From NCBI GenBank assembly GCA_035527835.1, contig DATKZS010000140.1:1-64000 (forward strand): DNA of 64,000 nt, in the 5' to 3' direction. The position numbers were made by a program, and so were the translations under genes. Numbering within the stretch: the first letter of the stretch is position 1; each line of letters opens with the position of its first letter. This document shows, in pieces, positions 1 to 64,000 of this stretch. The DNA is from DATKZS01 sp035527835 [NCBI: bacterium] (lineage in GTDB: Bacteria > RBG-13-61-14). The notes beneath the pieces were generated by a model that ran no database searches, was not told the DNA's origin, and saw only the letters and a list, made by a program, of their open reading frames with translations.

Positions 1-2
1 AC

Positions 3-755
3 CTCAGGGTGACAAGCGCCGCGCCTTGGAGCGAGCTCCCCTCCCTTTCGTGGACCGGGTCCGAGTTCGGGATGAGCTGGGATGATGGCCGGGATGGGAA
101 TGAGGAAATTTACTTCGTCCGGGTCGGCGCGGCCGGGACCAAGATCGGCGCCGACCTCAGGGTAACCAGCGCTGCGGGTTTTAGCTGGTATCCCTCCCTT
201 TCCTGGACCGGGTCCGAGTTCGGGGTGAGCTGGGATGATAACCGGGACGGGAACTGGGAAATCTACTTTACCCGGGTCAGCGCGGCCGGGGCCAAGATCG
301 GGTCCGACCTCAGAGTAACCAACAACGCAAGTTCTAGCGGGTCTCCCTCCCTTTCCTGGAGCGGGTCCGAGTTCGGGGTGAGCTGGCATGATTCCCGGGA
401 TGGGAACAATGAAATCTATTTCTCCCGCGTCTCCGCGGCCGGGGTCAAAGTCGGGTCCGACCTGCGAGTGACCAATGACGCGCATACTAGCTATAATGGC
501 CCTCTTTCCTGGACCGGCTCCGAGTTCGGAATGAGCTGGAATGATATCCGGGACGGGATCTGGGAAATCTACTTTGCCCGGGTGAGCGCGGCCGGGGCCA
601 AGATCGGATCCGACCTCAGGGTGACAAGCGCCGCGCCTTGGAGCGAGCTCCCCTCCCTTTCGTGGACCGGGTCCGAGTTCGGGATGAGCTGGGATGATGG
701 CCGGGATGGGAATGAGGAAATTTACTTCGCCCGCCTCGGCCTGACCTGTCCGTGA
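3..755 (+). CDS. Tandem-repeat (beta-propeller-like) surface protein, 3' part
   Basis: The reading frame is open to the left edge, so the 5' end is missing; the GTG at 9 lies inside a repeat and is not a real start. The protein is made of 51-residue repeats (153 bp), four full and one partial, each with SLSWTGSEFG, then a D-x-R-D-G-N-x-E-I-Y segment, then R-V-S-A-A-G-x-K-I-G-x-D-L-R-V-T. The repeats look like blades of a secreted propeller or an adhesin-like protein; the Asp-rich turn could bind a metal, but this is inference. The first visible unit (1-117) and the last (613-729) are identical in DNA over 117 bp while the units between differ. The protein ends abruptly a few residues after the last repeat, with no anchor or sorting domain. 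Confidence 0.75.
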   Translation, partial: LRVTSAAPWSELPSLSWTGSEFGMSWDDGRDGNEEIYFVRVGAAGTKIGADLRVTSAAGFSWYPSLSWTGSEFGVSWDDNRDGNWEIYFTRVSAAGAKIGSDLRVTNNASSSGSPSLSWSGSEFGVSWHDSRDGNNEIYFSRVSAAGVKVGSDLRVTNDAHTSYNGPLSWTGSEFGMSWNDIRDGIWEIYFARVSAAGAKIGSDLRVTSAAPWSELPSLSWTGSEFGMSWDDGRDGNEEIYFARLGLTCP

Positions 756-1021
756 GGATGCGGTCGGAGGCGGTGTGGTCTGAGGCGGCGAATGAACCTT
801 CCGTAGGGGCAGGCCCCCCGTGCCTGCCCAATGCCGGGGCAACCACGGGGGGTTGCCCCTACAGACTTTCAGCGCTTGATCGGCATATCTTCGCCTCCCC
901 AGGGCTCCCGCCCTGAAAGGGCGATAATAAGATAGCCCAAGGTTGGCCGTCCGCGGCCTACCCTGGGTATCGGAGCCCGTAATATCCCTTTCAGCCCTGA
1001 AGGGGCGTAATAAAGACGGCA
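756..1021. repeat. Intergenic hairpin cluster
   Basis: No gene is seen here. The stretch holds palindromic repeats: an outer pair GTAGGGGCA (803-811) and TGCCCCTAC (854-862) enclosing smaller G/C-rich stems, then copies of a GCCCTGAAAGGGC-type palindrome near 910 and 995. These resemble the multi-hairpin mosaics found elsewhere in the window (17.4, 19.4, 21.3 and 52.1 kb). Confidence 0.6.
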
Positions 1022-1438
1022 CTAGTAGATCAGCTTTTCCGGCTCGATCTTGAGCGCGGCGGCGATTTTTTTGAGGGCGGTTTTGGATGGCCGGCGCTCG
1101 CCGGCTTCGAGCTTGGCGATGTAGCTCTGGGAGAGGCCGGTTTTTTTGGAGAGCCGTGCCTGGGTGAGGTTTTGGCGGCCGCGGAGATAACGGAGCGGGC
1201 TCCGGCCCAGCATGCGGCAGAGCTCGTCGTGCTCAATGGTTTTTTGGTCCGGGTCGGCCTTGGCCCGGTCATAAGCCCTTATGTCCTGGAGCTCTTCCAT
1301 CTCCTCCATCAGCCGCCTCCATACCGCGAGAGGCACCACTACCGCTTGCTCCCCGCCGATCCTGATCTCCTGGGGCCTGGCGAATTCATCGCCGTTGCGC
1401 TCCATGTCGGCGGCCCCGCTGACGCCATGTTTTTTCAT
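1022..1438 (-). CDS. HTH (XRE) antitoxin of a RelE-type module
   Basis: A 138-residue protein with an N-terminal segment like Phd/YefM antitoxins (V-V-P-L-A-V-W-R-R-L-M-E-E) and a C-terminal XRE helix-turn-helix containing QARLSKKTGLSQSYIAKLE. It should neutralise the toxin encoded just upstream and repress the operon through its HTH. I chose the ATG at 1438 because a GGGGTGAG ribosome site precedes it; the frame is open further upstream but overlaps the toxin end. The toxin stop lies 4 nt upstream, so the two are translationally linked in toxin-first order, as in higBA-like modules. The family is clear; the exact subfamily is not. Confidence 0.85.
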   Translation of the reverse strand: MKKHGVSGAADMERNGDEFARPQEIRIGGEQAVVVPLAVWRRLMEEMEELQDIRAYDRAKADPDQKTIEHDELCRMLGRSPLRYLRGRQNLTQARLSKKTGLSQSYIAKLEAGERRPSKTALKKIAAALKIEPEKLIY

Positions 1439-1442
1439 GTTC

Positions 1443-1706
1443 TCACCCCTTATACACGTCGCCGCGGCCGCGTATGACCACAACCAGAATGATCAGCCGG
1501 CCCTCGTGCCTTTCAAAAATCACCCGGTGCTTGCCGACCCGTAACCGGGACCCTTCGCGGTCCGCGAGCTTCTTCACGTCCAGGCCGGGTGCGTCCGGGT
1601 CCTCGGCCAGCCTCTCGATGGCGCCGATGATTCTTTCCCGCAGGTCACGCGGCATGCGCTTCAGATATGCCGCCGGCTGGCGCCTGTATTCGACCCGATA
1701 CCTCAC
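1443..1706 (-). CDS. RelE/ParE-superfamily toxin
   Basis: An 87-residue basic protein with the RelE signature: Y-R-V-E-Y-R near the N-terminus, L-K-R-M-P-R-D-L-R-E-R-I helix, then G-S-R-L-R-V-G-K-H-R-V-I-F near the C-terminus. Family members cleave mRNA on the ribosome. The GTG at 1706 gives the usual RelE length and start; an upstream in-frame ATG at 1733 lies inside the predicted promoter spacer and is unlikely to be used. The GTG is six bases after the -10 box, so the transcript may be leaderless. It is followed by its antitoxin 4 nt later. Confidence 0.85.
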   Translation of the reverse strand: MRYRVEYRRQPAAYLKRMPRDLRERIIGAIERLAEDPDAPGLDVKKLADREGSRLRVGKHRVIFERHEGRLIILVVVIRGRGDVYKG

Positions 1707-1712
1707 CCTTCT

Positions 1713-1741
1713 ATTATGACCAAAAACAGTCATAATTTCAA
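1713..1741 (-). promoter_or_regulatory. Promoter and operator of the toxin-antitoxin operon
   Basis: Read on the minus strand: -35 TTGAAA (1741-1736), 17-base spacer, -10 CATAAT (1718-1713). The spacer and -10 contain an inverted repeat TATGAC-N8-GTCATA, a plausible site for the HTH antitoxin. The toxin GTG follows the -10 by six bases. Confidence 0.6.
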
Positions 1742-2095
1742 GACGGCGATCAGGAGCGAATTTTAGCGGCGGGGCGGACCGTGTCGGACCTCGACCCCGA
1801 TCCATCTTTGGAGTGCGCGGGCACGACCGCGCTTTCATTGATGCCGATGTCCCCAGCTCCTCTGGTTGGATTCCAACAGCGCGGATGGCGGAGACTTCTT
1901 GCTTTCGATGATGCCATGAAGCATCATTGATATTGCGGCGCCAATGAAAGCGGCGCCGCCGCACTCCAAATGATTGAGGAATGCTCCGAACTCTGATATT
2001 AAATGGGTTTAATAAGTGGGCCCGACACTCCTGTCGGGCCATGTCGAGGTCGCGGGACAGGAGTGTCCCGCCTACCATGAATAGGGGAGGAAGCC
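1742..2095. repeat. Intergenic region with TGTC-stem REP hairpins
   Basis: No gene is seen. Two REP hairpins of the family associated with the RAYT gene at 13.8 kb are present: GGCCCGACA-CTCC-TGTCGGGCC (2019-2040) and GCGGGACA-GGAG-TGTCCCGC (2052-2071). Near 1804-1835 and 1945-1968 are copies of a TTTGGAGTGCG.../...GCACTCCAAA palindrome also seen near 9750, 26150 and 27640-27760. Confidence 0.65.
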
Positions 2096-3442
2096 ATGGC
2101 GATGATGGATGAAATTAAATGGGACGACGCGTATCAGGAGGCGCTGGGTTATTTCAAGGCGCTGCTCCGGTTCGAGACGGTGAACCCTCCGGGCAACGAG
2201 AAGCCCGCGGCCCAGTACCTGGCCGAGGTCTTGAGCAAGGACGGGATCGAGCCGGAGCTCTTCGACAGCGCGGAGAACCGGTCGAACCTGGTCTGCCGCT
2301 TGAAGGGCAGCGGCGAGAAGCCGCCCATTTTGTTGAACGGCCACCTCGACGTGGTCCCGGTCGAGCTGGAGAAGTGGACCATGCCGCCGTTCGAGGCGCA
2401 AGAAAAGGACGGCTGCCTCTACGGCCGCGGCGCCCTGGACATGAAGAACATGGTGGCCATGAGCCTGATGGCCGTGCTGCTCATGAAGCGGGCGGGCGCG
2501 AAGCTCAAGCGCGACATCATCTTCTGCGCGGTGTCGGATGAGGAGGCCGGCGGAAGGTACGGCTCGCAGTTCATGGTGGAGAACCACGCGGACAAGGTCA
2601 AGGCCGAGTACTCGATCTCGGAGGCCGGTGGCTTTTCCATGGAGATGGAGGGCAAGCGTTTTTACCTGATCCAGGTCGCGGAAAAGGGCCTGGCCTGGCT
2701 CAAGATCAGAACGCAAGGCGAGCCCGGCCACGGCTCCATACCCAATCCTGACAGCGCGCTCATCAAGGCCGCGGCCATCGCCGCCACCCTCGGCAAGAAG
2801 CGCCTGCCCCAGCACAACGTCCCGCCGGTGGTCCACTTCGCCGAGACCATTGCATCGCAGTTGAAGTTCCCCAAGAACGCCGTGTTCAAGCTGCTCCTGA
2901 ACCCGGCCCTGTCCGGCCTGATCATTGACAAGGTGATGCCGGACAAGCGCGCGGGCCAGGCATTTGCCGCCATGCTCCACAACACCGCGAACCCCACCGT
3001 GATCCGGGCGGGCGAGAAGACCAACGTCATCCCGTCCCAGGCCGAGCTGGAGGTGGACGGCCGCATCCTGCCCGGCTTCACCACCGCTGACTTCATCTCC
3101 GAGGTCCGGGCCCTGATCGGCGATGGGCCGGAGATCGAGGTCATGCGCGAATTAACGCCCACCCAGGCCCCGGCCGACGATCCCATCATGACCATGATCC
3201 GCGAGGTCATCCTCCGCCACGACCCCGGCTCCATCGTGCTCCCGTACCTCCTCACCGGCTTCTCCGACGCCACCCACTGGAAAAAGCTCGGGCTTAAGTG
3301 CTACGGCTTCTCTCCGGTCAAGCTCCCGGCCGACCTGAGCCTCCAAAAGCTCGCCCACGGCCACGACGAGCGCATCCCGCTCGACGGCTTCCGCTTCGGG
3401 CTGCGAGCGCTGTTCGAGCTGGTGGAGAAGGTATCAATGTAA
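2096..3442 (+). CDS. M20 family metallopeptidase/deacylase
   Basis: A 448-residue zinc hydrolase of the ArgE/DapE/carboxypeptidase G2 family. The di-metal motifs are present: GHLDVVP (H83, D85), YGRGALDMKN, the SDEEAGG glutamates and a late HGHDERI histidine. A dimerisation (lid) domain is expected in the middle. Members remove acyl groups from amino acids or cleave small peptides; the substrate cannot be read from sequence. The start has a strong AGGGGAGG site. nagB follows after 33 bp, so the two may be co-transcribed, which would suit recycling of acylated amino compounds. Confidence 0.88.
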   Translation: MAMMDEIKWDDAYQEALGYFKALLRFETVNPPGNEKPAAQYLAEVLSKDGIEPELFDSAENRSNLVCRLKGSGEKPPILLNGHLDVVPVELEKWTMPPFEAQEKDGCLYGRGALDMKNMVAMSLMAVLLMKRAGAKLKRDIIFCAVSDEEAGGRYGSQFMVENHADKVKAEYSISEAGGFSMEMEGKRFYLIQVAEKGLAWLKIRTQGEPGHGSIPNPDSALIKAAAIAATLGKKRLPQHNVPPVVHFAETIASQLKFPKNAVFKLLLNPALSGLIIDKVMPDKRAGQAFAAMLHNTANPTVIRAGEKTNVIPSQAELEVDGRILPGFTTADFISEVRALIGDGPEIEVMRELTPTQAPADDPIMTMIREVILRHDPGSIVLPYLLTGFSDATHWKKLGLKCYGFSPVKLPADLSLQKLAHGHDERIPLDGFRFGLRALFELVEKVSM

Positions 3443-3475
3443 AATGATGAATTATGAAAGAGGAAGCGAGAGACA

Positions 3476-4213
3476 ATGGAAATAATTGTTTGTAAGGACA
3501 AGGCGGAACTTGGGCGGAAGGCTGCGGCGGACGGAGCGGCGCTGATCCGGAAGGCGCTCAAGGACCGGGGATCGGCCTTCATCATCCTCGCCACCGGCGC
3601 GTCGCAGTTCGAGATGCTGGCGGCGCTGCGGAAGGAGAAGGACATTGACTGGAGCAAGGTCACGGGCTTTCACCTTGACGAGTACGTGGGCCTGCCGGTC
3701 ACGCACCCGGCGTCGTTCAGGCTGTATCTGCGCGAGCGCTTTGTGAAGCACGTGCCCATGAAGGAGTTCCATTATATCAACGGCGAGGGCGACGCGGCGG
3801 CCGAGTGTAAGCGGGTGGGCGCGATCATCCGGCGCAATCCCATTGACGTTGCATTCGTGGGCATCGGCGAGAACGGCCACATTGCGTTCAACGACCCGCC
3901 GGCGGACTTTGCGACGGAGGAGCCGTACCTGGTGGTGGACCTGGACGAGGCCTGCCGCCGCCAGCAGATGGGGGAGGGCTGGTTCAAGACCCTGGAAGAA
4001 GTGCCCCCAAAGGCCATCTCCATGTCCGTCAACCAGATCATGAAGTCGCGATCCATCATCTGCGCCTGTCCGGACGCGCGCAAGGCCAAGGCGGTCAAGA
4101 TGTGCCTGGAAGGCCCGGTCACGCCCACCGCGCCGTCGTCCATCATGCAGCAGCACGAGCAGGCCTTCATCTATCTCGATCCTGACTCCGCGGCGCTGCT
4201 GGAGAAGAAGTAG
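3476..4213 (+). CDS. nagB: Glucosamine-6-phosphate deaminase
   Basis: A 245-residue protein that converts glucosamine 6-phosphate to fructose 6-phosphate and ammonia. Diagnostic segments are FHLDEYVGL (catalytic Asp) and [14 protein letters not shown]. The second motif has E-N-G-H rather than the N-D-G-H of E. coli, as in the shorter non-allosteric enzymes of Gram-positive type. The length is also short compared with the 266-residue E. coli enzyme. It probably feeds amino sugars into glycolysis. A GAGGAAGCGAGAG region precedes the ATG. Confidence 0.9.
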
Positions 4214-4360
4214 CGGACAGCGGGCATCAGGACAGCGCACATAGCCAGCCGGTATGCGCGCCGTAAGGCACAGGATGGTCGGGTAAAAGTGCCCTGAATG
4301 ACCATAAATAAACATCTCCGCTATTTTTTCGCACAGCCATCGGGAGGGAGTGGGAGGGAG
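4214..4360. other. Intergenic spacer
   Basis: No gene, hairpin or terminator that I can support lies between nagB and the promoter of the first radical SAM gene. Confidence 0.5.
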
Positions 4361-4389
4361 TTGTGGCAGTCGCGAGTCTATGCTAGTAT
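4361..4389 (+). promoter_or_regulatory. Promoter of radical SAM copy 1
   Basis: TTGTGG, 17-base spacer, TAGTAT, with TG one base before the -10 (extended -10). The same arrangement recurs before copies 2 and 3, which supports its being real. Confidence 0.65.
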
Positions 4390-4583
4390 TACATGATCGC
4401 GGGCCTACATCCCAATTCTTCAGGAAGGTTCCCGCATTTTTTGATGAGTCATTTAAGGGAATGGTTTGGCAACGATGCTATTGTCTCGTGCCCTGCGGCC
4501 CTCCAAGGGGGAGCTCCAGTCCGACATGGGCGTCGCGGGTCAAGGGTTCGCGGCGAAATGTGAATCATCTCTCAGGATAAGCC
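4390..4583 (+). promoter_or_regulatory. Long conserved 5' leader of radical SAM copy 1
   Basis: This 194-nt leader resembles the leader of copy 2 (6410-6602) over its whole length. Shared blocks include GGGCCTACATCC, CAGGAAGGTTCCCG, CTCCAAGGGGGAG and TCAAGGGTTCGCGGCGAAA. A short ORF from 4444 is alignable in copy 2, but differences fall equally on all codon positions, so I read it as untranslated RNA. The blocks AGGAAGGTTCC and CTCCAAGGGGGAG could form stems. It ends with an AGGA ribosome site. Confidence 0.5.
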
Positions 4584-6029
4584 ATGGCCAACATCCTTTT
4601 CATCCAGAACAATTATTTTCATTGGCTGGGGCCGATGTGGATCAGCGCGGTGCTCAAGCGTCATGGGCACCAGGCGCGGCTGGTGACGGCGTTCAGCGAG
4701 GCGCAGGTAAGGCGCGCGGTGCGGCGGAGGCGGCCGGACCTGGTGGCAATGCATACCCTCACCGGGGCGCATCGTTTTTCGTTGGGCGCGGCGGCCGCGG
4801 CCAAGGAGGCGTTACCGGGAGTCAAGGTGATCCTGGGCGGCACGCACGCCACGTTTTTTCCGGAGATTGTGGAGGAGCCGGGGGTTGATTTTGTCTGCCG
4901 GGGGGAAGGCGAGTATGCGATGCTCGACCTGTGCAACCGTCTGGACTCGGGCGGCCCGGTGGATGACATTGCTAATATCTGGGCCAAGATTGACGGCCGC
5001 ATCGCTAAAAATGACGTGCGGCCGCTGATCGAGGACCTGGACGGCCTTCCCTTCCCGGATCGGGAGCTTTATCTGGAGGGACGGGCCCAGCCGTTGCGCA
5101 TCGCCTACTTCATGGCCGGCCGCGGCTGTCCCCACCGCTGCACCATCTGTTTTAACGAGAAGAACATGGAGTTGTACCGGGGCAAGGGTCACTATGTGCG
5201 GATGCGCAGCCCGGAGAACGTGATCGCGGAGATCGAGGAAGTCCGGCGCCGCTACAACAATTCCACGGTCCGTTTCGAGGACGACACTTTCACGCTCAAG
5301 CGGGACTGGTCGCGTGCTTTCATGGACCAATATCAGAGCCGGGTGGGGCTGCCCTTTTTCATTGGCACGCGCGCCGACACGCTTGACCAGGAGATGACCA
5401 CCCATCTCCGCCAGGCCGGATGCTACATGGCGGCGTTCTCCGTGGAGTCCGGTTGCGAGCGGGTCCGCAACGGCATCCTTCGCAAGGACATATCAACCGC
5501 TTCCCTCCGCCAGGCTGCGGAACTGCTGCACGGAGCCGGCATTCCTTTCCAGACCACCAACATCCTGGGCATCCCCGGCGAAACCGTGGAGGAAGGGTTG
5601 ATGACCGTGAATTTGAACATCGAGATCAAGACCGACAATCCGTGGTTTTCCGTGTTTCAGCCTTACCCTTCCACCAGCATTGAGGAGACGGTAAAAAAGG
5701 AGTGGGGCCTCACCAATCTGCACCCGGACATGATCTCCGACAATTACCACTCCTGGAGTCTGCTCAACCATGATCCGCAGGTGCGCCAACTCAGCAATCT
5801 GCATAAGTTCACTTACTGGACGATCAAACATCCCGGCCTCCTTCCCCTGGTCAAGCTGCTGATCAAGCTACCTCCCAATCCCGCCTTCATCGCCATTCAT
5901 CGCGCGGGCCACATGTTTGTCTATTCCCACGGCGCCCGGCTGTCCACGTGGAGAGGATTCTATGACGGCATGAAGGTCAGCTTATCCTCTCCCTTCTTCC
6001 AGATGCTCGAGAAATTCCAGGGGCGATGA
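4584..6029 (+). CDS. B12-binding radical SAM protein, tandem copy 1
   Basis: A 481-residue class B radical SAM enzyme. The N-terminal 130 residues form a cobalamin-binding-like domain (RRPDLVAMH, VILGGTHATFFPEI, CRGEGEYAMLDL). The radical SAM core has C182-x3-C186-x2-C189 in GRGCPHRCTICF for the 4Fe-4S cluster. The C-terminal 120 residues are specific to this family. Relatives include BchE and HpnJ-type enzymes that methylate or rearrange unactivated carbons, often in lipids; the substrate here is unknown. It is the first of three paralogs of identical length that align without gaps. The start has AGGATAAGCC before the ATG. Confidence 0.88.
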   Translation: MANILFIQNNYFHWLGPMWISAVLKRHGHQARLVTAFSEAQVRRAVRRRRPDLVAMHTLTGAHRFSLGAAAAAKEALPGVKVILGGTHATFFPEIVEEPGVDFVCRGEGEYAMLDLCNRLDSGGPVDDIANIWAKIDGRIAKNDVRPLIEDLDGLPFPDRELYLEGRAQPLRIAYFMAGRGCPHRCTICFNEKNMELYRGKGHYVRMRSPENVIAEIEEVRRRYNNSTVRFEDDTFTLKRDWSRAFMDQYQSRVGLPFFIGTRADTLDQEMTTHLRQAGCYMAAFSVESGCERVRNGILRKDISTASLRQAAELLHGAGIPFQTTNILGIPGETVEEGLMTVNLNIEIKTDNPWFSVFQPYPSTSIEETVKKEWGLTNLHPDMISDNYHSWSLLNHDPQVRQLSNLHKFTYWTIKHPGLLPLVKLLIKLPPNPAFIAIHRAGHMFVYSHGARLSTWRGFYDGMKVSLSSPFFQMLEKFQGR

Positions 6030-6123
6030 AGCCAAGGCGCGAGAGTGGCGCCGCGTCCCTCCTGCCCTATACTACTAACATGCAAGATGCAAAAATTTCT
6101 TTGCACTTTTAGATGTTCGAGCC

Positions 6124-6200
6124 ATTTTTTGACAGGATTTACAGGATTCTCGGAAAGTGTAAACCGATCTTCTTTCATCCTGTAAATCCTGTCAAAAAAT
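6124..6200. repeat. Long hairpin H1 (ACAGGAT family)
   Basis: A perfect 24-nt inverted repeat (6124-6147 with 6177-6200) with a 29-nt loop. Each arm contains the word ACAGGAT twice (GACAGGATTTACAGGAT), so the arm is itself a direct repeat. It lies between radical SAM copy 1 and the promoter of copy 2. Confidence 0.9.
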
Positions 6201-6380
6201 CTTTTCATGATTTCAATTGAACCGCCAAGGCCATGTTTTGGTTGCGGCCAAAGGCCGCGCTGTGATCTCCGGATGCAGGCCGGAGGCCGCGCCACAATTA
6301 AGCATTTCCGACATGTATTCTGCGCCCCCAGGCTCGGCTGGAAGTGCTACATAATTAGTGCTCCGGCTCGGCCTGGGAGT

Positions 6381-6409
6381 TTGAAACCGGCGCGAGCCCA
6401 TGCTAATAT
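6381..6409 (+). promoter_or_regulatory. Promoter of radical SAM copy 2
   Basis: TTGAAA (6381-6386), 17-base spacer, TAATAT (6404-6409), with TG one base before the -10. This is the best match to the sigma-70 consensus among the three paralog promoters. Confidence 0.72.
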
Positions 6410-6602
6410 AATTAGATCAAGGGCCTACATCCGAATTCTCCAGGAAGGTTCCCGTAATTTTTGATGAATTATTTTAGGGCCTGTTTGGACAAGGATGCCC
6501 ACATGGCGCGCCCTGTGGTCCTCCAAGGGGGAGCGGCAGGCCGGCATGGGTGTCGCGGTCAAGGGTTCGCGGCGAAACGTGAACCATCCTTCAGGATAAA
6601 CC
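6410..6602 (+). promoter_or_regulatory. Long conserved 5' leader of radical SAM copy 2
   Basis: A 193-nt leader, collinear with the copy 1 leader and sharing the same blocks (see 4390-4583). It ends in TCAGGATAAACC before the ATG. Copy 3 lacks most of this leader. Confidence 0.5.
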
Positions 6603-8048
6603 ATGGCTAACGTCCTCTTCATCCAGAATGATTATTATCCTTGGCTGGGCGTGATGTGGCTGAGCGCGGTGCTCAAGCGTTACGGACACCAGGCGCGGTT
6701 GGTGACGGCGTTCAGCGAGGCGCAGGTGAGGCGCGCGGTGCGGCGGATCAAGCCGGACCTGGTGGCGATGCACACCATCACCGGGGCCCATAAATTCTCG
6801 TTGCGCGCGGCGGCTGCGGCCAAGGAGGCGTTGCCGGGGGTCAAGGTGATCCTGGGCGGTCCGCACGCCACGTTTTTTCCGGAGATTATAGAGGATCCGG
6901 CGGTTGATTTCGTGGGCCGGGGCGAGGGCGAGTACGCGATGCTGGATTTGTGCAACCGGCTGGACTCCCGCGGCCCGGTTGATGACATCGCGAACATCTG
7001 GGCCAAGATTGACGGCCGTGTCGTTGAAAACGACGTGCGGCCCCTGGTCGAGGACCTGGACGGCCTTCCCTTCCCGGACCGGGAGCTTTATTCGGCGAGG
7101 CAATCCACGCCGCTGGACATGATCTCCTTCATGGCGGGCCGCGGTTGTCCCCATCGTTGCAGCATTTGTTTTAACGAGAAGAACATGGGGTTGTACCGGG
7201 GCAAGGGGCGCTACGTGCGTATGCGCAGCGCGGAGAACGTGATCGCGGAGATCGAGGAGGTCCGCCGCCGCTATCACAACTCCGCGCTCCGTTTCGAGGA
7301 CGACACTTTCACGCTCAAGCGGGACTGGCTGCACAATTTCCTGGACCAGTACCAGGGCCGGGTGGAGCTGCCCTTTTTCATCGGCACACGCGCCGACGCG
7401 CTCGACGCGGAGACGATCACCCATCTCCGCCGGGCCGGATGCTACATGGCGGTGTTCTCCGTGGAGTCCGGCTCCGAGCGGGTCCGCAACGGCATCCTCC
7501 GCAAGAACATCTCCACCGCATCGCTCATCCAGGCGGCGGAACTGCTGCACGGCGCGGGCATCCCTTTCCAGACCACCAACATCCTGGGCATCCCCAGCGA
7601 AACCGTGGAGGAAGGCCTGATGACCGTGAATTTTAACATCGAGATCAAGACCGACAACCCCTACTTTTCCGTGTTCCAGCCCTACCCTTCCACCAGCATC
7701 GCCGAGACGGTGAAAAAGGAGTGGGGCCTCGCCGACCTGAACCCGGACATGATCTCCGACAGTTTCCATTCCTGGAGTCCGCTCAGCCACGATCCCCAGG
7801 TGCGCCAGCTCGCCAATCTCCATAAGTTCGCTTACTGGACAATCAAATATCCCGGCCTCCTCCCCCTGGTCAAACGCCTGATCAAGCTCCCGCCCAATCC
7901 CGCCTTTATCGCAATCCATCGTGCCGCCCACATGTTCGTATATTCCCGCCACGCCCATCTGCCCTTGTGGAAAGGATTCACCACCGGCATGAAGGTCAGC
8001 CTGTCCAGTCCCTTCTTCCAATTCCTCCAGAAATTCCAGGGGCGCTGA
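6603..8048 (+). CDS. B12-binding radical SAM protein, tandem copy 2
   Basis: 481 residues, with the same domain order as its neighbours: cobalamin-binding-like N-terminus, radical SAM cluster Cys at 182, 186 and 189 (GRGCPHRCSICF), family-specific C-terminus. By eye roughly four in five residues match copy 1. The most divergent short stretch lies just before the cluster (residues about 166-177: SARQSTPLDMIS here against LEGRAQPLRIAY in copy 1), which may affect substrate choice. FVGRGEGEY replaces FVCRGEGEY, removing a cysteine near residue 104 that the other copies keep. It has its own promoter and a long leader. Confidence 0.88.
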   Translation: MANVLFIQNDYYPWLGVMWLSAVLKRYGHQARLVTAFSEAQVRRAVRRIKPDLVAMHTITGAHKFSLRAAAAAKEALPGVKVILGGPHATFFPEIIEDPAVDFVGRGEGEYAMLDLCNRLDSRGPVDDIANIWAKIDGRVVENDVRPLVEDLDGLPFPDRELYSARQSTPLDMISFMAGRGCPHRCSICFNEKNMGLYRGKGRYVRMRSAENVIAEIEEVRRRYHNSALRFEDDTFTLKRDWLHNFLDQYQGRVELPFFIGTRADALDAETITHLRRAGCYMAVFSVESGSERVRNGILRKNISTASLIQAAELLHGAGIPFQTTNILGIPSETVEEGLMTVNFNIEIKTDNPYFSVFQPYPSTSIAETVKKEWGLADLNPDMISDSFHSWSPLSHDPQVRQLANLHKFAYWTIKYPGLLPLVKRLIKLPPNPAFIAIHRAAHMFVYSRHAHLPLWKGFTTGMKVSLSSPFFQFLQKFQGR

Positions 8049-8155
8049 AGCCAAGGCGCGGGCGTGGCGCCGGCCGCGGGACGCCGGCCGGAGGACCGGT
8101 CCGCAATCAACAATTTCCGACACTTTGACCGCACAGCCCGGATCAGCCGGAGAGT

Positions 8156-8184
8156 TTGTAACCGGTGTGGGCCGATGCTAGTAT
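8156..8184 (+). promoter_or_regulatory. Promoter of radical SAM copy 3
   Basis: TTGTAA (8156-8161), 17-base spacer, TAGTAT (8179-8184), with the extended -10 TG. The leader to the ATG is only about 59 nt, lacking most of the conserved element seen in copies 1 and 2. Confidence 0.65.
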
Positions 8185-8243
8185 TATTTTATCGAGGGGC
8201 TGTATCAGTATTCTTCTTGAACGCACCCTTTTAGGCGGAAATC

Positions 8244-9689
8244 ATGGCCAACGTCCTCTTCATTCAGAATAACTATTTTAATTGGCTGGGGCCGATGTGG
8301 ATCAGCGCGGTGCTCAAGCGTCACGGGCACCAGGCGCGGCTGGTGACGGTGTTCAGCGAGGCGCAGGTGAGGCGCGCGGTGCGGCGGATCAAGCCGGACC
8401 TGGTGGGCATGCACACCCTCACCGGGGCCCATAGATTCTCGTTGCGGGCGGCCGCGGCGGCCAAGGAAGCGTTGCCGGGAGTCAAGGTGATCCTGGGCGG
8501 TCCGCACGCCACGTTTTTTCCGGAGATTGTAAAGGATCCGGCGGTTGATTTCGTGTGCCGAGGCGAGGGGGAGTATGCAGTTCTCGACCTGTGCAACCGT
8601 CTGGACGCGGGCGGCCCGGTGGATGACATTGCGAATATCTGGGCCAAGATTGACGGCCGCATCGCCGAAAATGACGTTCGGCCGCTGCTCGAGGACCTGG
8701 ACAGCCTTCCTTTTCCGGACCGTGAGCTTTATTGGGAGGGCCAGCCCCGGCCGCTGCGCACCGCCTATTTCATGGCCGGCCGCGGCTGTCCCCACCGCTG
8801 CGCCATGTGCTTTAACGAGAAAAACATGGGGTTGTACCGGGGCAAGGGGAGCTATGTTCGCATGCGCAGCGCGGAGAACGTGATCGCGGAGATCGAGGAG
8901 GTCCGCGGCCGCTATGGCAATACCACGCTCTATTTCGAGGACGACACTTTCACGGTCAAGCGGGACTGGTCGCGTGCTTTCCTGGACCAATACCGGAGCC
9001 AGGTGGGTCTGCCCTTTTTCATGCAAACGCGCGCCGACAAGCTCGACGCGGAGACGGCCTCACAGCTCCGGCGGGCCGGATGCTACCTGGCGGGGTTCTC
9101 CGTGGAGTCCGGCTCCGAGCGGGTGCGCAACGGTATCCTCCGCAAGAACATCTCCACCGCTTCGATCATCCAAGCGGCGGAACTGCTGCACGGCGCCGGC
9201 ATTCCTTTCCATGCCACTAATATCCTGGGCATTCCCGGCGAAACCGTGGAGGAAGGGTTGATGACGGTAAATTTAAACATCAAGATCAAAACCGACAATC
9301 CGTGGTTTTCCGTGTTTCAGCCTTATCCTTCCACCAGTATCGAGGAGGCGGTCAAGCGGGAGTGGGGCCTCGATAACCTGAACCCGGACATGATGTCCGA
9401 CAATTACCACTCGTGGAGCATATTCAACCATGATCCCCAGGTCCGCCAGCTCGCTAATCTCCATAAGTTCGCCTATTGGACCGTCAAGCATCCCGGGCTT
9501 CTTCCCTTGGTCAAGCGTCTGATCAAGCTCCCGCCCAATCCCGCCTTTATCCTGGTCCATCGCATGGCCCACATGTTCGTCTATGCCCACGGCCACCGGC
9601 TGTCCGCGTGGAAAGGATTCTCTGACGGTATGAAGATGAGCTTTTCCACTCCCTTCTTCCAGATGATCCAGAAATTGCAGGGGCGCTGA
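8244..9689 (+). CDS. B12-binding radical SAM protein, tandem copy 3
   Basis: 481 residues and the same architecture as copies 1 and 2; cluster Cys 182, 186 and 189 in GRGCPHRCAMCF. It is closer to copy 1 than to copy 2 at several positions (NNYFNWLGPMWISAVLKRH; EGQPRPLRTAYF) but has its own changes (FMQTRADKLD, HATNILGIPG). The gene starts after AGGCGGAAATC. A CCG-type Fe-S protein follows after 185 bp, so electrons for reductive radical SAM or downstream flavin chemistry could be supplied locally; that link is inference. Confidence 0.88.
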   Translation: MANVLFIQNNYFNWLGPMWISAVLKRHGHQARLVTVFSEAQVRRAVRRIKPDLVGMHTLTGAHRFSLRAAAAAKEALPGVKVILGGPHATFFPEIVKDPAVDFVCRGEGEYAVLDLCNRLDAGGPVDDIANIWAKIDGRIAENDVRPLLEDLDSLPFPDRELYWEGQPRPLRTAYFMAGRGCPHRCAMCFNEKNMGLYRGKGSYVRMRSAENVIAEIEEVRGRYGNTTLYFEDDTFTVKRDWSRAFLDQYRSQVGLPFFMQTRADKLDAETASQLRRAGCYLAGFSVESGSERVRNGILRKNISTASIIQAAELLHGAGIPFHATNILGIPGETVEEGLMTVNLNIKIKTDNPWFSVFQPYPSTSIEEAVKREWGLDNLNPDMMSDNYHSWSIFNHDPQVRQLANLHKFAYWTVKHPGLLPLVKRLIKLPPNPAFILVHRMAHMFVYAHGHRLSAWKGFSDGMKMSFSTPFFQMIQKLQGR

Positions 9690-9874
9690 AGGCAGGGCGC
9701 GAGCCTGGCCTGCGGGTCCTGTTTGTGCTTGTCGCGCAACGGCGCTGTGGAGTGCGGAAGCACGGCGCCACACTCCAAAGCGCCGGGGTGGCGCCTTTCG
9801 CCAAGGGCGTTGACTATTCCCGCCTGATTGTGCGAGCATCAATAAGGTCCTGTTCGGCGGGCAAGGAGGCGCAG

Positions 9875-11005
9875 ATGGTCATATCACGCGACAATGATTA
9901 CGCGATGTATCTTTATACCTGCAACCGGTGCCGGAGCTGCGCGGTGGAGCCCTCTCCGGAGCATCGGGCGGTGTGTCCGGCTTATGCGCATTTCGGGTAT
10001 TTCGCATACTCGGGGGGAGGGAAGGGGTACGTGGGCCAGGGGATATTGGAGGGGAAGGTGAAGCCGTCGGCCCAGGCGGCCCAGGTCGCGATGAATTGTC
10101 TGATGTGCGGGGCGTGCGCGGCGGCGTGCCCGCCGGGGTTTGACATCAACGCGTTCGTGCGCGACCTCCGGGACCACCTGGTGGGCGCGGGCTTTTACGC
10201 GAACGATGCGCACAGGAAGCTGGTCGAGAATTTGCGGCGCGCGGGGAACCCGTGGGGGCGGGGGATTTCGCGGGCAGAGCTGCCAGCGTTCACGGGAGAG
10301 CAAGAGCTGCTGGTGTGGCGCGGCTGCCGGGAGCGGATGAGGGACGAGGTGATGCCGGCGGTGGCGAAGGTGCTTGACGCGGCACAGGTGCGGTGGGGGG
10401 TGCTCCCGGACGAGCCCTGCTGCGGGGCGCCGGGGCTGGAGCTTGGCGACCGCGGGTGGTTCGAGGCACAGGCGGAGCGGGTGATCGCTGCGATCAACGG
10501 ATCGGGCGCGGGGCGGGTGTTGTTTTTATGCCCTCACTGCGCGGCGGCGGTGGGGGCGGATTATCCGTTGCTGGTCGGTGACGTGGAGGCTGAGCCGGTG
10601 ACGCTTCCGGCGCTGTTCGCGGAGCTGGTCGGGGATGAGCGGATCATGCTTACGGGCGGCCCGGAGCAGACAGTCACGTATCATGATCCGTGCAAGCTGG
10701 CGCGGTGGCTTGAGGAGGTTGACTCGGCGCGGGAGGTGCTGGGGGCGATGGAGGGGGTGGAGCTGGTTGAGATGGAGCGGAGCGGGGAGTGGGGCTGGTG
10801 CTGCGGGTCGGGCGGGGTGATGGCGGCGGTGGCGCCGGAGCTCGCTGCGTTCACGGCGCGGGAGCGGATCGAGGAGGCGCGGGAGACGGGGGCGGAGGTG
10901 ATCGTTACGGGGTGCTCGTACTGCACGGAGATGCTGCGGGGGAAGTCGGCGCGGAGGCAAAAGGTCACGCATTTGGCGGGGCTCATGGCGGAGAGGATCA
11001 AGTAG
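9875..11005 (+). CDS. CCG-domain Fe-S oxidoreductase (GlpC/HdrD-like)
   Basis: 376 residues. The N-terminus carries two 4Fe-4S sites: C16-x2-C19-x2-C22 with a later VCP, and C75-x2-C78-x2-C81-x3-C85-P. The C-terminal half has the two cysteine-rich CCG modules (EPCCGAPG with an upstream partner, and YHDPCKLAR ... WCCGSGG). Such proteins pass electrons from a flavin dehydrogenase to quinone or a heterodisulfide-type acceptor. The start at 9875 follows AAGGAGG by five bases; an open frame further upstream is intergenic. It begins a group with an SCP2-like protein, a small subunit and a GMC oxidoreductase. A paralog at 59224 has its first cysteines at the same positions (16, 19, 22). Confidence 0.88.
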   Translation: MVISRDNDYAMYLYTCNRCRSCAVEPSPEHRAVCPAYAHFGYFAYSGGGKGYVGQGILEGKVKPSAQAAQVAMNCLMCGACAAACPPGFDINAFVRDLRDHLVGAGFYANDAHRKLVENLRRAGNPWGRGISRAELPAFTGEQELLVWRGCRERMRDEVMPAVAKVLDAAQVRWGVLPDEPCCGAPGLELGDRGWFEAQAERVIAAINGSGAGRVLFLCPHCAAAVGADYPLLVGDVEAEPVTLPALFAELVGDERIMLTGGPEQTVTYHDPCKLARWLEEVDSAREVLGAMEGVELVEMERSGEWGWCCGSGGVMAAVAPELAAFTARERIEEARETGAEVIVTGCSYCTEMLRGKSARRQKVTHLAGLMAERIK

Positions 11006-11120
11006 GGGCGGTTGCGAGTCCACTGAGATTGTTATGAACCACAAAGACACAGAGTTAAGAAGGTTGGAAAAGTAAGAAAGGTAAGAAGAGTGAGAAGGGT
11101 TAGAGCCGGGAGGAGATAAT

Positions 11121-11573
11121 ATGGCGGAGAGCGTGGCGGAGAGGATGGGGCGGTTTTACAATTCGAGTCCACTGGCGCAGAAGGTCGCGGCGCCCTTGAA
11201 GGAGGGCGCGGTGGCGGAGGTGCAGTTCGAGGGCGACCCGGACTCGTACATGATGATCAAGGAGGGCGGGAAGAGCCATTTCAAGAAGGGCAAGCCCGCG
11301 AAGCCTCAGATCTTCATGCAGTTCTCGAACGAGGCGGCGGAGTGGCTGATGTCAATCCCGGGGGAGGACAAGGCGGCGATCGAGGAATATATTTCGCGTT
11401 TCGGGACCTGCATCCTGGATCCGACGCCCACGCGGTGGGTGAAGTTCAAGCTGTGCACGAACGTGGTGACCGGCGCGCGGATGGGGTACTTCGGGATGAT
11501 GCGGCTGGGGGGCAAGAAGGCCTTTGACCTGACGTTCAAGCTCGGGATCAAGATCCCCAAGCGGTTCTTATGA
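11121..11573 (+). CDS. SCP2 sterol-transfer-like protein
   Basis: A 150-residue protein resembling the SCP2 lipid-binding fold: F-E-G-D-P-D-S-Y-M-M-I-K, then P-Q-I-F-M-Q-F-S-N-E-A-A-E-W, and a basic end (GIKIPKRFL). Such proteins bind acyl-CoAs or sterol-like lipids in a hydrophobic tunnel. It has a strong GGGAGGAG site. Its position between a CCG electron carrier and a GMC alcohol oxidase suggests presentation of a hydrophobic substrate. Family assignment is moderate; a second, clearer SCP2 protein is at 45352. Confidence 0.6.
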   Translation: MAESVAERMGRFYNSSPLAQKVAAPLKEGAVAEVQFEGDPDSYMMIKEGGKSHFKKGKPAKPQIFMQFSNEAAEWLMSIPGEDKAAIEEYISRFGTCILDPTPTRWVKFKLCTNVVTGARMGYFGMMRLGGKKAFDLTFKLGIKIPKRFL

Positions 11574-11651
11574 GTCATGATCCGGGCGTTTGACAGGCGG
11601 GGGCGTGGCTGATATTAATCCGGGCGGAACGATCAAGTGCGTTTGAAGGCT

Positions 11652-11723
11652 AACCACGGATAAACACAGATTAACACGGATATGAAAAATTAAATCTGTG
11701 TTCATCCGTGTTTATCTGTGGTT
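11652..11723. repeat. Long hairpin H2 (GATAAACACA family)
   Basis: Arms of 30 nt (11652-11681 and 11694-11723) around a 12-nt loop. Each arm is a 10-nt-period repeat of the type CACRGATDAA. It lies after the SCP2-like gene and ends 27 nt before the next ATG, so it forms part of that gene's leader. Confidence 0.88.
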
Positions 11724-11750
11724 TTTAAAAAAATCGCCAAGGAAGGAACT

Positions 11751-12206
11751 ATGTCTAAATCGTGGGAAGCGTCAAAGGGGGTGAGCTTGCCTGACGGCAA
11801 GCCGGCGGTGGGGCCTTACGTGGGCCGGATCATCGAGGCGTTGTCGGAGCTGATCATTCCGGACGGCGGCCGGCTGCCGATCAGCGTGTCCGAGAGCACG
11901 TCCTACGAGTTCCTGGCCAAGTATCTGCGCGATCAGTACCCGGGTTCGCGGCTGGGCTTGAAGGCGCTGCTCGTGGTCTTCGACCTCGCTCCGTTGTTGT
12001 TCATCGGCCGCTTCTCGCGCTTTGTCAACCTCCCTCCGCAAGGCAAGGAGCTGTATCTCGAAGATTGGTGCTCGAGCCGGATTTACTACCGGCGCATGGT
12101 GGTGGTGCTGCTCAAGACCATCATCGGCATGGGCTATTACAATGACCCGCAGGTGCTGGAGGCCATCGGGTTCAAGCTGCCGTGCCGGGAAGGAGCGGCG
12201 AAATGA
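11751..12206 (+). CDS. Small subunit-like protein paired with GMC oxidoreductase
   Basis: 151 residues from the ATG at 11751, which follows AAGGAAGG. A family name is not certain; the pairing with a GMC oxidoreductase, the length and the predicted helices (RIIEALSELIIPDG, LLKTIIGMGYYNDPQVLEAIG) recall gluconate 2-dehydrogenase subunit 3, which assists maturation or export of GMC partners. No Tat or Sec signal is visible here. Its stop overlaps the next start (ATGA), so the two are translationally coupled and probably form a complex. Confidence 0.6.
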   Translation: MSKSWEASKGVSLPDGKPAVGPYVGRIIEALSELIIPDGGRLPISVSESTSYEFLAKYLRDQYPGSRLGLKALLVVFDLAPLLFIGRFSRFVNLPPQGKELYLEDWCSSRIYYRRMVVVLLKTIIGMGYYNDPQVLEAIGFKLPCREGAAK

Positions 12207-13717
12207 TGCACGCGTACAAGGACGTTTCCGGGCACGAGCGGGTTGACGCGGACGTAGTGGTGGTGGGCACGGGCGCTGGGGGCGCGGTGGCGGCCTGGCG
12301 GCTCAGGAAGGCGGGCAAGTCGGTGGCGCTGATCGAGGAAGGGAGCTTCATCAAGCCGGAGCAATACACCACCGACTCGTGGGCGGCGATGCGGCAGCTC
12401 TACCGCGACAACGGGATGCGGGCGATGGTGGGTACGATGATCATCCCGACCATGCAGGCGCGGGTGGTCGGCGGGACCACGGTGGTCAACTCGGCGATCT
12501 GCTTCCGACTGCCGGACGACGTGCTGGACGGGTGGGTGGAGACGGAAAAGCTCCGGGGTCTGACCTCGGCCGGCCTCGCGCCGCACTTCGAGGAGATCGA
12601 GCGGATCACGAACATCTCGCCGGAGCCTGACGAGTACCTGGGCATGAACAACCTCCTGATGCGCAAGGCCTGCGAGAACATCGGGTGGAAGGGCGAGCCG
12701 ATCGCGCGCAACTCGCGGGGCTGCAAGGGCTGCGGCGTGTGCATGTCGGGCTGCGTGGAGGGCGCGAAGCTGAGCACGGACCGCTCGTTCGTGCCCCTGT
12801 TTTTGGAGGCCGGCGGCGAGCTTTACACCGACTGCCGGATCGAGAAGATCATCACGGAGAACGGCCGGGTGGTGGGGGTGTCGGGCGCCATGATCGAGCC
12901 GCGTACGCTCACGGATTCCACCAAGACCCTGGAGGTCCGGGCCAAGGCGGTGGTGATCTCGTGCGGGGCCATGGGCACTCCGGTTCTGTTGCAGAAGAAC
13001 GATCTGGCCAACTCGTCGGGAATGGTGGGCCGGAACCTGTGCAACCACACGGCGACCGGGATGGTGGGGTTTTTCAAGGAGCGGGTGTGCGCGTGGGAGG
13101 GCGTGAACCAGGGCTACTGCTGCGACGAGTTTAGGAAGGACGGGTTCATCGTGGAGGTTGCGTGGGCGCCGCCGGACGTGATCGGGATCCGTCTTCCCGG
13201 CTTCGGCATCCGTCACAAGGACATGATGGCGCGTCTTGGCGACATGGCGTTGTGGGGCGCGATGATCCGGGCCAAGAGCACGGGCCGGGTGATGGCATCG
13301 TCGAAGGGCTGGAGCCCGACCATCATCTACAACATGAACCGGCGCGACGCGCGGCTGATGCAGATCGCGATGAAGGCCACGGCCGACCTGCTCTTCGCCG
13401 GCGGCGCCGAGTACATCTGCCCCGGCATCAACAAGGTCCCGTCCGAGATCCACGACCGCAGGAAGACCAGCCTCATCATGGAGGCCAATTTGAAGGCCAC
13501 CGACTTCAGCCCCATCGGCAACCACCCCAACGGCACCTGCCGCATGAGCGAGGACCAGAAGCGCGGCGTGGTCAACTCGTACGGCGAGACCCACGACGTG
13601 AAGAACCTCTTCATCGCGGACGCCTCCATCTTCCCCAATTCGCCGGGCGTGAACCCGCAGGTCACCATCATGGCGCTCGCTTCGCACATCGCGGACCATA
13701 TCAGCGAGAGGGTGTGA
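12203..13717 (+). CDS. GMC-family FAD oxidoreductase with Cys cluster
   Basis: 504 residues. The FAD dinucleotide motif VVVVGTGAGGAVAAWRL is at the N-terminus; GMC signatures (VVGGTTVVNSAICFR) and the C-terminal active-site segment with N-P-N-G-T-C-R-M and the later S-P-G-V-N-P-Q-V-T follow. Unusually, C174-x2-C177-x2-C180-x3-C184 sits in the FAD/substrate region, reminiscent of long-chain alcohol oxidases and able to bind an Fe-S cluster. The likely role is oxidation of a hydrophobic alcohol, with electrons leaving through the CCG protein of the same cluster. The start at 12203 overlaps the previous stop and has GGAAGGAG upstream. Confidence 0.85.
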   Translation: MMHAYKDVSGHERVDADVVVVGTGAGGAVAAWRLRKAGKSVALIEEGSFIKPEQYTTDSWAAMRQLYRDNGMRAMVGTMIIPTMQARVVGGTTVVNSAICFRLPDDVLDGWVETEKLRGLTSAGLAPHFEEIERITNISPEPDEYLGMNNLLMRKACENIGWKGEPIARNSRGCKGCGVCMSGCVEGAKLSTDRSFVPLFLEAGGELYTDCRIEKIITENGRVVGVSGAMIEPRTLTDSTKTLEVRAKAVVISCGAMGTPVLLQKNDLANSSGMVGRNLCNHTATGMVGFFKERVCAWEGVNQGYCCDEFRKDGFIVEVAWAPPDVIGIRLPGFGIRHKDMMARLGDMALWGAMIRAKSTGRVMASSKGWSPTIIYNMNRRDARLMQIAMKATADLLFAGGAEYICPGINKVPSEIHDRRKTSLIMEANLKATDFSPIGNHPNGTCRMSEDQKRGVVNSYGETHDVKNLFIADASIFPNSPGVNPQVTIMALASHIADHISERV

Positions 13718-13727
13718 AATAGGGGTA

Positions 13728-13798
13728 GGACAGACATTCTTGTCTGTCCACCGTTGTGATCGGTGCGCTAGTCGCGGACTGGCAGGAATGCCTGTCCT
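13728..13798. repeat. REP palindromes (TGTC-stem family)
   Basis: GGACAGACA-TTCT-TGTCTGTCC at 13728-13749 (perfect 9-bp stem), then a related GGCAGGAATGCC palindrome at 13781-13792 followed by TGTCCTACC. They lie just after the GMC gene, at the left border of the RAYT island. Confidence 0.85.
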
Positions 13799-13820
13799 AC
13801 CGACAACGGGGGGCTCGGAC

Positions 13821-14405
13821 TCAAGGTTTACCCTTGCGCTCTTTCAGCATCTCCACGGTTGGCTCGTACCCCTTGAAATAACAACCCTCATAAAGAAATC
13901 CAATTTCCGCCAGCCCCTTCTTCACCGGATTGTCCAGCATGTATTTGATCTTTTCATCCAACTCTTCCTGGCTTCTTATTATCCGGTCAAAGGATTCGTC
14001 CTGCCAGAGACTGCCCCTGGCATGCCTCATCTTGTTTATCTCGCGGGCGGTTGCTCCTTTTAAGCCCTTGGTAATTCTGGAAAGCTCGATTCCAGGATTG
14101 GGCTTGATCATGAGATGTAGATGGTCAGGCATCACCACCGCCCCGATCAATTGGTAAAATTCGGGATCGCCTTTCTTGATGTGGTTAAGAACGAATTGGA
14201 TCTCTTCCGGGCTGAGATTGCCGTTTTTCACTCTGCTGGTCACGAAATACGTAGAACCTTCCAAAGTGTGATGGGGGAGATGCCGCCTGGTGATCTTCAA
14301 TCTGATAGGGCCTTCATACCTTACCGAAGGCGTGGTAGGACAGACATTCTTGTCTGTCCCGCAGCTTGATGAATGATGCGCCTCCTTTATATCATCTTTC
14401 CCCAT
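13821..14405 (-). CDS. REP-associated tyrosine transposase (RAYT, IS200-like)
   Basis: 194 residues, a single-domain Y1 transposase. The HUH metal motif is H95-L-H97 in VVMPDHLHLMIKP, and the nucleophile is Y155 in KYMLDNPVKKGL, the usual RAYT arrangement. RAYTs cut and join REP palindromes as single strands. I chose the ATG at 14405 because GAGG precedes it; the ATG at 14417 has no such site. A REP palindrome (14338-14359) lies inside the first 25 codons, so the N-terminus is partly repeat-encoded. The conserved domain begins near V-R-Y-E-G-P-I. Confidence 0.9.
   Translation of the reverse strand: MGKDDIKEAHHSSSCGTDKNVCPTTPSVRYEGPIRLKITRRHLPHHTLEGSTYFVTSRVKNGNLSPEEIQFVLNHIKKGDPEFYQLIGAVVMPDHLHLMIKPNPGIELSRITKGLKGATAREINKMRHARGSLWQDESFDRIIRSQEELDEKIKYMLDNPVKKGLAEIGFLYEGCYFKGYEPTVEMLKERKGKP
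14338..14359. repeat. REP palindrome inside the RAYT 5' coding region
   Basis: GGACAGACA-TTCT-TGTCTGTCC, the same sequence as at 13728-13749. The two copies flank the RAYT conserved domain. Confidence 0.88.
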
Positions 14406-14420
14406 GTTGCGCCTCATTAT

Positions 14421-15308
14421 TCAAATTGAATCCTTGAATCTTTTTATCTGCGCTTCTATTTCCTCCGTGGTGACATCAGGTCTTTCCATAACCCATTCTT
14501 TGGCGTCCCGGGCAAAATCATCATCAGCGGCTACTGCATCCAGAACCTTCAGACGTTCCGGTGCTATGACTGAGCGCAACAGGTCAACACCATCCTGTTC
14601 AAGAAATCCGCTTGCCGGAGGATTCAGACCGAACTTCTGAAACAACGGGAGCCCAATTAATAAAACCGGTGATCGGAGAATGAAAGCAATAGAAACCGAT
14701 TCGATACATTCGTGCAAAACATCAATATACTCCACCAAGGAATCTGGAATAAATTGAGCCTGGCTGGAGTGCGACAGCGCCATATGACCTTTGATTCTCC
14801 CCTTGGTGTGCACAACATCACACAATTTCCAATATAACTTGTTCAATTGTTCCTTAAAGTTGAATTCTTGTGATGCAAGATTAAAATTGTTTTCTCTAAA
14901 AAGTCCGTCAATGATTCTCTGCATTCTAGGCGTATTGGACTGGCCTTCCAGCCAGTCGTGCGCATCACGGTTTTTTGTTTCGTTTGAAAGGAAATAGATA
15001 CCCACCAGGTAAAGCTCAAAAAAGGAGCGCAAATGATGATATACCGTCTTGTATAATCCATGCAATGCATAATTACAGGCGAGTTCGAAATCCATCCTGG
15101 CTTCAACGAATGGAAAATGCCCAATCTTCTCGAGGGCCTCGAAAGTGGAAGGAGCCGCTTCTTCGAGGGCCTGGTGCGCCACTAAAGATAAAAGGCACCA
15201 GCGATCGGAATGCTCTTTATGAGCTTCGAGGAATTTGATAGAGCCATCGTAACTCGCTTTGGAGGTAGAAAGAAAACGGTGCGAATCAACATAAAATATG
15301 TCCATCAC
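14421..15308 (-). CDS. AT-rich orphan gene, unknown function
   Basis: 295 residues, unrecognised. It is mostly alpha-helical, with a HHLRSFFELYLVGIYFL segment and a C-terminal charged helix (VTTEEIEAQIKRF). It has no signal peptide and at most one weak hydrophobic stretch. The base composition is clearly poorer in GC than the surrounding genes, and the gene lies between REP palindromes beside a RAYT, so it looks acquired. The general look resembles HEPN-like or abortive-infection accessory proteins, but I see no diagnostic R-x4-6-H motif and make no claim. The RAYT start lies 15 nt downstream. Confidence 0.65.
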   Translation of the reverse strand: MMDIFYVDSHRFLSTSKASYDGSIKFLEAHKEHSDRWCLLSLVAHQALEEAAPSTFEALEKIGHFPFVEARMDFELACNYALHGLYKTVYHHLRSFFELYLVGIYFLSNETKNRDAHDWLEGQSNTPRMQRIIDGLFRENNFNLASQEFNFKEQLNKLYWKLCDVVHTKGRIKGHMALSHSSQAQFIPDSLVEYIDVLHECIESVSIAFILRSPVLLIGLPLFQKFGLNPPASGFLEQDGVDLLRSVIAPERLKVLDAVAADDDFARDAKEWVMERPDVTTEEIEAQIKRFKDSI

Positions 15309-15338
15309 CGGTGTTCCTCCTGCCTCGATGTGAGCGGT

Positions 15339-15360
15339 GGACAGACAGGAATGTCTGTCC
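15339..15360. repeat. REP palindrome at the end of aroB'
   Basis: GGACAGACA-GGAA-TGTCTGTCC. The flanking GTAGG consensus continues to 15363, and its TAG is the stop codon of the aroB' gene on the minus strand. Confidence 0.85.
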
Positions 15361-16358
15361 TACTTTTCCACTATTGTCTCCGCGATTTTGACGCCGAAGT
15401 GGCGGCCGGCTTCCTCGAGGTAGGCGAGGACGCGGTCGCCCTTTTTTAGGTGGGTGATGGACACGGGCTCGCCATTGGGGCGGGTGAGGCGGATGGTCTC
15501 GGCGTTCTGCATGACCAGCGAGATCGGCTTGCCCTTGTAGGTCGCCTCGACCAGCATCATGGGCCGCTTCTCGACCTTGGCGCGGCCGACAAAGGTGACC
15601 TCGGTCTTGCCGTTGGGACCCACGATGAGCATGGGGTCGCCCACGGCGACGTCGGCGAGGTAGGTGGTCTTGCCCTCGGCGGCGCGCGCGTAGGCGTGGA
15701 CGGCGCCGGCGTTGACGCGGAAGGGCCGGGTGGCGCAGTAGGGCGTCTCGACGTTCTCGGCGTGGACCAGGAACATGCCGGAGCTGGAGTTGCCCACCAG
15801 CATGCCCTGGCCGGGCTTCATGTTGGTGATGGTGTCCACGCATACGCGGTCGCCCATGCCGAGCGGACGCACGGACTTGATGACGGCGGCAACGAGGTGG
15901 AGGCGCTCGCCGGTGTCGCGCAGCACCTGGGCCGTGCGCTTGATCTCGGAGAGGTCCGTGGTGTCCAGCACCACGCCGTCCACCCCGCGCTCCATGATCT
16001 CAACCGCGATCTTGGCCTCTTGCGCGCTCCGCACCCAGGCCAGCAGGCCCTGGCCGCGCCTGGCGATCAGGTTCTCCAGCGGGATGATTTTCCAGTCGCT
16101 GGCCTTGACGATGATCAGCTTTCCGGCCGGGAGCTTCTCGACCTTCTTCTCGTCCTTCTGCGACTCGATGGTGACCTCGACCACGTCCTGGCCGAGCTTG
16201 AGATCTCCGTCGGGCGCGACGGTGGTGATGAGGCCGAGCGCGTGGACCTTGTCGCTCTGGCCCTTGGGCAGCACCACGGCCTCGGCCCCGCTCTCCAGCG
16301 CGGTGGTGACGACCTTCTTGTTGTACGGACGCGAGTTGATCCAGAATCTTTTGGACAT
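15360..16358 (-). CDS. aroB': 3-dehydroquinate synthase II (archaeal type)
   Basis: 332 residues. It matches the archaeal-type dehydroquinate synthase that oxidatively deaminates and cyclises 2-amino-3,7-dideoxy-D-threo-hept-6-ulosonate with NAD. Characteristic segments are LLAWVRSAQEAKIAVEIME, GMGDRVCVDTITNMKPGQG, LVGNSSSGMFLVHAE and F-R-V-N-A-G-A-V-H-A-Y. The start at 16358 follows a GGGG site; the longer frame runs into a REP. The partner aldolase gene lies upstream in the same direction, making a two-gene route to dehydroquinate from aspartate semialdehyde. Its stop codon falls inside a REP. Confidence 0.92.
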   Translation of the reverse strand: MSKRFWINSRPYNKKVVTTALESGAEAVVLPKGQSDKVHALGLITTVAPDGDLKLGQDVVEVTIESQKDEKKVEKLPAGKLIIVKASDWKIIPLENLIARRGQGLLAWVRSAQEAKIAVEIMERGVDGVVLDTTDLSEIKRTAQVLRDTGERLHLVAAVIKSVRPLGMGDRVCVDTITNMKPGQGMLVGNSSSGMFLVHAENVETPYCATRPFRVNAGAVHAYARAAEGKTTYLADVAVGDPMLIVGPNGKTEVTFVGRAKVEKRPMMLVEATYKGKPISLVMQNAETIRLTRPNGEPVSITHLKKGDRVLAYLEEAGRHFGVKIAETIVEK

Positions 16359-16379
16359 GAGGACCCCTTTTTGCGGTAG

Positions 16380-16466
16380 GCGGGACACTCTTGTCCCGCG
16401 CGCTGATCAGCCTGGCCGCTCGACGTATTTGTCGGGGCTTCGAGTGACCCGACAGGAGTGTCGGGT
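16380..16466. repeat. Two REP palindromes between aroA' and aroB'
   Basis: GCGGGACA-CTCT-TGTCCCGC (16380-16399) and ACCCGACA-GGAG-TGTCGGGT (16447-16466). These fill most of the 119-bp space between the two genes and could tune read-through or RNA stability in the operon. Confidence 0.85.
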
Positions 16467-16477
16467 CCACCTGAGTT

Positions 16478-17278
16478 TCAGCCTTTGCCCTTCAATATTT
16501 TCATGGCCTCCTTAGCGCTCTTTCCTTCATGTACTATGGCGCAGGCGGCGGCGACGAGCTTGGCCGGGCTTTCGTGCTGGAAGGCGTTGCGTCCCATGGA
16601 GAGTCCGGCGGCGCCGGCCTTCATCGCTCCCTCCACCATCTTGAGGGTCTCCTCGTCGGAGAGCTTGGAGCCGCCGGCGATGACCACGGGCACGGGGCAG
16701 CCTTGCACCACCGCCTTGAAGCTCTCGGGCGATCCGGTGTACGGCACCTTGACGATGTCCGCGCCCAGCTCCGCTCCGACGCGCGCCGCGAGCTTCACGT
16801 TCTCCGGGTCCTTCTCGTCCTTGACCTTGGGCCCGCGCGGATAAACCATGGCCAGGAGCGGCATGCCCCAGTAGTGGCAGGCCTCCGCGACCTTGCCGAA
16901 GGCCTCGAGCATCTCGCCCTCGTTCTCGGCCCCGATGTTGACGTGGATCGAGACCGCGTCCGCGCCCAGCCGGATGGCGCGCTCGACCGAGCAGACCAGG
17001 ACCTTGCGGTTCGGGTCCGGCGCCAGGCTGGTGCTGCCGGAAAGGTGCACGATCAGCCCGATGTCGCGGCCGTAGCGGCGGTGGCCGGTGCCCACCATGC
17101 CCGAGTGCTCGACCACGGCGTTGGCCCCGCCCTCGGCCACCAGGTCCACACTCTTGGGCAGGTCAATCAGCCCCTTGATCGGGCCCACGCTCACCCCATG
17201 GTCCATGGGCACGATCACCGTGGTCCCCGTCTTCCGGTTCATGATCCGTTCCTTGCGGATAAGCTTGCCGATAAGCAT
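16478..17278 (-). CDS. aroA': 2-amino-3,7-dideoxy-D-threo-hept-6-ulosonate synthase
   Basis: 266 residues, DhnA-type class I aldolase. It condenses aspartate semialdehyde with 6-deoxy-5-ketofructose 1-phosphate to start the alternative shikimate route. Visible signatures: [40 protein letters not shown] and the Schiff-base lysine region DIVKVPYTG, then VVIAGGSK and [11 protein letters not shown]. Related DhnA aldolases exist with other roles, but pairing with aroB' makes this assignment firm. GGAGGG precedes the ATG by eight bases. Confidence 0.92.
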
Positions 17279-17625
17279 TACAGTACCCTCCGTCTGAATT
17301 GAAAAATAGGGAGGAGCGGCGGCGCCCCTTCCCCGACCAATATTATCAATTGTATTCTAACATTCAAAGTGGCGGAGAATCAATCAAGGCCACGCCTTTT
17401 GATCAGCTTCAGAAAATCCATCAAATTTTCCGCCCCGGAGGGGCGGGCGAGAGTAGCCCAGCGATTCATCGCTGGGTGGGCTGGCCCCATAGATGCCTCA
17501 AGTCCCGGAGGGACGGTCGAGGTTTCGTCCGTCCCTTGCGGGACTTGGCGGTTGACCGGTCCCGGGTTACCAGGAATGAATTCCTGGGCTACTATCGAAA
17601 TGTCCCTCCGGGACTACCCCTCCCG
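17279..17625. repeat. Multi-hairpin mosaic
   Basis: No gene is seen. From about 17435 the region is a series of short palindromes: CAGCGATTCATCGCTG, GTCCCGGAGGGAC, a GTCCCTTGCGGGAC type and CAGGAATGAATTCCTG, with TTCA/TGAA in the loops. It is the same kind of structure as the clusters at 19.4, 21.3 and 52.1 kb. Confidence 0.7.
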
Positions 17626-19329
17626 TCACGCCTTCGTAATCAAATAAAACCCGTAAATAATTCCGACCACGAAGACCCAGCCGAAGATGAATCCGGCCAT
17701 GGAGACGAAGTTGGGGACCTGGAATTCGAGGCTTTTGAGGCCGGGGAAGATAGGCCGGCGGGGCAGGGTCTTGGAGCCTTCGGGCACGGTGCAGGGCGTG
17801 ATGATCTCCTCGCCGGGGACCACGGGCGTGCGGGTGAGGGTGTAATAGTTTTCGAGCTGTTCTTCGGGCACGGGCCTGGTGAGCAGGCTCACGACGATGC
17901 CGGCGATGACGCCGAAGCCGATGTAAAAGACCATGGCCCAGGGCAGGTAAATTTCCTGGATCATGACGTGGTCCACTATTTTTTCGACGACGAACTGTTG
18001 GGTTTCGGCGCCGGGGAGCTTGTCCACCATGGCCACGAAGAAGTCCTGGGTGGTAAGCCACCATCCCACGGTTGCGGCGGTGAACGAGGCCCAGGCGCCG
18101 GCCACGGTGGTCCTGCGCCAGAAGAGGCCGAGCCAGAATGCGATGCCGGTGAGCAGTCCGACTTTCCAGAAAATCTCGAGGCCGTGCACCACGTGTCCCA
18201 CCGACCAGGCGAAGATCACGGCGCCGGCCACCGTGATGACGGCGGCGATGCGGGCGACCGTGAGGTAGTGCCGCGGCGACTTTTCCTTGACAAAGTGCTT
18301 GTAGACGTTTTCGGTGAACAGCCCGGACGAGCAGATCATGACGGCGTTGGCGGTGCTCTGGAGCGATGCGAGCAGCGTTGCCAGGAAGACGCCTAGGAGG
18401 CCGGGCATGGCGTCATTCAAGAAGTCCTTGGCAATGTGCCCCCATACCTGGTCCTCGACCATGTCCTGCCCCTTGAAGTAAACGATGGCGGCAAGCCCGA
18501 TCAGGCACCAGGCCACGGTGCAGAAGCGCTTGACCATGTTTCCGCCCATGAAGCCCACGCGTCCGTCCATCTCGGTCCGGCCGGAGGAGCAGTTGGCGAG
18601 GATGTGGGGCTGGGTGACGATCCCGATCAGGCCGGACAAGGAGAGCATGGCGATGTAGAAGACGCCGATGTCCCCGGGCGCGACCATGGAGAGCATCTGG
18701 GGGTCGGCGATGGAGGCGCGGATTCCGGCCATGCCGCCCACGGCCTTGAGCACGAACGGGAGCAGGATGAAGGAGAAGAGGATGGTGAGGATGCCCTGGA
18801 TGAAGTCGGTGATGATGCCGGCGTGGAGGCCTCCGGCCACGCTGTAGGTCACGAACACGAAGGTGACGAGGCCGATGGCCCATTTTTCGTTGAAGCCGGT
18901 CGAGCCGTGCACGATCGAGCCGAAGGCCTTGAGCATCACGCCCATGTCCACAAGCAGGGTGGTCATGCCCACCAGGGTGTAGAGGCTGGCCACGCTCTTG
19001 TCGTAGCGGGCCTCGAAGATGTCGGCGGTAGTGATGGCGCGGAAGCGCTTCATGACCGGCGCGATCAGCCAGTAAAAGGGCGTGCAGAAGAGGTAGAGCC
19101 ACTGGTACCAAACGCCGGAGAGGCCGTTGGTGAAGGTCTTGGAGGACACGCCCACGGCCTCGTCCGCGTGGGTGCCGGTGCCGAAGGCGAAGCTGATCAT
19201 GAGGACCTTGCCGAAGCGGCGGGGCATGACGAATTCTTCCATGCTCTTGATCTTGCGCGAGACCCAGAAACCGATACCCACCAGCGAGCCCAGGTAAATC
19301 AACAGGGCGATTATGTCCGCGACATGCAT
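17626..19329 (-). CDS. Sodium:solute symporter (SSS family)
   Basis: 567 residues with about 13 hydrophobic segments, starting with DIIALLIYLGSLVGIGFWV and the family's K-S-M-E-E-F element. It belongs to the sodium-coupled symporter family (PutP/SGLT-like), which imports sugars, organic acids or amino acids. The C-terminus carries a long cytoplasmic loop (residues about 490-535) before the last helix. uxaC is the next gene upstream on the same strand, 317 bp away, so a hexuronate or related sugar acid is a reasonable but unproven substrate. Confidence 0.88.
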   Translation of the reverse strand: MHVADIIALLIYLGSLVGIGFWVSRKIKSMEEFVMPRRFGKVLMISFAFGTGTHADEAVGVSSKTFTNGLSGVWYQWLYLFCTPFYWLIAPVMKRFRAITTADIFEARYDKSVASLYTLVGMTTLLVDMGVMLKAFGSIVHGSTGFNEKWAIGLVTFVFVTYSVAGGLHAGIITDFIQGILTILFSFILLPFVLKAVGGMAGIRASIADPQMLSMVAPGDIGVFYIAMLSLSGLIGIVTQPHILANCSSGRTEMDGRVGFMGGNMVKRFCTVAWCLIGLAAIVYFKGQDMVEDQVWGHIAKDFLNDAMPGLLGVFLATLLASLQSTANAVMICSSGLFTENVYKHFVKEKSPRHYLTVARIAAVITVAGAVIFAWSVGHVVHGLEIFWKVGLLTGIAFWLGLFWRRTTVAGAWASFTAATVGWWLTTQDFFVAMVDKLPGAETQQFVVEKIVDHVMIQEIYLPWAMVFYIGFGVIAGIVVSLLTRPVPEEQLENYYTLTRTPVVPGEEIITPCTVPEGSKTLPRRPIFPGLKSLEFQVPNFVSMAGFIFGWVFVVGIIYGFYLITKA

Positions 19330-19646
19330 CCGAGCCTGCCTCCAGTCAATCCTGAATGTTACGGTACTCCGGCTGCGTTCCCGCCAGCATGATATAGCAA
19401 CGGGCGCGGATTCTCAAAAACCGGGTATCACCGTCCCAAGTATTTCCCCGAAGGGGAATGATGTAAGTAGCCGGGAGGTGAAACCCCCGGAAAAGTGCGG
19501 GACACCTTTACGACCCTGAAGGGGTCGCACCTTGCCGCTTTTGTCAACATCTTCAGGGTTGATACCCCGGTGGGCGCTGTTCCGTAGGTTGCGCCTACGG
19601 CTACTCACGTTGCCACCCCTTTCGGGGTGTGGGAGAAGAATAACGA
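19330..19646. repeat. Multi-hairpin mosaic
   Basis: No gene is seen. Successive palindromes include CCCCGAAGGGG, GACCCTGAAGGGGTC, CCGTAGGTTGCGCCTACGG and CACCCCTTTCGGGGTG between about 19448 and 19630. They lie between uxaC and the symporter, both on the minus strand. Confidence 0.7.
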
Positions 19647-21062
19647 TTATTCGGGGAGTGACAGCCCCAAGTATTGCGCGGCGTTGTGGAAGCAGATGTT
19701 TTTGATCATCGGCCCGGCCAGCGCGTCGTCGTCGGGGATTTCGCCGGACTCGACGTCGCGTCCGACCAGGTTGCAGAGCACGCGGCGGAAGTATTCGTGG
19801 CGCGGGAAGCTCATGAACGAGCGCGAGTCGGTGATCATGCCGACGAAGCGGGAGAGGAGGCCGAGGTTCGAGAGCGCGTTCAACTGCCATTCCATGCTCT
19901 CCTTCTGGTCGAGGAACCACCAGCCGGGGCCGAGCTGGATCTTGCCTGGGCCCAAGCCTTGCTGGAAGTTGCCGAGCATGGCGCCGAACACGTAATTGTC
20001 GGCCGGGTTCAGGTTGTAGATGATGGTCTTGGGCAGCGCGTGCTCGCGGTCGAGCCGGTCGAGATAGCGGGACAGCGCGCGGGCCTGCGGGAAATCGCCG
20101 ATCGAGTCGAACCCGGTGTCGGGCCCCAGCTCTTGCATGCGGCGGGTGTTGTTGTTGCGCATGGCGCCAAGGTGGAGTTGCATGGTCCAGCCCTTTTCCG
20201 CGTAAAGCCGGCCGAGGAAATGCATGAGGTATGAAGCGAAGCGCTCGTGCTCGGCCGGAGCGGCGGGTTTTCCGGCGCGGGCCTGGGTGAAAATCGCGGC
20301 GGCCTCGTGGTCGCTGCAAGGCTCGGCATGGGCGTGTTCAAGGCCGTGGTCGGACAGGCGACAGCCGAGGGCGTGGAAGGCCTGGTGGCGGCGGCCCAGC
20401 GCGCCCTGCAGGTCGGAGAGCGCGCGGACCTCGATATCGGCGGCGCGGCCCAGGCGGTCGAGCCAGGCGTTCCAGGCCGCCGGATCATTCACCGCCAGCG
20501 CCTTGTCCGGCCTAAAGGTCGGGAACACGCGGGTGGCTAGGCCCGAGTCCGCGATCTTGCGGTGCCACGCAAGGTCGTCCGCCGGATCGTCGGTGGTGCA
20601 TAGCGCCTTGACCCGGAACTTTTTCAGGATGCCGTGGACACTTAGCTCATCGGACGCGAGCATCTTGTTGGCCCGCTCCCAGATCGAGGCCGCGGTGGAC
20701 TCGTCGAGCAACTCCTCGATCCCGAAGTAGCGCTTGAGCTCCAGGTGGGTCCAGTGATAGAGAGGATTCCGGAGCGTGTACGGGACCGTGCGGCTAAAGG
20801 CCATGAATTTATCAAAGGAAGGAGCGTCGCCGGTGCACAAGCGCTCGTCCACCCCGTTCGAGCGCATGGCGCGCCACTTGTAATGGTCGCCCTCGAGCCA
20901 GATCTCGAAGAGGTCCTTGAAGCGCCGGTTCTCGGCGATGTCGCGCGGATTGAGGTGCGAATGAAAATCAAGGATGGGCTCGTCCCGCGCGAACTTCTCA
21001 TACAGCTCCCGCGCCTTGCCGCTTTGCAGTAGAAAATTATCGTTGATGAATGGACCCTTCAT
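19647..21062 (-). CDS. uxaC: Glucuronate isomerase
   Basis: 471 residues, the usual length. It isomerises D-glucuronate to D-fructuronate (and galacturonate to tagaturonate). The amidohydrolase-like metal motif is H34-S-H36 in ILDFHSHLNPRD. Other family segments are WRAMRSNGV, NPLYHWTHLELKRYFG, TDDPADDL and, late, QLGPGWWFLDQKE. No uxaB, uxuA or kdgK lies nearby, so the rest of the pathway must be elsewhere. Confidence 0.95.
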   Translation of the reverse strand: MKGPFINDNFLLQSGKARELYEKFARDEPILDFHSHLNPRDIAENRRFKDLFEIWLEGDHYKWRAMRSNGVDERLCTGDAPSFDKFMAFSRTVPYTLRNPLYHWTHLELKRYFGIEELLDESTAASIWERANKMLASDELSVHGILKKFRVKALCTTDDPADDLAWHRKIADSGLATRVFPTFRPDKALAVNDPAAWNAWLDRLGRAADIEVRALSDLQGALGRRHQAFHALGCRLSDHGLEHAHAEPCSDHEAAAIFTQARAGKPAAPAEHERFASYLMHFLGRLYAEKGWTMQLHLGAMRNNNTRRMQELGPDTGFDSIGDFPQARALSRYLDRLDREHALPKTIIYNLNPADNYVFGAMLGNFQQGLGPGKIQLGPGWWFLDQKESMEWQLNALSNLGLLSRFVGMITDSRSFMSFPRHEYFRRVLCNLVGRDVESGEIPDDDALAGPMIKNICFHNAAQYLGLSLPE

Positions 21063-21240
21063 GATCTCCCGCCTCTATCAATGGTTTCTCTTTATGCACA
21101 ATCTACTATGTTCCTCAACCGGCGGCAACAATCAATTTCAATCAATTTCAGGCATGGTCGCGGACCTGCTTGACAACCGAGCGCCCGCGGCATTGCGGAG
21201 CATGACCGATCCCTGGTCCTTTGCCTATGAATAAGACCGC
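21063..21240. other. Intergenic spacer
   Basis: Upstream region of uxaC; a short direct repeat ATCAATTTC occurs twice near 21132-21148. Nothing else can be supported. Confidence 0.4.
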
Positions 21241-21244
21241 TGCA

Positions 21245-21500
21245 TGACCGCCCGGAGAGGCCGGTTCACCGGCCTTGATTTAAGTGCAGGCCCGTGCTTT
21301 AGCGCGGGTAACGAGGCGCCTATCCCCCGCTCCGGACCCCGTTTCAACGGGGTTTTCGAAATAAAGAATTTATCCAGGGGCTAAAGCCCGGAGGCGGGAG
21401 AAGGACGTTAAAACGCCCTTACCTGCTCGTGACATCCCTCGATACCCGCCATAAATGGCGGGCCTGCATTGTCGAGGAAAGCCCGATGAATCGGGCTTAT
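21245..21500 (-). repeat. Composite multi-hairpin element, copy A
   Basis: Read on the minus strand, the order is: AAGCCCGATTCATCGGGCTT; GCAGGCCCG-CCATTTATGG-CGGGT; GGGCGTTTTAACGTCC; a GGATAAAT...TTTATTTCGA stretch; CCCCGTTGAAACGGGG; ACCCG-CGCTAAAGC-ACGGGCCTGC; GGCCGGTGAACCGGCC. Copy B at 52074-52355 has the same elements in the same order on the plus strand. All stems close on an A/T loop of the TTTA/TTAA/TTCA type. The first hairpin (21479-21498) also sits at the stop of the 132-residue gene and may act as its terminator. Confidence 0.85.
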
Positions 21501-21895
21501 TCCTTATGGCTGACGGAACCCAGTTCATGGATGAAACCGGGCATGCCATTCTCTCCATGTGCGAAGAAAGATACGTAACGATATGGAAATATAAAGTCTT
21601 TGGTGATCTTTATTATGGCACTGCGCTTGAACACTTTCACGAGAAGAGCATTCCTGGAATTAAGTAATCTCCAGCCCAACACCGTTAGAATATAGAATTC
21701 ATTTTCTTCTTTCTTGATGGGGCACCAAATTAGACCCCAAAGCACGGAGGGGGCTAACCACAGGATAGTGCCTATTTGAAATGGTAATGGCATCTTATGC
21801 CATATTAGCTTCAGTACTATGATTGCAACTAAAGGGCATATAATCGTAGTATTGATTTTTAAAGCATGAACGTGAAAATCAGAGGATCTTGTCAT
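21497..21895 (-). CDS. Small membrane protein, unknown function
   Basis: 132 residues, unrecognised. Two hydrophobic segments (TTIICPLVAIIVLKLIW and IGTILWLAPSVLWGLIW) are followed by a soluble tail with F-I-F-P-Y-R-Y-V-S-F-F, resembling small PH-like membrane proteins. A good ribosome site (AAAGGAAA) precedes the ATG, which favours a real gene. Composition is more AT-rich than neighbouring genes. Its stop lies inside the first palindrome of the composite element. Confidence 0.55.
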   Translation of the reverse strand: MTRSSDFHVHALKINTTIICPLVAIIVLKLIWHKMPLPFQIGTILWLAPSVLWGLIWCPIKKEENEFYILTVLGWRLLNSRNALLVKVFKRSAIIKITKDFIFPYRYVSFFAHGENGMPGFIHELGSVSHKE

Positions 21896-21942
21896 GATAC
21901 TTTCCTTTGTTTTTCATCCGCGTTCATCCTCCCCATCCGTGT

Positions 21943-23487
21943 TCATCTGCGTTTTTTCTTCTGCCCAACCTTCCCATACATCTCCACGCTCATCCCCGGG
22001 TTCATCACGTTTTCCGGGTCCAGCGCCTTCTTGATTTTGCCGAGGGTGGGCGCGAGTCCGCCGGCGCGCTTCAGGAGTTCTCCCGGCTTATAGGACATGT
22101 CGAAGCGGATGGGCACCGCGCCGTAGCGCTTGTAGGCCTGTTCCATGTAGCGCCTGCGGATGTCCACGGCCTTTTGTTTTTCCTTTTCGTCGGCCTCGCC
22201 GGAGATGAAGGGCGTCATGCGCAGGAAGATGGAGCGGCCGTGGTCAATGACGTGGCTGTAGTAGGCGAGCCCGAGCTTCAAGCCGGACTTACGGAGGAAC
22301 TTGAGGCCCCACTGTTCGAGCCCGGCGATCTTTTTGGGGTCCGCGATCACGATGGGCATCATGGGGTAGCCCTCGCCGTACCCGCCCATGAACTGGGTGG
22401 TGGGCTGGTGGTCGCGGTAGTGGTCGGCGAAGAACTTGAACGCGCCGGGCCATTTTTCCTGGCACTCTTTGGTCCACACCCTTCCGCCGCCCTCCACCGC
22501 CAGCCGCTCGAACGTCTTCTCCGCGGCCTCCACGTGCTCCCGGAAACCCGCGATGGTCGGCACTACCGCGATGTACGGCCGCGCGTCAGGCGGCGTCCAC
22601 GGGTCGTACACCAGCACGTCCGACGGCGCGCCCCGCCCGTACACCCCGAGGTGGTCAATGATCGTGTAAAGCACCCAGTGCCAGCAGCAGATGTGCTGCA
22701 CCAGGTTGCCGCGCGCCGCCCGGATCATGAACTTCAGCGCCGACGGATAATCGTTGAACGCCGCGATCGGCAGCGCCCGCGCCTCGCCCAGGCTGTACGC
22801 CCGCACCGCGCCCGCCGTCACCACGCCCAGCGTCCCCGCCGAGTCAATGAACATGTTCTTGATGTTGGGGAACCCGTTGGTCGGCGAATGCCAGCCCGTG
22901 CCCGGATACGTGTCGCCGAACGCGCGGCTGCCCGTGTGCAGCATGGTCCCGTCGGCCAGCACCACCTCCAGTCCCAGAATGTCATCCAGCGGACCCGCGC
23001 TGCGGTGGCTGTTCACCGCCGTCATCAAATAATTCCCGAGCGCGCTGATCCCCGGCGGGAACGAGCCCATGGTGCAGCGCAGGTTGCGCTTGCCGAGCTC
23101 CAGAGCCAGCCGGCCGATGGTCACGCCCGGCTCGATCACCGCGTACGCGCCGTCCTCGTTCACCTCCCGCACCCGGTCCATCGCCATCGTGTCAAGCACG
23201 ATGCCCCCGAACCAAGCGTATGTCCCCGGTTCCTGCGTCCCCGACGCCACCGGCGTCACCGGAACCTTGTGCTTCATGGCCACCGCCAGCACCTGCTGCA
23301 CCTCGGCCACGCTCTTCACCCGCACGACGAAGTCCGGCATCGCCTTGGGAAAAGCCATGCTCGTGCCCGAGTACGAATACAGCACCGCCGGGTTGTCCGT
23401 CGCCCGCTCCGGCCCGACAGCCTTCTGCAGCGCCGCCAGGATTTTTTTCCGCGTGCCCTTGTCCGCCTTGAAACGACTGGTAATCAT
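21943..23487 (-). CDS. FAD-linked oxidase (VAO/GlcD superfamily)
   Basis: 514 residues. The N-terminal PCMH-type FAD domain is visible: DFVVRVKSVAEVQQVLAVA, PVTPVASGTQEPG, GIVLDTMAMDRVREV, AVIEPGVTIGRL and SFPPGISALGNYLM. The C-terminal substrate domain ends with KIKKALDPENVMNPG. The closest type by appearance is 4-cresol dehydrogenase/vanillyl-alcohol oxidase rather than glycolate oxidase. No cytochrome subunit is adjacent. The start has GGAGAGG upstream. A lone arm of the CATCTGCGTTCAT repeat (about 21914-21955) overlaps the last codons, so the basic C-terminus (GQKKKRR) is repeat-derived. Confidence 0.82.
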   Translation of the reverse strand: MITSRFKADKGTRKKILAALQKAVGPERATDNPAVLYSYSGTSMAFPKAMPDFVVRVKSVAEVQQVLAVAMKHKVPVTPVASGTQEPGTYAWFGGIVLDTMAMDRVREVNEDGAYAVIEPGVTIGRLALELGKRNLRCTMGSFPPGISALGNYLMTAVNSHRSAGPLDDILGLEVVLADGTMLHTGSRAFGDTYPGTGWHSPTNGFPNIKNMFIDSAGTLGVVTAGAVRAYSLGEARALPIAAFNDYPSALKFMIRAARGNLVQHICCWHWVLYTIIDHLGVYGRGAPSDVLVYDPWTPPDARPYIAVVPTIAGFREHVEAAEKTFERLAVEGGGRVWTKECQEKWPGAFKFFADHYRDHQPTTQFMGGYGEGYPMMPIVIADPKKIAGLEQWGLKFLRKSGLKLGLAYYSHVIDHGRSIFLRMTPFISGEADEKEKQKAVDIRRRYMEQAYKRYGAVPIRFDMSYKPGELLKRAGGLAPTLGKIKKALDPENVMNPGMSVEMYGKVGQKKKRR

Positions 23488-23634
23488 TTTTGCCTCTCCT
23501 CAAACACTTGCACTTCCGCGAATGACATGACTCATCTTAAACACACCGTCACAACGACACGACGTAATCTTAATTTATGCACGAATTCGTTGAGCCTCAG
23601 TGTCGTTGTATTTAAAAACCCCTGCATCCCTTTT

Positions 23635-24669
23635 TCACCCTACAAGAGCCGCGATAAACCCCGCGCATACCTCCTCCGTCCGGTCGCGCTCTCCATCCTG
23701 CCCGCAAAGACCCAAGAGATGCACGTCAACCTCGCACACGTCCGCCCCCGCGAGCGCGATCCGACCGTCATCCATTATACGCCGAAGCGAGGACGCTATC
23801 TCGATGATGCGCTTCTCCGGGAGTCCAGGCCGGTCCATGAACCGCACCGCGTTCAGGCCCGCGCCCGCGCCAACGTCCGCGTCCAGGCTCACATACAACG
23901 CGTCCGCCCCGCTCCCGGCAACTTCATTCGCAAGCCGCTCCGCGAAACCTTCCGCCCCGGCTTCGTCCCTCTGAAAAATCCTCACTCCCCGGTCAACCCA
24001 GCTCAGGTAATCTTTCCCGTACGCCGTGTCCGCCGCGCCCGGCCCCGGATGATCACAAACGCCAACCACGAACAGGCGATGCGGCAGCACTACTCCCTCA
24101 TTCAACAGCGGCGCCAGAAAATCCCCGCACCAGCCCGCGCTCTCCCAGCCGAGCCCCGCTTCCCCCGCCCGCGACCGCGCCGCCACCGCGTCAAAGTGTT
24201 GGTCCAGCACCACCACCGCGAGCTTTTCCGGCCCAAAGCGCCGCGACGCCGCCCGGATTGGCCCCGCCGCCAGGCAATGGTCAACCCCGATCATAACCGG
24301 CGTCGCCGGAAAAATACCTTCCGCTGTCCGCTCGCACTCCTCGACGAAAATTCGCGGCCCGCCCTCATCCATGAACGCGCAATAGCGCTCCGCGCTCACC
24401 AGCCTCCGGTCATTCACGCCCGGCCGCGGCGTGAGCCACCCCGGGACCTCCACCTTGCCATCCAGCTCCGCCCGGCCCCCGCAAAGCTCCGCCGCCGCCT
24501 CCGCCATCGCGTCATACGGGTCCGCCGGCAGCCCCGCCGGGACGCGGCCGTCCGCCAGCGCGTCCAGATACGCGAGCTTCAGCGCCACCCGTTCCGGGTC
24601 ATCCAGAAAATCCAGCGCCGCCCCGAAGATGCGCGCCCGCCTCTCAGGATTACAATCGTTATCCCGCAC
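23635..24669 (-). CDS. Divergent arginase/agmatinase-family protein
   Basis: 344 residues in the ureohydrolase fold. The metal motifs are recognisable but altered: G-V-D-H (usual GGDH), L-D-Q-H-F-D (usual DAHxD), and S-L-D-A-D-V-G-A-G (usual SxDxDxxDP, here without the final D-P). The five Asp/His ligands are retained, so metal binding is likely, but the substrate may not be arginine or agmatine. The N-terminal 90 residues are unusual for the family. The start is a GTG at 24669, directly after a consensus promoter, implying a leaderless transcript; a start further in (GTG near residue 28) cannot be excluded. Confidence 0.75.
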   Translation of the reverse strand: MRDNDCNPERRARIFGAALDFLDDPERVALKLAYLDALADGRVPAGLPADPYDAMAEAAAELCGGRAELDGKVEVPGWLTPRPGVNDRRLVSAERYCAFMDEGGPRIFVEECERTAEGIFPATPVMIGVDHCLAAGPIRAASRRFGPEKLAVVVLDQHFDAVAARSRAGEAGLGWESAGWCGDFLAPLLNEGVVLPHRLFVVGVCDHPGPGAADTAYGKDYLSWVDRGVRIFQRDEAGAEGFAERLANEVAGSGADALYVSLDADVGAGAGLNAVRFMDRPGLPEKRIIEIASSLRRIMDDGRIALAGADVCEVDVHLLGLCGQDGERDRTEEVCAGFIAALVG

Positions 24670-24675
24670 GACCCG

Positions 24676-24705
24676 ATTATAAAATTTTGCATTTCACGCT
24701 GTCAA
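24676..24705 (-). promoter_or_regulatory. Consensus promoter of the arginase-like gene
   Basis: On the minus strand TTGACA (24705-24700), 18-base spacer, TATAAT (24681-24676): both hexamers are perfect. The GTG start is six bases after the -10, so transcription would begin at or next to the start codon. Confidence 0.75.
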
Positions 24706-24716
24706 GGAGAAGAGAG

Positions 24717-24867
24717 AAAATGCAACCACCAAGACACCAAGGGCAAGAAGATAGAATGTAGAATATGGAGTATAAAAGACCTGAGAATCGCGCCGCCTCC
24801 GTCTTCATTCTATATTCTATCTTCTGAATTCTATATTCTCCCTTGGTGTCTTGGTGGTTGCATTTTT
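24717..24867. repeat. Long hairpin H3 (CACCAAGACACCAAG family)
   Basis: Outer arms 24717-24743 and about 24840-24867 pair perfectly over 27 nt; each contains CCACCAAGACACCAAG, a 9-nt direct repeat. Between them lies a second imperfect inverted repeat built of TAGAATATAGAAT-like words. It separates two divergent genes. Confidence 0.88.
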
Positions 24868-24922
24868 TTCTTGCATGGCCCGCCCGCGCCATTTATGCTA
24901 CGCTGTCTCCAGGAGGTGTTCC

Positions 24923-25234
24923 ATGACGGAAAGCAAAGAGTTGAAGCAGGTGAACATCGAGATCCAGGTGGATGAGCAGACGGCCATGGGCCAGTACGTG
25001 AACATGGCGGTGGCCCAGCACTCGCCGGCCGAGTTCGTGCTCGACTTCGTGTTCCTGCCGCCGGGCCAGCTCAAGGCCCGCGTCCGCTCCCGCGTCATCA
25101 TGGCCCCCGAGCACGCCAAGCGCCTGCTCAAGGTCCTTACCGACAACATCGCCAACTATGAAAAACGCTTCGGCGAAATCAAGCTCCCCGAGCCCCACCC
25201 CGGCTACCTGCCCGCGCCCAAGATCATGCAGTGA
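24923..25234 (+). CDS. DUF3467 family protein
   Basis: 103 residues, matching the DUF3467 family of small bacterial proteins: E-I-Q-V-D-E-Q-T-A-M-G-Q-Y-V-N-M near the start, EFVLDFVFLPPG in the middle, and R-V-I-M-A-P-E-H-A-K-R-L-L-K-V-L before a helical tail. Function is unknown for the family. The ATG at 24923 follows AGGAGG by six bases; the longer open frame runs back into hairpin H3 and is not credible. Confidence 0.82.
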   Translation: MTESKELKQVNIEIQVDEQTAMGQYVNMAVAQHSPAEFVLDFVFLPPGQLKARVRSRVIMAPEHAKRLLKVLTDNIANYEKRFGEIKLPEPHPGYLPAPKIMQ

Positions 25235-25259
25235 CTTAGACAGGGGTAAGAAAAGAGTA

Positions 25260-25343
25260 GCCGCAGATGAACGCAGATGAACGCAGATTAAGAAGAAAAC
25301 CTCCTCAATATCTTATCTGTGTTCATCTGCGTTCATCTGCGGC
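25260..25343. repeat. Long hairpin H4 (GCAGATGAAC family) containing a start codon
   Basis: Arms 25260-25292 and 25312-25343 pair over about 32 nt. Each arm is a 10-nt-period repeat GCAGATGAAC. Near the loop the left arm has G where full complementarity would need A, giving a G-T (G-U) pair. The only usual in-frame start codon of the next gene is the ATG in the left arm. Confidence 0.9.
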
Positions 25344-26100
25344 CAAAAAAACAATCCGGCCAATCACTCTAACCGCCCTCACGCTCCTCTCCGCCCTCCT
25401 CCTCTCCCTTCCCGCCCGTGCCTTCTATCTTGTCGGCCACCGCGGCGAGCGCTACATCGAGGACGAGAACACGCTCGAAGCCATGGACCTGGCCCTCGAG
25501 CGCGGCGCCAACGCCATCGAGACCGACCTCCGCCTCACCCGCGACAACGTCATCGTCATCATGCACGACCCCACCGTCACCCGCACCACCAACGGCCACG
25601 GCCGCCTCCGCTTCCTCAGCCTCTCCGAGTTCCAGGCGCTCAAGACCTCCCGCGGCCACACCCCGCCAACCCTGGAGCAGGTCCTGCAAAGGTTCAGCGG
25701 CCGCGAAATCACGCTCTTTCTGGAGATCAAGGAGCCGAAAGATGCGATGCTCCAGCCACTCATCGCGCTGCTCGAAAAATACCGCGGCCGCGCCTCAATC
25801 ATCGTCTTCGCCATCAACGCGCCCTTCCTCGCCTCCGTCAAGTCCGCCGCGCCCTGGGTCAAAGCCTTCTACGCCCCTATCAATCCCTTAACCGCCCTCA
25901 GCACGGCGCAAAAATACCGCCTCGACGGCCTCCTCCTCGCCGACTTTTTCACCACCAAGCGCATGGTCCCAAAAGCCCACTCCCTCAACCGCCCCGTCGT
26001 CACCTCCATGCTTCAGCGCCGCTGGGAAGTCGCCCGCGTCCTCTGCCTCGGCGTTGACGGCGTCCTCGTTAACGATCCCCGAATCACCCCAAACCAGTAA
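25267..26100 (+). CDS. Exported glycerophosphodiester phosphodiesterase
   Basis: 277 residues; it hydrolyses glycerophosphodiesters to glycerol 3-phosphate and an alcohol. GDPD motifs: VGHRGE, D-E-N-T-L-E-A, A-N-A-I-E-T-D-L-R-L-T, V-I-V-I-M-H-D-P-T-V-T-R-T-T-N-G and EITLFLEIKEPK. A hydrophobic signal segment (LTALTLLSALLLSLPARA) precedes the domain. The only usual in-frame start codon is the ATG inside hairpin H4, giving a repeat-encoded N-terminus of about 28 residues before the signal; a rarer start at the CTG near 25325 or ATC near 25351 is possible. So the function is firm and the start is not. Confidence 0.85.
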   Translation: MNADERRLRRKPPQYLICVHLRSSAAKKTIRPITLTALTLLSALLLSLPARAFYLVGHRGERYIEDENTLEAMDLALERGANAIETDLRLTRDNVIVIMHDPTVTRTTNGHGRLRFLSLSEFQALKTSRGHTPPTLEQVLQRFSGREITLFLEIKEPKDAMLQPLIALLEKYRGRASIIVFAINAPFLASVKSAAPWVKAFYAPINPLTALSTAQKYRLDGLLLADFFTTKRMVPKAHSLNRPVVTSMLQRRWEVARVLCLGVDGVLVNDPRITPNQ

Positions 26101-26229
26101 TGACTCTCCGTTTGCATGTGCCAACGCCGTTGGTTAGGATATGCCAAAGCTATGGAGTGCGGCGGCACGCCGCCGCTTTCATTGGCGCTGGCTGCGGCGC
26201 AATCAGCAAAATTTCAGAAGGAATCGAAA

Positions 26230-27612
26230 ATGGCCAAAAAGCCCTGGGGCGGAAGGTTCAAGAAGGAGATGGACAAGGACATGCTGCTGTTTTCGGAGAG
26301 CCTGTCCTTTGACTGCCGGCTGCTGGAGGCCGACATCGCGGGGAGCATCGCGCACGCGCGGATGCTGGGCGAATGCGGCGTGATCAAGAAGGCGGAGGCG
26401 AAGAAGCTGATCGGCGCGCTGGCCGAGGTCCATCGCGAGGCCTTTGCCGGCAAGCTGCCGCTCTCGGTCGAGCTCGAGGACATCCACATGAACATCGAGG
26501 CCAGGCTCCGGCAAAAGCTCGGGCCGCTGGCGGGCAAGCTGCACACGGGGCGGTCCCGGAACGACCAGGTCGCGCTTGACATGCGCCTTTATTTCCGTGG
26601 CGAGGTCGAGGACTGCGTGGACCTGCTCCGCGACCTCTGCCGCGCGCTTCTGGCCCGGGCCGAAGAGTACAAGGCCGCGGTCATGCCCGGCTTCACGCAT
26701 ACCAGGAAGGCCCAGCCCGTGCTCTTCTCGCACCACCTGCTCGCCTACGCCGAGATGTTCTTGCGCGACGCGGGCCGGCTCGAAGACTGTAAGAAGCGCC
26801 TGAACCTCTGCCCGCTCGGCTCCGGCGCGCTCGCCGGCGCCGCCTTTCCCATTAATCGCGAGATGGTCGCTCGCGAGCTCGGCTTTGACGGCGTCACGCA
26901 AAACAGCATTGACGCCGTGGCCGACCGCGACTACCTCCTGGAGTTCGCCTCCTCCTCCGCCGTCATCATGGTGCACCTATCGCGGCTCATGGAGGAGTTG
27001 ATCTGGTGGGGCCTGCCCGAGCTCGGGTTCATCGAGCTTGACGAGAGCTTCTGCACCGGCTCTTCGATGATGCCCAACAAAAAGAACCCTGACGCCGCCG
27101 AGCTGATCCGCGGCAAGGCCGGCCGCGTGGTCGGCTCGCTCATGGCGCTGCTCACAACGATGAAGGGCACGCCGCTCTCCTATAACCGCGACTTCCAGGA
27201 AGACAAGCCCGGACTCTTCGACGCCAGCGACACCGTGAAGGAATGCCTGGCCATCGCCGCCAAGCTCATCGCCACCATGAAGGCCGATCCCGAACGCATG
27301 CGCAAGGCCGCCGACTCCGGGTTCGTGCTCGCCACCGACGTGGCCGACTACCTCGCGGAAAAGGGCCTGCCCTTCCGCGACGCCCACGAGGTCGCCGGCA
27401 AAATGGTCCGCCAATGCGAAGAGAAAAGTCTCAGGATAGAAGAACTCTCGCTCGCCGAGCTCAAAAAATTCTCGCCGCTTTTCGCAAAGGACGTGAAGGG
27501 CTGGCTCACCCTTGACGCCGCCGTGGCCCGCCGCGACATCGCCGGCGGTACGGCGAAAAAGCAGGTCGAGCGGCAGCTAAAGCGCCTGAAAAAACTCCTC
27601 GCCCGTCGCTGA
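26230..27612 (+). CDS. argH: Argininosuccinate lyase
   Basis: 460 residues. It splits argininosuccinate into arginine and fumarate, the last step of arginine synthesis. Key segments: KPWGGRFKK at the start, LHTGRSRNDQVALDMRL, PGFTHTRKAQPVLFSHHL, and the lyase signature G-S-S-M-M-P-N-K-K-N-P with the catalytic Ser in the S278-S279 loop. The ATG at 26230 follows AAGGAA; upstream frame lies in a TGGAGTGCGGCGGCACGCCGCCGC palindrome. argG is not in the window. Confidence 0.95.
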   Translation: MAKKPWGGRFKKEMDKDMLLFSESLSFDCRLLEADIAGSIAHARMLGECGVIKKAEAKKLIGALAEVHREAFAGKLPLSVELEDIHMNIEARLRQKLGPLAGKLHTGRSRNDQVALDMRLYFRGEVEDCVDLLRDLCRALLARAEEYKAAVMPGFTHTRKAQPVLFSHHLLAYAEMFLRDAGRLEDCKKRLNLCPLGSGALAGAAFPINREMVARELGFDGVTQNSIDAVADRDYLLEFASSSAVIMVHLSRLMEELIWWGLPELGFIELDESFCTGSSMMPNKKNPDAAELIRGKAGRVVGSLMALLTTMKGTPLSYNRDFQEDKPGLFDASDTVKECLAIAAKLIATMKADPERMRKAADSGFVLATDVADYLAEKGLPFRDAHEVAGKMVRQCEEKSLRIEELSLAELKKFSPLFAKDVKGWLTLDAAVARRDIAGGTAKKQVERQLKRLKKLLARR

Positions 27613-27796
27613 ACACCGCGCCGCCGCGGCGCTTTGGAGTGCGCGCGGCTTGCCGCCGCTTTCGCTCGGCAAGCTTGCTTGCTGGCCCGGGAAAGAGTTC
27701 TTCAATCCACCGGGAGCAAGCTCCCGGAACCAAAGCGAGAGCAAGCTCTCGCACTCCAAAGCCGCGCCGTACGGCGGGCGATATGGGAGGGATGCC
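27613..27796. repeat. Palindromic spacer between argH and the TPR gene
   Basis: Contains TTTGGAGTGCGCG.../GCACTCCAAAGCC repeats and a GCTTGCTTGC / GGGAGCAAGCTCCCGG palindrome (27712-27727); no gene can be supported. Confidence 0.55.
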
Positions 27797-28552
27797 ATGA
27801 AAAAAGTCGCCTGCTTCCTGGTTCTGTTTTTCCTGCCCCTGTATTGTCATGCCGCCGACGGCCTCCGGGAAAAGGCCGACCGGGCCTGGGCCGGCCGCGA
27901 GGACCCGCAACAGGCCATGCTCGCGGTTCAGCTCTACGAGCAGCTTGCAACGAAGGATGTGAAGGACCGGGCCGCGCGCCTGCGCCTGGCCGAGGCCGCC
28001 TATTGGGCATGCGAGCAGGACGACTATTTTCAGAAGCTGGATAAGGATCTGAAGGCCGACATCGCGGACAAGGGCGTCAAGGCCTGCCGCGAGCTACTGG
28101 CGAAGAACGAGGACGATCCCGAGGCCAATTACTGGCTGATGTGGGACATGGCCGCGCGCACGCTCAACAAGGGCATCTTCTCCGGCTTCGCGCTCAAGGA
28201 TTCGATCGTGTGCACCATCATGGTCGCCAAGTCCGACGTGAACATGGGCCACGGCGGCGTCTGGCGCTACTGGGCCCGCGTCATCTTCGAGATCCCCGGG
28301 CTCCTCGGCAGGTTCTTCCACTTCACCGACGACGACACCGCCTGGCTCTATCAGCGCTCCGTCGCCGTCAACCCCAACTACCTCCGTAACCGCTTCTGGC
28401 TCGCCGAGTCATACGAGCGCATGGAAAAAACCGGCCTCGCCAAGAAGGAATACCAGTTCTGCGCCGGGCTCCAAGACGACGCCGTGCCGGAGGCCGCGCC
28501 CGAAAATAAGCTCTACAAGAAATGGGCGGAGGAAAGGCTGGCGAAGATGTGA
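27797..28552 (+). CDS. TatT-like TPR protein with signal peptide
   Basis: 251 residues. A signal peptide (KKVACFLVLFFLPLYCHA) is followed by helical repeats; an AERLYEQLAT-like TPR helix (AVQLYEQLATKDVKDRAAR) and a conserved patch WLMWDMAARTLNKGIFSG recall the TRAP-associated extracytoplasmic protein T (TatT) family. Those proteins form periplasmic trimers associated with substrate-binding lipoproteins. No TRAP transporter genes are adjacent, so the role is open. The start follows GGGAGG by six bases. Confidence 0.65.
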   Translation: MKKVACFLVLFFLPLYCHAADGLREKADRAWAGREDPQQAMLAVQLYEQLATKDVKDRAARLRLAEAAYWACEQDDYFQKLDKDLKADIADKGVKACRELLAKNEDDPEANYWLMWDMAARTLNKGIFSGFALKDSIVCTIMVAKSDVNMGHGGVWRYWARVIFEIPGLLGRFFHFTDDDTAWLYQRSVAVNPNYLRNRFWLAESYERMEKTGLAKKEYQFCAGLQDDAVPEAAPENKLYKKWAEERLAKM

Positions 28553-28557
28553 TAAAA

Positions 28558-28635
28558 ATTATTAACAAGGATATTCAGGATTCCCAGGATAATTTATTTT
28601 TAATCCTGAACATCCTGAATATCCTTGTTAATAAT
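28558..28635. repeat. Long hairpin H5 (AAGGATATTCAGGAT family)
   Basis: Arms of 33 nt (28558-28590 and 28603-28635), 30 paired, 12-nt loop. It lies between convergent genes, where it could end transcription from both sides. Confidence 0.88.
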
Positions 28636-28660
28636 TCTTGTTCAGGTGATGAAACAGCCT

Positions 28661-29452
28661 TTACCCCTCCTCCTGGTTGCGCTGGAAGATGATCCGGAGT
28701 CCGCGCAGGGTGAGGTGTTCGTCCACCTTTTCGATGGACCGGGTCTCGGGCGCGAGCAGGGCGGCGAGTCCGCCGGTGGCGATGACCTTGGGCGCGGGGT
28801 CCGTGGGCCATTTTTGCCTGATCTCTTCCTTGATCTTGTCCACCAAAGAGTCCACGAGTCCGGCGTAACCGAAGATGATCCCGCTCTGCATGGCGGCTAC
28901 GGTGTTCTTGCCGATCACGGCCTTGGGCCGCGTCAGCTCGACGCGCGGCAGCTTGGACGCGCCCTTGACCAGGGCCTCGGTCGAGATCATGAGGCCGGGC
29001 GCGATGATGCCGCCCTCGAACGAGCCGGCCGCGGTGACCACGTCAAAGGTGGTGGCCGTGCCGAAATCAATGACGATCACGGGGCCGTTCACGGCGGCAA
29101 AGGCCGCGACAGCATTCACGATGCGGTCGGCGCCTACCTCCCTCGGATTGTCCACGTGGATGGGCAGGCCCGTCTTGATCCCCGGCTCCACCACCAGCGG
29201 CTCGACCCCGAAAAACTTCCGGCCCACCTCAACCAGCGTCGGCAACAGCGGCGGCACCACGCAGGAGATGCTGATCCCGTCAACATCCGCGCAGCTTAAG
29301 CTCCCGAACTGCAAGAGCTCCTTGATCAAGATGCCGTACTCGTCAACCGTCCGCTCCCTAAACGTGCCCAGCCGCCAGTGATCAATCAGCTCGTCGCCGT
29401 CGAACACGCCGATCACCGTGTTGGTGTTGCCCGCGTCAAGCACTAAAAGCAT
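28661..29452 (-). CDS. coaX: Type III pantothenate kinase
   Basis: 263 residues. It phosphorylates pantothenate in the first step of coenzyme A synthesis. The ASKHA-fold motifs are present: LDAGNTNTVIG at the N-terminus, V-G-A-D-R-I-V-N-A, V-I-D-F-G-T-A-T-T-F-D, and GGIIAPGL. Start at 29452 with AAGGAG eight bases upstream. It is the last gene of a nadC-birA-coaX group; hairpin H6 separates it from birA. Confidence 0.93.
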   Translation of the reverse strand: MLLVLDAGNTNTVIGVFDGDELIDHWRLGTFRERTVDEYGILIKELLQFGSLSCADVDGISISCVVPPLLPTLVEVGRKFFGVEPLVVEPGIKTGLPIHVDNPREVGADRIVNAVAAFAAVNGPVIVIDFGTATTFDVVTAAGSFEGGIIAPGLMISTEALVKGASKLPRVELTRPKAVIGKNTVAAMQSGIIFGYAGLVDSLVDKIKEEIRQKWPTDPAPKVIATGGLAALLAPETRSIEKVDEHLTLRGLRIIFQRNQEEG

Positions 29453-29468
29453 CTGATGACTCCTTTTT

Positions 29469-29543
29469 AACGCCAAGACGCCAAGTCCGCCCAAAAAAAT
29501 ATTATTTTAAAAACAATCTTTGCGGTCTTGGCGTCTTGGCGTT
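29469..29543. repeat. Long hairpin H6 (CGCCAAGACGCCAAG family)
   Basis: Arms 29469-29490 and 29521-29543 pair over about 22 nt with one or two mismatches; each holds CGCCAAGACGCCAAG, a 9-nt direct repeat. It sits inside the birA-coaX operon. Confidence 0.85.
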
Positions 29544-29553
29544 CCCTCTTCGC

Positions 29554-30327
29554 TTAAATTACCGCAACGTCTCCCGCCACGATCTCCCGCTCCCGCCCGC
29601 TCGCGTCATCCTTTATCACCAGCGCGCCGCTCTCGCGGATGCCGGCAGCCGTGCCCGTGAATACGCCGCCCGGCGTCTCGACGCGGACGCGCTTGCCCAT
29701 AACCTCCGCCAGGTCGCGCCACTCAGAGAGGATAGCGCCGGCGTCTGACTCCAGCGCCGCCATGGCCGCCTCAAGCTCTTCCATGGCGCGGCGGAACACG
29801 TCAGCGCGGCGCCATTCGCGGCCCGTTTCGGCCAGGAGGGAGGTCGCGATCTTTTTTAACTCTTCCGGCAGCGCCGCGGCATCGAGATTCACGTTCAGGC
29901 CCACGCCGAGCACCACGTACGCGGTCCCGCCGCCCGCCTCGGCCAGGATGCCGGCGAGCTTTTTGCCGGAGACGCGCACGTCGTTGGGCCACTTGATCCG
30001 CGCGTCCAGTCCGCACAGTCCGCGCACGGCCCTGGCCATCGCGACCCCGGCGGCGATGGTGACGAGTCCGACTTTTTCCGCCGGGAGCGAGGGCCGGAGG
30101 ATGACGGAGAACATCAGGTTCACCCCGGCCGGAGAGTGCCACTCGCGGCCGAGCCGGCCGCGGCCCTTTCCCTGTTCCTCGGCGATCACCACCGTCCCGG
30201 CGGCGGCGCCGCGCAGGGCCAGCTCGCGCGCGTCGTCGTTGGTCGAGCCGGTCTTGTCCTTCACGATCACGGCGTGCGCGATCTTTGCCCCGGGCCGGGC
30301 CAGGTCCCCCGCGATCAGCCGGTCCAC
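29554..30327 (-). CDS. birA: Biotin--[acetyl-CoA-carboxylase] ligase
   Basis: 257 residues, the short form without the N-terminal DNA-binding domain, so a ligase but not a repressor. Family motifs: S-T-N-D-D-A-R, AEEQGKGRGRLGREW (biotinyl-AMP loop), P-A-G-V-N-L-M-F-S-V-I-L-R-P, KWPNDV and G-K-K-L-A-G-I-L-A-E. The start is the GTG at 30327, two bases after the nadC stop, with AGAGG upstream. The product biotinylates carboxylase subunits used in acyl-CoA metabolism. Confidence 0.92.
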   Translation of the reverse strand: MDRLIAGDLARPGAKIAHAVIVKDKTGSTNDDARELALRGAAAGTVVIAEEQGKGRGRLGREWHSPAGVNLMFSVILRPSLPAEKVGLVTIAAGVAMARAVRGLCGLDARIKWPNDVRVSGKKLAGILAEAGGGTAYVVLGVGLNVNLDAAALPEELKKIATSLLAETGREWRRADVFRRAMEELEAAMAALESDAGAILSEWRDLAEVMGKRVRVETPGGVFTGTAAGIRESGALVIKDDASGREREIVAGDVAVI

Positions 30328-30329
30328 GC

Positions 30330-31190
30330 CTACCTCTTCCGAGGCCGCGCCGGGTACATACGGGCGGAGATGTCGGCGGCCGGCGCCGAGTGGGTGAGAG
30401 CTCCGACCGAGATGATGTCCACGCCCGCCCGCGCGGCCTGGGCCGCCCTCTCGATGGTCATGTTGCCGGAAGCCTCGAGCACGACCCGGCCTCCGAACTT
30501 CTTCACCACCGGCCTCATTTCGGCGACGCTCATGTTGTCGAGCAGGAGCACGTCCGCGCCGGCCTTGACCGCCTGCTCCGCTTCTCCGAGGCTCGCGACC
30601 TCGACCTCGATCCTGAGCAGGTGATGGACCTTGTGCGCGCGAGCCACCGCCGTGGCGATGGATCCGGCGAGCGCGATGTGGTTGTCCTTGATCAGTACGC
30701 CGTCGTCGAGCCCGAAGCGGTGGGGCGTGCCGCCGCCTACGGTGACCGCGTATTTTTCCAGGCGGCGCATGAGCGGAGTGGTCTTGCGGGTGGCGGCGAT
30801 TTTAGCTGAGGTCCCGGCCACCGCGTGAACGTATTGGCGCGTGAGCGTGGCGATGCCGGAGAGGCGCTGCGCGATGTTCAGCGCCGTGCGCTCGCCCGTG
30901 AGCAGCGGCCGCGCAGGGCCGGTGATCCTCAGCATCACTAGGCCCGGCTTCACTGCTCTTCCCTCGGCCACGACCATTTTCAGCCGCACCGCCGGATTGA
31001 GCAGCTCGAACACGCGCGCTCCCGCGAACAGGCCGCAGGCCACGAGCTCCGACTTGGCGACCCACTCCATCCGCGCCATAGCTCCCGCGTCCACCACCGC
31101 ATCAGTGGTGACGTCGCCCGCGCCCACGTCCTCCTTGAGCGCATCCAGCAGCCACTGGTCCAGGCCCGGCCATGTAAAAGGCGTCGGCAT
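30330..31190 (-). CDS. nadC: Nicotinate-nucleotide pyrophosphorylase
   Basis: 286 residues. It makes nicotinate mononucleotide from quinolinate and PRPP in NAD synthesis. Signatures: EDVGAGDVTTDAVV, G-E-R-T-A-L-N-I-A-Q-R-L-S-G-I-A-T, KIAATRKTTPLMR, VGGGTPHRFGLDDGVLIKDNH and VVLEASGNM. Start at 31190 gives the usual length; no good ribosome site precedes it. It heads the group nadC-birA-coaX, three cofactor genes in one direction. Confidence 0.94.
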   Translation of the reverse strand: MPTPFTWPGLDQWLLDALKEDVGAGDVTTDAVVDAGAMARMEWVAKSELVACGLFAGARVFELLNPAVRLKMVVAEGRAVKPGLVMLRITGPARPLLTGERTALNIAQRLSGIATLTRQYVHAVAGTSAKIAATRKTTPLMRRLEKYAVTVGGGTPHRFGLDDGVLIKDNHIALAGSIATAVARAHKVHHLLRIEVEVASLGEAEQAVKAGADVLLLDNMSVAEMRPVVKKFGGRVVLEASGNMTIERAAQAARAGVDIISVGALTHSAPAADISARMYPARPRKR

Positions 31191-31301
31191 GATGATATAG
31201 CGTATCACGGGCCTGGAACCATGGTCAAAGCAAGAACACTTTTCAATGCGCTCCGTTCTTGGTAACCTGATCTGACCATTTGTCGATATAGGAGTAGAAC
31301 A

Positions 31302-32453
31302 ATGAAAAGACGCGATTTTATCAAGGCCGGTGGCGCGGCGGCCGCGGGGATGACGCTTAGCTCGGCCGCTTCCGCGAAGAAGCAGGTCCCGGATTGGATG
31401 CCGATCGTGGACGCGCGGATGGCGCGGGGGGATTATGTGCCTTATTACGAGGAGCGGGAGATTACCGCGCCGGTGGATTTGTGCGACGCGCGGGGGCGGC
31501 TCAACGATGCGGCCAAGGGGTGGTCGCGGGTGCCGCTGGTGCGGGCGAACCTGTCGGGTCATTGGCCGCGCAAGAAGAAGTGGAACTTCTGGAACTGGAT
31601 CAGCCCGAAGTTCGTGTTTTCGGTGACGGTGGCGGACATTGACTTCGCGTCATTTTGCGGAGTGACGTTCACCGATTTCGAGACCAGGGAGAATTTTTCG
31701 GGCATGGCGCTCGGGCGGCACGGTCACACCCGGATGCCGGAAGAGGTGGAGAAGAGCATTTACTGGAAAGGCGGCGGCGCGGATTATTCGTTCGACCACC
31801 AGGGCGACCGCATCCATGTGACATATCGCGGTCCGCTCGGGAAGGGCGGCGAGGCGGTGGCGGACTTCGTGATCCAAAAGCCCAAGGGCCACGAGACGCT
31901 GAACATCGTGGCGCCGTGGAGCGACGAGCGTTTCCAGATGAACTCGAAGCACAACACGCTGCCGTGCGAGGGGAGCGTGACGGTGCGCGGCCGGACCTAT
32001 TTGATGGACCCGGCCGAGTGCCACGGGGTGCAGGACTTTGGGCGCGGCATGTGGCCGTACCGCTCGTGCTGGAACTGGGGCGTGCTCACGGGTCACGCGG
32101 GCGATGACGTGATCGGGGTGAACATGGGCGCGAAGTGGACCACGGGCACGGGCGCGAACGAGAACGGCATCTGCCTGAACGGCCGGCTGTACAAGGTGAT
32201 GGAGGACCTGGACTGGGAGTATGATTCAGGCGACTTCATGAAGCCGTGGCGGATCACGGCGCCGCACTCGAAGATGATTGATCTCACGCTCACGCCGGTC
32301 ATGGCCAACGCGACCAATCTCAGCCTGGGCGTCATGCGCACCGGCGGGACCTGCTCGTTCGGGCACTGGAACGGCGTGGTCCGGTGCGCCGGCCGCGAGC
32401 TCGAGATCAGGAACATCATCGGCTGGGCCGAGGAGTTCGAGCACAGATGGTGA
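31302..32453 (+). CDS. DUF2804 family protein with Tat signal
   Basis: 383 residues. The N-terminus has a twin-arginine signal (MKRRDFIKAGG-AAAAG-MTLSSAASA). The rest fits DUF2804: PVDLCDARGRLNDAAKGWSR, W-N-F-W-N-W, FDFGRGMWPY-like DFGRGMWPYRSCWNWG, and G-x-n-M-G-A-K-W-T-T-G-T-G-A-N-E-N. The family's function is unknown; the fold looks like a beta-sandwich of lipocalin/CrtC-like type. AGGAG precedes the ATG. Export by Tat suggests folding or cofactor loading in the cytoplasm. Its end overlaps the YfhO start. Confidence 0.8.
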   Translation: MKRRDFIKAGGAAAAGMTLSSAASAKKQVPDWMPIVDARMARGDYVPYYEEREITAPVDLCDARGRLNDAAKGWSRVPLVRANLSGHWPRKKKWNFWNWISPKFVFSVTVADIDFASFCGVTFTDFETRENFSGMALGRHGHTRMPEEVEKSIYWKGGGADYSFDHQGDRIHVTYRGPLGKGGEAVADFVIQKPKGHETLNIVAPWSDERFQMNSKHNTLPCEGSVTVRGRTYLMDPAECHGVQDFGRGMWPYRSCWNWGVLTGHAGDDVIGVNMGAKWTTGTGANENGICLNGRLYKVMEDLDWEYDSGDFMKPWRITAPHSKMIDLTLTPVMANATNLSLGVMRTGGTCSFGHWNGVVRCAGRELEIRNIIGWAEEFEHRW

Positions 32454-35131
32454 GGCCAGAAGGGGAGAGCGACGCCGGCGGGCGCCTGGGCCGGGCGGAC
32501 CTGGCGGCGGCGGCCGGCCTGTTCGCGCTGATCGCGGCGGCGCTGGCCCCGAACGTCCTGGATTCGAGCCTGCCCTTCAGGTTGATGCGGGAGTTCAATA
32601 CCCAGTGGTATCCGTACCACTTTTTTTTCCGCCGGAGTCTCGGGGAGGGCGTGGCGCCGCTGTGGAGCTCCAACATCTTCTGCGGGTTTCCGCTCTACGC
32701 CTTCAGCCACGCGCAGATTTTGTATCCTTTGTCGCTGCGTTTTCTCCCGCCGGCGGCGTGGATTTTCAGCTACTGGTTCCTGCACCTTGGCCTCGGGACC
32801 GCCGGGGTCTATCTCCTCATGCGCCGGCTCGCGCTCGGGCGGCCGGCCGCTTTTGCGGCGGCGGTCATGAGTCTGGTGAACGCGCTGACCTTTATGGCCT
32901 GGTTGCCCGGGCTCGCGGTCATGAGTCTTTTGCCATGGCTCCTGCTGTTTAACCTCGCGCTGGCCAGGCGTCCGCGCCTGGGGGCTTTGCTCGGGTTCTC
33001 TTTGACGCTCGCGCTCCTCATTCTTGCCGGACAAAGCGAGGCCCTGGTCTATGCCCTGCTCGAAGTCGGGCTCGTCACCCTGATCTTCCACATTTGCGGT
33101 GTGAGCCGGATCAGCCGCGGCTATTTGGCCGCAACGGCCGCCGCCGGAGCGCTCGCCCTTGTCCTCTCCTCCAGTCAATGGGTCCCGCTGCGGGAATACC
33201 TGGGGCATTGCATAAGGTCGCAGGGGCTCACCCGGGAATATTATCTGGAGCAGGTGAAATTATTTTTCCGGCCCTCGGAGCTCCTGCTGTCCCTGCTGCC
33301 GGTGGAACTCAACCTCGCCACCCGCCCCATCTCGCTCGCCGTTCCCCTGCTTTTCTTCGCCGCGCTGGTCCCGGCCTTTGTGTATAAGCCCAGGCGGAGG
33401 GCGGCGATCCTGCTCGTGGCCGCGACCATGATCTTTTACCTGCTCACCATTTCCAGCCTTCCGTTTCGGCGCCTGGCCTTTTACCTCCCGGTGCTCAATC
33501 AATTGGTGCGTCCGCAAATATCAGTTCCGATAATTTTTCTCATGCCGCTCCTGGCGGTGGGCTTCGGACTCGATACCATGATGGCCGGGCGGTCGAGGGT
33601 GGCATTCGGGGCCTGGCTCATCACGGCGTTGGGCGGGGCTGTCATCAACATCGTTGCGGCGGCCTTTTTTGAGCCGGCGCCGTACCGGTTCGTGTTCGGC
33701 GCTCTTTTCGCGGTCCTGGCCGTGCTTCTCGTTGCCTGGCGAGGCCGGGAGAAGAGGGCGGCAAGGGTCGCCGTTGCTATTCTGGCCGTGGCGCTTCTGG
33801 AGCCGCTGGTCTGGTTTCATCGCACGAACGCGCATCTTCCGATCCAGGCCGTGGACAAGTCGCGGGTGTTAAGCCCGATCCGGGGCCATGAGGGCAGGTT
33901 CGCGTTCATTTCACGTCTTGGCCCGTTTGACCCGGACCTGCCCTTTCAACAGGGCGTCTACAGCAACCAGGACGAAATCCTGGGCCTTATCACCATCCCT
34001 CCCCGCCGGCTCATGGAACTCTGGAGCGAGCTAGACCCGGAGTTGATCCGGTTCCACCGGGGCCGGCTCGATTCTTACACCGCTTATAGCGAACTGCATA
34101 ACGGTGAATTCCTCAGCCGCAAGACCTTCCCCTTCCTCTGTCTCCTCAACCTGAAATACGTCTTCAGCCGTGACCAAATCTTTTCGCTCATGAGCCCCTA
34201 CCCGATGGAGCCGTATTTGAGGAGAGAGAGCTCATTTAAGCTTTTTCCGGGCGGCGGCCTGGATCATGACATTGCCTTGAAGGGAGGGAGCCCGGTCTAT
34301 TGCTGGGACGAGTCGCCGGGAGACCGGTTGGAGGCGGACCTGGCCTGCGCGGAGGCGTGGCGGGAGAGGGAGGTCGTTTTGTCCTTGGCCACGGTTTCCG
34401 CCGACGGTGGAGCAAGCGTTTCCGCAAGCTGGGCCTTGCCCCCGGGCGAGGTTTCCCGGCCCATCGTCTGGGAGCCGAAGGGAGTTCCCGGCAAGAGATG
34501 CATTTCGTTCTCGGCCCAGCCGGATGCGGCCTGCAAGTTATTATTTCCTCGCCTCGCGCTCCCTTGGGCTCCCTTCGTCTTAAAGAGCGGATCGGAAGTG
34601 AAGCTGTTCGAGAACCGTGATGCCCTTCCCCGGACCTTCATGGTCCACGAGGCTTTTCTGGCCGACGACCAGCAGGCCAGGCAATTCGTGGCCGCCTCCG
34701 ACGTCCGCGCCCTGGCCGGCAAGATCGCGCTTTCCGGCGTTCCCGGGCCGGGTCGGCCGGCGCCGGAATTTGTCCGCGGCGTTTTCCGGGAGCCCGCAGG
34801 CCTCGACCGGGTTGATAAGATCACGAGCAAGAGCGGCCTCACGCGGTTCCGGGTCCATGCGGCAACGCCCGGGTTCATGTTCGTGAGCGAGAACTACTAT
34901 CCGGGATGGCGGGCCTGGCTGGACGGCGCCGAAGTCAGGGTGCTCCGCGCCGATTACGCTTTTCGGGCGGTCTTTGTCCTCGCGGGCGAGCACACGGTGA
35001 CTTTCAAGTTCGAGCCGGCCAGTCTACGCTTGACCTTGTGGGCGTCCTTGGCGGCGTTGGCCTGTTGGCTTTTCGTGGGATTAATGAAATGGCGGATGGA
35101 GGCAAGGAATGGGAAAGAAAAAGAGGGATGA
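32447..35131 (+). CDS. YfhO-like multipass membrane protein
   Basis: 894 residues: about 12 N-terminal membrane segments (LAAAAGLFALIAAALAPNVL onwards), then a large extracytoplasmic domain and a last membrane helix. The C-terminal signature is E-N-Y-Y-P-G-W-R-A-W-L-D-G-A-E-V. YfhO proteins are GT-C-type glycosyltransferase candidates that decorate surface polymers. The ATG at 32447 overlaps the DUF2804 stop; the XRE-cupin gene overlaps its end, so all three are coupled. A second full-length paralog is at 45935-48625. Confidence 0.82.
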   Translation: MVRPEGESDAGGRLGRADLAAAAGLFALIAAALAPNVLDSSLPFRLMREFNTQWYPYHFFFRRSLGEGVAPLWSSNIFCGFPLYAFSHAQILYPLSLRFLPPAAWIFSYWFLHLGLGTAGVYLLMRRLALGRPAAFAAAVMSLVNALTFMAWLPGLAVMSLLPWLLLFNLALARRPRLGALLGFSLTLALLILAGQSEALVYALLEVGLVTLIFHICGVSRISRGYLAATAAAGALALVLSSSQWVPLREYLGHCIRSQGLTREYYLEQVKLFFRPSELLLSLLPVELNLATRPISLAVPLLFFAALVPAFVYKPRRRAAILLVAATMIFYLLTISSLPFRRLAFYLPVLNQLVRPQISVPIIFLMPLLAVGFGLDTMMAGRSRVAFGAWLITALGGAVINIVAAAFFEPAPYRFVFGALFAVLAVLLVAWRGREKRAARVAVAILAVALLEPLVWFHRTNAHLPIQAVDKSRVLSPIRGHEGRFAFISRLGPFDPDLPFQQGVYSNQDEILGLITIPPRRLMELWSELDPELIRFHRGRLDSYTAYSELHNGEFLSRKTFPFLCLLNLKYVFSRDQIFSLMSPYPMEPYLRRESSFKLFPGGGLDHDIALKGGSPVYCWDESPGDRLEADLACAEAWREREVVLSLATVSADGGASVSASWALPPGEVSRPIVWEPKGVPGKRCISFSAQPDAACKLLFPRLALPWAPFVLKSGSEVKLFENRDALPRTFMVHEAFLADDQQARQFVAASDVRALAGKIALSGVPGPGRPAPEFVRGVFREPAGLDRVDKITSKSGLTRFRVHAATPGFMFVSENYYPGWRAWLDGAEVRVLRADYAFRAVFVLAGEHTVTFKFEPASLRLTLWASLAALACWLFVGLMKWRMEARNGKEKEG

Positions 35132-35660
35132 GAGTTTCGGGGCGAGGCTGAAAAGGCTTCGGGAGAAGGAGGGGCAGTCCATCGAGGACCTGGCGGCGCA
35201 GGTGGGGATGAAGGCGTCGCATCTTGCGGACCTGGAGGCGAACCGGATGCTGCCGCCGGTGGCGGAGATTATCACGCTGGCGCGTTCGCTGGCGGTGGAG
35301 CCTTCCGCGTTCATGGGCGCGGAGCCGGCGAAGGCATCGCCGCACCGGCGGCGGCAGGCGCGGGCGCGGCGGACCACGGACTATGCCTATGAGACGCTCA
35401 CTCCGGAAGAGCATGATAAGCACCTGATGGCCTTCCGCGTGACCATTGACCCGGAGAAGGAACATCCCAAGCTCGGCTATCGGCACGAGGGCGAGGAATT
35501 CATTTACGTGCTGTCGGGCAAGCTCAAGATCACGGTGGGCAGGAAGACCACGTCGCTGGGGCCTGGCGGGAGCGAGCATTTTGATTCCGGGATACGGCAC
35601 GTGCTCAAGAACCCGGGCCGGGAGCCGGCGGTGCTGGTGGTTGTGATTTACACGCCGTGA
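35109..35660 (+). CDS. XRE-cupin transcriptional regulator
   Basis: 183 residues. Residues 8-65 form an XRE helix-turn-helix (LKRLREKEGQSIEDLAAQVG), followed by a linker rich in Arg and a C-terminal cupin (HEGEEFIYVLSGKLKITVG, then GPGGSEHFDSGIRHVL). Such PuuR-like regulators sense a small metabolite in the cupin. It overlaps the YfhO gene by 23 nt and is followed directly by an acyl-CoA dehydrogenase, which it may regulate; the ligand is unknown. Confidence 0.88.
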   Translation: MGKKKRDESFGARLKRLREKEGQSIEDLAAQVGMKASHLADLEANRMLPPVAEIITLARSLAVEPSAFMGAEPAKASPHRRRQARARRTTDYAYETLTPEEHDKHLMAFRVTIDPEKEHPKLGYRHEGEEFIYVLSGKLKITVGRKTTSLGPGGSEHFDSGIRHVLKNPGREPAVLVVVIYTP

Positions 35661-35668
35661 GGTGGACC

Positions 35669-36808
35669 ATGTATTTTCCGATCACGCATGAGCAGGAAAT
35701 GATCCGGATGATGGTGGAGCAGTTCGCCCAAAAGGAGGTCGCGCCGGGCGCGGGGAAGCGCGACCGGGAGGCGGCGTTCCCGAAAGAGCTGATAGGCAAG
35801 ATGGCCGGGCTCGGGCTGCTCGGGATGATGGTTCCGGCCGAGTACGGCGGGGCGGAGGTCGGCGCGGTGGCGTATGTGCTCGCCATGATGGAGATCGCGG
35901 CGGCGTGCGCTTCGACCGCGGTGACCATGAGCGTGACCAACCTGGCCTGCGAGCCGCTCTTGCGCTTCGGCACGGAGGAGCAGAAGAGGCGGCTCTTGAC
36001 GCCGCTGGCGTCGGGCAAGGTGCTGGGCGCGTTCGCGCTCACGGAGCCGGGCGCGGGCTCGAACCTGGCGGAGGTCAGTTGCAAGGCGCGTAAGAAAGGT
36101 GCGCGATATTTCCTGGACGGTCGCAAGGTGTTCATCACGAACGGCGGTCATGCCGGCGTCATCATGGTGCTGGCGCGCACGGGCGATGGTGGGGGCCGCG
36201 GGCTCACGGCGTTCTGCGTGGAGGCGGGGGCGGCGGGTCTGACCATCGGTCCGGAGACGCACAAGATGGGCCTGCGCGCCTCGAGCACGGTGGAGCTGAT
36301 TTTCGAGGACTGCGAGGTTCCGGAGGACAACCGGATCGGCCGGGAGGGCGACGGGATCCGGGTGGTGACCGAGGCGCTTTTCTCCGGCCGGATCGGGATC
36401 GCGGCGCAGGCCACCGGCATGATGAAGTCGTGCCTCGACCTGGCGGTGAGCTATGCCAACGAGCGGCGGCAGTTCAACAAGCCGCTCGCCGGCCACCAGG
36501 CGATCCAGTGGATGATCGCGGAGATCGCCACGGACCTCGAAGCCGCCCGCCTGCTCACGCTCTCCGCGGCGGCGCTCAAGGAGCAGGGCGCGCCGTTCGC
36601 CCGCGAGGCCTCGATGGCCAAGTTCTTCGCGTCCGAGGCCCTGAACCGCGCGGCCTATAAAGCGCTGCAGGTCCACGGCGGATACGGATACACCACGGAG
36701 TACGAGATCGAGCGCATCTACCGCGACGCGCGGGTCACCACGATTTACGAGGGCACCAGCGAGGTGCAGCGCATGGTGATCGCGCGGGAGACGTTGCGGC
36801 AGCCGTGA
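35669..36808 (+). CDS. Acyl-CoA dehydrogenase
   Basis: 379 residues, flavin-dependent alpha,beta-desaturation of an acyl-CoA. Motifs: ALTEPGAGSNLAEV, VFITNGGHAGV, and the C-terminal catalytic Glu in TTIYEGTSEVQRMVIAR. This is the short/medium-chain (butyryl-CoA-like) arrangement. The ATG at 35669 has GAGG at the right distance; a GTG at 35657 overlapping the preceding stop is an alternative. It follows an XRE-cupin regulator directly. Hairpin H7 lies after it. Confidence 0.9.
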   Translation: MYFPITHEQEMIRMMVEQFAQKEVAPGAGKRDREAAFPKELIGKMAGLGLLGMMVPAEYGGAEVGAVAYVLAMMEIAAACASTAVTMSVTNLACEPLLRFGTEEQKRRLLTPLASGKVLGAFALTEPGAGSNLAEVSCKARKKGARYFLDGRKVFITNGGHAGVIMVLARTGDGGGRGLTAFCVEAGAAGLTIGPETHKMGLRASSTVELIFEDCEVPEDNRIGREGDGIRVVTEALFSGRIGIAAQATGMMKSCLDLAVSYANERRQFNKPLAGHQAIQWMIAEIATDLEAARLLTLSAAALKEQGAPFAREASMAKFFASEALNRAAYKALQVHGGYGYTTEYEIERIYRDARVTTIYEGTSEVQRMVIARETLRQP

Positions 36809-36828
36809 AACGCCAAGGTGTTAGAGAG

Positions 36829-36918
36829 AATAGTATCGCACCGAGGCACAGAGAACACAGAGGATAAAAAGAAATAAAAATAATCTCCGTGTTCTCTGTG
36901 CCTGTGTGCGATACTATT
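36829..36918. repeat. Long hairpin H7 (AGGCACAGAGAACACAG family)
   Basis: Arms 36829-36865 and 36883-36918 pair over about 36 nt, beginning AATAGTATCGCAC and continuing with 9-10-nt words (AGGCACAGAG, AACACAGAGG). It lies between two plus-strand genes. Confidence 0.9.
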
Positions 36919-36970
36919 TCCTTCATTATGCTGCAAGGCAATCCCATGAGTTCACGCGGAGGAGGAATGC

Positions 36971-37963
36971 ATGGAAGTTGGTAACGAGCAGGCCGGGGCG
37001 CCGAAGAAGCCGTCGCTCGCGCGGCAGGTTGCGCCGTGGCTGTTCGCGGCGGGGATCTTGGCGTTCATGTTGTACAAGGTGGATTTCCGGAAGGTGGGCG
37101 AGGCGCTGGCGGGGGCGCGCGCGTCGTGGATCGTGGCGGCGTTCCTCACCTACTGCGCCGTGTATTACCTGACCGACGTGCTTTCTTTCTACCGCTCCTA
37201 CAACTGGTTCAACGTGGAGATCAGCTTGGGCGAGACCGCGCGGCTGCGCTTCGCGTCATACACGGTGCAGGCCGTGAACGGCGCGCTTACCGAGATCATG
37301 AGCGTGCTGTACATGTTCCGGGTCAAGAAGACGCCGGTGCTTGAGGTATCCAGCTCGGCCGGGTTCGTGTACTTCAACGAGACAGTGACGCTTGTTGCGC
37401 TCCTTTCTTTTTGCGCGTTCTTGCTGCCGGAGCAGAACCGCATCCGGGCGTCAGTGCCGTGGATCGGCGTGCAATACTGGTCAGTGTTCCAGGGTCTCAT
37501 CATCCTTGCCTGGGCGGTGGTCCCGCTCTGGCTCGCGTTCTGGCGCACGGGGCTTCGGGACCGGTGGCCGCGCTGGCGCGATGCGTCGGTGCTGACCGCC
37601 TTCAAGCAGGCGACCATCGCGAATTACGGCGAGGTCTTCCTGTATCGGTTCAGCAACAACCTGATCAGCGTGGTCGCGAACATCGTGATGCTGAAGGCGC
37701 TGGGGATCGCGGCGCCGGCGGCCTTGATGTTCGCGGCGGTGCCGGTGATGGTGAACGTGGCGTACTGGCCGGTCTCCGCGGGCGGTTTCGGCGGGCCGCA
37801 GCTCGTGGCGCATTTCCTGCTCAAGGGTTACGCCACGGAGGAGCAGGTGCTGGCGTACAGCCTGATCTGGTCCGCGCTCTTCTTCCTGACGCGTGTCTTC
37901 TCGGGCCTGCCCTTGCTGGCGCCGGTGTACCGGGCCGCGTTCCCGGCCCGGCGTGAGGCGTGA
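36971..37963 (+). CDS. Lysylphosphatidylglycerol synthase TM-region-like protein
   Basis: 330 residues with about eight membrane segments (PWLFAAGILAFMLYKVDF, WIVAAFLTYCAVYYLTDVL and later AALMFAAVPVMVNVAYWPV). It resembles the flippase-like UPF0104/AglD family rather than a full MprF, since no aminoacyltransferase domain is attached. The conserved late segment is SAGGFGGPQLVAHFLL. Possible role in moving or modifying membrane lipids. A strong GGAGGAGG site precedes the start. Confidence 0.78.
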   Translation: MEVGNEQAGAPKKPSLARQVAPWLFAAGILAFMLYKVDFRKVGEALAGARASWIVAAFLTYCAVYYLTDVLSFYRSYNWFNVEISLGETARLRFASYTVQAVNGALTEIMSVLYMFRVKKTPVLEVSSSAGFVYFNETVTLVALLSFCAFLLPEQNRIRASVPWIGVQYWSVFQGLIILAWAVVPLWLAFWRTGLRDRWPRWRDASVLTAFKQATIANYGEVFLYRFSNNLISVVANIVMLKALGIAAPAALMFAAVPVMVNVAYWPVSAGGFGGPQLVAHFLLKGYATEEQVLAYSLIWSALFFLTRVFSGLPLLAPVYRAAFPARREA

Positions 37964-37976
37964 GGCTCGGGGCTTG

Positions 37977-40499
37977 ATGAACCCGCTAAGCAATGACGGC
38001 ATCTCAAGGGGACGGAAATTGAAGGGAAGAAGTTTTCTCGCTGGACTTTTCTTGCCGGCAATTTTTATCCTGGGCTTTTCCGCGTCAGCGTCCGAGGTCA
38101 GGGAAGAGGGCGGGGTGGTGAAGGTGTCCACGGAATTCTTCGCCATCCATTACTCTCTCACGCGGGGAAGTTACAGCGTGTTCGACCACAGCGGGCAGGT
38201 GGTGGTCCGGGACGCGGCCGCGCGGGCGGTGCTGGTGCCGGCGGCGGTGGGCCGGCCGGAGCGGGTGATCAGCTCGGAGAGGGCGGCGAAGAGGGATTGG
38301 AGCCGGCGCGAAGTGCGCGACCAACTGGGCAATGCTGAGGAGATAGAGGTGAAGTGCACGCGGCGGGACGGGCCTTCGCTGGCCACGATTTTTCGCGTGT
38401 ATCCTTCCCGGCGCTTTTTCACGGTCAGAGTAATTCTCGGCGACATCGCTTCCGCATTGCGGCGCTGGCGGGTGAAGTCGCTGGAGCCGATGCACGTGCG
38501 CGGCCCGGGCGGCGGGCTGTTCCTGGGAGACGATCCGGCGAATGACAAAATTCTGGAGAACGGGTCCAACCTTTATCTGGACGTGATGGTGAACATGTTC
38601 AGCGCGGGTGACCGGCCGCCGGCGCCGTCATGGCTGGGGAGCGGGAAATCGGTCTCCGACTTCAGTTCCATCATCTTCGACGCTCCGACCGGGCATAGCG
38701 CGCTGGCGGGTTTTTTAAGCGGCGAGGAAGTCGGCCTGGTGCGCGCGGGCTTTGAGCGGGCGCGGTCGGGCCGTGACGGGTCGCGGCGAGGATTTTCGGA
38801 CTACGGCGCGAGCTGGTCGTACCGGCCGCCGCTGGCTGCGGACCGGGCGTTCGAGTCGGCGCCGCTGTACCTGGACTTTTTCGCGGAGTCGCCGTTCACG
38901 GCGCTGGAAGATTACGGGCGCGCTCTCGGGCAATGGCTCGGGGTGAGGCCATGGCCCGGCGACGTTCCCGCCGGCTGGAACTCGTGGGGCGAGTATTACC
39001 ACGAGATCAACGAGGAGATCATCTTAAAGAACCTGGATTTCGCGGTCGCGCGCTTTTTGCCGTTCGGCATGAAGTACTTCCAGATTGACGACGGGTACAG
39101 CCCGTTCTGGGGCGACTGGGACGCGGACCCGGCCAAGTTCCCGCACGGGATGAAATGGATGGCCGACCGCATCCGGGACCAGGGCATGATCCCCGGCCTC
39201 TGGATCGCGCCGTTTTGCGCGGATGTCCGGTCCGCAACCTTCAAGGAGCACCCGGAGTGGTTCCTGCCGCGGCGCGGCGCGATCCCGCGGCTCATGATCG
39301 AGAAGGACATGCGGGTGCTCGACCTGACCCGTCCGGAAGCGCAAGAGCACTTGAGACGGGTCGTCCGGAAATATGTCCATGAGTGGGGATACCAGTGGAT
39401 CAAGGTGGATTTCGCTTACTACGTCCTGTACTACAGCCGGCTGCCGGGCCCGGAGCGGACCGTGCCGGAGGTGTACCGGGAGGGGATGCGGATCATCAAG
39501 GAGGAGGCTGGGCCGGACACGTTCGTGCTGGGGATCGGGCTTACCGGCTTCAACTACGGGCTGGTTGACGGCCAGCGGATCACGCTGGACAACATGCCGG
39601 CGTGGAGCAACGGGCGCGGTATGTTTTCATGGAGGAAGCTGACATTCGCGCAGGGTCTCGTGCCCACTGCTCGGACGGTGGCGCGGCGGTATTGGCTGAA
39701 TTACGGGGTGTGGGTGAACCACCCGGACCTGATCTTTTTCAACAACGACCGCTGGCCGGAGTGGGGGAGCGCGCCGCTCACGTTCGATGAGTCGCTGTGC
39801 TTCGCGAGCCTCACTGGCCTCACCGGCGGGATCGTGAAGCTAGGCGACAAGCTTCGGGACATGACGGACCAGGAGGTTGACGTGGTGGACCGGCTGCTCC
39901 CGGTTTACCAGGCCACGGCGCGGCCCCTGGACCTGTTCGAGAAGGAGACGCCGGAGGTGTGGGACCTCAAAGTGAAGACGGACTTCGAGAGCTGGGACGT
40001 GGTGGGCCTGTTCAACTGGGGCGAGAACTGGGCGGGCAGGGAACACATCCCGGAGAGCGCGCGGACGATCGGCGCCGACCTCGCAACACTCGGGCTCGAC
40101 CCGTCCGCGCAATACCTGGTGTTCGATTTCTGGAACGAAAAATTTCTCGGTGTGTTTTCCGGGAGCATCGGCCTCGAGCTCGCTCCGCGCACGGCGCGCG
40201 TGCTGGCGGTGCGGCGGCTGCCGGGCCATCCGTGGTTCCTGTCCTACAACCGGCACCTGAGCCAGGGCGGGGTGGAGATCAGGAGCATCAAGTGGGACGA
40301 GGAAAAGGGGGCGCTGGCGGGCGAGCAGGACGCGGTGCCCGGGTTTAATTATCATCTTTACTTTTTCGCTCCCGGGAATTACACTGTGGCATCCGCGCGG
40401 GTGGACGGAGCGGGGGCCGGGGTGGAGCAAGAAGGAGAGGTGGTAAAGCTGAGCTTTACGGCGGGCGGGAAGCGGGTGAAGTGGGAAATATTTTTTTAG
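37977..40499 (+). CDS. Alpha-galactosidase (GH36/melibiase type), exported
   Basis: 840 residues. An N-terminal signal sequence (FLAGLFLPAIFILGFSASASE) is followed by a beta-sandwich domain and a TIM-barrel: PAGWNSWGEYYHEIN, FQIDDGYSPFWGDWD, GLWIAPF, and the nucleophile region QWIKVDFAYYV with its Asp; ITLDNMPAW is a candidate acid/base region. It releases alpha-galactose (or a similar alpha-sugar) outside the cytoplasm. The start at 37977 lies 13 nt after the preceding gene. A raffinose or melibiose transporter is not present locally. Confidence 0.85.
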   Translation: MNPLSNDGISRGRKLKGRSFLAGLFLPAIFILGFSASASEVREEGGVVKVSTEFFAIHYSLTRGSYSVFDHSGQVVVRDAAARAVLVPAAVGRPERVISSERAAKRDWSRREVRDQLGNAEEIEVKCTRRDGPSLATIFRVYPSRRFFTVRVILGDIASALRRWRVKSLEPMHVRGPGGGLFLGDDPANDKILENGSNLYLDVMVNMFSAGDRPPAPSWLGSGKSVSDFSSIIFDAPTGHSALAGFLSGEEVGLVRAGFERARSGRDGSRRGFSDYGASWSYRPPLAADRAFESAPLYLDFFAESPFTALEDYGRALGQWLGVRPWPGDVPAGWNSWGEYYHEINEEIILKNLDFAVARFLPFGMKYFQIDDGYSPFWGDWDADPAKFPHGMKWMADRIRDQGMIPGLWIAPFCADVRSATFKEHPEWFLPRRGAIPRLMIEKDMRVLDLTRPEAQEHLRRVVRKYVHEWGYQWIKVDFAYYVLYYSRLPGPERTVPEVYREGMRIIKEEAGPDTFVLGIGLTGFNYGLVDGQRITLDNMPAWSNGRGMFSWRKLTFAQGLVPTARTVARRYWLNYGVWVNHPDLIFFNNDRWPEWGSAPLTFDESLCFASLTGLTGGIVKLGDKLRDMTDQEVDVVDRLLPVYQATARPLDLFEKETPEVWDLKVKTDFESWDVVGLFNWGENWAGREHIPESARTIGADLATLGLDPSAQYLVFDFWNEKFLGVFSGSIGLELAPRTARVLAVRRLPGHPWFLSYNRHLSQGGVEIRSIKWDEEKGALAGEQDAVPGFNYHLYFFAPGNYTVASARVDGAGAGVEQEGEVVKLSFTAGGKRVKWEIFF

Positions 40500-40589
40500 T
40501 GAGGGTGGGAGAGACGCGGGTGAGGGCACCCGCTCCCCCTTTTTTCGCTTCAGTGGGTGGCGGGGTGATGGATGGGAAGGAGGAGAGAG

Positions 40590-41807
40590 ATGGCTAAGGT
40601 GAAGAGGATGGCGGCGCTGGCGGCGGTGATAATGATGGTGGCCGGCGTGGGAGAGGCCAAGACGGTGAAGACGGTCACTCCGGACGGGCCGAACGCGGTG
40701 GGCGTGATGGTCATGCATGCGCAGCTCGGCGACCGCACCGCGCCGGTGCTGGTGTGGTATCCGGCCCAGCCGGCGGCCGGGGAGACGCCTTATAAGTACG
40801 AGGACGTGATGGAGGGCTCGGCGGTGCTGGACGCGAAGACTTTGCGGGATGGCGCTCCGTACCCGCTGATCCTCTTCTCTCACGGCCTGGGCGGTTGCGG
40901 GTGCCAGTCGGTGTTTTACACGGAGAACCTGGCGAGCTACGGCTACGTGGTGGTTGCGCCGGACCACAAGGACTCGGCCATGTGCCACATCGAGGGTCCG
41001 CCGGACATTACCTTCGGGCAGATCGCGTGGGGCGCGGTCAAGGGCGGGGGCGACCTCAGCAAGACCGTGTTTTCGCTGTTCGGGGACAAGCTCGCGGGAG
41101 AGAACTTTGATTTTTCGTACCGTCCGGCGGAGGCCAAGGCCACGATTGACGCGGCGCTCACCTGGAACCAGGACGCGGCGTCGCCGCTCCATGGCCTCAT
41201 GGACCCGGACCGGATCGGGGCCACCGGGCATTCGCTGGGCGGCTATACCACGCTCATGATCGGCGGCGTGCCGTTCGAGTGCAAGGGAGTGGAGCTCAAG
41301 CCCGGCGAGTGCGACACCACCAACATCAGCTTGAACCACGCCATCAACCCGTGCTGCATGGATTACGTGCGCAACGCCGACCCCTTCTCGTCGCGCGACG
41401 AGCGGGTGAAGGCCATGCTTCCGCTCGGGCCGGCCGTCTTCTTCCCGAACCTGGATGAGGCCGCCAAGGCGATCAAGATCCCGATGATGATCATCGCAGG
41501 CGACAACCAGAAGATGGAGGTGCCGTGGGCGCCGATCCAGACGCTTTACGACAACGCGCCGCCGCCCAAGTACGCGATCCGGCTCAAGGATACCGACCAC
41601 ATGGCCATCGCCGACCAGACGATGGCCGCAAGCCCTCTCGTCAAGCTGGTGCTGCCCGGGTTCCGCTCGCACTTCGACGAAAAGGCCCAGGCCTACAAGG
41701 ACTACTCCGCCGCTTTTTTCAACCTGTACCTCAAAGGCGACCACGGCATGGACGGCGTGCTCAAAGCGCCGGAGAACAAGTACGTGGAGCTGTGGGCTAA
41801 GCCGTAA
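40590..41807 (+). CDS. Exported alpha/beta hydrolase (PAF-acetylhydrolase/dienelactone-like)
   Basis: 405 residues. A signal peptide (AALAAVIMMVAGVGEA) precedes an alpha/beta-hydrolase fold with LILFSHGLGGCG, the nucleophile elbow GATGHSLGGYT, and a late D-T-D-H with the catalytic His. I expect an ester or amide hydrolase in the periplasm; the substrate is unknown. The ATG at 40590 follows GGAAGGAGG; the ATG at 40572 lies before the site. Confidence 0.8.
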   Translation: MAKVKRMAALAAVIMMVAGVGEAKTVKTVTPDGPNAVGVMVMHAQLGDRTAPVLVWYPAQPAAGETPYKYEDVMEGSAVLDAKTLRDGAPYPLILFSHGLGGCGCQSVFYTENLASYGYVVVAPDHKDSAMCHIEGPPDITFGQIAWGAVKGGGDLSKTVFSLFGDKLAGENFDFSYRPAEAKATIDAALTWNQDAASPLHGLMDPDRIGATGHSLGGYTTLMIGGVPFECKGVELKPGECDTTNISLNHAINPCCMDYVRNADPFSSRDERVKAMLPLGPAVFFPNLDEAAKAIKIPMMIIAGDNQKMEVPWAPIQTLYDNAPPPKYAIRLKDTDHMAIADQTMAASPLVKLVLPGFRSHFDEKAQAYKDYSAAFFNLYLKGDHGMDGVLKAPENKYVELWAKP

Positions 41808-41843
41808 CGGCTAGTGCGGGAACGATAAAAAAGAGATTGATTC

Positions 41844-41922
41844 AAGCGCAAAGGCGCAAAGAGCGCAAAGAAATAGAAAATATTCTTTTCTTGTCCTTTG
41901 CGTTCTTTGCGCCTTTGCGCTT
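41844..41922. repeat. Long hairpin H8 (GGCGCAAAG family)
   Basis: Arms of 27 nt (41844-41870 and 41896-41922) with one difference, a G against T (G-U in plus-strand RNA). Each arm repeats GCGCAAAG at 8-10-nt spacing. It lies between convergent genes. Confidence 0.9.
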
Positions 41923-41968
41923 AATTATTGCGCCGAAGAAATTGGCGAAGCTTCGGCGTTTTTGTCCG

Positions 41969-42367
41969 CTAGACGATCTGGGTGAACTCGACGAGCACGC
42001 CTTTGCATGACTTGGGGTGGATGAAGGCCATGACGCCTCCCATCTCGCCCTTGATTTCGAGGCCCTTCTGCTCGAAGTCGGCCTTTGACGACTTGAAGTC
42101 GTCCACCTTGAGGGAGATGTGGTGGAGTCCCTCTCCGCGCTCGGCCACGAACTTTCCGACCGGCCCCATGCCTTCCTTGGTGGGCTGCATCAGCTCGAAG
42201 GTGATGGGCCCGACCTTGACGATGGCGGAGATGTGGAGCCCGAAGTTCATCTTGCCGTCCTTGGCCTTCGAGGTGTCCAGCGTGGCGCCGAACTTTTCCT
42301 GGAAGAACTGGATGCCTTCATCAATGTTCTTCACGGCTACTCCGATATGGGCGAGTCCTTCGATCAT
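41969..42367 (-). CDS. Methylmalonyl-CoA epimerase/VOC protein
   Basis: 132 residues, vicinal-oxygen-chelate fold. It has L-A-H-I-G-V-A-V (metal His 7), ELMQPTKEG, G-L-H-H-I-S (His 82/83) and the C-terminal Glu in V-L-V-E-F. These match methylmalonyl-CoA epimerase, which interconverts the 2R and 2S forms. The start at 42367 follows GGAGG. It is the last gene of a minus-strand group with thiolase, acyl-CoA dehydrogenase and SCP2, in line with propionate or branched-chain acyl-CoA flow; no mutase is visible here. Confidence 0.88.
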   Translation of the reverse strand: MIEGLAHIGVAVKNIDEGIQFFQEKFGATLDTSKAKDGKMNFGLHISAIVKVGPITFELMQPTKEGMGPVGKFVAERGEGLHHISLKVDDFKSSKADFEQKGLEIKGEMGGVMAFIHPKSCKGVLVEFTQIV

Positions 42368-42393
42368 TTCATCCTCCAGAGAGTTTTTTTCTT

Positions 42394-42468
42394 GCACAGA
42401 GGCACAGAGTACACAGAGATATATATTAATATTAATAATATTTCTCTGTGATCTCCGTGCCTCTGTGC
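42394..42468. repeat. Long hairpin H9 (AGGCACAGAG family)
   Basis: Arms 42394-42419 and 42443-42468 pair over 23 of 26 nt. The word GAGGCACAGAG is shared with H7. It sits between thiolase and epimerase genes, within one transcription direction. Confidence 0.88.
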
Positions 42469-42491
42469 GAACCTAATTTCTCTTTACCTCG

Positions 42492-43727
42492 TTACACCTT
42501 TTCCACCACCGCCGCGATTCCGACGCCGCCGCCGCCGCAGATCATCTGGAGTCCGGCGCGGCCGTTGATGCGTTTCAAGTGGCGGCACATTTCGCCGAAG
42601 TAGATGACGCCGGAGGCGCCGATGGGATGGCCCAGGGCGACGGCCCCGCCGGTAGGGTTGATGCGCGGATCCATGCGGTCGTAGCCGAGCTCGTCGGCGA
42701 ACTGGAGGAGCGGGGAGACAAAGGCCTCATTCGGCTCGATCACGTCCATGTCGCCGATCTTCTTGCCGGCGCGGGCCAGGGCCTTCTGGGCGGCGGGGAT
42801 GGGGGCCAGGAGCATGGGGACCGGCTCGCCGCCGCAAACGGCGCAGGACACGATGCGGCACAGCGGCTCGAGTCCGAGCTGCTCGGCTTTTTTCGCGCTC
42901 ATCAGCATGACGGCGGCACAGCCATCCACGATCTGGGAGGAATTGCCGGCGGTGACCATGCCGTCCTTCTGGAAGGGGGTGGGCAGCTTGGCGATGTCCT
43001 TCATAAAGCCTTCGGGGTCGTCGGCGGCCTTGGGACGAAGCACCTCATCCTTCACCACCTTTTTGGTCTCGCCCTGCCACTTGAACTCGAAAGGAATGAT
43101 GTTGTCGAACCAGCCTTTGCGCTCGGCCTCGACGGCCTTTTTCATGGACCAGGCGCCGAAGCGGTCGAGGTCCTCGCGGGTGTGCTTCTGGTCCTTGGAG
43201 ATCATCTCGGCGCACTGGCCCTGCGGCACCATCATCTTGGTCTCCATGAGGCGGGAGGACATGCGCACCGGGTACTTGGCGTCCATGGCGACCTTGGCGT
43301 CCGCGCCCATGCCGTAATGCGACATGATCTCGACGCCGCCGCAGACCATCACGTCGCCCTCGCCGAGCATGATCTCGTGGGCGGCGATGTTGATGGCCTT
43401 GAGCCCCGCATTGCAATACTGGTTCACGGTGGCGCCGGCGGCAGTTTTGGGAATGCCCGCCAAAAGCGACGCGATCCGAGCGATGTTGAGGCCCTGATCG
43501 CCGATCTGGGAGAGACACCCGACCATCACGTTTTCGATGTCGTTCTCGTCGAACTTGGGCGCCTTGGCCTTGACGCGGTCAATGAGGCCGCGCAGGGTAT
43601 TGGCCAGGAGGTCCTGGGCCGAGGCCTGGCAGAGCTGGCCGTTCTTCTCCATGCCCTTCCAGCCCGACTTGCCGATCGCGGACCGCGTCGCGTCAACGAC
43701 CACGCATTCTATTGTCTGTTTCGCCAT
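42492..43727 (-). CDS. Thiolase (acetyl-CoA acyltransferase)
   Basis: 411 residues. It cleaves 3-ketoacyl-CoA or condenses acetyl-CoA. The nucleophile Cys is C105 in VNQYCNAGLKAI; the second set is NEAF, GHPIGASG (His) and a C-terminal Cys in ICGGGGVGIA. The family is degradative thiolase (FadA/AtoB type) rather than an SCP2-type thiolase. In a group with acyl-CoA dehydrogenase upstream and epimerase downstream; no enoyl-CoA hydratase or hydroxyacyl dehydrogenase is nearby. Confidence 0.92.
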   Translation of the reverse strand: MAKQTIECVVVDATRSAIGKSGWKGMEKNGQLCQASAQDLLANTLRGLIDRVKAKAPKFDENDIENVMVGCLSQIGDQGLNIARIASLLAGIPKTAAGATVNQYCNAGLKAINIAAHEIMLGEGDVMVCGGVEIMSHYGMGADAKVAMDAKYPVRMSSRLMETKMMVPQGQCAEMISKDQKHTREDLDRFGAWSMKKAVEAERKGWFDNIIPFEFKWQGETKKVVKDEVLRPKAADDPEGFMKDIAKLPTPFQKDGMVTAGNSSQIVDGCAAVMLMSAKKAEQLGLEPLCRIVSCAVCGGEPVPMLLAPIPAAQKALARAGKKIGDMDVIEPNEAFVSPLLQFADELGYDRMDPRINPTGGAVALGHPIGASGVIYFGEMCRHLKRINGRAGLQMICGGGGVGIAAVVEKV

Positions 43728-43772
43728 GTGATCCCCCTTTTAGTTTTTCTTGTCGTTAGAGTTTGATGAAGA

Positions 43773-43871
43773 GTAACACAGATGAACACAGATGAAACAG
43801 ATAAACACGGATAAGAAATTTGTTTATAAATCCGTGTTCATCCTCTTTCATCCGTGTTCATTTGTGTTTAA
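43773..43871. repeat. Long hairpin H10 (CAGATGAACA family)
   Basis: Arms 43773-43812 and about 43830-43871, imperfectly paired (about 32 of 40). Each arm is a 10-nt-period series (CAGATGAACA, CAGATGAAA, CAGATAAACA). It belongs with H2 and H4 and lies between acyl-CoA dehydrogenase and thiolase. Confidence 0.87.
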
Positions 43872-43887
43872 CTTTGCCCATGTTTCC

Positions 43888-45129
43888 CTACTTGAGCAGC
43901 CCGAGCTCGCTCCTGGCGCAGGTGAGCATGTTGATGTCGGTGGTGCCGGCGCCGAGTTCTAAGAGCTTCGCGTCGCGGTACATTTTTTCGATGGGGTACT
44001 CGCGCATGTATCCGTAGCCGCCGAAGATCTGGAGCGCCTCGTTGGCGACCTCGACGGCGGCCTGGGAGGAGTAGGCCTTGCAGCCGTTGACGTAGCTCGC
44101 GTCGCGGATGCCCTTCTTCTGCATCCAGGCCATGCGGATGACCATGTTCTCGATGTTTTTGAGGTGCATGTACATGCGGTAGATCTTGAGCTGGGTGGCC
44201 TGGAACTCGGCGATGGGCTTGCCGAACTGGACCCGCTCCTTGGCGTACTTCACGCTCTCCTCGTAGCAGCGCTCGATGATGCCCCAGCACATGGCGGGCA
44301 CGCCGGAGCGCTCGTTGCCGAGGCTCTCCTTGGTGGCCTGGCGTCCGCCCTTGGACTCGGACTCGCCCAGGAGGTGTTTCTTTTCGAGCTTGACGTCCTC
44401 CATGAAAACCTCGGAGGTCGGCGAGTCCTTCATCCCCATCTTATGGAAGGGCGTTCCGGTGGACAGGCCCTTCATGCCGCGCTCCAGGATGAAGGTGTGC
44501 ACCGGCGTCTCGGAGCCCAGCTCCAGCTTGGCGTAGACCACGAAGAAATCCGCCACCGGCCCATTGGTGATGAAGGTCTTGGTGCCGTTGATGATATAGC
44601 CGCCGCTGCCGTCGGGCTTGGCCTTGCTTTTCATGGAGCCGAAGGCGTCGGAGCCGGCGCCGGGCTCGGTGAGGCACCAGGCGCCGATTTTCTGGAGGGT
44701 CATGAGCGGGATGCCGTACTCGCGGATCTGCCGGGCGGTGCCCTTGCCCACCACGGCGCCTCCGGCCAGTCCGGCGGACACGCCGAAGCTCATGGCCAGG
44801 CCCGGGCTTACGCGGCTTAGCTCCTTCACCATGATGAACATGATCATGGGGTCGCCGCCCATGCCGCCCATGTCGTCGCCTTCGTCGCCGGCCATGAGCT
44901 TGGTCAGGTCGGTCTGGCTTTCCCCGCCTTCCTCCCGCTTCTTGGCGAGCTTTTCCAGCGCGGGCTTGATCATGGCCTCGCCGCCCATGGTTTTATACAT
45001 CTTGCGGCCAAGGTCCACCCAGGACATCTTGCCGTCTTCCATGGCCTCGACGTGCGGCTGGATTTCCTTGGTGACGTACATCCGCATCATCTGCTGGATC
45101 ATCTTCTGAGGCTCGGTCAATTGAAACAT
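43888..45129 (-). CDS. Acyl-CoA dehydrogenase, isovaleryl/long-chain-like active site
   Basis: 413 residues. The core motifs are W-C-L-T-E-P-G-A-G-S-D-A-F and TKTFITNGPVADFF. At the C-terminus the usual Y-E-G-T is replaced by L-G-A-G-T, as in isovaleryl-CoA dehydrogenase, whose catalytic Glu is on another helix; a Glu is present at the matching place (LGNERSGVPAM). Residues about 64-93 form an unusual insert (KKREEGGESQ ... GDDMGGMGGDP). The ATG at 45129 follows GGAGGAG. It belongs to the minus-strand acyl-CoA group. Confidence 0.88.
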   Translation of the reverse strand: MFQLTEPQKMIQQMMRMYVTKEIQPHVEAMEDGKMSWVDLGRKMYKTMGGEAMIKPALEKLAKKREEGGESQTDLTKLMAGDEGDDMGGMGGDPMIMFIMVKELSRVSPGLAMSFGVSAGLAGGAVVGKGTARQIREYGIPLMTLQKIGAWCLTEPGAGSDAFGSMKSKAKPDGSGGYIINGTKTFITNGPVADFFVVYAKLELGSETPVHTFILERGMKGLSTGTPFHKMGMKDSPTSEVFMEDVKLEKKHLLGESESKGGRQATKESLGNERSGVPAMCWGIIERCYEESVKYAKERVQFGKPIAEFQATQLKIYRMYMHLKNIENMVIRMAWMQKKGIRDASYVNGCKAYSSQAAVEVANEALQIFGGYGYMREYPIEKMYRDAKLLELGAGTTDINMLTCARSELGLLK

Positions 45130-45351
45130 GACACTCCTCCCCGCGCCTTGCGGGCGCCGCCTGCAAGTATTACCCCCGCGAACGGCCAGAGCCGCGGGGG
45201 CGCGGCATTCCACGCCCCCGCGGAGCCTCCACTTGACAAACAGGATCGAGAATCGAGCAACGGGGGTCGAGGCGGAAGACTTGATAATCAGAGTTTGAAG
45301 AGCTCTTCCTCAAGCCTCACGCCTCACGCCTCAAGTCTTTCCCGCGCCTCC

Positions 45352-45792
45352 TCACCCCATGGGCAGCGCGCCCTGGATCTGCATGATCAGGGAGAGGTCG
45401 CCGGCGATCTGGATCTTGCCGGACATGAACGCGGCCTGGGGGTTGGACTCGCCGGAGGCCAGCTCCTTCCAGGTCCCGACGTCGAGGGTCACGGTCGCGG
45501 TGGCGTCCGGCTTGTCGCCTTCCGTGACGTCAATCTTGCCGCCGGATAAGCACAGCGCGAATTTGCCGCCGCCCTCGCCCTCGACCACCCATAGCACCGA
45601 GCCTTCGATGCCCGCGAGCGTCGCCGCCACGTCCGGCTGCGCCTTGATGCCCCACGGGATCGCCACCACGAAGGCCTGCCGGGGACTCGCGTCCTTCATG
45701 GCCTCGCGTAGCGCCGCCTGGTTCCCCGCTCCGACCGTTTTCAGCACCTCGATTACCTGCGCGTCGCTCATGTCCGGTGTTACTTTTGCCAT
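45352..45792 (-). CDS. SCP2 sterol-binding domain protein
   Basis: 146 residues. The C-terminal 100 residues match the SCP2 fold: GSVLWVVEGEGGGKFALCLS, A-T-V-T-L-D-V-G-T-W-K-E-L-A-S-G, NPQAAFMSGKIQIAGDLSLIMQ. It probably carries acyl-CoAs or other lipids for the downstream dehydrogenase and thiolase. AAGGAGG precedes the ATG. It is the first gene after a promoter at 45851-45878. Confidence 0.85.
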   Translation of the reverse strand: MAKVTPDMSDAQVIEVLKTVGAGNQAALREAMKDASPRQAFVVAIPWGIKAQPDVAATLAGIEGSVLWVVEGEGGGKFALCLSGGKIDVTEGDKPDATATVTLDVGTWKELASGESNPQAAFMSGKIQIAGDLSLIMQIQGALPMG

Positions 45793-45850
45793 TGTTCTTT
45801 CCTCCTTGGTTTCAGGATAATTTGAGATAGGGCCCCTTGCCCGGTGGTCT

Positions 45851-45878
45851 AATATATCAAACGTTATTTGGAAGTCAA
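45851..45878 (-). promoter_or_regulatory. Promoter of the SCP2-acyl-CoA group
   Basis: On the minus strand TTGACT (45878-45873), 16-base spacer, TATATT (45856-45851). The region upstream is AT-rich. This gives a leader of about 55 nt. Confidence 0.55.
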
Positions 45879-45934
45879 GTAAAAAATCAGGTTTTTTTCA
45901 TTTTTTTGTATCCCCTTAAAGATCAAGTGTTATT

Positions 45935-48625
45935 TCAACGGTTAGCGGGCCGCGGATCGGGACCCGCCGCCGCATCCGCGGCTTTTGCTCTACCCATTTT
46001 CCGATCCGCGGCTCTCGGGGAGGCCGCAAGCAGGGCAGCCATTATTGAAGCCAGCGACACCCACAGCCCGATCCTGAATTCAGCGGGCGCGAACCGGAGC
46101 GTAATCCGGTGGGGCCCTGCTCCGGGCAGGGCCACGGCCTGAAAGGCGTAGTTGGCCCGTATTATCCTCGTCTCCTTTCCATCCACCCAGGCCCTCCATC
46201 CGGGGTAATAGCTTTCCGCGATGGAGAGGTAACATGGAGCGGGCGCCTGGGCCGTGAGGACCACCCGGTTGTCCAAGTATTCCATGACCTTGACCTCATC
46301 CGGGACGCGGGTGCGCGCCGGCTGATCGGGCGGGATGCGGGGGTCCAGTGACGCGGGATCGAGCGCGAGCCGCGTCCTCGGCTCGAAGCGCGCCGGGTCG
46401 AAAAGATAGGCCGGCCCATCTCTGTCCTCCACCTTTGCCACGCCGGTGTAGAGGCCATAATGGTCCAGGGCGTCGCGGTTCCTGTAGAGTTGGCCATAGC
46501 TGGTCCTCATAAGCTGGTATGGCCGGCGCGGGTTCCGGATGCGGGGGGCGATGAATTCCAGGTCTTGGGGGCAACCGGCCGAGGTCCTCAGCGATAATTC
46601 ATATTCCTCCGGCGACTCCACGGCAAGAGGCGCGGGCGTTGCCCATTCGGGGTCCGGGGTGAGTTCCGCCGCCAGGCGCGAAGCTTGCCGTTCCTTGGCC
46701 GGAGAGGTCAGGCGGATTCTGACGCATCGGGAGGAGAGGGCCGGCGCCACGGTCATGTCCAACTCATCTCCCGGGAGCAGCATGGTGGACACGGTCCATT
46801 CCGAGCCGGGTCCCATGGCATACCCGCGCCCGGTCAGGGGCGGCCGTTCTCCCAGGTAATGTCCATGGCTCTGGTATTGCGAGGGCAGGAAAGGGAGGTC
46901 GAGCGGCAGATCGTCCATGAGCATGATCGGGGCCATGTTGGAGACAACGTACTTGACGGCCAGGAAATCGAGCAGCGGCTGGGTCTCGACGCGGATGGTC
47001 TTGTAATTGGATGTGATATGGTAGTCGGGGGCGAGGACGTCCAAAAGACGGTCGTAGCGGAGCAGTCCGTTCCGGATGTGTCCGAAGACGAACCCCGGCC
47101 CCTGGTCGAGCCGGTAGAAGCGCCAGAGGCCGGAGTCGAGGTCAAGGAAGAGGGAGAGGAGGTGGAGCCGCTCGGTAGGTTTTGCGCGGGTCAGGGCCGG
47201 ATCAACCTCCGGCCGGCCGAGAACGGACGGCGGGGTGCGGGGCATGGCCAGGATGGCGAAGGACAAGAGGTCGAGGACCAGGACCGCGATCAGGGCGGAA
47301 GAGCTGATGCGGATGACGCCCCGGTTGTGGCCTCTCAACTTCTTCAGTGCATAAAGGCCGAGAAGGAAGATCAGGAGGATGGCGAGAGAGGCCCCCAAAG
47401 GGGAGAGTTTTTTTTGGGTGATGATGCCGAGCGCTATCCAGGCGGCTTCAAAGATGATAAAGAGGGCGGCAAAGGCCCGGGCCGGCCGCAGGGATTTGAT
47501 GTCCACGCCCCGCATGAGGAGGTCGAAGCCGCCCGAAGCGGCGACCATGAAAAGTACCATCAAGGGATAGATCAGCCGCGAGCGCATCTCCGCCGCGCTG
47601 TAGTGGAGCACGGGCAGGACATTGAAAAGCAGGCTGAACGGCTGGACGTTGACGAGATAAATCATCGAGATCAGGATGGCGATCAGCGTGAAGCGGAGCA
47701 GAGGACGGCTCTGGCGGTCATGCCATAGAGCGAAAAAACCCAGCGGTAGCAGAAACCCGAAATAGCTTAAAATCGGCTCACCGGAGTTGGGCCTGAATCG
47801 GACCAGCAAGGGCATGAACACGCCAATCTGTTCCCAGGAGGTGGCGGCGGGACTAGAGCCGGCCGTCCCCCGCGATGACTGGGCCAGGTAGCTCAGGGTC
47901 GCCAGGAAGGGCGCGGCGCAAATCAATACGCCGGCCGCCGGGGCAAGGGCCACGATAGCGAGCCTGGTCAAAGCGGCCTTTTCCACGAACCAGATGAAGG
48001 CCAGGAACAGGATCAAGGAATAGAGCAGAATCTCCAGATCGCCGCCCAGGTACCCAAGGGCGGTGAGGCCGGCCAGCGCGAGGAAATCATGGAAGCGGGC
48101 GTGGCGGCCAAGCCGGATCGCGAACCATAAAACTCCCGGCATCCAGGTGAGCGTGTCAAAGCCCTGCAGATATTGCGGCCCGATAATGGAAGAACCGGAA
48201 AGGCCGAAGGCCGCCGCCGTCAGCCAGGAGGCGAATCGGGAGCGGGAGCACTCCCGGAGCAGCCCGTAGGTCAGGACCATGCGGCAAATGATGTGCAGGA
48301 GCGCGGACAGGGTGAAGGCCCGGCTAAAACCCATGGCGAGAAAAAGCAGGAACGGCGGGTAAAAAAAGCCGGCGTGCGGGAAACAGTAGAGCGGGAACCC
48401 GGCCATCAGGTTGTGCGACCACATCGGGAACTCGCCGGACTTGAGCTGTGCCGTCCAGAAAGTAAGGTACGGATACCACTGGTTCAGCAGCTCGGATTCT
48501 TTTGCAACGGGCAGATATGACTCTTGCCGGAAGAGAAATTCCAGGAACAGCGCCGCCGCGATCAGCGCCAGGCTGAGCGGCGCGAAAAAAGGGCGCGAGG
48601 CGAGGTTAAGAAATTTTTTTTTCAT
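45935..48625 (-). CDS. YfhO-like multipass membrane protein, second paralog
   Basis: 896 residues. About a dozen N-terminal membrane helices, an extracytoplasmic domain, and the same late signature as the other copy (E-S-Y-Y-P-G-W-R-A-W-V-D-G). A final helix (FRIGLWVSLASIMAALLAA) precedes a short basic tail. It is likely a surface-polymer glycosyltransferase or related membrane enzyme. I take the ATG at 48625; one at 48637 is also in frame and neither has a strong ribosome site. Confidence 0.82.
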   Translation of the reverse strand: MKKKFLNLASRPFFAPLSLALIAAALFLEFLFRQESYLPVAKESELLNQWYPYLTFWTAQLKSGEFPMWSHNLMAGFPLYCFPHAGFFYPPFLLFLAMGFSRAFTLSALLHIICRMVLTYGLLRECSRSRFASWLTAAAFGLSGSSIIGPQYLQGFDTLTWMPGVLWFAIRLGRHARFHDFLALAGLTALGYLGGDLEILLYSLILFLAFIWFVEKAALTRLAIVALAPAAGVLICAAPFLATLSYLAQSSRGTAGSSPAATSWEQIGVFMPLLVRFRPNSGEPILSYFGFLLPLGFFALWHDRQSRPLLRFTLIAILISMIYLVNVQPFSLLFNVLPVLHYSAAEMRSRLIYPLMVLFMVAASGGFDLLMRGVDIKSLRPARAFAALFIIFEAAWIALGIITQKKLSPLGASLAILLIFLLGLYALKKLRGHNRGVIRISSSALIAVLVLDLLSFAILAMPRTPPSVLGRPEVDPALTRAKPTERLHLLSLFLDLDSGLWRFYRLDQGPGFVFGHIRNGLLRYDRLLDVLAPDYHITSNYKTIRVETQPLLDFLAVKYVVSNMAPIMLMDDLPLDLPFLPSQYQSHGHYLGERPPLTGRGYAMGPGSEWTVSTMLLPGDELDMTVAPALSSRCVRIRLTSPAKERQASRLAAELTPDPEWATPAPLAVESPEEYELSLRTSAGCPQDLEFIAPRIRNPRRPYQLMRTSYGQLYRNRDALDHYGLYTGVAKVEDRDGPAYLFDPARFEPRTRLALDPASLDPRIPPDQPARTRVPDEVKVMEYLDNRVVLTAQAPAPCYLSIAESYYPGWRAWVDGKETRIIRANYAFQAVALPGAGPHRITLRFAPAEFRIGLWVSLASIMAALLAASPRAADRKMGRAKAADAAAGPDPRPANR

Positions 48626-48801
48626 TGGCCGCCGCATTAATTCTAGGGCGGCTCGCGCGGGCTGTCAATCGGATCCGGCATTGGGGCCGCCCCGGTTCCG
48701 GCGGCGCGTTAAGCGATTTTATATTCCCCCCTTGACAAACCGATGGCGCAAATGCGAAATTATAAAAAATGTCAGTGCTGTCCAAAATAAACGGACCGGA
48801 G

Positions 48802-49007
48802 AACCGCCAAGACGCCAAGAGCGCCAAGGATTATTTTTAAACACGATTTTAAGAGGGCTTGAGTGCGAATGTTTTTTGCTTGGCGCTCCCGTCGGCCGGT
48901 CCGCCAAGCCGGTTGGGGCCAACGCTCCGGAGCTGTTCTTTGCCGGGCCGCGAAGACACATCATGATTTACTTGGCGATCCTTGGCGCTCTTGGCATCTT
49001 GGCGGTT
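48802..49007. repeat. Long split hairpin H11 (CGCCAAGACGCCAAG family)
   Basis: Arms 48802-48831 and 48978-49007 match at 29 of 30 positions but are 146 nt apart. The space between holds AT-rich sequence, a GCTTGGCGCTCCCG fragment and a GTCGGCCGGTCCGCC stretch. It lies between divergent genes. Apart from this element the 48626-49040 region has nothing I can support. Confidence 0.85.
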
Positions 49008-49040
49008 TTCTTACGGCCTATTTTGGACAAGAGTGAAAAA

Positions 49041-49844
49041 ATGTTATTCAGAAGCCGAATCATAAGAACCCTGGCCCTGGTCCTGCTCGCCGCCGCCGTC
49101 CCGGCCGAGCTTTGGGCGCTCGGCCGCCGCGAGGTCAAGATGCAGGTACGCGGCCCGGACTGCGGCATCGAGGTCGTGTATCGCCGCACCTACGCGAGCG
49201 GCCAGACCGAGACTTATTCAGTATACGCGGAGGAGCTCGCGGTGGATGGCGGGACCGCGTACCAGTCCATCAGCGTCTATCCTGACCGCGTGCGGCGTAT
49301 CACCATGCGCGCCTCCGACCTCACCCCCATCTTCATGTCGGAAACCTGGAACGACGGCTCCAGCCTGATCCGGCGGTCCTATCAAGGCAACTTCGTGCAC
49401 GCGCTGCGCCGGAACCTGCCCGATCCTTACGACGAGGTCATCGAGGTCCCGGCCGGCGTGCATGACCCCGAGTCCTTTGCCTTCCTGCTCAAGGGCTATC
49501 CTTTCTCCGAGCAGGACTCGATCGCCCCCATCAACGTGCTGGTGGCCGACCCCAACCCCGTATTCACCCGGCCCCGCGTCTTCGCCGTCAACATCATCCC
49601 CCGCGGCGAAGAGCGCGTCACCGTTCCCGCCGGGACCTTTGACTGCTACGTCCTGGAAATGTCGCTCGCCGGCGTGCTGGGCTACATCGTGCCTGAAAAC
49701 CGCTTCTGGCTCCTTAAAGCCGATCCGCACCTCATTATCAAGGCCCAGGGCGCCGGAGAAGTGATCGAGTTGACGGGCGGGCCATATAACTGCGATTATG
49801 TCAAGCACTGCACTGCACGCCCCATGCTTCCGGGCCGGAAATAA
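49041..49844 (+). CDS. Exported DUF3108-like protein
   Basis: 267 residues with a signal peptide (LALVLLAAAVPAELWA). The beta-rich body contains V-P-A-G-T-F-D-C-Y-V-L-E-M, typical of DUF3108-type periplasmic proteins, and ends N-C-D-Y-V. Function is unknown. The ATG at 49041 matches the signal-peptide start; the longer frame to the left is intergenic. It is followed 3 nt later by the CruF-like gene, so the two are co-transcribed. Confidence 0.62.
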   Translation: MLFRSRIIRTLALVLLAAAVPAELWALGRREVKMQVRGPDCGIEVVYRRTYASGQTETYSVYAEELAVDGGTAYQSISVYPDRVRRITMRASDLTPIFMSETWNDGSSLIRRSYQGNFVHALRRNLPDPYDEVIEVPAGVHDPESFAFLLKGYPFSEQDSIAPINVLVADPNPVFTRPRVFAVNIIPRGEERVTVPAGTFDCYVLEMSLAGVLGYIVPENRFWLLKADPHLIIKAQGAGEVIELTGGPYNCDYVKHCTARPMLPGRK

Positions 49845-49847
49845 AAA

Positions 49848-50732
49848 ATGAACCAGGAACCCACAAGCCAAAGACAGGAATCAATCACGATCTGGACCAT
49901 TGCCGTCTTCCTGATCGTCTCCACCCTTTTCTTCACCGTACTCCACTTAGGCTATCCCCACGTCCTCGACGTGCCCTCGAATGAGGGCGTGCCGTATTCC
50001 GATCTTCCCACCATGTTCATCCTCGACCTCATCCCCATCGGCTTGGCCTGGCTCTGTTTCCGCCACGCCTGGAAGCGCATCGGCCTCTACCGCGCCATGA
50101 TCTTTCTGGGCGGCTCGTTCGTGTTCACCGGGGTGGAGGAGAGCATGTGGATCCTGCTCGGCCGCTACCACGCCGAGATCCAGGCCGCGCTCGGCGGGCC
50201 GACGGCGCAGACCGCGGTCATGGGCCCGGGATCGGCCTCCATGCAGGGCACCTATTATTTCACGCGCGGCTTTTTCTGGTTCCTCGAGACCCCGGTGATG
50301 GCCTGCCTGGGCTGGTTCTTCGTGGCCTATTCCTGCGTGTACGTGGCCAATATCCTGTTGCCCCGCGCCTGGGTGCTCTGGCGCGCCGGGCTGGGCGGAC
50401 TGCTCGCCGTGAACCTCGACCTCTGGCTCGACCCGGTCCAGACCAGCGCCACCTTCAAGTCATGGGTCTGGGTCAGCCCCGACGCCATCAACATCTTTTC
50501 CATACCGCTCTCCAACTTCATCGGCTGGTTCCTGCTCATATTTCTCTTCGCCCTCATGTTCGAGCGCCTGCCCGCCATGGAAAAAAAATGGGGGCCCGCC
50601 AGGGCCGCCGTCTATTTCTACGCCATCCTCATGGCCCTCGAAATCGCCATCCTCTTCTTCTTCGCCATCTACGGCACCATCGCCATGCGTCTCATCCCGG
50701 AACCCGTCAACTTCACTATCTGGGGCATATGA
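49848..50732 (+). CDS. Carotenoid-biosynthesis-like membrane protein (CruF family)
   Basis: 294 residues with about seven membrane segments. Characteristic elements are F-T-G-V-E-E-S-M-W, N-L-D-L-W-L-D-P-V and I-F-S-I-P-L-S-N-F-I-G-W-F, as in the PF04240 family, whose members hydrate or otherwise modify carotenoid ends. No crt cluster is nearby, so another lipid role is possible. Starts 3 nt after the DUF3108-like gene. Confidence 0.75.
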   Translation: MNQEPTSQRQESITIWTIAVFLIVSTLFFTVLHLGYPHVLDVPSNEGVPYSDLPTMFILDLIPIGLAWLCFRHAWKRIGLYRAMIFLGGSFVFTGVEESMWILLGRYHAEIQAALGGPTAQTAVMGPGSASMQGTYYFTRGFFWFLETPVMACLGWFFVAYSCVYVANILLPRAWVLWRAGLGGLLAVNLDLWLDPVQTSATFKSWVWVSPDAINIFSIPLSNFIGWFLLIFLFALMFERLPAMEKKWGPARAAVYFYAILMALEIAILFFFAIYGTIAMRLIPEPVNFTIWGI

Positions 50733-50751
50733 CCGGCTTCAAGATTTTTTT

Positions 50752-50823
50752 AACCGCGGAGACGCAGAGAACGCGGAGATTTTTCAAATAATTTATCTCT
50801 GCGTTCTCTGCGTCTCCGCGGTT
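50752..50823. repeat. Long hairpin H12 (CGGAGACGCAGAGAACG family)
   Basis: Arms 50752-50780 and 50795-50823 match at 28 of 29 positions (the one difference is G against T), extended outward by TTTTTT and AAAAAA. The arm reads as 8-10-nt words (CGGAGACGCAGAGAACG). It separates the CruF-like and GHMP kinase genes. Confidence 0.92.
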
Positions 50824-50886
50824 AAAAAACATCCATTTTTGTCCACGCCCCCGAATTTTTGTAGGATGTTCTCAGGGAGACCCATT

Positions 50887-52029
50887 ATGTTCGAGATCAA
50901 GCTGCCGGGCCGGATCAACGTGCTGGGCAATCCGTCGGACGCCAACGAGGGCGCGCACCAGACCATCTCCGCCGCCATTAATTTGTGGGGAGGGGTGGAG
51001 GTCGCGGAGGCCGACGCGCTTAAGCTGGTCCTCACCGCGGAGGAGAAGAGCCACGAGGAAATCGCGGCGCTTGAGGGTCAGGACCTCACCGCTCTGGCCT
51101 ACGGCTCCGCGTTCGATTTGCAGGCCGCGGCCGTGCGTACGCTGCTCGCCTACAGCCCGGAGTTCCGCGAAAAAGCGCGGGCAAAGCCCGGCGATAAATT
51201 CCCGGTCATGAGGTTCTGGACCGAGATCCCGCGCCAGAGCGGGCTCGGCGGGTCCACCGTGCTCGTGCTGCTCACCCTGCTCGCGCTGGTGCGCTTCTAC
51301 CGCCTGGACAGGAAGAAGCACAACTTTTACGTGCTGGGCGAGCTGGCGCAGCGGGCGGAGGAGAAGGAGCTCAACATCACCTGCGGGTTCGCCGACCGCT
51401 ACGTTCCGCTCTTCGGAGACATCGCCTACATTGATTACCGCGGCAAGCTCTTCCACGCCCCGATCAAGGACGAGCCGTACTGCACCTACGAGAAGCTGGG
51501 CGCCTACGTGGACGAGTTCCCGCTGGTCATGTGCTCGACCGGGGTCAAGCACGACTCCGGCGACGTGCATAGGCCCATGCGCGCCCGCTACCTCGACGAG
51601 TTCCGGCAGTGCCGCGGCGACTACGAGAACGGGCCGCGCCTGGTCAAGATCATGAAGCAGGTCGGCGACACCGCGTGGAGGGGAAAGATCGCGCTCCTGG
51701 AGGGCGACCTGGAGAGCTTCGGAGCGCTCATGAACGAAAACCACCGCCTGGTGGACGAGATGATGCACTGCTGCGGCTTCACCCACGGCGCCGGCGAGGC
51801 CAACAACCGCATGATCGAGGCCGGCCTCAAAGCGGGCGCGCTCGGGGCCAAGCTCACCGGCGCCGGCGGCGGCGGCTCCGTCTTCATGCTCGCCCCTCCC
51901 GGCCAGGAGGAATCCGTGGCCCAGGCCCTGCGCGAAGCCCTCCAAAAATACGGCTACGCCCAAGGCCGCGTGTTCATCCCGTCAATCGTAAGACAGGGGG
52001 CGGTGGTGATTGATGGTAAAATGGTATAG
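50887..52029 (+). CDS. GHMP-family sugar kinase
   Basis: 380 residues. GHMP motifs: LPGRINVLGNPSDANEG at the N-terminus, the phosphate loop PRQSGLGGSTVLVLL, and the C-terminal KLTGAGGGGSVFML. The type resembles glucuronokinase or similar sugar-1-kinases. AGGGAG precedes the ATG at 50887. A nucleotidyltransferase begins 1.2 kb downstream, which would complete a sugar-1-phosphate to NDP-sugar salvage path if the sugars match. Confidence 0.88.
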   Translation: MFEIKLPGRINVLGNPSDANEGAHQTISAAINLWGGVEVAEADALKLVLTAEEKSHEEIAALEGQDLTALAYGSAFDLQAAAVRTLLAYSPEFREKARAKPGDKFPVMRFWTEIPRQSGLGGSTVLVLLTLLALVRFYRLDRKKHNFYVLGELAQRAEEKELNITCGFADRYVPLFGDIAYIDYRGKLFHAPIKDEPYCTYEKLGAYVDEFPLVMCSTGVKHDSGDVHRPMRARYLDEFRQCRGDYENGPRLVKIMKQVGDTAWRGKIALLEGDLESFGALMNENHRLVDEMMHCCGFTHGAGEANNRMIEAGLKAGALGAKLTGAGGGGSVFMLAPPGQEESVAQALREALQKYGYAQGRVFIPSIVRQGAVVIDGKMV

Positions 52030-52411
52030 AATATCAGTTGTCTTTACATTTGGGCGTGGATGTAATTCAGCCCGATTTATCGGGCTTTCTTCGGAGGAGT
52101 GCAGGCCCGCCATTTATGGCGGGTGTCGGGGCTCGCGCAGGGCGGAGCAGGGCGTTTTAACGTCCTTCCCCTCACCCTCTGTAGGAGCGACTTTAGTCGC
52201 GACTCTTGAATGCACGAGGCCGGATGGATAAATCCATTATTTCGAGAACCCCGTTGAAACGGGGTCAAACAGCAGAGGCGGCGTCGAGGCAACCCGCGCT
52301 AAAGCACGGGCCTGCACCAGGGCCAAGGCCGGTTAACCGGCCTTTCACACACAACTGCCTGGCACCAATATCTTGAATACGAAAGGCGCCTGAAAACGAA
52401 AAAAAGTTAAA
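52030..52411 (+). repeat. Composite multi-hairpin element, copy B
   Basis: From 52074: GCCCGATTTATCGGGC; GCAGGCCCG-CCATTTATGG-CGGGT; GGGCGTTTTAACGTCC; TAGGAGCGACTTTAGTCGCGAC; GGATGGATAAATCCATTATT; CCCCGTTGAAACGGGG; ACCCG-CGCTAAAGC-ACGGGCCTGC; AAGGCCGGTTAACCGGCCTT, ending near 52350. This is the same order as copy A at 21245-21500 but in opposite orientation, with one extra hairpin (GCGACTTTAGTCGC). No gene is present. Confidence 0.85.
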
Positions 52412-53251
52412 ATGATAACCACAGTAGAAGAAGATCGGAAAGTTTATACTTTCGCACGTGATTACCTTTTGACGTATGCCGAAGAGGGAATCACTCCCCA
52501 GCTCCTTGACAAGTATCTGCATTTTTCCGATAGAGCTTCTCGTGTTGACTCGTTAGAAGAAATTTATCGCCGGGTACTGGTTTCGGCCCAAAACGCCCAA
52601 ATGAAGTCTAAAACCATTGGTGGCGCAATTGGTGGAGTAGATAATTTAGGCCAAATTCTTTGCGGATTCCAACCTTCCGAAGTACTAAATAAATATGAAA
52701 GTGATTGGGAGCTAGTATTAGAGGAGGTTATTGAGGTACTAAAACCAAAAGGAAAAATCCGCCGGACTGCCAAGAGTTGTTGGCCACAATATTGTAAGAC
52801 CATATTATCATCCGCCATTTTCTTGTCGCAATTTTCCTCTGCCAATGATTTTTACCGTTTTGCTGATTTCTTTGATCAAAACGACTCGGCCCGGCCGGCG
52901 CTTCCTATGATGCTGAGTAAAGAAATCAACGGAATCGGTTTCGCTCTGGCCTGTGATTTCTTAAAGGAACTTGGTTATGTGAATTTTGCCAAGCCTGACG
53001 TATGGTTAAAGAGACTTTTCACAAAACTGGAATTATGTTCTTCCGATAATGACTATATGATTTTTAAAGCAGTGGTTAGAATTGCAAAAAATGTCGGAGT
53101 TACGCCTTATAATGTTGATAAATTATTCTGGCTGTTAGGAAGCGGAAATTTTTATGATGATATAAATATCGGAAAGAACGGGAGACTGAAAATAGATACT
53201 AATGATTTTATCATTCAGGCAAAAACTCTGTTAGCAAAAAGAAATGATTGA
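52412..53251 (+). CDS. AT-rich acquired gene, HhH-like, unknown function
   Basis: 279 residues, unrecognised as a whole. The region KEINGIGFALACDFLKELG followed by F-A-K-P-D-V-W-L-K-R-L-F resembles the helix-hairpin-helix of base-excision glycosylases (HhH-GPD), including the Asp, but the usual catalytic Lys of the hairpin is absent. The composition is far more AT-rich than both neighbours and the change is abrupt at its end. Its last codons overlap the start of the nucleotidyltransferase by eight bases. It probably entered between the kinase and the nucleotidyltransferase together with the hairpin element. Confidence 0.65.
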   Translation: MITTVEEDRKVYTFARDYLLTYAEEGITPQLLDKYLHFSDRASRVDSLEEIYRRVLVSAQNAQMKSKTIGGAIGGVDNLGQILCGFQPSEVLNKYESDWELVLEEVIEVLKPKGKIRRTAKSCWPQYCKTILSSAIFLSQFSSANDFYRFADFFDQNDSARPALPMMLSKEINGIGFALACDFLKELGYVNFAKPDVWLKRLFTKLELCSSDNDYMIFKAVVRIAKNVGVTPYNVDKLFWLLGSGNFYDDINIGKNGRLKIDTNDFIIQAKTLLAKRND

Positions 53252-54215
53252 AATCCCCATCACCATCGTCATTCTCGCCGCCGGCAAGGGCACTCGCCTT
53301 GGCGCCCTGCGGCTGGCGCACTCGAAGGCGATGACGCCGATCTTGGGGGTGCCGGTGGTGGAGCGGGTGGCGGAGGCGTTTTTACGGAACGGCTGCCGCG
53401 ATTTCGTGGTAGTGGCGAGCCCGGACGACAAGGCGTTGAAGGCGTGGGCCGAGGAGTTCGGGAAGAACGGATCGTCGGTGCGGCTGGCGTTTCAGAAGGA
53501 GCGCAAGGGCACGGCGCACGCGCTGTTCCAGGCCCGGTCCTTCATCCGCCAGGACTTTGCCGTGACCTCCTGCGACAACCTGTACTCGGACGAGCACATC
53601 TCGAACCTGCTCACCGCGCACCTGGCCCATCGCCCGCCCGCGGTCATTACCATCGCCGGCTACGAGCAAAAGGACCTGGACAAGGCCGCGGGCGTGAAGC
53701 TCACCGGCAACATGGTGCAGGAGATCCGGGAAAAGCCCGGCCGCGAGTCAAGCGGCTGGGACGCCATCAGCAAGTTCCTGTTCACTTTCAGGAAGGACCT
53801 GCTCGATTGCCTCGACGCGGTGCGGCCGTCGCCGCGCGGCGAGCAGGAGTTGCAGGACGCGATCACGCTGTTCATGGACATGTGCGACGAGTACTGCCGC
53901 GCGGTCAAGGTCGAGCGTTTCCTCCACCTCACCTCGGTCGCGGACCTGATCGAGATCCACCGCCACTACCTCAGGCGCCACCGGCCGGTCATCATCCACC
54001 AGGAGGCCAAGGTGGAGGCGGGTGTCACCATGGTCCATCCGGTGATGATTGACGCGGGCGCGCTGGTGCAAGCCGGCGCGACGCTCGGGCCCAACGTGTA
54101 CGTGGGCAAGGGCGCGAGGATCGGGGAGGGCGCGAGGGTCGAGGACGCGGTCATCTACGCGGGCGCAAGGATCGAGGCGGGGGCGAAGATCAAGGGCGAG
54201 GTGGTGGCGAAGTAA
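53244..54215 (+). CDS. Sugar-phosphate nucleotidyltransferase with left-handed helix
   Basis: 323 residues. The N-terminal domain has the pyrophosphorylase signature VILAAGKGTRLG with a later K-A-M-T-P-I-L-G-V-P; the Asp of TSCDNLY binds metal. The last 75 residues are hexapeptide repeats (V-M-I-D-A-G-A-L-V-Q-A-G-A-T-L-G), a left-handed beta-helix as in GlmU. It activates a sugar 1-phosphate with an NTP; the sugar is not known. GHMP kinase lies upstream, now separated by an AT-rich gene. The ribosome site is weak. Confidence 0.86.
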   Translation: MIEIPITIVILAAGKGTRLGALRLAHSKAMTPILGVPVVERVAEAFLRNGCRDFVVVASPDDKALKAWAEEFGKNGSSVRLAFQKERKGTAHALFQARSFIRQDFAVTSCDNLYSDEHISNLLTAHLAHRPPAVITIAGYEQKDLDKAAGVKLTGNMVQEIREKPGRESSGWDAISKFLFTFRKDLLDCLDAVRPSPRGEQELQDAITLFMDMCDEYCRAVKVERFLHLTSVADLIEIHRHYLRRHRPVIIHQEAKVEAGVTMVHPVMIDAGALVQAGATLGPNVYVGKGARIGEGARVEDAVIYAGARIEAGAKIKGEVVAK

Positions 54216-54243
54216 GGGTAATAAGGGGAGAAGGACCGTCGTC

Positions 54244-54493
54244 TTGAAATATGAGTTGACAAAACATGCGCGTACGGTCTTGCGGGAGCGAGAAATTCCG
54301 GAGGAATGGGTGGAGCGTGTGATCGAGAGTCCGGAACGATATGAACCGGACGAAGATGACAGCGAGTTGGAACATCGCCTGGGCCGCATCCTGGAGTATC
54401 AACCGGGTGCTGCGTGTTATAATCAATCCTGAAACCAGGCCCATCCGCGTCGTAAGCGTATATTTTGACCGGGCCATGAGGAACAAGCTATGA
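54244..54493 (+). pseudogene. DUF4258 gene with +1 frameshift
   Basis: From a TTG at 54244 (GGAGAAGG upstream) the frame reads K-Y-E-L-T-K-H-A-R-T-V-L-R-E-R-E and on to R-I-L-E-Y, then stops at 54432. If one base is skipped near 54403 the reading continues R-V-L-R-V-I-I-N ... S-V-Y-F-D-R-A-M-R-N-K-L and ends at 54493, with the stop overlapping the next ATG (ATGA). DUF4258 proteins pair with DUF2283 proteins in a presumed toxin-antitoxin module. The frameshift may be a real inactivation, a sequencing error or a rare recoding site. Confidence 0.78.
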
Positions 54494-54696
54494 AACTCAT
54501 TGTTGACGAAAAATCCGACGCCTTGTATCTGCGGCTGGACGAGTCTAAGATCGTGGAGTCTCTGGAAGCTGCGTCCGGGGTGGTGCTTGATTTCAACGAG
54601 GATAACGAGGTGGTCGGAATTGAAATCCGGCATCTTTCGCGGCGGACGCCCCGGCTCAACCTGCGTGAGTTGGTGTTCCAGACCGCGCATCCTTGA
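54490..54696 (+). CDS. DUF2283 family protein (antitoxin-like)
   Basis: 68 residues matching DUF2283: V-D-E-K-S-D-A-L-Y-L-R-L near the start, then G-V-V-L-D-F-N-E-D-N-E-V-V-G-I-E-I. Intact. Its ATG overlaps the end of the frame-corrected DUF4258 gene, the usual arrangement for this pair. If the partner is dead, this is an orphan antitoxin. Confidence 0.85.
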   Translation: MKLIVDEKSDALYLRLDESKIVESLEAASGVVLDFNEDNEVVGIEIRHLSRRTPRLNLRELVFQTAHP

Positions 54697-54774
54697 TTAT
54701 CATCCGGGGCCCGCGGCGCATGATCTCCGGATCGCTGGTGTCGGATCGGTGGTCCGCGAAGGAGGCAGACAAAG

Positions 54775-54954
54775 ATGAGCACCGCCAAGGAAGAAGCAAA
54801 GGCTTTACTTGAACAGTTGCCGGACACGGCAACCTGGGATGACATCATGTATGAATTGTACGTCGAGGAAAAAATCGCCATCGGCATGAAAGAGGCCGAT
54901 GAAGGCCGCGTGGTTTCCCACGAAGAGGTCAAGAGAAGATTCTCGTCCCCATGA
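54775..54954 (+). CDS. Small antitoxin-like protein, intact
   Basis: 59 residues, too short for most ORF listings: MSTAKEEAKALLEQLPD at the start, then T-W-D-D-I-M-Y-E-L-Y-V, and EGRVVSHEEVKRRF at the end. It has the look of RelB/ParD-type antitoxins paired with ParE toxins. AAGGAGG precedes the ATG. Its stop overlaps the ATG of a broken toxin gene (ATGA), which fixes the pairing. Confidence 0.8.
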   Translation: MSTAKEEAKALLEQLPDTATWDDIMYELYVEEKIAIGMKEADEGRVVSHEEVKRRFSSP

Positions 54955-55055
54955 AGATCTAATGGAGCGAGCCTGCACCAGCAGACTTGCAGAGCATCAA
55001 GGATAACATTTCGCTTCCTTCGCCCTTATTCTCCGGCCCACCTCGACTCCCTTGA
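54951..55055 (+). pseudogene. ParE/RelE toxin remnant
   Basis: Starts M-K-I, then a TAA stop, then W-S-E-P-A-P-A-D-L-Q-S-I-K-D-N-I in the same frame, which fits the first 21 residues of ParE toxins (K-I-I-W-S-E-P-A-x-x-D-L-x-x-I). After that the similarity ends and the frame closes at 55053-55055. So the toxin carries an early nonsense codon and has lost its C-terminal catalytic part. Confidence 0.75.
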
Positions 55056-55107
55056 CATCCTTTTAGATAAATGCCTAGAATGCTTCATTGACTAGACCGA
55101 ACGGTCA
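55052..55107 (+). promoter_or_regulatory. Promoter and TetR-type operator for the acyl-CoA dehydrogenase pair
   Basis: TTGACA (55052-55057), 18-base spacer, TAGAAT (55076-55081). Just downstream, AGACCGAACGGTC contains the inverted arms GACCG (55095-55099) and CGGTC (55102-55106), typical of TetR-family sites. A repressor bound there would block initiation, as is common for fatty-acid genes. No TetR gene is in the window. Confidence 0.65.
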
Positions 55108-55184
55108 GCGGTCCTATGGGGGGTGCCGCTCCGGGAAGTCATCGCTCCAAGTTATAAGGTGTAACCAGACAAGGAGGTGTATCC

Positions 55185-56294
55185 ATGGTTGAGTTTCGTT
55201 TGGACGAGGATCAGAAACAGATCCAGGACATGTTCCGCAAGTTCGCGCAGGAAGAGCTGTACAAGATCATGCGGCAATGCGACGAAAAGGCCACGCTGCC
55301 GGACGACCTGCTGGACAAGGTATGGGCGCTGGGGGTCGCGGCGAACGGGATCCCGGAGAGCTACGGCGGCTACGGGCTCGGGCGCTCGGCGATTAACGGC
55401 GTGATCATGGCGGAGGAGCTGGGCTCGGGCGACGCGAGCCTGGCCATGGGTGCGCTCTCGCCGCTCCTGATGTCGGTCCCTATTCTCGAGTGCGGGACGG
55501 AGGAGCAGAAGAAGGAGTGGCTCGGGAAGTTCTGCGGCGAGAAGTTTTATCCGTCCACGGCGGCGCTGATGGAGCCGCGCGTGACGTTTGACGCGACCGA
55601 GCTCATGACGACCGTTGACATCAGCGACGACAAGCTGGTGCTGAACGGCGTGAAGTGCATGGTGCCGCTGGCGGACAAGGCGAACCACATCCTGGTTTAC
55701 GCGGCCACGGCCAAGGGCGCGGGCCCGGGCTCGGTGGAGGCGGTGATCGTGGACAAGGGCCAGGCCGGGATGACCGTGAGCCCGCGCCAGATGTACATGG
55801 GGCTTCGGCCGCTGCCGCTGTTCACGGTGACCTTCAAGGACTGCGAGGTCCCGATCGCGCGGCGGCTGGGCGGGAGCGCCGGCATCAATTACATGCGGCT
55901 CCTGAATCTCTCCCGCGCCACGCTCGCCTGCCTCGCGGTGGGCGTGGCCAAGGCCTCCCACGAGTACGCTTTGGTTTACGCCAAGGACCGGGTGGCCTTC
56001 GGCGAGCCCATCGCCTCGCGTCAGACCATCGCCTTCATGCTCGCCGAGTCGGCCATGGAGATTGACGGCATGCGGCTCTTGGCCTGGCGCGCCGCCTGGC
56101 GGCTGGACAAGAACCAGGACGCCACCCGCGACGCCACTCTGGCCAAGAACTACGTGGCGGAACAGACCATGAAGATCGTGGACTACGGCATCCAGATCCT
56201 GGGCGGACACGGCTATATCCGCGAGCATCCGCAGGAGCTGTACTTCCGTAACGGCCGGGCCTTTTCCATGCTTGAAGGCCTGGCCATGGTGTGA
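55185..56294 (+). CDS. Acyl-CoA dehydrogenase, short C-terminus
   Basis: 369 residues. The fold is recognisable: DDLLDKVWALGVAANGIPES, A-L-M-E-P-R (in place of the usual T-E-P-x-A-G-S-D), G-L-R-P-L-P-L-F-T-V-T-F-K-D-C-E-V, and Q-I-L-G-G-H-G-Y-I-R-E-H-P. It ends right after M-L-E-G-L-A-M-V, so the catalytic Glu of Y-E-G-T type may be kept but the terminal helix of about 15 residues is missing. AAGGAGG precedes the ATG. The next gene is a second dehydrogenase 49 nt later; the two may form a heteromer, as known for steroid acyl-CoA dehydrogenases. Confidence 0.86.
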   Translation: MVEFRLDEDQKQIQDMFRKFAQEELYKIMRQCDEKATLPDDLLDKVWALGVAANGIPESYGGYGLGRSAINGVIMAEELGSGDASLAMGALSPLLMSVPILECGTEEQKKEWLGKFCGEKFYPSTAALMEPRVTFDATELMTTVDISDDKLVLNGVKCMVPLADKANHILVYAATAKGAGPGSVEAVIVDKGQAGMTVSPRQMYMGLRPLPLFTVTFKDCEVPIARRLGGSAGINYMRLLNLSRATLACLAVGVAKASHEYALVYAKDRVAFGEPIASRQTIAFMLAESAMEIDGMRLLAWRAAWRLDKNQDATRDATLAKNYVAEQTMKIVDYGIQILGGHGYIREHPQELYFRNGRAFSMLEGLAMV

Positions 56295-56343
56295 GTGGAT
56301 CGGGTGAACGCAGGTCTGTTTAAGATTTGAAAGGAGAAACGTC

Positions 56344-57561
56344 ATGATAGATTTTGAACTTCCGCCACAGGCGAAGATGTTGAAGAAGATGGCCCACGGC
56401 CTGGCCGCCGGGCTGTTTAGGAGCATCTCCAAGAAATACGACTCTTACGAGGGCGAGCACAGCGAGGTCACCGAGCTCAAGGCGGTGGCCGGCATGATGT
56501 CCGGCGCCCTCGGGGGAGGCGGCGGCAAAAAGAAGAAAGAGGGCGAGAAGAAGGAAGACAGCGGCAAGGAAAAAGCGCCGCGCGGCGCCGGCGTCACCAT
56601 GATCGTGGGCGCCGAGGAGATGGCGTGGGGCGACTGCGGGGTCATGCTCTCCATCCCCGGGAGCGGTCTCGGCAACGCGGCCATCAACGCGGTGGCCACG
56701 CCGGAGCAGAAGGAGCGGTTCGGGGGCAAGTTCGCGGCCATGGCCATCACCGAGCCCTGCTGCGGCTCCGACTCGTCCGGCATCCGCTGCACCGCGGTGC
56801 TGGACAAGGCCACCAACGAGTGGATCCTTAACGGCGAGAAGATCTTCGTCACCGCCGGCCAGATGTGCCAGGCGGTGGTGGTGTGGGCCACGCTCGACCG
56901 GTCCAAGGGCCGGCCCGCCATCAAGAGCTTCGTGGTCGAGAAGGGCACGCCGGGCATGAAGGTGTCCAAGCTCGAAGAGAAGCTCGGCATCCGGGCCTCC
57001 GACACCGCCTCCATCGTGTTCGAGGACTGCCGCATCCCTTACGACAACATTCTGGGCTCGCCCGAGATCGCGTCGGGGGGCGGATTCAAGGGCGTGATGA
57101 AGACCTTTGACAACACCCGGCCGGTCGTAGCCGCCATGGCGCTCGGCGTGGCCCGCGCCTCCCTCGAGTTCACCAAGGAAAAGCTGGAGGAGCAGGGTTA
57201 CACCTTCCCCTATGACCGCGGCCCGCACCAGCTCTCGGTCGTGCAGAAGGCCGTGCTCGACATGGAGGCCAACCTGGAGGCCGCGAGGCTGCTGACCTGG
57301 CGCGCCGGGTCCATGCTCGACACCGGCGAGCGCAACTCCCTCGAAGCCTCCATGGCCAAGTGTAAGGCCGGACGCGCCGGAACGCTGGTCACCCAGAAAT
57401 GCGTCGAGCTGCTCGGGCCATTGGGCTACTCCTCCGACTGGCTCGTCGAAAAATGGATGCGCGACGTCAAGATCAACGACATCTACGAGGGCACCGGCCA
57501 GATCCAGATGCTCATCATCGCCCGCACCATCCTGGGCTACGGACGCGAGCAGCTTAAATAG
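56344..57561 (+). CDS. Acyl-CoA dehydrogenase with Lys/Gly-rich insert
   Basis: 405 residues. Core motifs are A-I-T-E-P-C-C-G-S-D, F-V-T-A-G-Q-M-C-Q-A and the catalytic DIYEGTGQIQMLIIAR. Residues about 57-80 form a low-complexity insert: GALGGGGGKKKKEGEKKED. The usual flavin T-E-P-G-A-G-S-D motif has C-C in place of G-A. Paired with the preceding dehydrogenase; a strong terminator follows. Alpha-beta heteromer formation is inference. Confidence 0.88.
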   Translation: MIDFELPPQAKMLKKMAHGLAAGLFRSISKKYDSYEGEHSEVTELKAVAGMMSGALGGGGGKKKKEGEKKEDSGKEKAPRGAGVTMIVGAEEMAWGDCGVMLSIPGSGLGNAAINAVATPEQKERFGGKFAAMAITEPCCGSDSSGIRCTAVLDKATNEWILNGEKIFVTAGQMCQAVVVWATLDRSKGRPAIKSFVVEKGTPGMKVSKLEEKLGIRASDTASIVFEDCRIPYDNILGSPEIASGGGFKGVMKTFDNTRPVVAAMALGVARASLEFTKEKLEEQGYTFPYDRGPHQLSVVQKAVLDMEANLEAARLLTWRAGSMLDTGERNSLEASMAKCKAGRAGTLVTQKCVELLGPLGYSSDWLVEKWMRDVKINDIYEGTGQIQMLIIARTILGYGREQLK

Positions 57562-57604
57562 GTTTGAGGTCTGGGGTTTGAGGTTTGAGACTTGGGGCTT
57601 GGGT

Positions 57605-57627
57605 GGCACAGGTTTGTAACCTGTGCC
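57605..57627. repeat. Palindrome GGCACAGGTT-TGT-AACCTGTGCC
   Basis: Perfect 10-bp stem with a 3-nt loop, after a run of GGTTTGAGGT words (57563-57600). It lies between the dehydrogenase stop and the terminator. Confidence 0.8.
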
Positions 57628-57656
57628 GCTTCATCGCCCTCAACGTAATGTTGAAG

Positions 57657-57688
57657 GGAGCGCGGCGTAAAAACCGCGCTCCTTTTTT
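57657..57688 (+). terminator. Rho-independent terminator
   Basis: Stem GGAGCGCGG (57657-57665) and CCGCGCTCC (57674-57682), 8-nt loop, then TTTTTT (57683-57688). It ends the acyl-CoA dehydrogenase pair and is the only classical terminator I can support in the window. Confidence 0.9.
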
Positions 57689-57808
57689 GTTGCCTGCGCC
57701 TTATGCTTGAATCGTGCGCTAATCTGTGGCTATGATGTCCGCTGCATCCCGGATCCGACGAAAATTCTGACGCGAGCGAAATTTTTTACGGGCAAAAATG
57801 GAGGACTA

Positions 57809-59152
57809 ATGGCCATGCACGTTAACTTGGAGCGATTCTGGAAGGCCGCCGCAGTCGCCGCGGTGGTCCTGCTTCCGGCCTTGTTAGTCCGGGCCGATGA
57901 GAATGGCGGCCCCATGACCCTGGACCGGGTAATGGATAATGTGGTTATCGCCGGTAAGGATTTAAAGGCCGTGAACGGCGCGGACATCGAAGCATTGCGG
58001 CTGATGAGCTTCAAAGATGGGAAACTCGCGCCCGTCCCCTTCCAGGTGGACGAGAAGACCCCGGTCGGCGAGTACGTCATGATCGCTCCCGACGGCTCGC
58101 GCGGCCATGACGACGGCAAGCTCGACTTAAACGACGAGCTGGTGTTCATGGCCAAGGACGCGGGCGACCGCGGCGATCCCTCCGCCTCCGGCCTAGACCC
58201 TGAAGCATGGAACGAGATCGCGCTTACTGATCCCGTGACCGGCGGCAAAGGATGGGCGTATCTCATAGCCTTTGACGAAAACCCGCCCGCGCTCTCGCCG
58301 GTCCGTTACATGACTTACCAGGAGCTCGCGGACCACGACGAGCTCACCACGCCCTATTACTCCCTGCGCTTTCCCAAGAACAACGTGTTCATGAGCGACA
58401 TCATCATCACAAAGGCCGCCGGGGGCAACGGCCAGGACATCCTGGACAAGATCAAGATGCGCTCCGGGGTGGCCATGCTCCGCGGCGCCTTCTCCGTGGA
58501 CCGGACCGAGGAGGACTTCTCTCACAAGGTGCTGGGCGTGCTCACCGGCCCGGTGCGCGTCATCCGCCGCACCGAGACCCGCCTGTCCCTCATCCTCTCC
58601 CTCAAGTCGCCCGCCGCCATCGTGAACGGCAGCTTCTACCCGGCCTGCTTCCAGTTCCCCAGCATGTTGAGCCTGCCCTTCAGAATGGACATGATCGCCT
58701 CCGACGCCTACATGCGCCAGGGCTGGGACCTCAACCGCAACGCCATCGGCCTCAAGTTTTACAGCAACCTGAACCCGGAGCCGGTGGTCTATGACGGCAA
58801 GATGGGGCCAGCCGAGCAGAAGCTCGCGGCCAACCGCAACACGCTCCGCTGGGCGCTCGGCACCGGGCCACAGGGCACCTTCATGTTCGAGGGCGAGTGG
58901 GACCAGAAGTCGCCGATCAAGGCCCTGCTCTACTACGAGGACGACCTCTCCCGGGCCGAGCCGCCGGAGGACGACCCGGGCATCATGGGCATCGCCTACC
59001 GCCTCGAAGACCTCCTCAAAATGGGCGGCGACGAATACCCGTTCAACATCGTCAACTACATCGTGCCCAATTTCGACGGCGACATCCAAAAGGCGCTCCG
59101 GGTATTTGATCATCCGCTGGAAGTGAAAGTGAAGGGAGAGAGTAGCAAGTAG
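57809..59152 (+). CDS. Exported protein of unknown function
   Basis: 447 residues with a signal peptide (AAAVAAVVLLPALLVRA). A D-D-G-K-L-D-L-N-D-E-L-V-F-M-A-K-D-A-G-D segment resembles a calcium-binding loop. The remainder is beta-rich with no membrane segment. I do not recognise the family. TGGAGG precedes the ATG at 57809. Its last residues (VKGESSK) lead into hairpin H13, which starts three bases after the stop. It precedes the CCG/FAD-oxidase operon and may share its transcript. Confidence 0.7.
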   Translation: MAMHVNLERFWKAAAVAAVVLLPALLVRADENGGPMTLDRVMDNVVIAGKDLKAVNGADIEALRLMSFKDGKLAPVPFQVDEKTPVGEYVMIAPDGSRGHDDGKLDLNDELVFMAKDAGDRGDPSASGLDPEAWNEIALTDPVTGGKGWAYLIAFDENPPALSPVRYMTYQELADHDELTTPYYSLRFPKNNVFMSDIIITKAAGGNGQDILDKIKMRSGVAMLRGAFSVDRTEEDFSHKVLGVLTGPVRVIRRTETRLSLILSLKSPAAIVNGSFYPACFQFPSMLSLPFRMDMIASDAYMRQGWDLNRNAIGLKFYSNLNPEPVVYDGKMGPAEQKLAANRNTLRWALGTGPQGTFMFEGEWDQKSPIKALLYYEDDLSRAEPPEDDPGIMGIAYRLEDLLKMGGDEYPFNIVNYIVPNFDGDIQKALRVFDHPLEVKVKGESSK

Positions 59153-59154
59153 CC

Positions 59155-59212
59155 AGTAGTCAGTAGCAAGGGAAGACAAGGCCGGTCCCCTCTTCCCTGG
59201 CTACTGGCTACT
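59155..59212. repeat. Long hairpin H13 (GTAGCCA family)
   Basis: Arms 59155-59176 and 59191-59212, 20 of 22 paired, 14-nt loop. Built of GTAGCCA/GTAGTCA words at 7-9-nt spacing that continue leftward. It starts three bases after one stop and ends 12 nt before the next ATG. Confidence 0.87.
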
Positions 59213-59223
59213 CTTGTGAAATT

Positions 59224-60549
59224 ATGGACCTGACCCGACTCAAAGCCCTGCGCTCCGACATGGAGAAGTGCTTCCGGTGCTCGCTGTGCAAGATGGCGCC
59301 GCTGCCGGTGGTGCGCCATCCGTCTTTCACCGACTGTTGTCCGGCGGCGCGGCTCTATCATTTCCACGGTTTTTCCGGCTCGGGCAAGCAGATCATGGCG
59401 CTGTCGCTGCTGGACGGGCGGATCCAGGCGGACGAGGCGCTGGCCAAGATCGCGTTCGCCTGCACCGCTTGCGGCTATTGCGACGTGGCGTGCAAGTTCA
59501 TCATGGACGCCGAGCGGCAGCAGGTGAACGCGGCGCTGCGCGAGTACCTCACCGATGCCGGCCTGGCGCCCCCGGCCCTCCAGAAGATGGCCGCTGACCT
59601 GGAAAGAATCGGCCGGCCCGAATCGGGCGTGCCCCGGTCGGGCGTTAGTTGGAGTAATGAGCTGCCGGTAAAACACCTGCCGCATGAAAAGGCCGATACC
59701 CTCATCCTTGCCGGCTGCGTCAGTTACGGCGACATGATGGCCGCGCGCACCGCCCGGCGCCTAGCCAGGATTCTCATCCATGCCGGGATTGAGGTGGGCG
59801 TGCTTTCCGAAGGCGAGCCGTGCTGCGGCCTGCCAGCGTACTGGGCCGGGAACCGCGGCATCTTCTCCCGCATGGCCTCTAAAAACGCCGCGATGCTGGA
59901 GGGCCTCGGCGCGCGCACCGTCGTCATGGCCTCCGGCTCATGCCTGGGAGCCGTTCGCGGCAAGTACCCGGAGTACGCCCGCGCCCCCGGCGTGGATGTC
60001 ATTCACGCCACCGAGATGCTAGCCCGCCTCATTGAGAAGGGACGGCTGCGCATGAGAAAGCCCGTGAACATGACGGTTACCTATCACGATCCCTGTTACC
60101 TGGGCCGGCAGAGCGAGCCGTATGTTCAGTGGGAGGGCGAGGAAAAAATCGCGCTCGGCGTCATGACCTATACCGACCCGCCGCGGCAGGTGAACCGCGG
60201 CACCTGTGGCGTCTATGACGCGCCACGCGCCGTGCTTAAAGCTATCCCGGGACTGAAGCTCATCGAGATGTACCGCATCCGCGAGTATTCCTTTTGCTGC
60301 GGCGCCGGCGGCGGCGCGCCCGCGGCTTTTCCCGAGCTCGCCCGCTCCGCCGCCATCCACCGCCTGAGCGAGGCCTGCGCGGTCAAGGCCGAGGTCATGG
60401 TGACGGCCTGCGCCTACTGCGCGGCCCATTTCCGAAAAACGCAGGCCGGGTTGGAAGCCTCCGCCAACTCGGAGGCCGGACTGGACCGCAAGCTTCCGGT
60501 CGCGGACGTGATTGACCTCGTATTCGAGGCTGCGGGACTCGAGGATTAA
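59224..60549 (+). CDS. CCG-domain Fe-S oxidoreductase, second paralog
   Basis: 441 residues. Fe-S ligands: C16-x2-C19-x2-C22 with a later D-C-C-P, and C80-x2-C83-x2-C86-x3-C90. Two CCG modules follow: EPCCGLPAY, and YHDPCYLGR with YSFCCGAGGGAPAAF. It is paralogous to the protein at 9875 (same first cysteine positions). No ribosome site precedes its ATG, which lies just after hairpin H13. Two FAD oxidases follow with 4-nt and 1-16-nt gaps, forming a dehydrogenase complex like glycolate or lactate oxidases, with this protein passing electrons on. Confidence 0.87.
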   Translation: MDLTRLKALRSDMEKCFRCSLCKMAPLPVVRHPSFTDCCPAARLYHFHGFSGSGKQIMALSLLDGRIQADEALAKIAFACTACGYCDVACKFIMDAERQQVNAALREYLTDAGLAPPALQKMAADLERIGRPESGVPRSGVSWSNELPVKHLPHEKADTLILAGCVSYGDMMAARTARRLARILIHAGIEVGVLSEGEPCCGLPAYWAGNRGIFSRMASKNAAMLEGLGARTVVMASGSCLGAVRGKYPEYARAPGVDVIHATEMLARLIEKGRLRMRKPVNMTVTYHDPCYLGRQSEPYVQWEGEEKIALGVMTYTDPPRQVNRGTCGVYDAPRAVLKAIPGLKLIEMYRIREYSFCCGAGGGAPAAFPELARSAAIHRLSEACAVKAEVMVTACAYCAAHFRKTQAGLEASANSEAGLDRKLPVADVIDLVFEAAGLED

Positions 60550-60553
60550 CGCC

Positions 60554-61951
60554 ATGAGCGCGGACGCTAAGCTCCTCGATCAATACAGTGTAACTAATCC
60601 GCTGCTAACGGACCGCGTGCCGCCGGTGCGCGTGGAGCGGCCGCGCGACGTGGCCGAGCTGAAGGAGATGGTGCACCGCGCTAACGGCAACGGCGCGGGC
60701 CTGGTCGCCATGTCCTCCGCCTCGCCGCACACCAGGGGCATCGCCTGCGCCGCGCCGCATGCCCTGGTGGATCTGTCGAGTTGGAAAAAGATCGGGTTCA
60801 TAGACCGGCGCAACCGCGTGGCCATGATCGAGCCGGGCGTGACTTATGGAGAGCTGCTCGCCGCGCTCGCGCCCCACGGACTCACCTTGTCCATGCCGCT
60901 CGCGCCGCGGAGCGGCAAGAGCGTGCTGGCGGCGGTCATGGACCGCGAGCCCACGACCTGGCCCAACAAGCAGTGGGACATCGCCGACCCGCTGGCCAGC
61001 GCCGAGATCGTGTTCGGGACCGGCGACATTTTCCGCACCGGCGCCGCCGGCGGGCCGGGGACGCTGGAGCAGCAGCGGGCCGCGGGCGGGGCGCAGAAGT
61101 CGCCGATGGGACCGTCGCAGACCGATTTCCAGCGCGTGGTCCAGGGCTCGCAAGGCGCGATGGGCATCGCAACCTGGATCACGGTCCGCGCCGAGGTCAA
61201 GCCGACCATCCAGGAACCGCGGCTGCTCGGGGCCGACGCCCTTGAAAAGCTCATCCCCTTTGTTTACGACGTGCAGCGTCCGTGGCTCGGCGAACACTCA
61301 TTCATCATGGACCGCGCGGCGCTAAGGATGTTCATGGCAGGCAAGGATGCCGTAGCACTGCCCGCTTATGTCTGCCTTCAGAACGTCGCGGGCTTCGAAC
61401 GACGGCCGCGCGAGCGGGTGGATTACCAATTGCAGGACATCGCGGAGATCGCGGCGCGCCATGGCTTAAAACTCACGGATGCGCTCGGGAACGTCACCGC
61501 TCAAGAGCTTCTGAACCGGGCCACGCGTCCGTGCGGAGAGCGGGACTGGCGGCACGCGCTCTCCGGGCACTGCCTGTCCGTCTTTTTTCTCACGACGCTC
61601 GACCGCGCGCGGCGCTTCATCGGGATTTTCCAGGAGCTCGCCGAAAAGAGCGGAGTTGAGAGCGGGCGGACCGGGGTTTATTTGCAGCCCGTGGTGCAGA
61701 ACCACGCCTGCCACGTCGAGCTCCTGGTCCCGTTCGACCCGGCTCATGCGGGCGAGGTCGAACGCATGAGAGCACTGGAGCAGGAGGCGGTGGCGTCGCT
61801 CATGGACGCCGGCGCATTTTTCAGCCGTCCCTACGGAGCGGCCGAGAAGATCGCGATGGAGAAAAATCCGCTCCACCTCGCGGTCCTGAAAAAAATCAAA
61901 AACATTTTCGACCCCGGCCGCGCGCTCGGCCCGGGGCGGCTCGGATTGTGA
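60554..61951 (+). CDS. FAD-linked oxidase (GlcD-like)
   Basis: 465 residues. The FAD-binding PCMH domain shows RVERPRDVAELKEMVHRANG, AMIEPGVTYGELLAALAPHG, S-V-L-A-A-V-M-D-R-E and Q-G-S-Q-G-A-M-G-I-A-T; the C-terminus ends with IKNIFDPGRALGPG. No covalent-FAD His motif is evident. It is the first of two adjacent FAD oxidases served by the CCG protein. GAGG lies nine bases before the ATG. Confidence 0.85.
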   Translation: MSADAKLLDQYSVTNPLLTDRVPPVRVERPRDVAELKEMVHRANGNGAGLVAMSSASPHTRGIACAAPHALVDLSSWKKIGFIDRRNRVAMIEPGVTYGELLAALAPHGLTLSMPLAPRSGKSVLAAVMDREPTTWPNKQWDIADPLASAEIVFGTGDIFRTGAAGGPGTLEQQRAAGGAQKSPMGPSQTDFQRVVQGSQGAMGIATWITVRAEVKPTIQEPRLLGADALEKLIPFVYDVQRPWLGEHSFIMDRAALRMFMAGKDAVALPAYVCLQNVAGFERRPRERVDYQLQDIAEIAARHGLKLTDALGNVTAQELLNRATRPCGERDWRHALSGHCLSVFFLTTLDRARRFIGIFQELAEKSGVESGRTGVYLQPVVQNHACHVELLVPFDPAHAGEVERMRALEQEAVASLMDAGAFFSRPYGAAEKIAMEKNPLHLAVLKKIKNIFDPGRALGPGRLGL

Positions 61952-61967
61952 CATGGAACGGAGCATC

Positions 61968-63692
61968 ATGCATACGCTTAAGCCGGATGAAATCAGGTCG
62001 CTGGAAGACGTGGTCGGGCCGCAGTGGGTCAATGCCGACCCCTGCATGATGGACACCTATTCCTTTTACATGAACCCGGAGATCCTGAACCGCGACGGGA
62101 GCCTGTGGCTGCCGCGTCCGGCGGCGGTGGTGATGCCGGCGAGCACGGACGAGGTGGCGGCTCTGGTGCGGGCGGCGAACCGGCTGAAGCTCATGGTCAA
62201 GCCCATCTCCACCGGCTGGAGCGCGGCGGCGGCGGCGTCGCGCGACCGGGTGGTGGTGCTGGACCTGAAGCGCATGGACAAGATCATTGACATTGACGTC
62301 AAGAACCAGGTGGCGGTGGTCGAGCCATACGTCAAGGCCATCATCCTGCAGACCATCTTGTGGACGCAGGGCCTGAACCTGCACGTGGTCTCGTGCGGCG
62401 GCAACCACTCTCCGCTCGCCTCCGTCACCTCCGCGTGGGGCACCGGGCTCGACGGCCCGGTGATGAGCTACAGCGGCAGGAACCTCTTAGGCGCCGAGTG
62501 GGTGCTGCCGACCGGCGAGGTGCTTACTCTGGGCAGCGCCGGCGCCGGCGCGGGCTGGTTCTGCGCGGACGGCCCGGGCCCGTCGCTCCGTGGAATCATG
62601 CGCGGGTACATGGGAGCGTTCGGCGGGCTGGGGGTATTCACCAAGGCCGCGCTCAAGCTCTACCGGTGGGACGGCCCGGCGGAGATCGAGGCGGAGGGCT
62701 CGTCGCCGCATTACACGCTGGCCAAAGACCTGCCGTCCAACATGGACCTGTTCATGCTCTCGTTCCCGGACGCCAAGGCCATGGCGGACGCCGGCTACAA
62801 GATGGGGGAAGCCGAGATCACGTATGCCGACTTCCGCCTGCCCGCGTTCATGAGCGCGCTCGGCACGACCGAGCACAACCTGGACTTGAAGCGCGCCTGG
62901 GAGACCGGCGTGATGCAGAAGATCGCGCGCTATAACATGATCATCGCAGTGATCGGGCACACCCGGCGCGAGTTCGAGTGGAAGATGGCGTCGCTCAAGG
63001 AGATCCTGGCCGAGACGCGCGGCGTTAACCTGCCGATCCAGCTCGACACCTCGGTCAAGTCGCTCCGGAACATGAAGCTGATATTAAAATTCGTGAACGA
63101 TCCACTCAAGCTGCTCCGCTGGGTGCCTGCTCTGCAGGACATCGTCCGCAACCTTCCCATCGGCGCGAAACAGCGACGCAAGGCGCTGTCCGAGCTGTTC
63201 TGGGTCATGCTCCGGCACGCCAACAACGTGCAGGGCAACTTCCGGCCGTCGCAGGCCATGTTTACGAGCATGGGCACGTTCGACACCTGGGACCTCGGAA
63301 TCAGGCAGTCGGACTGGATCGCGGAGCGCAAGCAGAAGTACATCAAGGAAGGCGTGTTCCTCGACGACGGCGGCGACTTGGGCTGCGGCGGGACCTTCGA
63401 GCACGCGCACATGGGTTACCTCGAAGGCATCGTGCTCTACTCGACCAAGCGGCCCGAATCGGTCCAGGCCGCGTCCGCCGTGATCGAGGAAGCGGTGCAG
63501 GCCTGCATTGACGAGGCGTTCGGTATCCCCATCGCCGGCTTCGGAAAGGACATGAACGCCCGCCTCGGCCCCCACTCCGGCAACTATCATCTGTGGATGC
63601 AGAAGATCAAGGCCGCGCTCGATCCCAATACCGCGTCTGATCCGTTCTTTTACTCCGAAGGAGAGAAGGAACAAGTAAAAAGTAAAAAGTAA
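61968..63692 (+). CDS. FAD-linked oxidase, second of the pair
   Basis: 574 residues. FAD domain: AAVVMPASTDEVAALVRAAN, V-K-P-I-S-T-G-W-S-A-A-A-A-A-S, A-V-V-E-P-Y-V-K-A-I-I-L-Q and G-A-F-G-G-L-G-V-F-T-K. The central and C-terminal parts differ strongly from the neighbour, so the pair is unlikely to be a simple duplication. I prefer the ATG at 61968 (CGGAG upstream) over that at 61953. The last residues (EKEQVKSKK) run into hairpin H14. Likely forms a complex with the preceding oxidase and the CCG protein. Confidence 0.84.
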   Translation: MHTLKPDEIRSLEDVVGPQWVNADPCMMDTYSFYMNPEILNRDGSLWLPRPAAVVMPASTDEVAALVRAANRLKLMVKPISTGWSAAAAASRDRVVVLDLKRMDKIIDIDVKNQVAVVEPYVKAIILQTILWTQGLNLHVVSCGGNHSPLASVTSAWGTGLDGPVMSYSGRNLLGAEWVLPTGEVLTLGSAGAGAGWFCADGPGPSLRGIMRGYMGAFGGLGVFTKAALKLYRWDGPAEIEAEGSSPHYTLAKDLPSNMDLFMLSFPDAKAMADAGYKMGEAEITYADFRLPAFMSALGTTEHNLDLKRAWETGVMQKIARYNMIIAVIGHTRREFEWKMASLKEILAETRGVNLPIQLDTSVKSLRNMKLILKFVNDPLKLLRWVPALQDIVRNLPIGAKQRRKALSELFWVMLRHANNVQGNFRPSQAMFTSMGTFDTWDLGIRQSDWIAERKQKYIKEGVFLDDGGDLGCGGTFEHAHMGYLEGIVLYSTKRPESVQAASAVIEEAVQACIDEAFGIPIAGFGKDMNARLGPHSGNYHLWMQKIKAALDPNTASDPFFYSEGEKEQVKSKK

Positions 63693-63766
63693 AAAGGCAA
63701 AAATAAATGCCGCCACCCTGGCCTTTTCTCTTCCATTTTTTCCTTTTTACTTTTTCCTTTTTACTT
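63673..63766. repeat. Long hairpin H14 (AAGTAAAA family)
   Basis: Arms 63673-63703 and about 63736-63766 pair over about 28 of 30 nt. Words AAGTAAAA repeat at 7-8-nt spacing. The left arm encodes the last residues of the FAD oxidase; the right arm ends two bases before the next ATG. Confidence 0.88.
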
Positions 63767-63768
63767 AA

Positions 63769-64000
63769 ATGTCCATGACCTCAAAAGATCGCATAGCAGC
63801 GGCTCTCGCCCTCGACTCCGCCGACCGTGTCCCGGTGGGCCCGTTGCTCGACCACTTCGCGGCCACGTATTGCGGGATAACCAAGCAGGAGCTGATCGAG
63901 GACGGCGGCAAGCGCATTGCGGCGGTGCTCAAGACCATGCGCGAGCTCGGGCCCTGGGACATCACCTTCATGGCCGAGATGGCGAACCACGTCCTGCTCC
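63769..64000 (+). CDS. URO-D family protein, N-terminal part
   Basis: The first 77 residues only; the gene runs off the right edge. T-S-K-D-R-I-A-A-A-L-A-L-D-S-A-D-R-V-P-V-G-P is typical of uroporphyrinogen decarboxylase family members, which include true HemE and MtaA/CmuA-type corrinoid methyltransferases. The R-V-P-V form is more typical of the methyltransferase side. An internal ATG at 63775 is an alternative start. No ribosome site is present; hairpin H14 ends two bases before it. Confidence 0.8.
   Translation, partial: MSMTSKDRIAAALALDSADRVPVGPLLDHFAATYCGITKQELIEDGGKRIAAVLKTMRELGPWDITFMAEMANHVLL

What the first reader, a model, noticed from the sequence alone, without database searches (positions are those of the whole stretch)
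6124..63766. A genome-level family of long intergenic hairpins whose arms are short-period direct repeats
Fourteen long inverted repeats (H1-H14: 6124, 11652, 24717, 25260, 28558, 29469, 36829, 41844, 42394, 43773, 48802, 50752, 59155, 63673) have stems of about 22-42 nt. In each, the arm is itself built from words of 7-11 nt. Distinct word families share that design: GATGAACACA, AGGCACAGAG, GCGCAAAG, CCAAGACGC, ACAGGATTT, GTAGCCA, AAGTAAAA. They occur in every gene arrangement (convergent, divergent, same-strand), so termination alone does not explain them. I recall similar words in other bacterial phyla but know of no described mechanism.
Basis: partly seen in the sequence, partly recalled or inferred. 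Interest (0 to 1): 0.85.

Follow-up and report, generated by a model that had tools for sequence, protein, structure and literature searches.

The report
Roaming hairpins built from short words
Between the genes of this bacterium, and of bacteria from several other lineages, lie hairpins made of two facing runs of a short repeated word; in related species they come and go and swap their words quickly, and a little-studied nuclease-like gene often sits beside or between such runs, which suggests a mobile DNA family with its own enzyme.

Summary
13 of the 14 listed hairpins were recovered (0.05 expected per shuffled window); the 14th is a facing pair of word arrays. Ten of 14 share one grammar: two facing arrays of two or three heptamers CRCNRAK with short linkers. 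The same grammar occurs patchily in two phyla, in 19 of 198 and 13 of 201 genomes. In two sister species (G423, G199) 10 of G199's 11 element-bearing spacers also hold an element in G423, but none with the same set of words; other sites are empty in one species. The hairpins are not U-tract terminators, show no sign of selection on RNA pairing, have no target duplication in the window, and were absent from 11 RAYT-type loci. New lead: GxxExxY genes (TIGR04256, a PD-(D/E)XK-type family) found by protein alone have matching repeats on both sides in 5 of 9 plasmid loci, against 2 of 231 other genes there (cut-off chosen after a first look). Paired word arrays were described in Geobacter metallireducens (2009) and Xanthomonas (2015). 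I file this as a REPIN-like dispersed element; the GxxExxY partnership is inferred and not shown for the window.

The parts
6124..6200 (.). H1 hairpin, arm ATTTTTTGACAGGATTTACAGGAT (GGATTTACA words)
   Evidence: 95 nt after stop at 6029
11652..11723 (.). H2 hairpin, CRCRGAT arrays of 3 units facing each other, loop 12
24717..24866 (.). H3 hairpin, CACCAAG arrays of 2 units, with a second inverted repeat of TAGAATRT words nested in its loop (24746-24764 / 24807-24825)
   Evidence: (I8, I22)
25260..25343 (.). H4 hairpin, CGCAGAT arrays of 3 units
28557..28636 (.). H5 hairpin, AAGGATATTCAGGAT words, 5 nt after a stop codon
29469..29543 (.). H6 hairpin, CGCCAAG arrays (2 and 3 units)
36829..36918 (.). 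H7 hairpin, CACAGAG arrays (3 and 2 units); about 11 nt of outer non-word stem
41844..41922 (.). H8 hairpin, CGCAAAG arrays of 3 units
42394..42468 (.). H9 hairpin, CACAGAG arrays of 3 units
43775..43868 (.). H10 hairpin, CACAGAT-type arrays of 2 units each, weak stem (score 17)
48805..48987 (.). H11: + array CGCCAAG x3 and - array CGCCAAG x2, 142 nt between them; no long ungapped stem
   Evidence: absent from the list
50746..50829 (.). H12 hairpin, CGCGGAG/CGCAGAG arrays of 3 units, best stem in the window (score 32)
59155..59212 (.). H13 hairpin, GTAGYCA words, 3 nt after a stop codon
63673..63766 (.). H14 hairpin, AAGTAAA words, overlapping the stop at 63692
21935..21951 (-). single array of two CRCRGAT units without a partner
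11040..11054 (+). single array of two units (CACAAAG, CACAGAG) without a partner; may be chance (two-unit arrays also arise in shuffles)

Best explanation
The hairpins are short dispersed repeat elements of a REPIN-like kind. The basic module is a directional array of (mostly) three heptamers CRCNRAK, preceded in most cases by AAC or GGA; two modules face each other around a loop of about 10-110 nt. They are gained, lost and rewritten in intergenic spacers over short evolutionary times. The most likely partner enzyme is the GxxExxY protein, a small PD-(D/E)XK-type protein whose gene is found inside or beside such arrays in several phyla: I propose that it recognises and cuts the arrays and that repair from other copies spreads hairpins and makes their words uniform or swaps them. 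Shown, in other genomes: grammar, inward polarity, patchy distribution, presence/absence and word turnover at orthologous sites, GxxExxY genes with matching repeats on both sides. Shown in the window: the hairpins, their excess and grammar. Inferred: the cutting and copying, and that the window's genome carries such a gene.
For: Excess over shuffles. Three-unit rule: of 368 arrays with at least 3 units, 346 have three, 17 four, 5 five. Polarity: 60 inward (+-) pairs against 3 outward; 56 of 57 core hairpins have the word in the 5' arm. Linker rule: units ending AT take 3 nt in 649 of 666 cases; units ending AG take 1-2 nt in 196 of 202. Uniformity within arrays above shuffles, e.g. position 7 in 93 of 94 arrays of G423 against 28.7 expected. 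AAC or GGA before 329 of 481 arrays. Empty sites in a sister or cousin species, and concerted GGAT/AGAT switches at shared sites. Of 37 orthologous spacers 10 hold an element in both sister species, 5 only in G423, 1 only in G199, 21 in neither (p 8e-5). GxxExxY: flank match at least 16 in 5 of 9 genes against 2 of 231 other genes (p 4e-7, cut-off set); without a cut-off, 5 of 9 rank first among the genes of their region; a two-unit array in the 150-nt flanks in 4 of 10 loci against 2 of 139 control windows. In Bacteroides finegoldii the gene lies between a + and a - CACAGAG array and the same word forms hairpins elsewhere in the record. G31, E34, Y37, D73, E83, K85, Q97 are invariant in 10 GxxExxY proteins.
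Against: No GxxExxY gene in the window, and none in 393 kb (20 stretches of 16 contigs) of array-rich G423 fetched later. Four of 9 plasmid GxxExxY genes fall below the flank-match cut-off, ranking 3rd of 18, 6th of 41, 8th of 33 and 14th of 18 in their regions, and the array-in-flank test is weak (3 of 9 against 19 of 231, p 0.04). Of seven GxxExxY genes or fragments seen next to arrays in the fetched DNA, six lie in DNA chosen because of the arrays. Control genes come from a crude ORF caller and most are not stand-alone genes. In G286 and G342 the arrays sit inside MITEs with inverted ends and flanking duplications (read by eye), so another transposase probably moves those. The association was seen with CRCNRAK and some AT-rich words, not with TAGTGGG-type heptamers.
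Confidence: 0.5

Rival explanations
1. REPIN/RAYT: the hairpins are REPINs moved by a Y1 (RAYT) transposase.
For: Organisation as inverted doublets, tandem clusters and singlets matches REPINs as described in PMC3116915 (abstract and passages). PF01797 is present in 18 of 19 array-bearing genomes against 123 of 179 others in the same sample (Fisher p 0.016). No target duplication in the window, as I would expect of Y1 transposition (recalled).
Against: None of the 11 Y1_Tnp loci read (8 loci returned for the best matches plus 3 of the 5 in G199) carries a CRCNRAK array of two or more units. GTAG or CGTC lies within 10 nt of only 3 and 1 of 481 arrays. G199 with 149 copies has only 5 Y1 matches.
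Confidence: 0.15
2. Ordinary MITEs: deletion derivatives of one or more insertion sequences, with the arrays as subterminal transposase-binding repeats.
For: G286 has eight pairs of the end sequence CTGATTACCTTACACTT about 140 bp apart; seven were read, all with the array pair, and six show flanking direct repeats of 7-11 nt by eye. G342 shares these ends and has a second MITE with arrays. Whole-unit insertion and empty sites in G423. Outside the window, core hairpins have slightly longer direct flank matches than re-paired controls (5.44 against 4.90, 5 of 48 at 8 nt or more).
Against: Window hairpins show no target duplication (4.62 against 4.72) and no inverted flank extension (3.31 against 3.59; 13 hairpins). 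No clear long-distance pair of ends that could be an autonomous copy among 35 end matches in G286 and G342, several of them unpaired.
Confidence: 0.2
3. Binding sites of a nucleoid or global regulator protein (IHF/HU-like), as proposed for the paired arrays of G. metallireducens.
For: Strict polarity, three-unit grammar and linker rule look like protein recognition; the 2009 authors proposed it (PMC2700814, passages).
Against: Rapid gain, loss and word turnover between sister species and several coexisting words in one genome argue against conserved regulator sites; no regulator identified here.
Confidence: 0.12
4. Transcript-end devices: terminators or mRNA-stabilising 3' hairpins.
For: Ten of 14 lie within 100 nt after a stop codon in the window; divergent gaps mildly depleted, 19 against 28.0.
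Against: Downstream TTTT in 9 of 57 and AAAA in 9 of 57 core hairpins. On the transcribed strand wobble GT mismatches are not preferred over AC (19 against 24, 30 hairpins). Paired units are no more alike than unpaired ones (0.921 against 0.925, 57 pairs).
Confidence: 0.08
5. Slippage and foldback: microsatellite-like words grow by polymerase slippage and the second arm is copied by template switching.
For: Heptamer hairpins such as TAGTGGR and TCAGGAN vary in unit number, and their variable columns match in register (0.682 against 0.420; inflated by the hairpin finder). Heptamer abundance in bacteria has been linked to slippage (PMC4692102, passages).
Against: CRCNRAK arrays have almost always three units; one idiosyncratic array recurs at six of seven places read in G286 (the seventh, in L224, differs); insertion of a whole pair at clean sites.
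Confidence: 0.15

Closest known systems
Paired 'global regulator binding sites' classes 1-3 of Geobacter metallireducens (PMC2700814; passages and supplementary legends read, not the supplements)
   Same: Three to five tandem 7-8-mers paired on opposite strands, for classes 1 and 2 at variable distance; class 2 consensus TCTCCGTS[Y] is the reverse complement of a unit such as CACGGAGA, a CRCNRAK heptamer plus one; class 3 MTYCTGA is the reverse complement of TCAGRAK; class 1 GTTGCTYN resembles the GTTRCTS words of G199.
   Different: Described in one genome and read as possible IHF/HU sites; in what I read there is no cross-phylum grammar, no orthologous word switching and no GxxExxY link.
REPIN/RAYT system (PMC3116915, abstract and passages; PMC3733652, passages)
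   Same: Inverted doublets of short directional repeats, singlets and tandem clusters, genome-specific sequence, dedicated gene flanked by the repeats.
   Different: Module is three heptamers without a GTAG/CGTC tag; no array at the RAYT-type loci read; partner candidate is a PD-(D/E)XK-type gene.
GGGAATC heptamer repeats of Xanthomonas (PMC4692102, section 10 and passages read)
   Same: Intergenic heptamer arrays, mostly four units, with 70 and 75 convergent inverted pairs in two species; between the same genes but with varying sequence.
   Different: One word; studied as G-quadruplex sequence; not tied to a gene in what I read.
tRNALeu intron P6b stems of Nostoc (PMC4476775, section 18 and passages read)
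   Same: Stem-loops whose stem is built of one of two heptanucleotide motifs, with repeated replacement of one motif by the other at the same site.
   Different: One locus, inside a group I intron.
TAACTGA direct repeats of Beggiatoaceae (PMC4679880, abstract and passages read)
   Same: Intergenic heptamer arrays, patchy across distant lineages, horizontal transfer suspected.
   Different: Direct, mostly upstream of start codons, one inverted case.
Multicopy sequences of Geobacter bemidjiensis (PMC2996986, passages read)
   Same: Palindromic families and direct repeats of 6-42 nt in 12% of spacers between protein genes.
   Different: Sequences are in supplements that I could not read, so identity with these elements was not tested.

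Membership tests
REP/REPIN | Two short directional repeats in inverted orientation forming a hairpin | tested here: met
   60 inward pairs, 3 outward, 44 tandem within 200 nt
REP/REPIN | Repeat tagged GTAG or CGTC at one end | tested here: not met
   GTAG in 3 and CGTC in 1 of 481 arrays within 10 nt before the array
REP/REPIN | RAYT (Y1) gene flanked by the same repeats | tested here: not met
   0 of 11 Y1_Tnp loci read carry an array; not testable in the window's genome
MITE | Terminal inverted repeats shared by copies | tested here: not met
   Window: inverted flank match at control level, 13 hairpins. Seen in G286 and G342
MITE | Target-site duplication | tested here: not met
   Window mean 4.62 against 4.72; seen by eye in G286 and G342
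Intrinsic terminator | Stem followed by a T-run | tested here: not met
   TTTT 9 of 57, AAAA 9 of 57 downstream of core hairpins
Paired tandem-repeat sites of G. metallireducens | Three to five tandem 7-8-mers, paired on opposite strands at variable distance | tested here: met
   against the text of PMC2700814; no Geobacter metallireducens DNA was compared
Paired tandem-repeat sites of G. metallireducens | Binding by IHF/HU | not testable with these tools
   proposed, not shown, in the passages read
GxxExxY-associated element (proposed here) | GxxExxY gene flanked by the same words as the dispersed hairpins | tested here: inconclusive
   5 of 9 plasmid loci by flank match; same word in hairpins elsewhere in Bacteroides finegoldii and Gemmatirosa; no such gene in the window
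Rfam families | Covariance-model match at gathering score | tested here: not met
   only Acido-Lenti-1 at 17431-17476, not at a hairpin

The most novel reading that the evidence does not exclude
A cross-phylum mobile DNA system in which a PD-(D/E)XK-type protein (GxxExxY) takes the place that RAYT transposases take for REPINs: it recognises arrays of a short word, cuts them, and repair copies hairpins to new intergenic sites and rewrites the words of existing ones en bloc, so that sites persist while their words are replaced.
Probability: 0.35. Interest if true: 0.88.

Novelty: new variant of a known kind. Interest (0 to 1): 0.7.

Why it matters
Heptamer repeats have been reported piecemeal in Geobacter, Xanthomonas, Nostoc, Beggiatoaceae and Microcystis (papers cited above) without an enzyme or a common description in what I read. 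A shared grammar and a candidate gene turn that scatter into one testable question. If the GxxExxY link holds, it would suggest a function for a curated protein family of unstated function (the names GxxExxY, TIGR04256 and PF13366 occur in three papers of the library, one passage read) and would be a second, unrelated solution to the REPIN problem. Rapid en bloc word turnover at fixed sites would be an unusual form of concerted evolution, and a caution for anyone using such hairpins as regulatory or typing markers.

Tried and rejected
RAYT as the mover: weak genome-level correlation, no flanking arrays in 11 loci. RNA-pairing selection: no wobble preference. Position-by-position covariation of arms: none in CRCNRAK arrays. 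Target duplications and extended inverted flanks in the window: none. Autonomous copies bounded by arrays: five candidate intervals; the three examined by Pfam hold a GxxExxY gene (L247), a radical SAM gene (L104) and genes without a clear family (L086); L245 and L248 were not examined. Ends of the G286 MITE: no clear autonomous copy. Literal word search of the literature: one irrelevant hit. A 2026 survey of hairpins (PMC13155455) held none of my terms except one in its reference list. GxxExxY in phages: no match with two seeds; in viral contigs one locus from three scans. PDB and PADLOC relatives of GxxExxY: none at the limits used. No structure was predicted. Rows dropped: loci sharing more than 30% of sampled 40-mers with a longer locus were removed before the counts; loci under 4 kb were left out. 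Gemmatirosa was credited with three GxxExxY places; two were read.


Full report
What was claimed and what is there. An ungapped inverted-repeat search of the window (loop up to 130) recovers thirteen of them and nothing else at score 16 or more; twenty dinucleotide shuffles give 0.05 on average and never more than one. The fourteenth, at 48802, is a + array of CGCCAAG x3 at 48805 facing a - array of CGCCAAG x2 at 48971.

A grammar. Ten of the fourteen use variants of one heptamer, CRCNRAK (CACAGAG, CGCAGAT, CACGGAT, CGCGGAG, CACCAAG, CGCCAAG, CGCAAAG), repeated two or three times with short linkers. In 1.6 Mb of de-duplicated DNA from the window, viral-contig stretches and other genomes, mostly chosen because they hold such words, 368 arrays with at least three units were found: 346 have three, 17 four, 5 five; one shuffle of each locus gave none. 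In a larger set of 2.3 Mb there were 481, with 3 in shuffles, and 316 two-unit arrays with 84 in shuffles, so two-unit matches alone are weak evidence. Units ending in AT are followed by a 3-nt linker in 649 of 666 cases, units ending in AG by 1-2 nt in 196 of 202. Two arrays face each other: 60 inward pairs within 200 nt, 3 outward, 28 and 16 tandem, and 56 of 57 core hairpins carry the word in the 5' arm. Within an array the variable positions are much more uniform than expected (for example position 7 uniform in 93 of 94 G423 arrays, 28.7 expected). The two arms tend to share the type: 13 of 16 in G423 (5.6 expected), 16 of 20 in viral contigs (8.2), 3 of 5 in the window (1.0), and, within the range of the shuffles, 7 of 11 in G199 (4.4) and 10 of 13 in other loci (7.1). 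Yet unit-by-unit pairing is not maintained: paired units are 0.921 identical, unpaired 0.925 (57 pairs), and on the transcribed strand GT wobbles do not exceed AC mismatches (19 against 24, 30 hairpins). The element looks like two facing copies of a directional module, and the stem follows from that. Heptamer hairpins of other words behave differently: their arms match better in register than out of register (27 of 38; variable columns 0.682 against 0.420, both inflated by the finder).

Distribution. None of the 14 strong hairpins in 80 argH loci of other genomes (1.47 Mb) has two CRCNRAK units. The pattern CRCRGATRAACRCRGATRAACRCRGAT is found in 63 viral-contig stretches and, with up to one mismatch, in 19 of 198 genomes of the phylum around G001 and 13 of 201 around G021, with no match to the reversed control pattern in any row shown. 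By the titles of the founding loci these are the phyla of a Desulfuromonadales and a Dehalococcoidales MAG. Copy number is very uneven: G199 has 149 matches, its relative G423 200, and the 37 other relatives searched 0 to 14. Contigs with these hairpins also carry hairpins with other periodic arms (TAGTGGG, TCAGGAG, GTGACTG, GGATTTC, GGTACACA and others).

Turnover at orthologous sites. G423 and G199 are about 80-92% identical in the long aligned stretches. Clean empty sites in G199 opposite a CRCNRAK hairpin of G423 are L253:4474 and L255:15645; array-free but otherwise altered sites are L244:2432 and L243:9540 (G199) and L257:10080 (the cousin G082). At three sites both sister species carry a hairpin, and the recognisable heptamers read GGAT in G423 and AGAT in G199 (L253:1163, L253:3316, L244:10768, where one G423 unit is degenerate); at the first, G423 keeps a piece of a 42-nt spacer seen in tandem arrays, so differential loss from a composite of both types is possible there. 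A heptamer hairpin at L257:17067 is made of TCAGCTN words in G423 but of GGAATGC words in G199 and in G082, in the same spacer; another is AGGGTGT in G423 and AGGGTGC in G199. Counting spacers rather than picked cases: of 37 orthologous spacers, 10 hold an element in both species, 5 in G423 only, 1 in G199 only, 21 in neither (Fisher p 8e-5; none of 70 shuffled spacers scored positive). By my reading, none of the 10 shared sites has the same set of words: in 4 one base differs in concert, in 3 the words are different, in 3 a word is shared and others differ. With G082 the table is 2 both, 11 G423 only, 13 neither (0 of 48 shuffled positive), and for G199-G082 0 both, 2 G199 only, 18 neither (2 of 35 shuffled positive); the association between species is thus shown for the sister pair only. 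Shared sites with different words can mean rewriting in place or independent arrival in the few spacers that tolerate insertion; I cannot separate these fully, although flanks that match up to the arms (L253:3316, L244:10768) favour rewriting.

Mobility. In G286 the array pair lies inside a unit of about 142 bp with inverted ends CTGATTACCTTACACTT; eight pairs of ends were found, seven were read, and six show flanking direct repeats of 7-11 nt by eye. Six array places share an idiosyncratic middle heptamer; a further one in L224 does not. G342 shares the ends and has a second such element. Those are MITEs. The window's hairpins are not: no target duplication (4.62 against 4.72 in re-paired controls) and no inverted flank extension. 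Outside the window core hairpins show a small excess of direct flank matches (5.44 against 4.90, 48 hairpins) and so do other periodic hairpins (5.03 against 4.59, 37 hairpins), so some of them may carry duplications.

What it is not. Downstream T-runs are no commoner than A-runs (9 and 9 of 57); 59 of 222 clusters are mostly genic by a crude ORF caller where 184 would be expected, and gene arrangements are near expectation. Y1 transposases are somewhat commoner in carriers (18 of 19 against 123 of 179, p 0.016), but 0 of 11 Y1 loci read have an array, and REP tags are rare. Rfam gives one unrelated hit in the window.

A partner gene. In L247 (G423) a GxxExxY gene (PF13366; TIGR04256) lies between a + and a - array. 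Seven GxxExxY genes or fragments in DNA fetched so far were then seen within 50 nt of arrays, but six of the seven lie in DNA chosen because of the arrays; the seventh, L382, was found by protein alone. To remove the bias I searched plasmid records by protein alone: 8 records with 10 places, from Fusobacteriota, Gemmatimonadota, Bacteroidota, Spirochaetota and Alphaproteobacteria. Nine places were read with up to 20 kb on each side. In a first look with L382 added, the match between the 160 nt before and after the gene exceeded all control window pairs in 6 of 10 loci (L382, L403, L405, L407, L409, L411), 2 of 66 controls equalled it in L410, 6 of 78 in L406, 18 of 78 in L408 and 86 of 91 in L404, which instead has a hairpin of score 23 just downstream; a two-unit array lay in the 150-nt flanks of 4 of 10 against 2 of 139 control windows. 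Against other called genes of the same regions, the match reaches 16 (a cut-off set after the first look) in 5 of 9 GxxExxY genes and in 2 of 231 others (p 4e-7); without a cut-off, 5 of 9 rank first in their regions; a two-unit array in the flanks is present in 3 of 9 against 19 of 231 (p 0.04). In Bacteroides finegoldii the gene sits between CACAGAGGACGCAGAGGACACGGAG and its facing partner, and the same word makes hairpins elsewhere in the 24.8-kb record; in Gemmatirosa an apparently broken GxxExxY gene is bracketed by two complete hairpins of one word, which recurs in the region. In Sphingomonas the gene lies inside a fab operon with CGCGAAG-like words upstream only, by eye, and in Treponema only an 11-nt inverted match is present. 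In Persicobacter and Prevotella the flanking words are AT-rich and not CRCNRAK. Ten GxxExxY proteins, the others 24-56% identical to the first, keep G31, E34, Y37, D73, E83, K85 and Q97, which fits an intact PD-(D/E)XK-type active site (recalled signature). The window has no such gene, and 393 kb of G423 fetched later had none.

How it most likely works. Shown: directional modules, inward pairing, mostly intergenic placement, fast gain, loss and word change at shared spacers in one sister pair, and GxxExxY genes inside or beside such repeats. Inferred: GxxExxY recognises the arrays and cuts them, and repair from other copies spreads pairs and makes words uniform. This would account for the absence of target duplications in the window, uniform words within an element, and en bloc switches. 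Rivals are a transposase acting on array-bearing ends (as in G286), a RAYT, and slippage plus foldback for the variable-length heptamer hairpins.

Known relatives. The anatomy was described in Geobacter metallireducens in 2009 as paired binding sites of unidentified global regulators, perhaps IHF/HU; class 2 is three tandem TCTCCGTS[Y], the reverse complement of a CRCNRAK unit (PMC2700814, passages). Geobacter bemidjiensis has multicopy sequences in 12% of its spacers (PMC2996986, passages). Xanthomonas GGGAATC arrays form 70 and 75 convergent pairs (PMC4692102, section 10). Repeated replacement of one heptamer motif by another in the same stem is known from the Nostoc tRNALeu intron (PMC4476775, section 18). 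TAACTGA repeats are patchy across lineages (PMC4679880, abstract and passages). REPINs are the closest in organisation (PMC3116915, abstract and passages; PMC3733652, passages). I found no paper that links GxxExxY to repeats: the terms GxxExxY, TIGR04256 and PF13366 occur in three papers of the library, of which I read one passage.

Verdict. A real element type, spread over several bacterial lineages, whose parts had been seen piecemeal; new here, as far as the searches go, are the common grammar, the word turnover at orthologous sites and the GxxExxY association. The last is the most interesting and the least secure.

Noticed in passing
window 4584-6029, 6603-8048, 8244-9689: Three successive B12-binding radical SAM genes, each 481 aa, perhaps tandem duplicates; H1 lies between the first two.
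   Followed up: no
window 17431-17476 (-): Acido-Lenti-1 RNA match (46.1 bits, gathering 37), the only Rfam hit; a hint at the lineage.
   Followed up: no
L243:9541-9714, L244:2433-2597, L246:1989-2152: Tandem arrays with a spacing of about 69 bp in which CACAGAT-type and CRCGGAT-type triple heptamers alternate, separated by a similar 42-nt spacer rich in AAAGAC.
   Followed up: partly
L253:4474, L255:15645, L281:10140; window 24717-24866: Nested composites: a CACAGAG-type (or CACCAAG) pair with a second inverted repeat of TGGAATRA (or TAGAATRT) words inside its loop.
   Followed up: partly
L257:1259-1591: A dispersed element of about 330 bp with many copies in G199 and G423 and CRCAGAG-like words near its ends.
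   Followed up: no
L139:4971-5140: Heptamer hairpin whose left arm is TAGTGGR and right arm TAGTGGT throughout: each arm seems homogenised on its own.
   Followed up: no
L415:19989-20417: GxxExxY gene alone between fabD and fabG of a Sphingomonas fatty-acid operon, as might be expected of a stand-alone mobile gene.
   Followed up: partly
window 13724-13801 and 17448-17597: Two further inverted repeats with arms of 26 and 28 nt without obvious word structure, possibly another repeat family.
   Followed up: no
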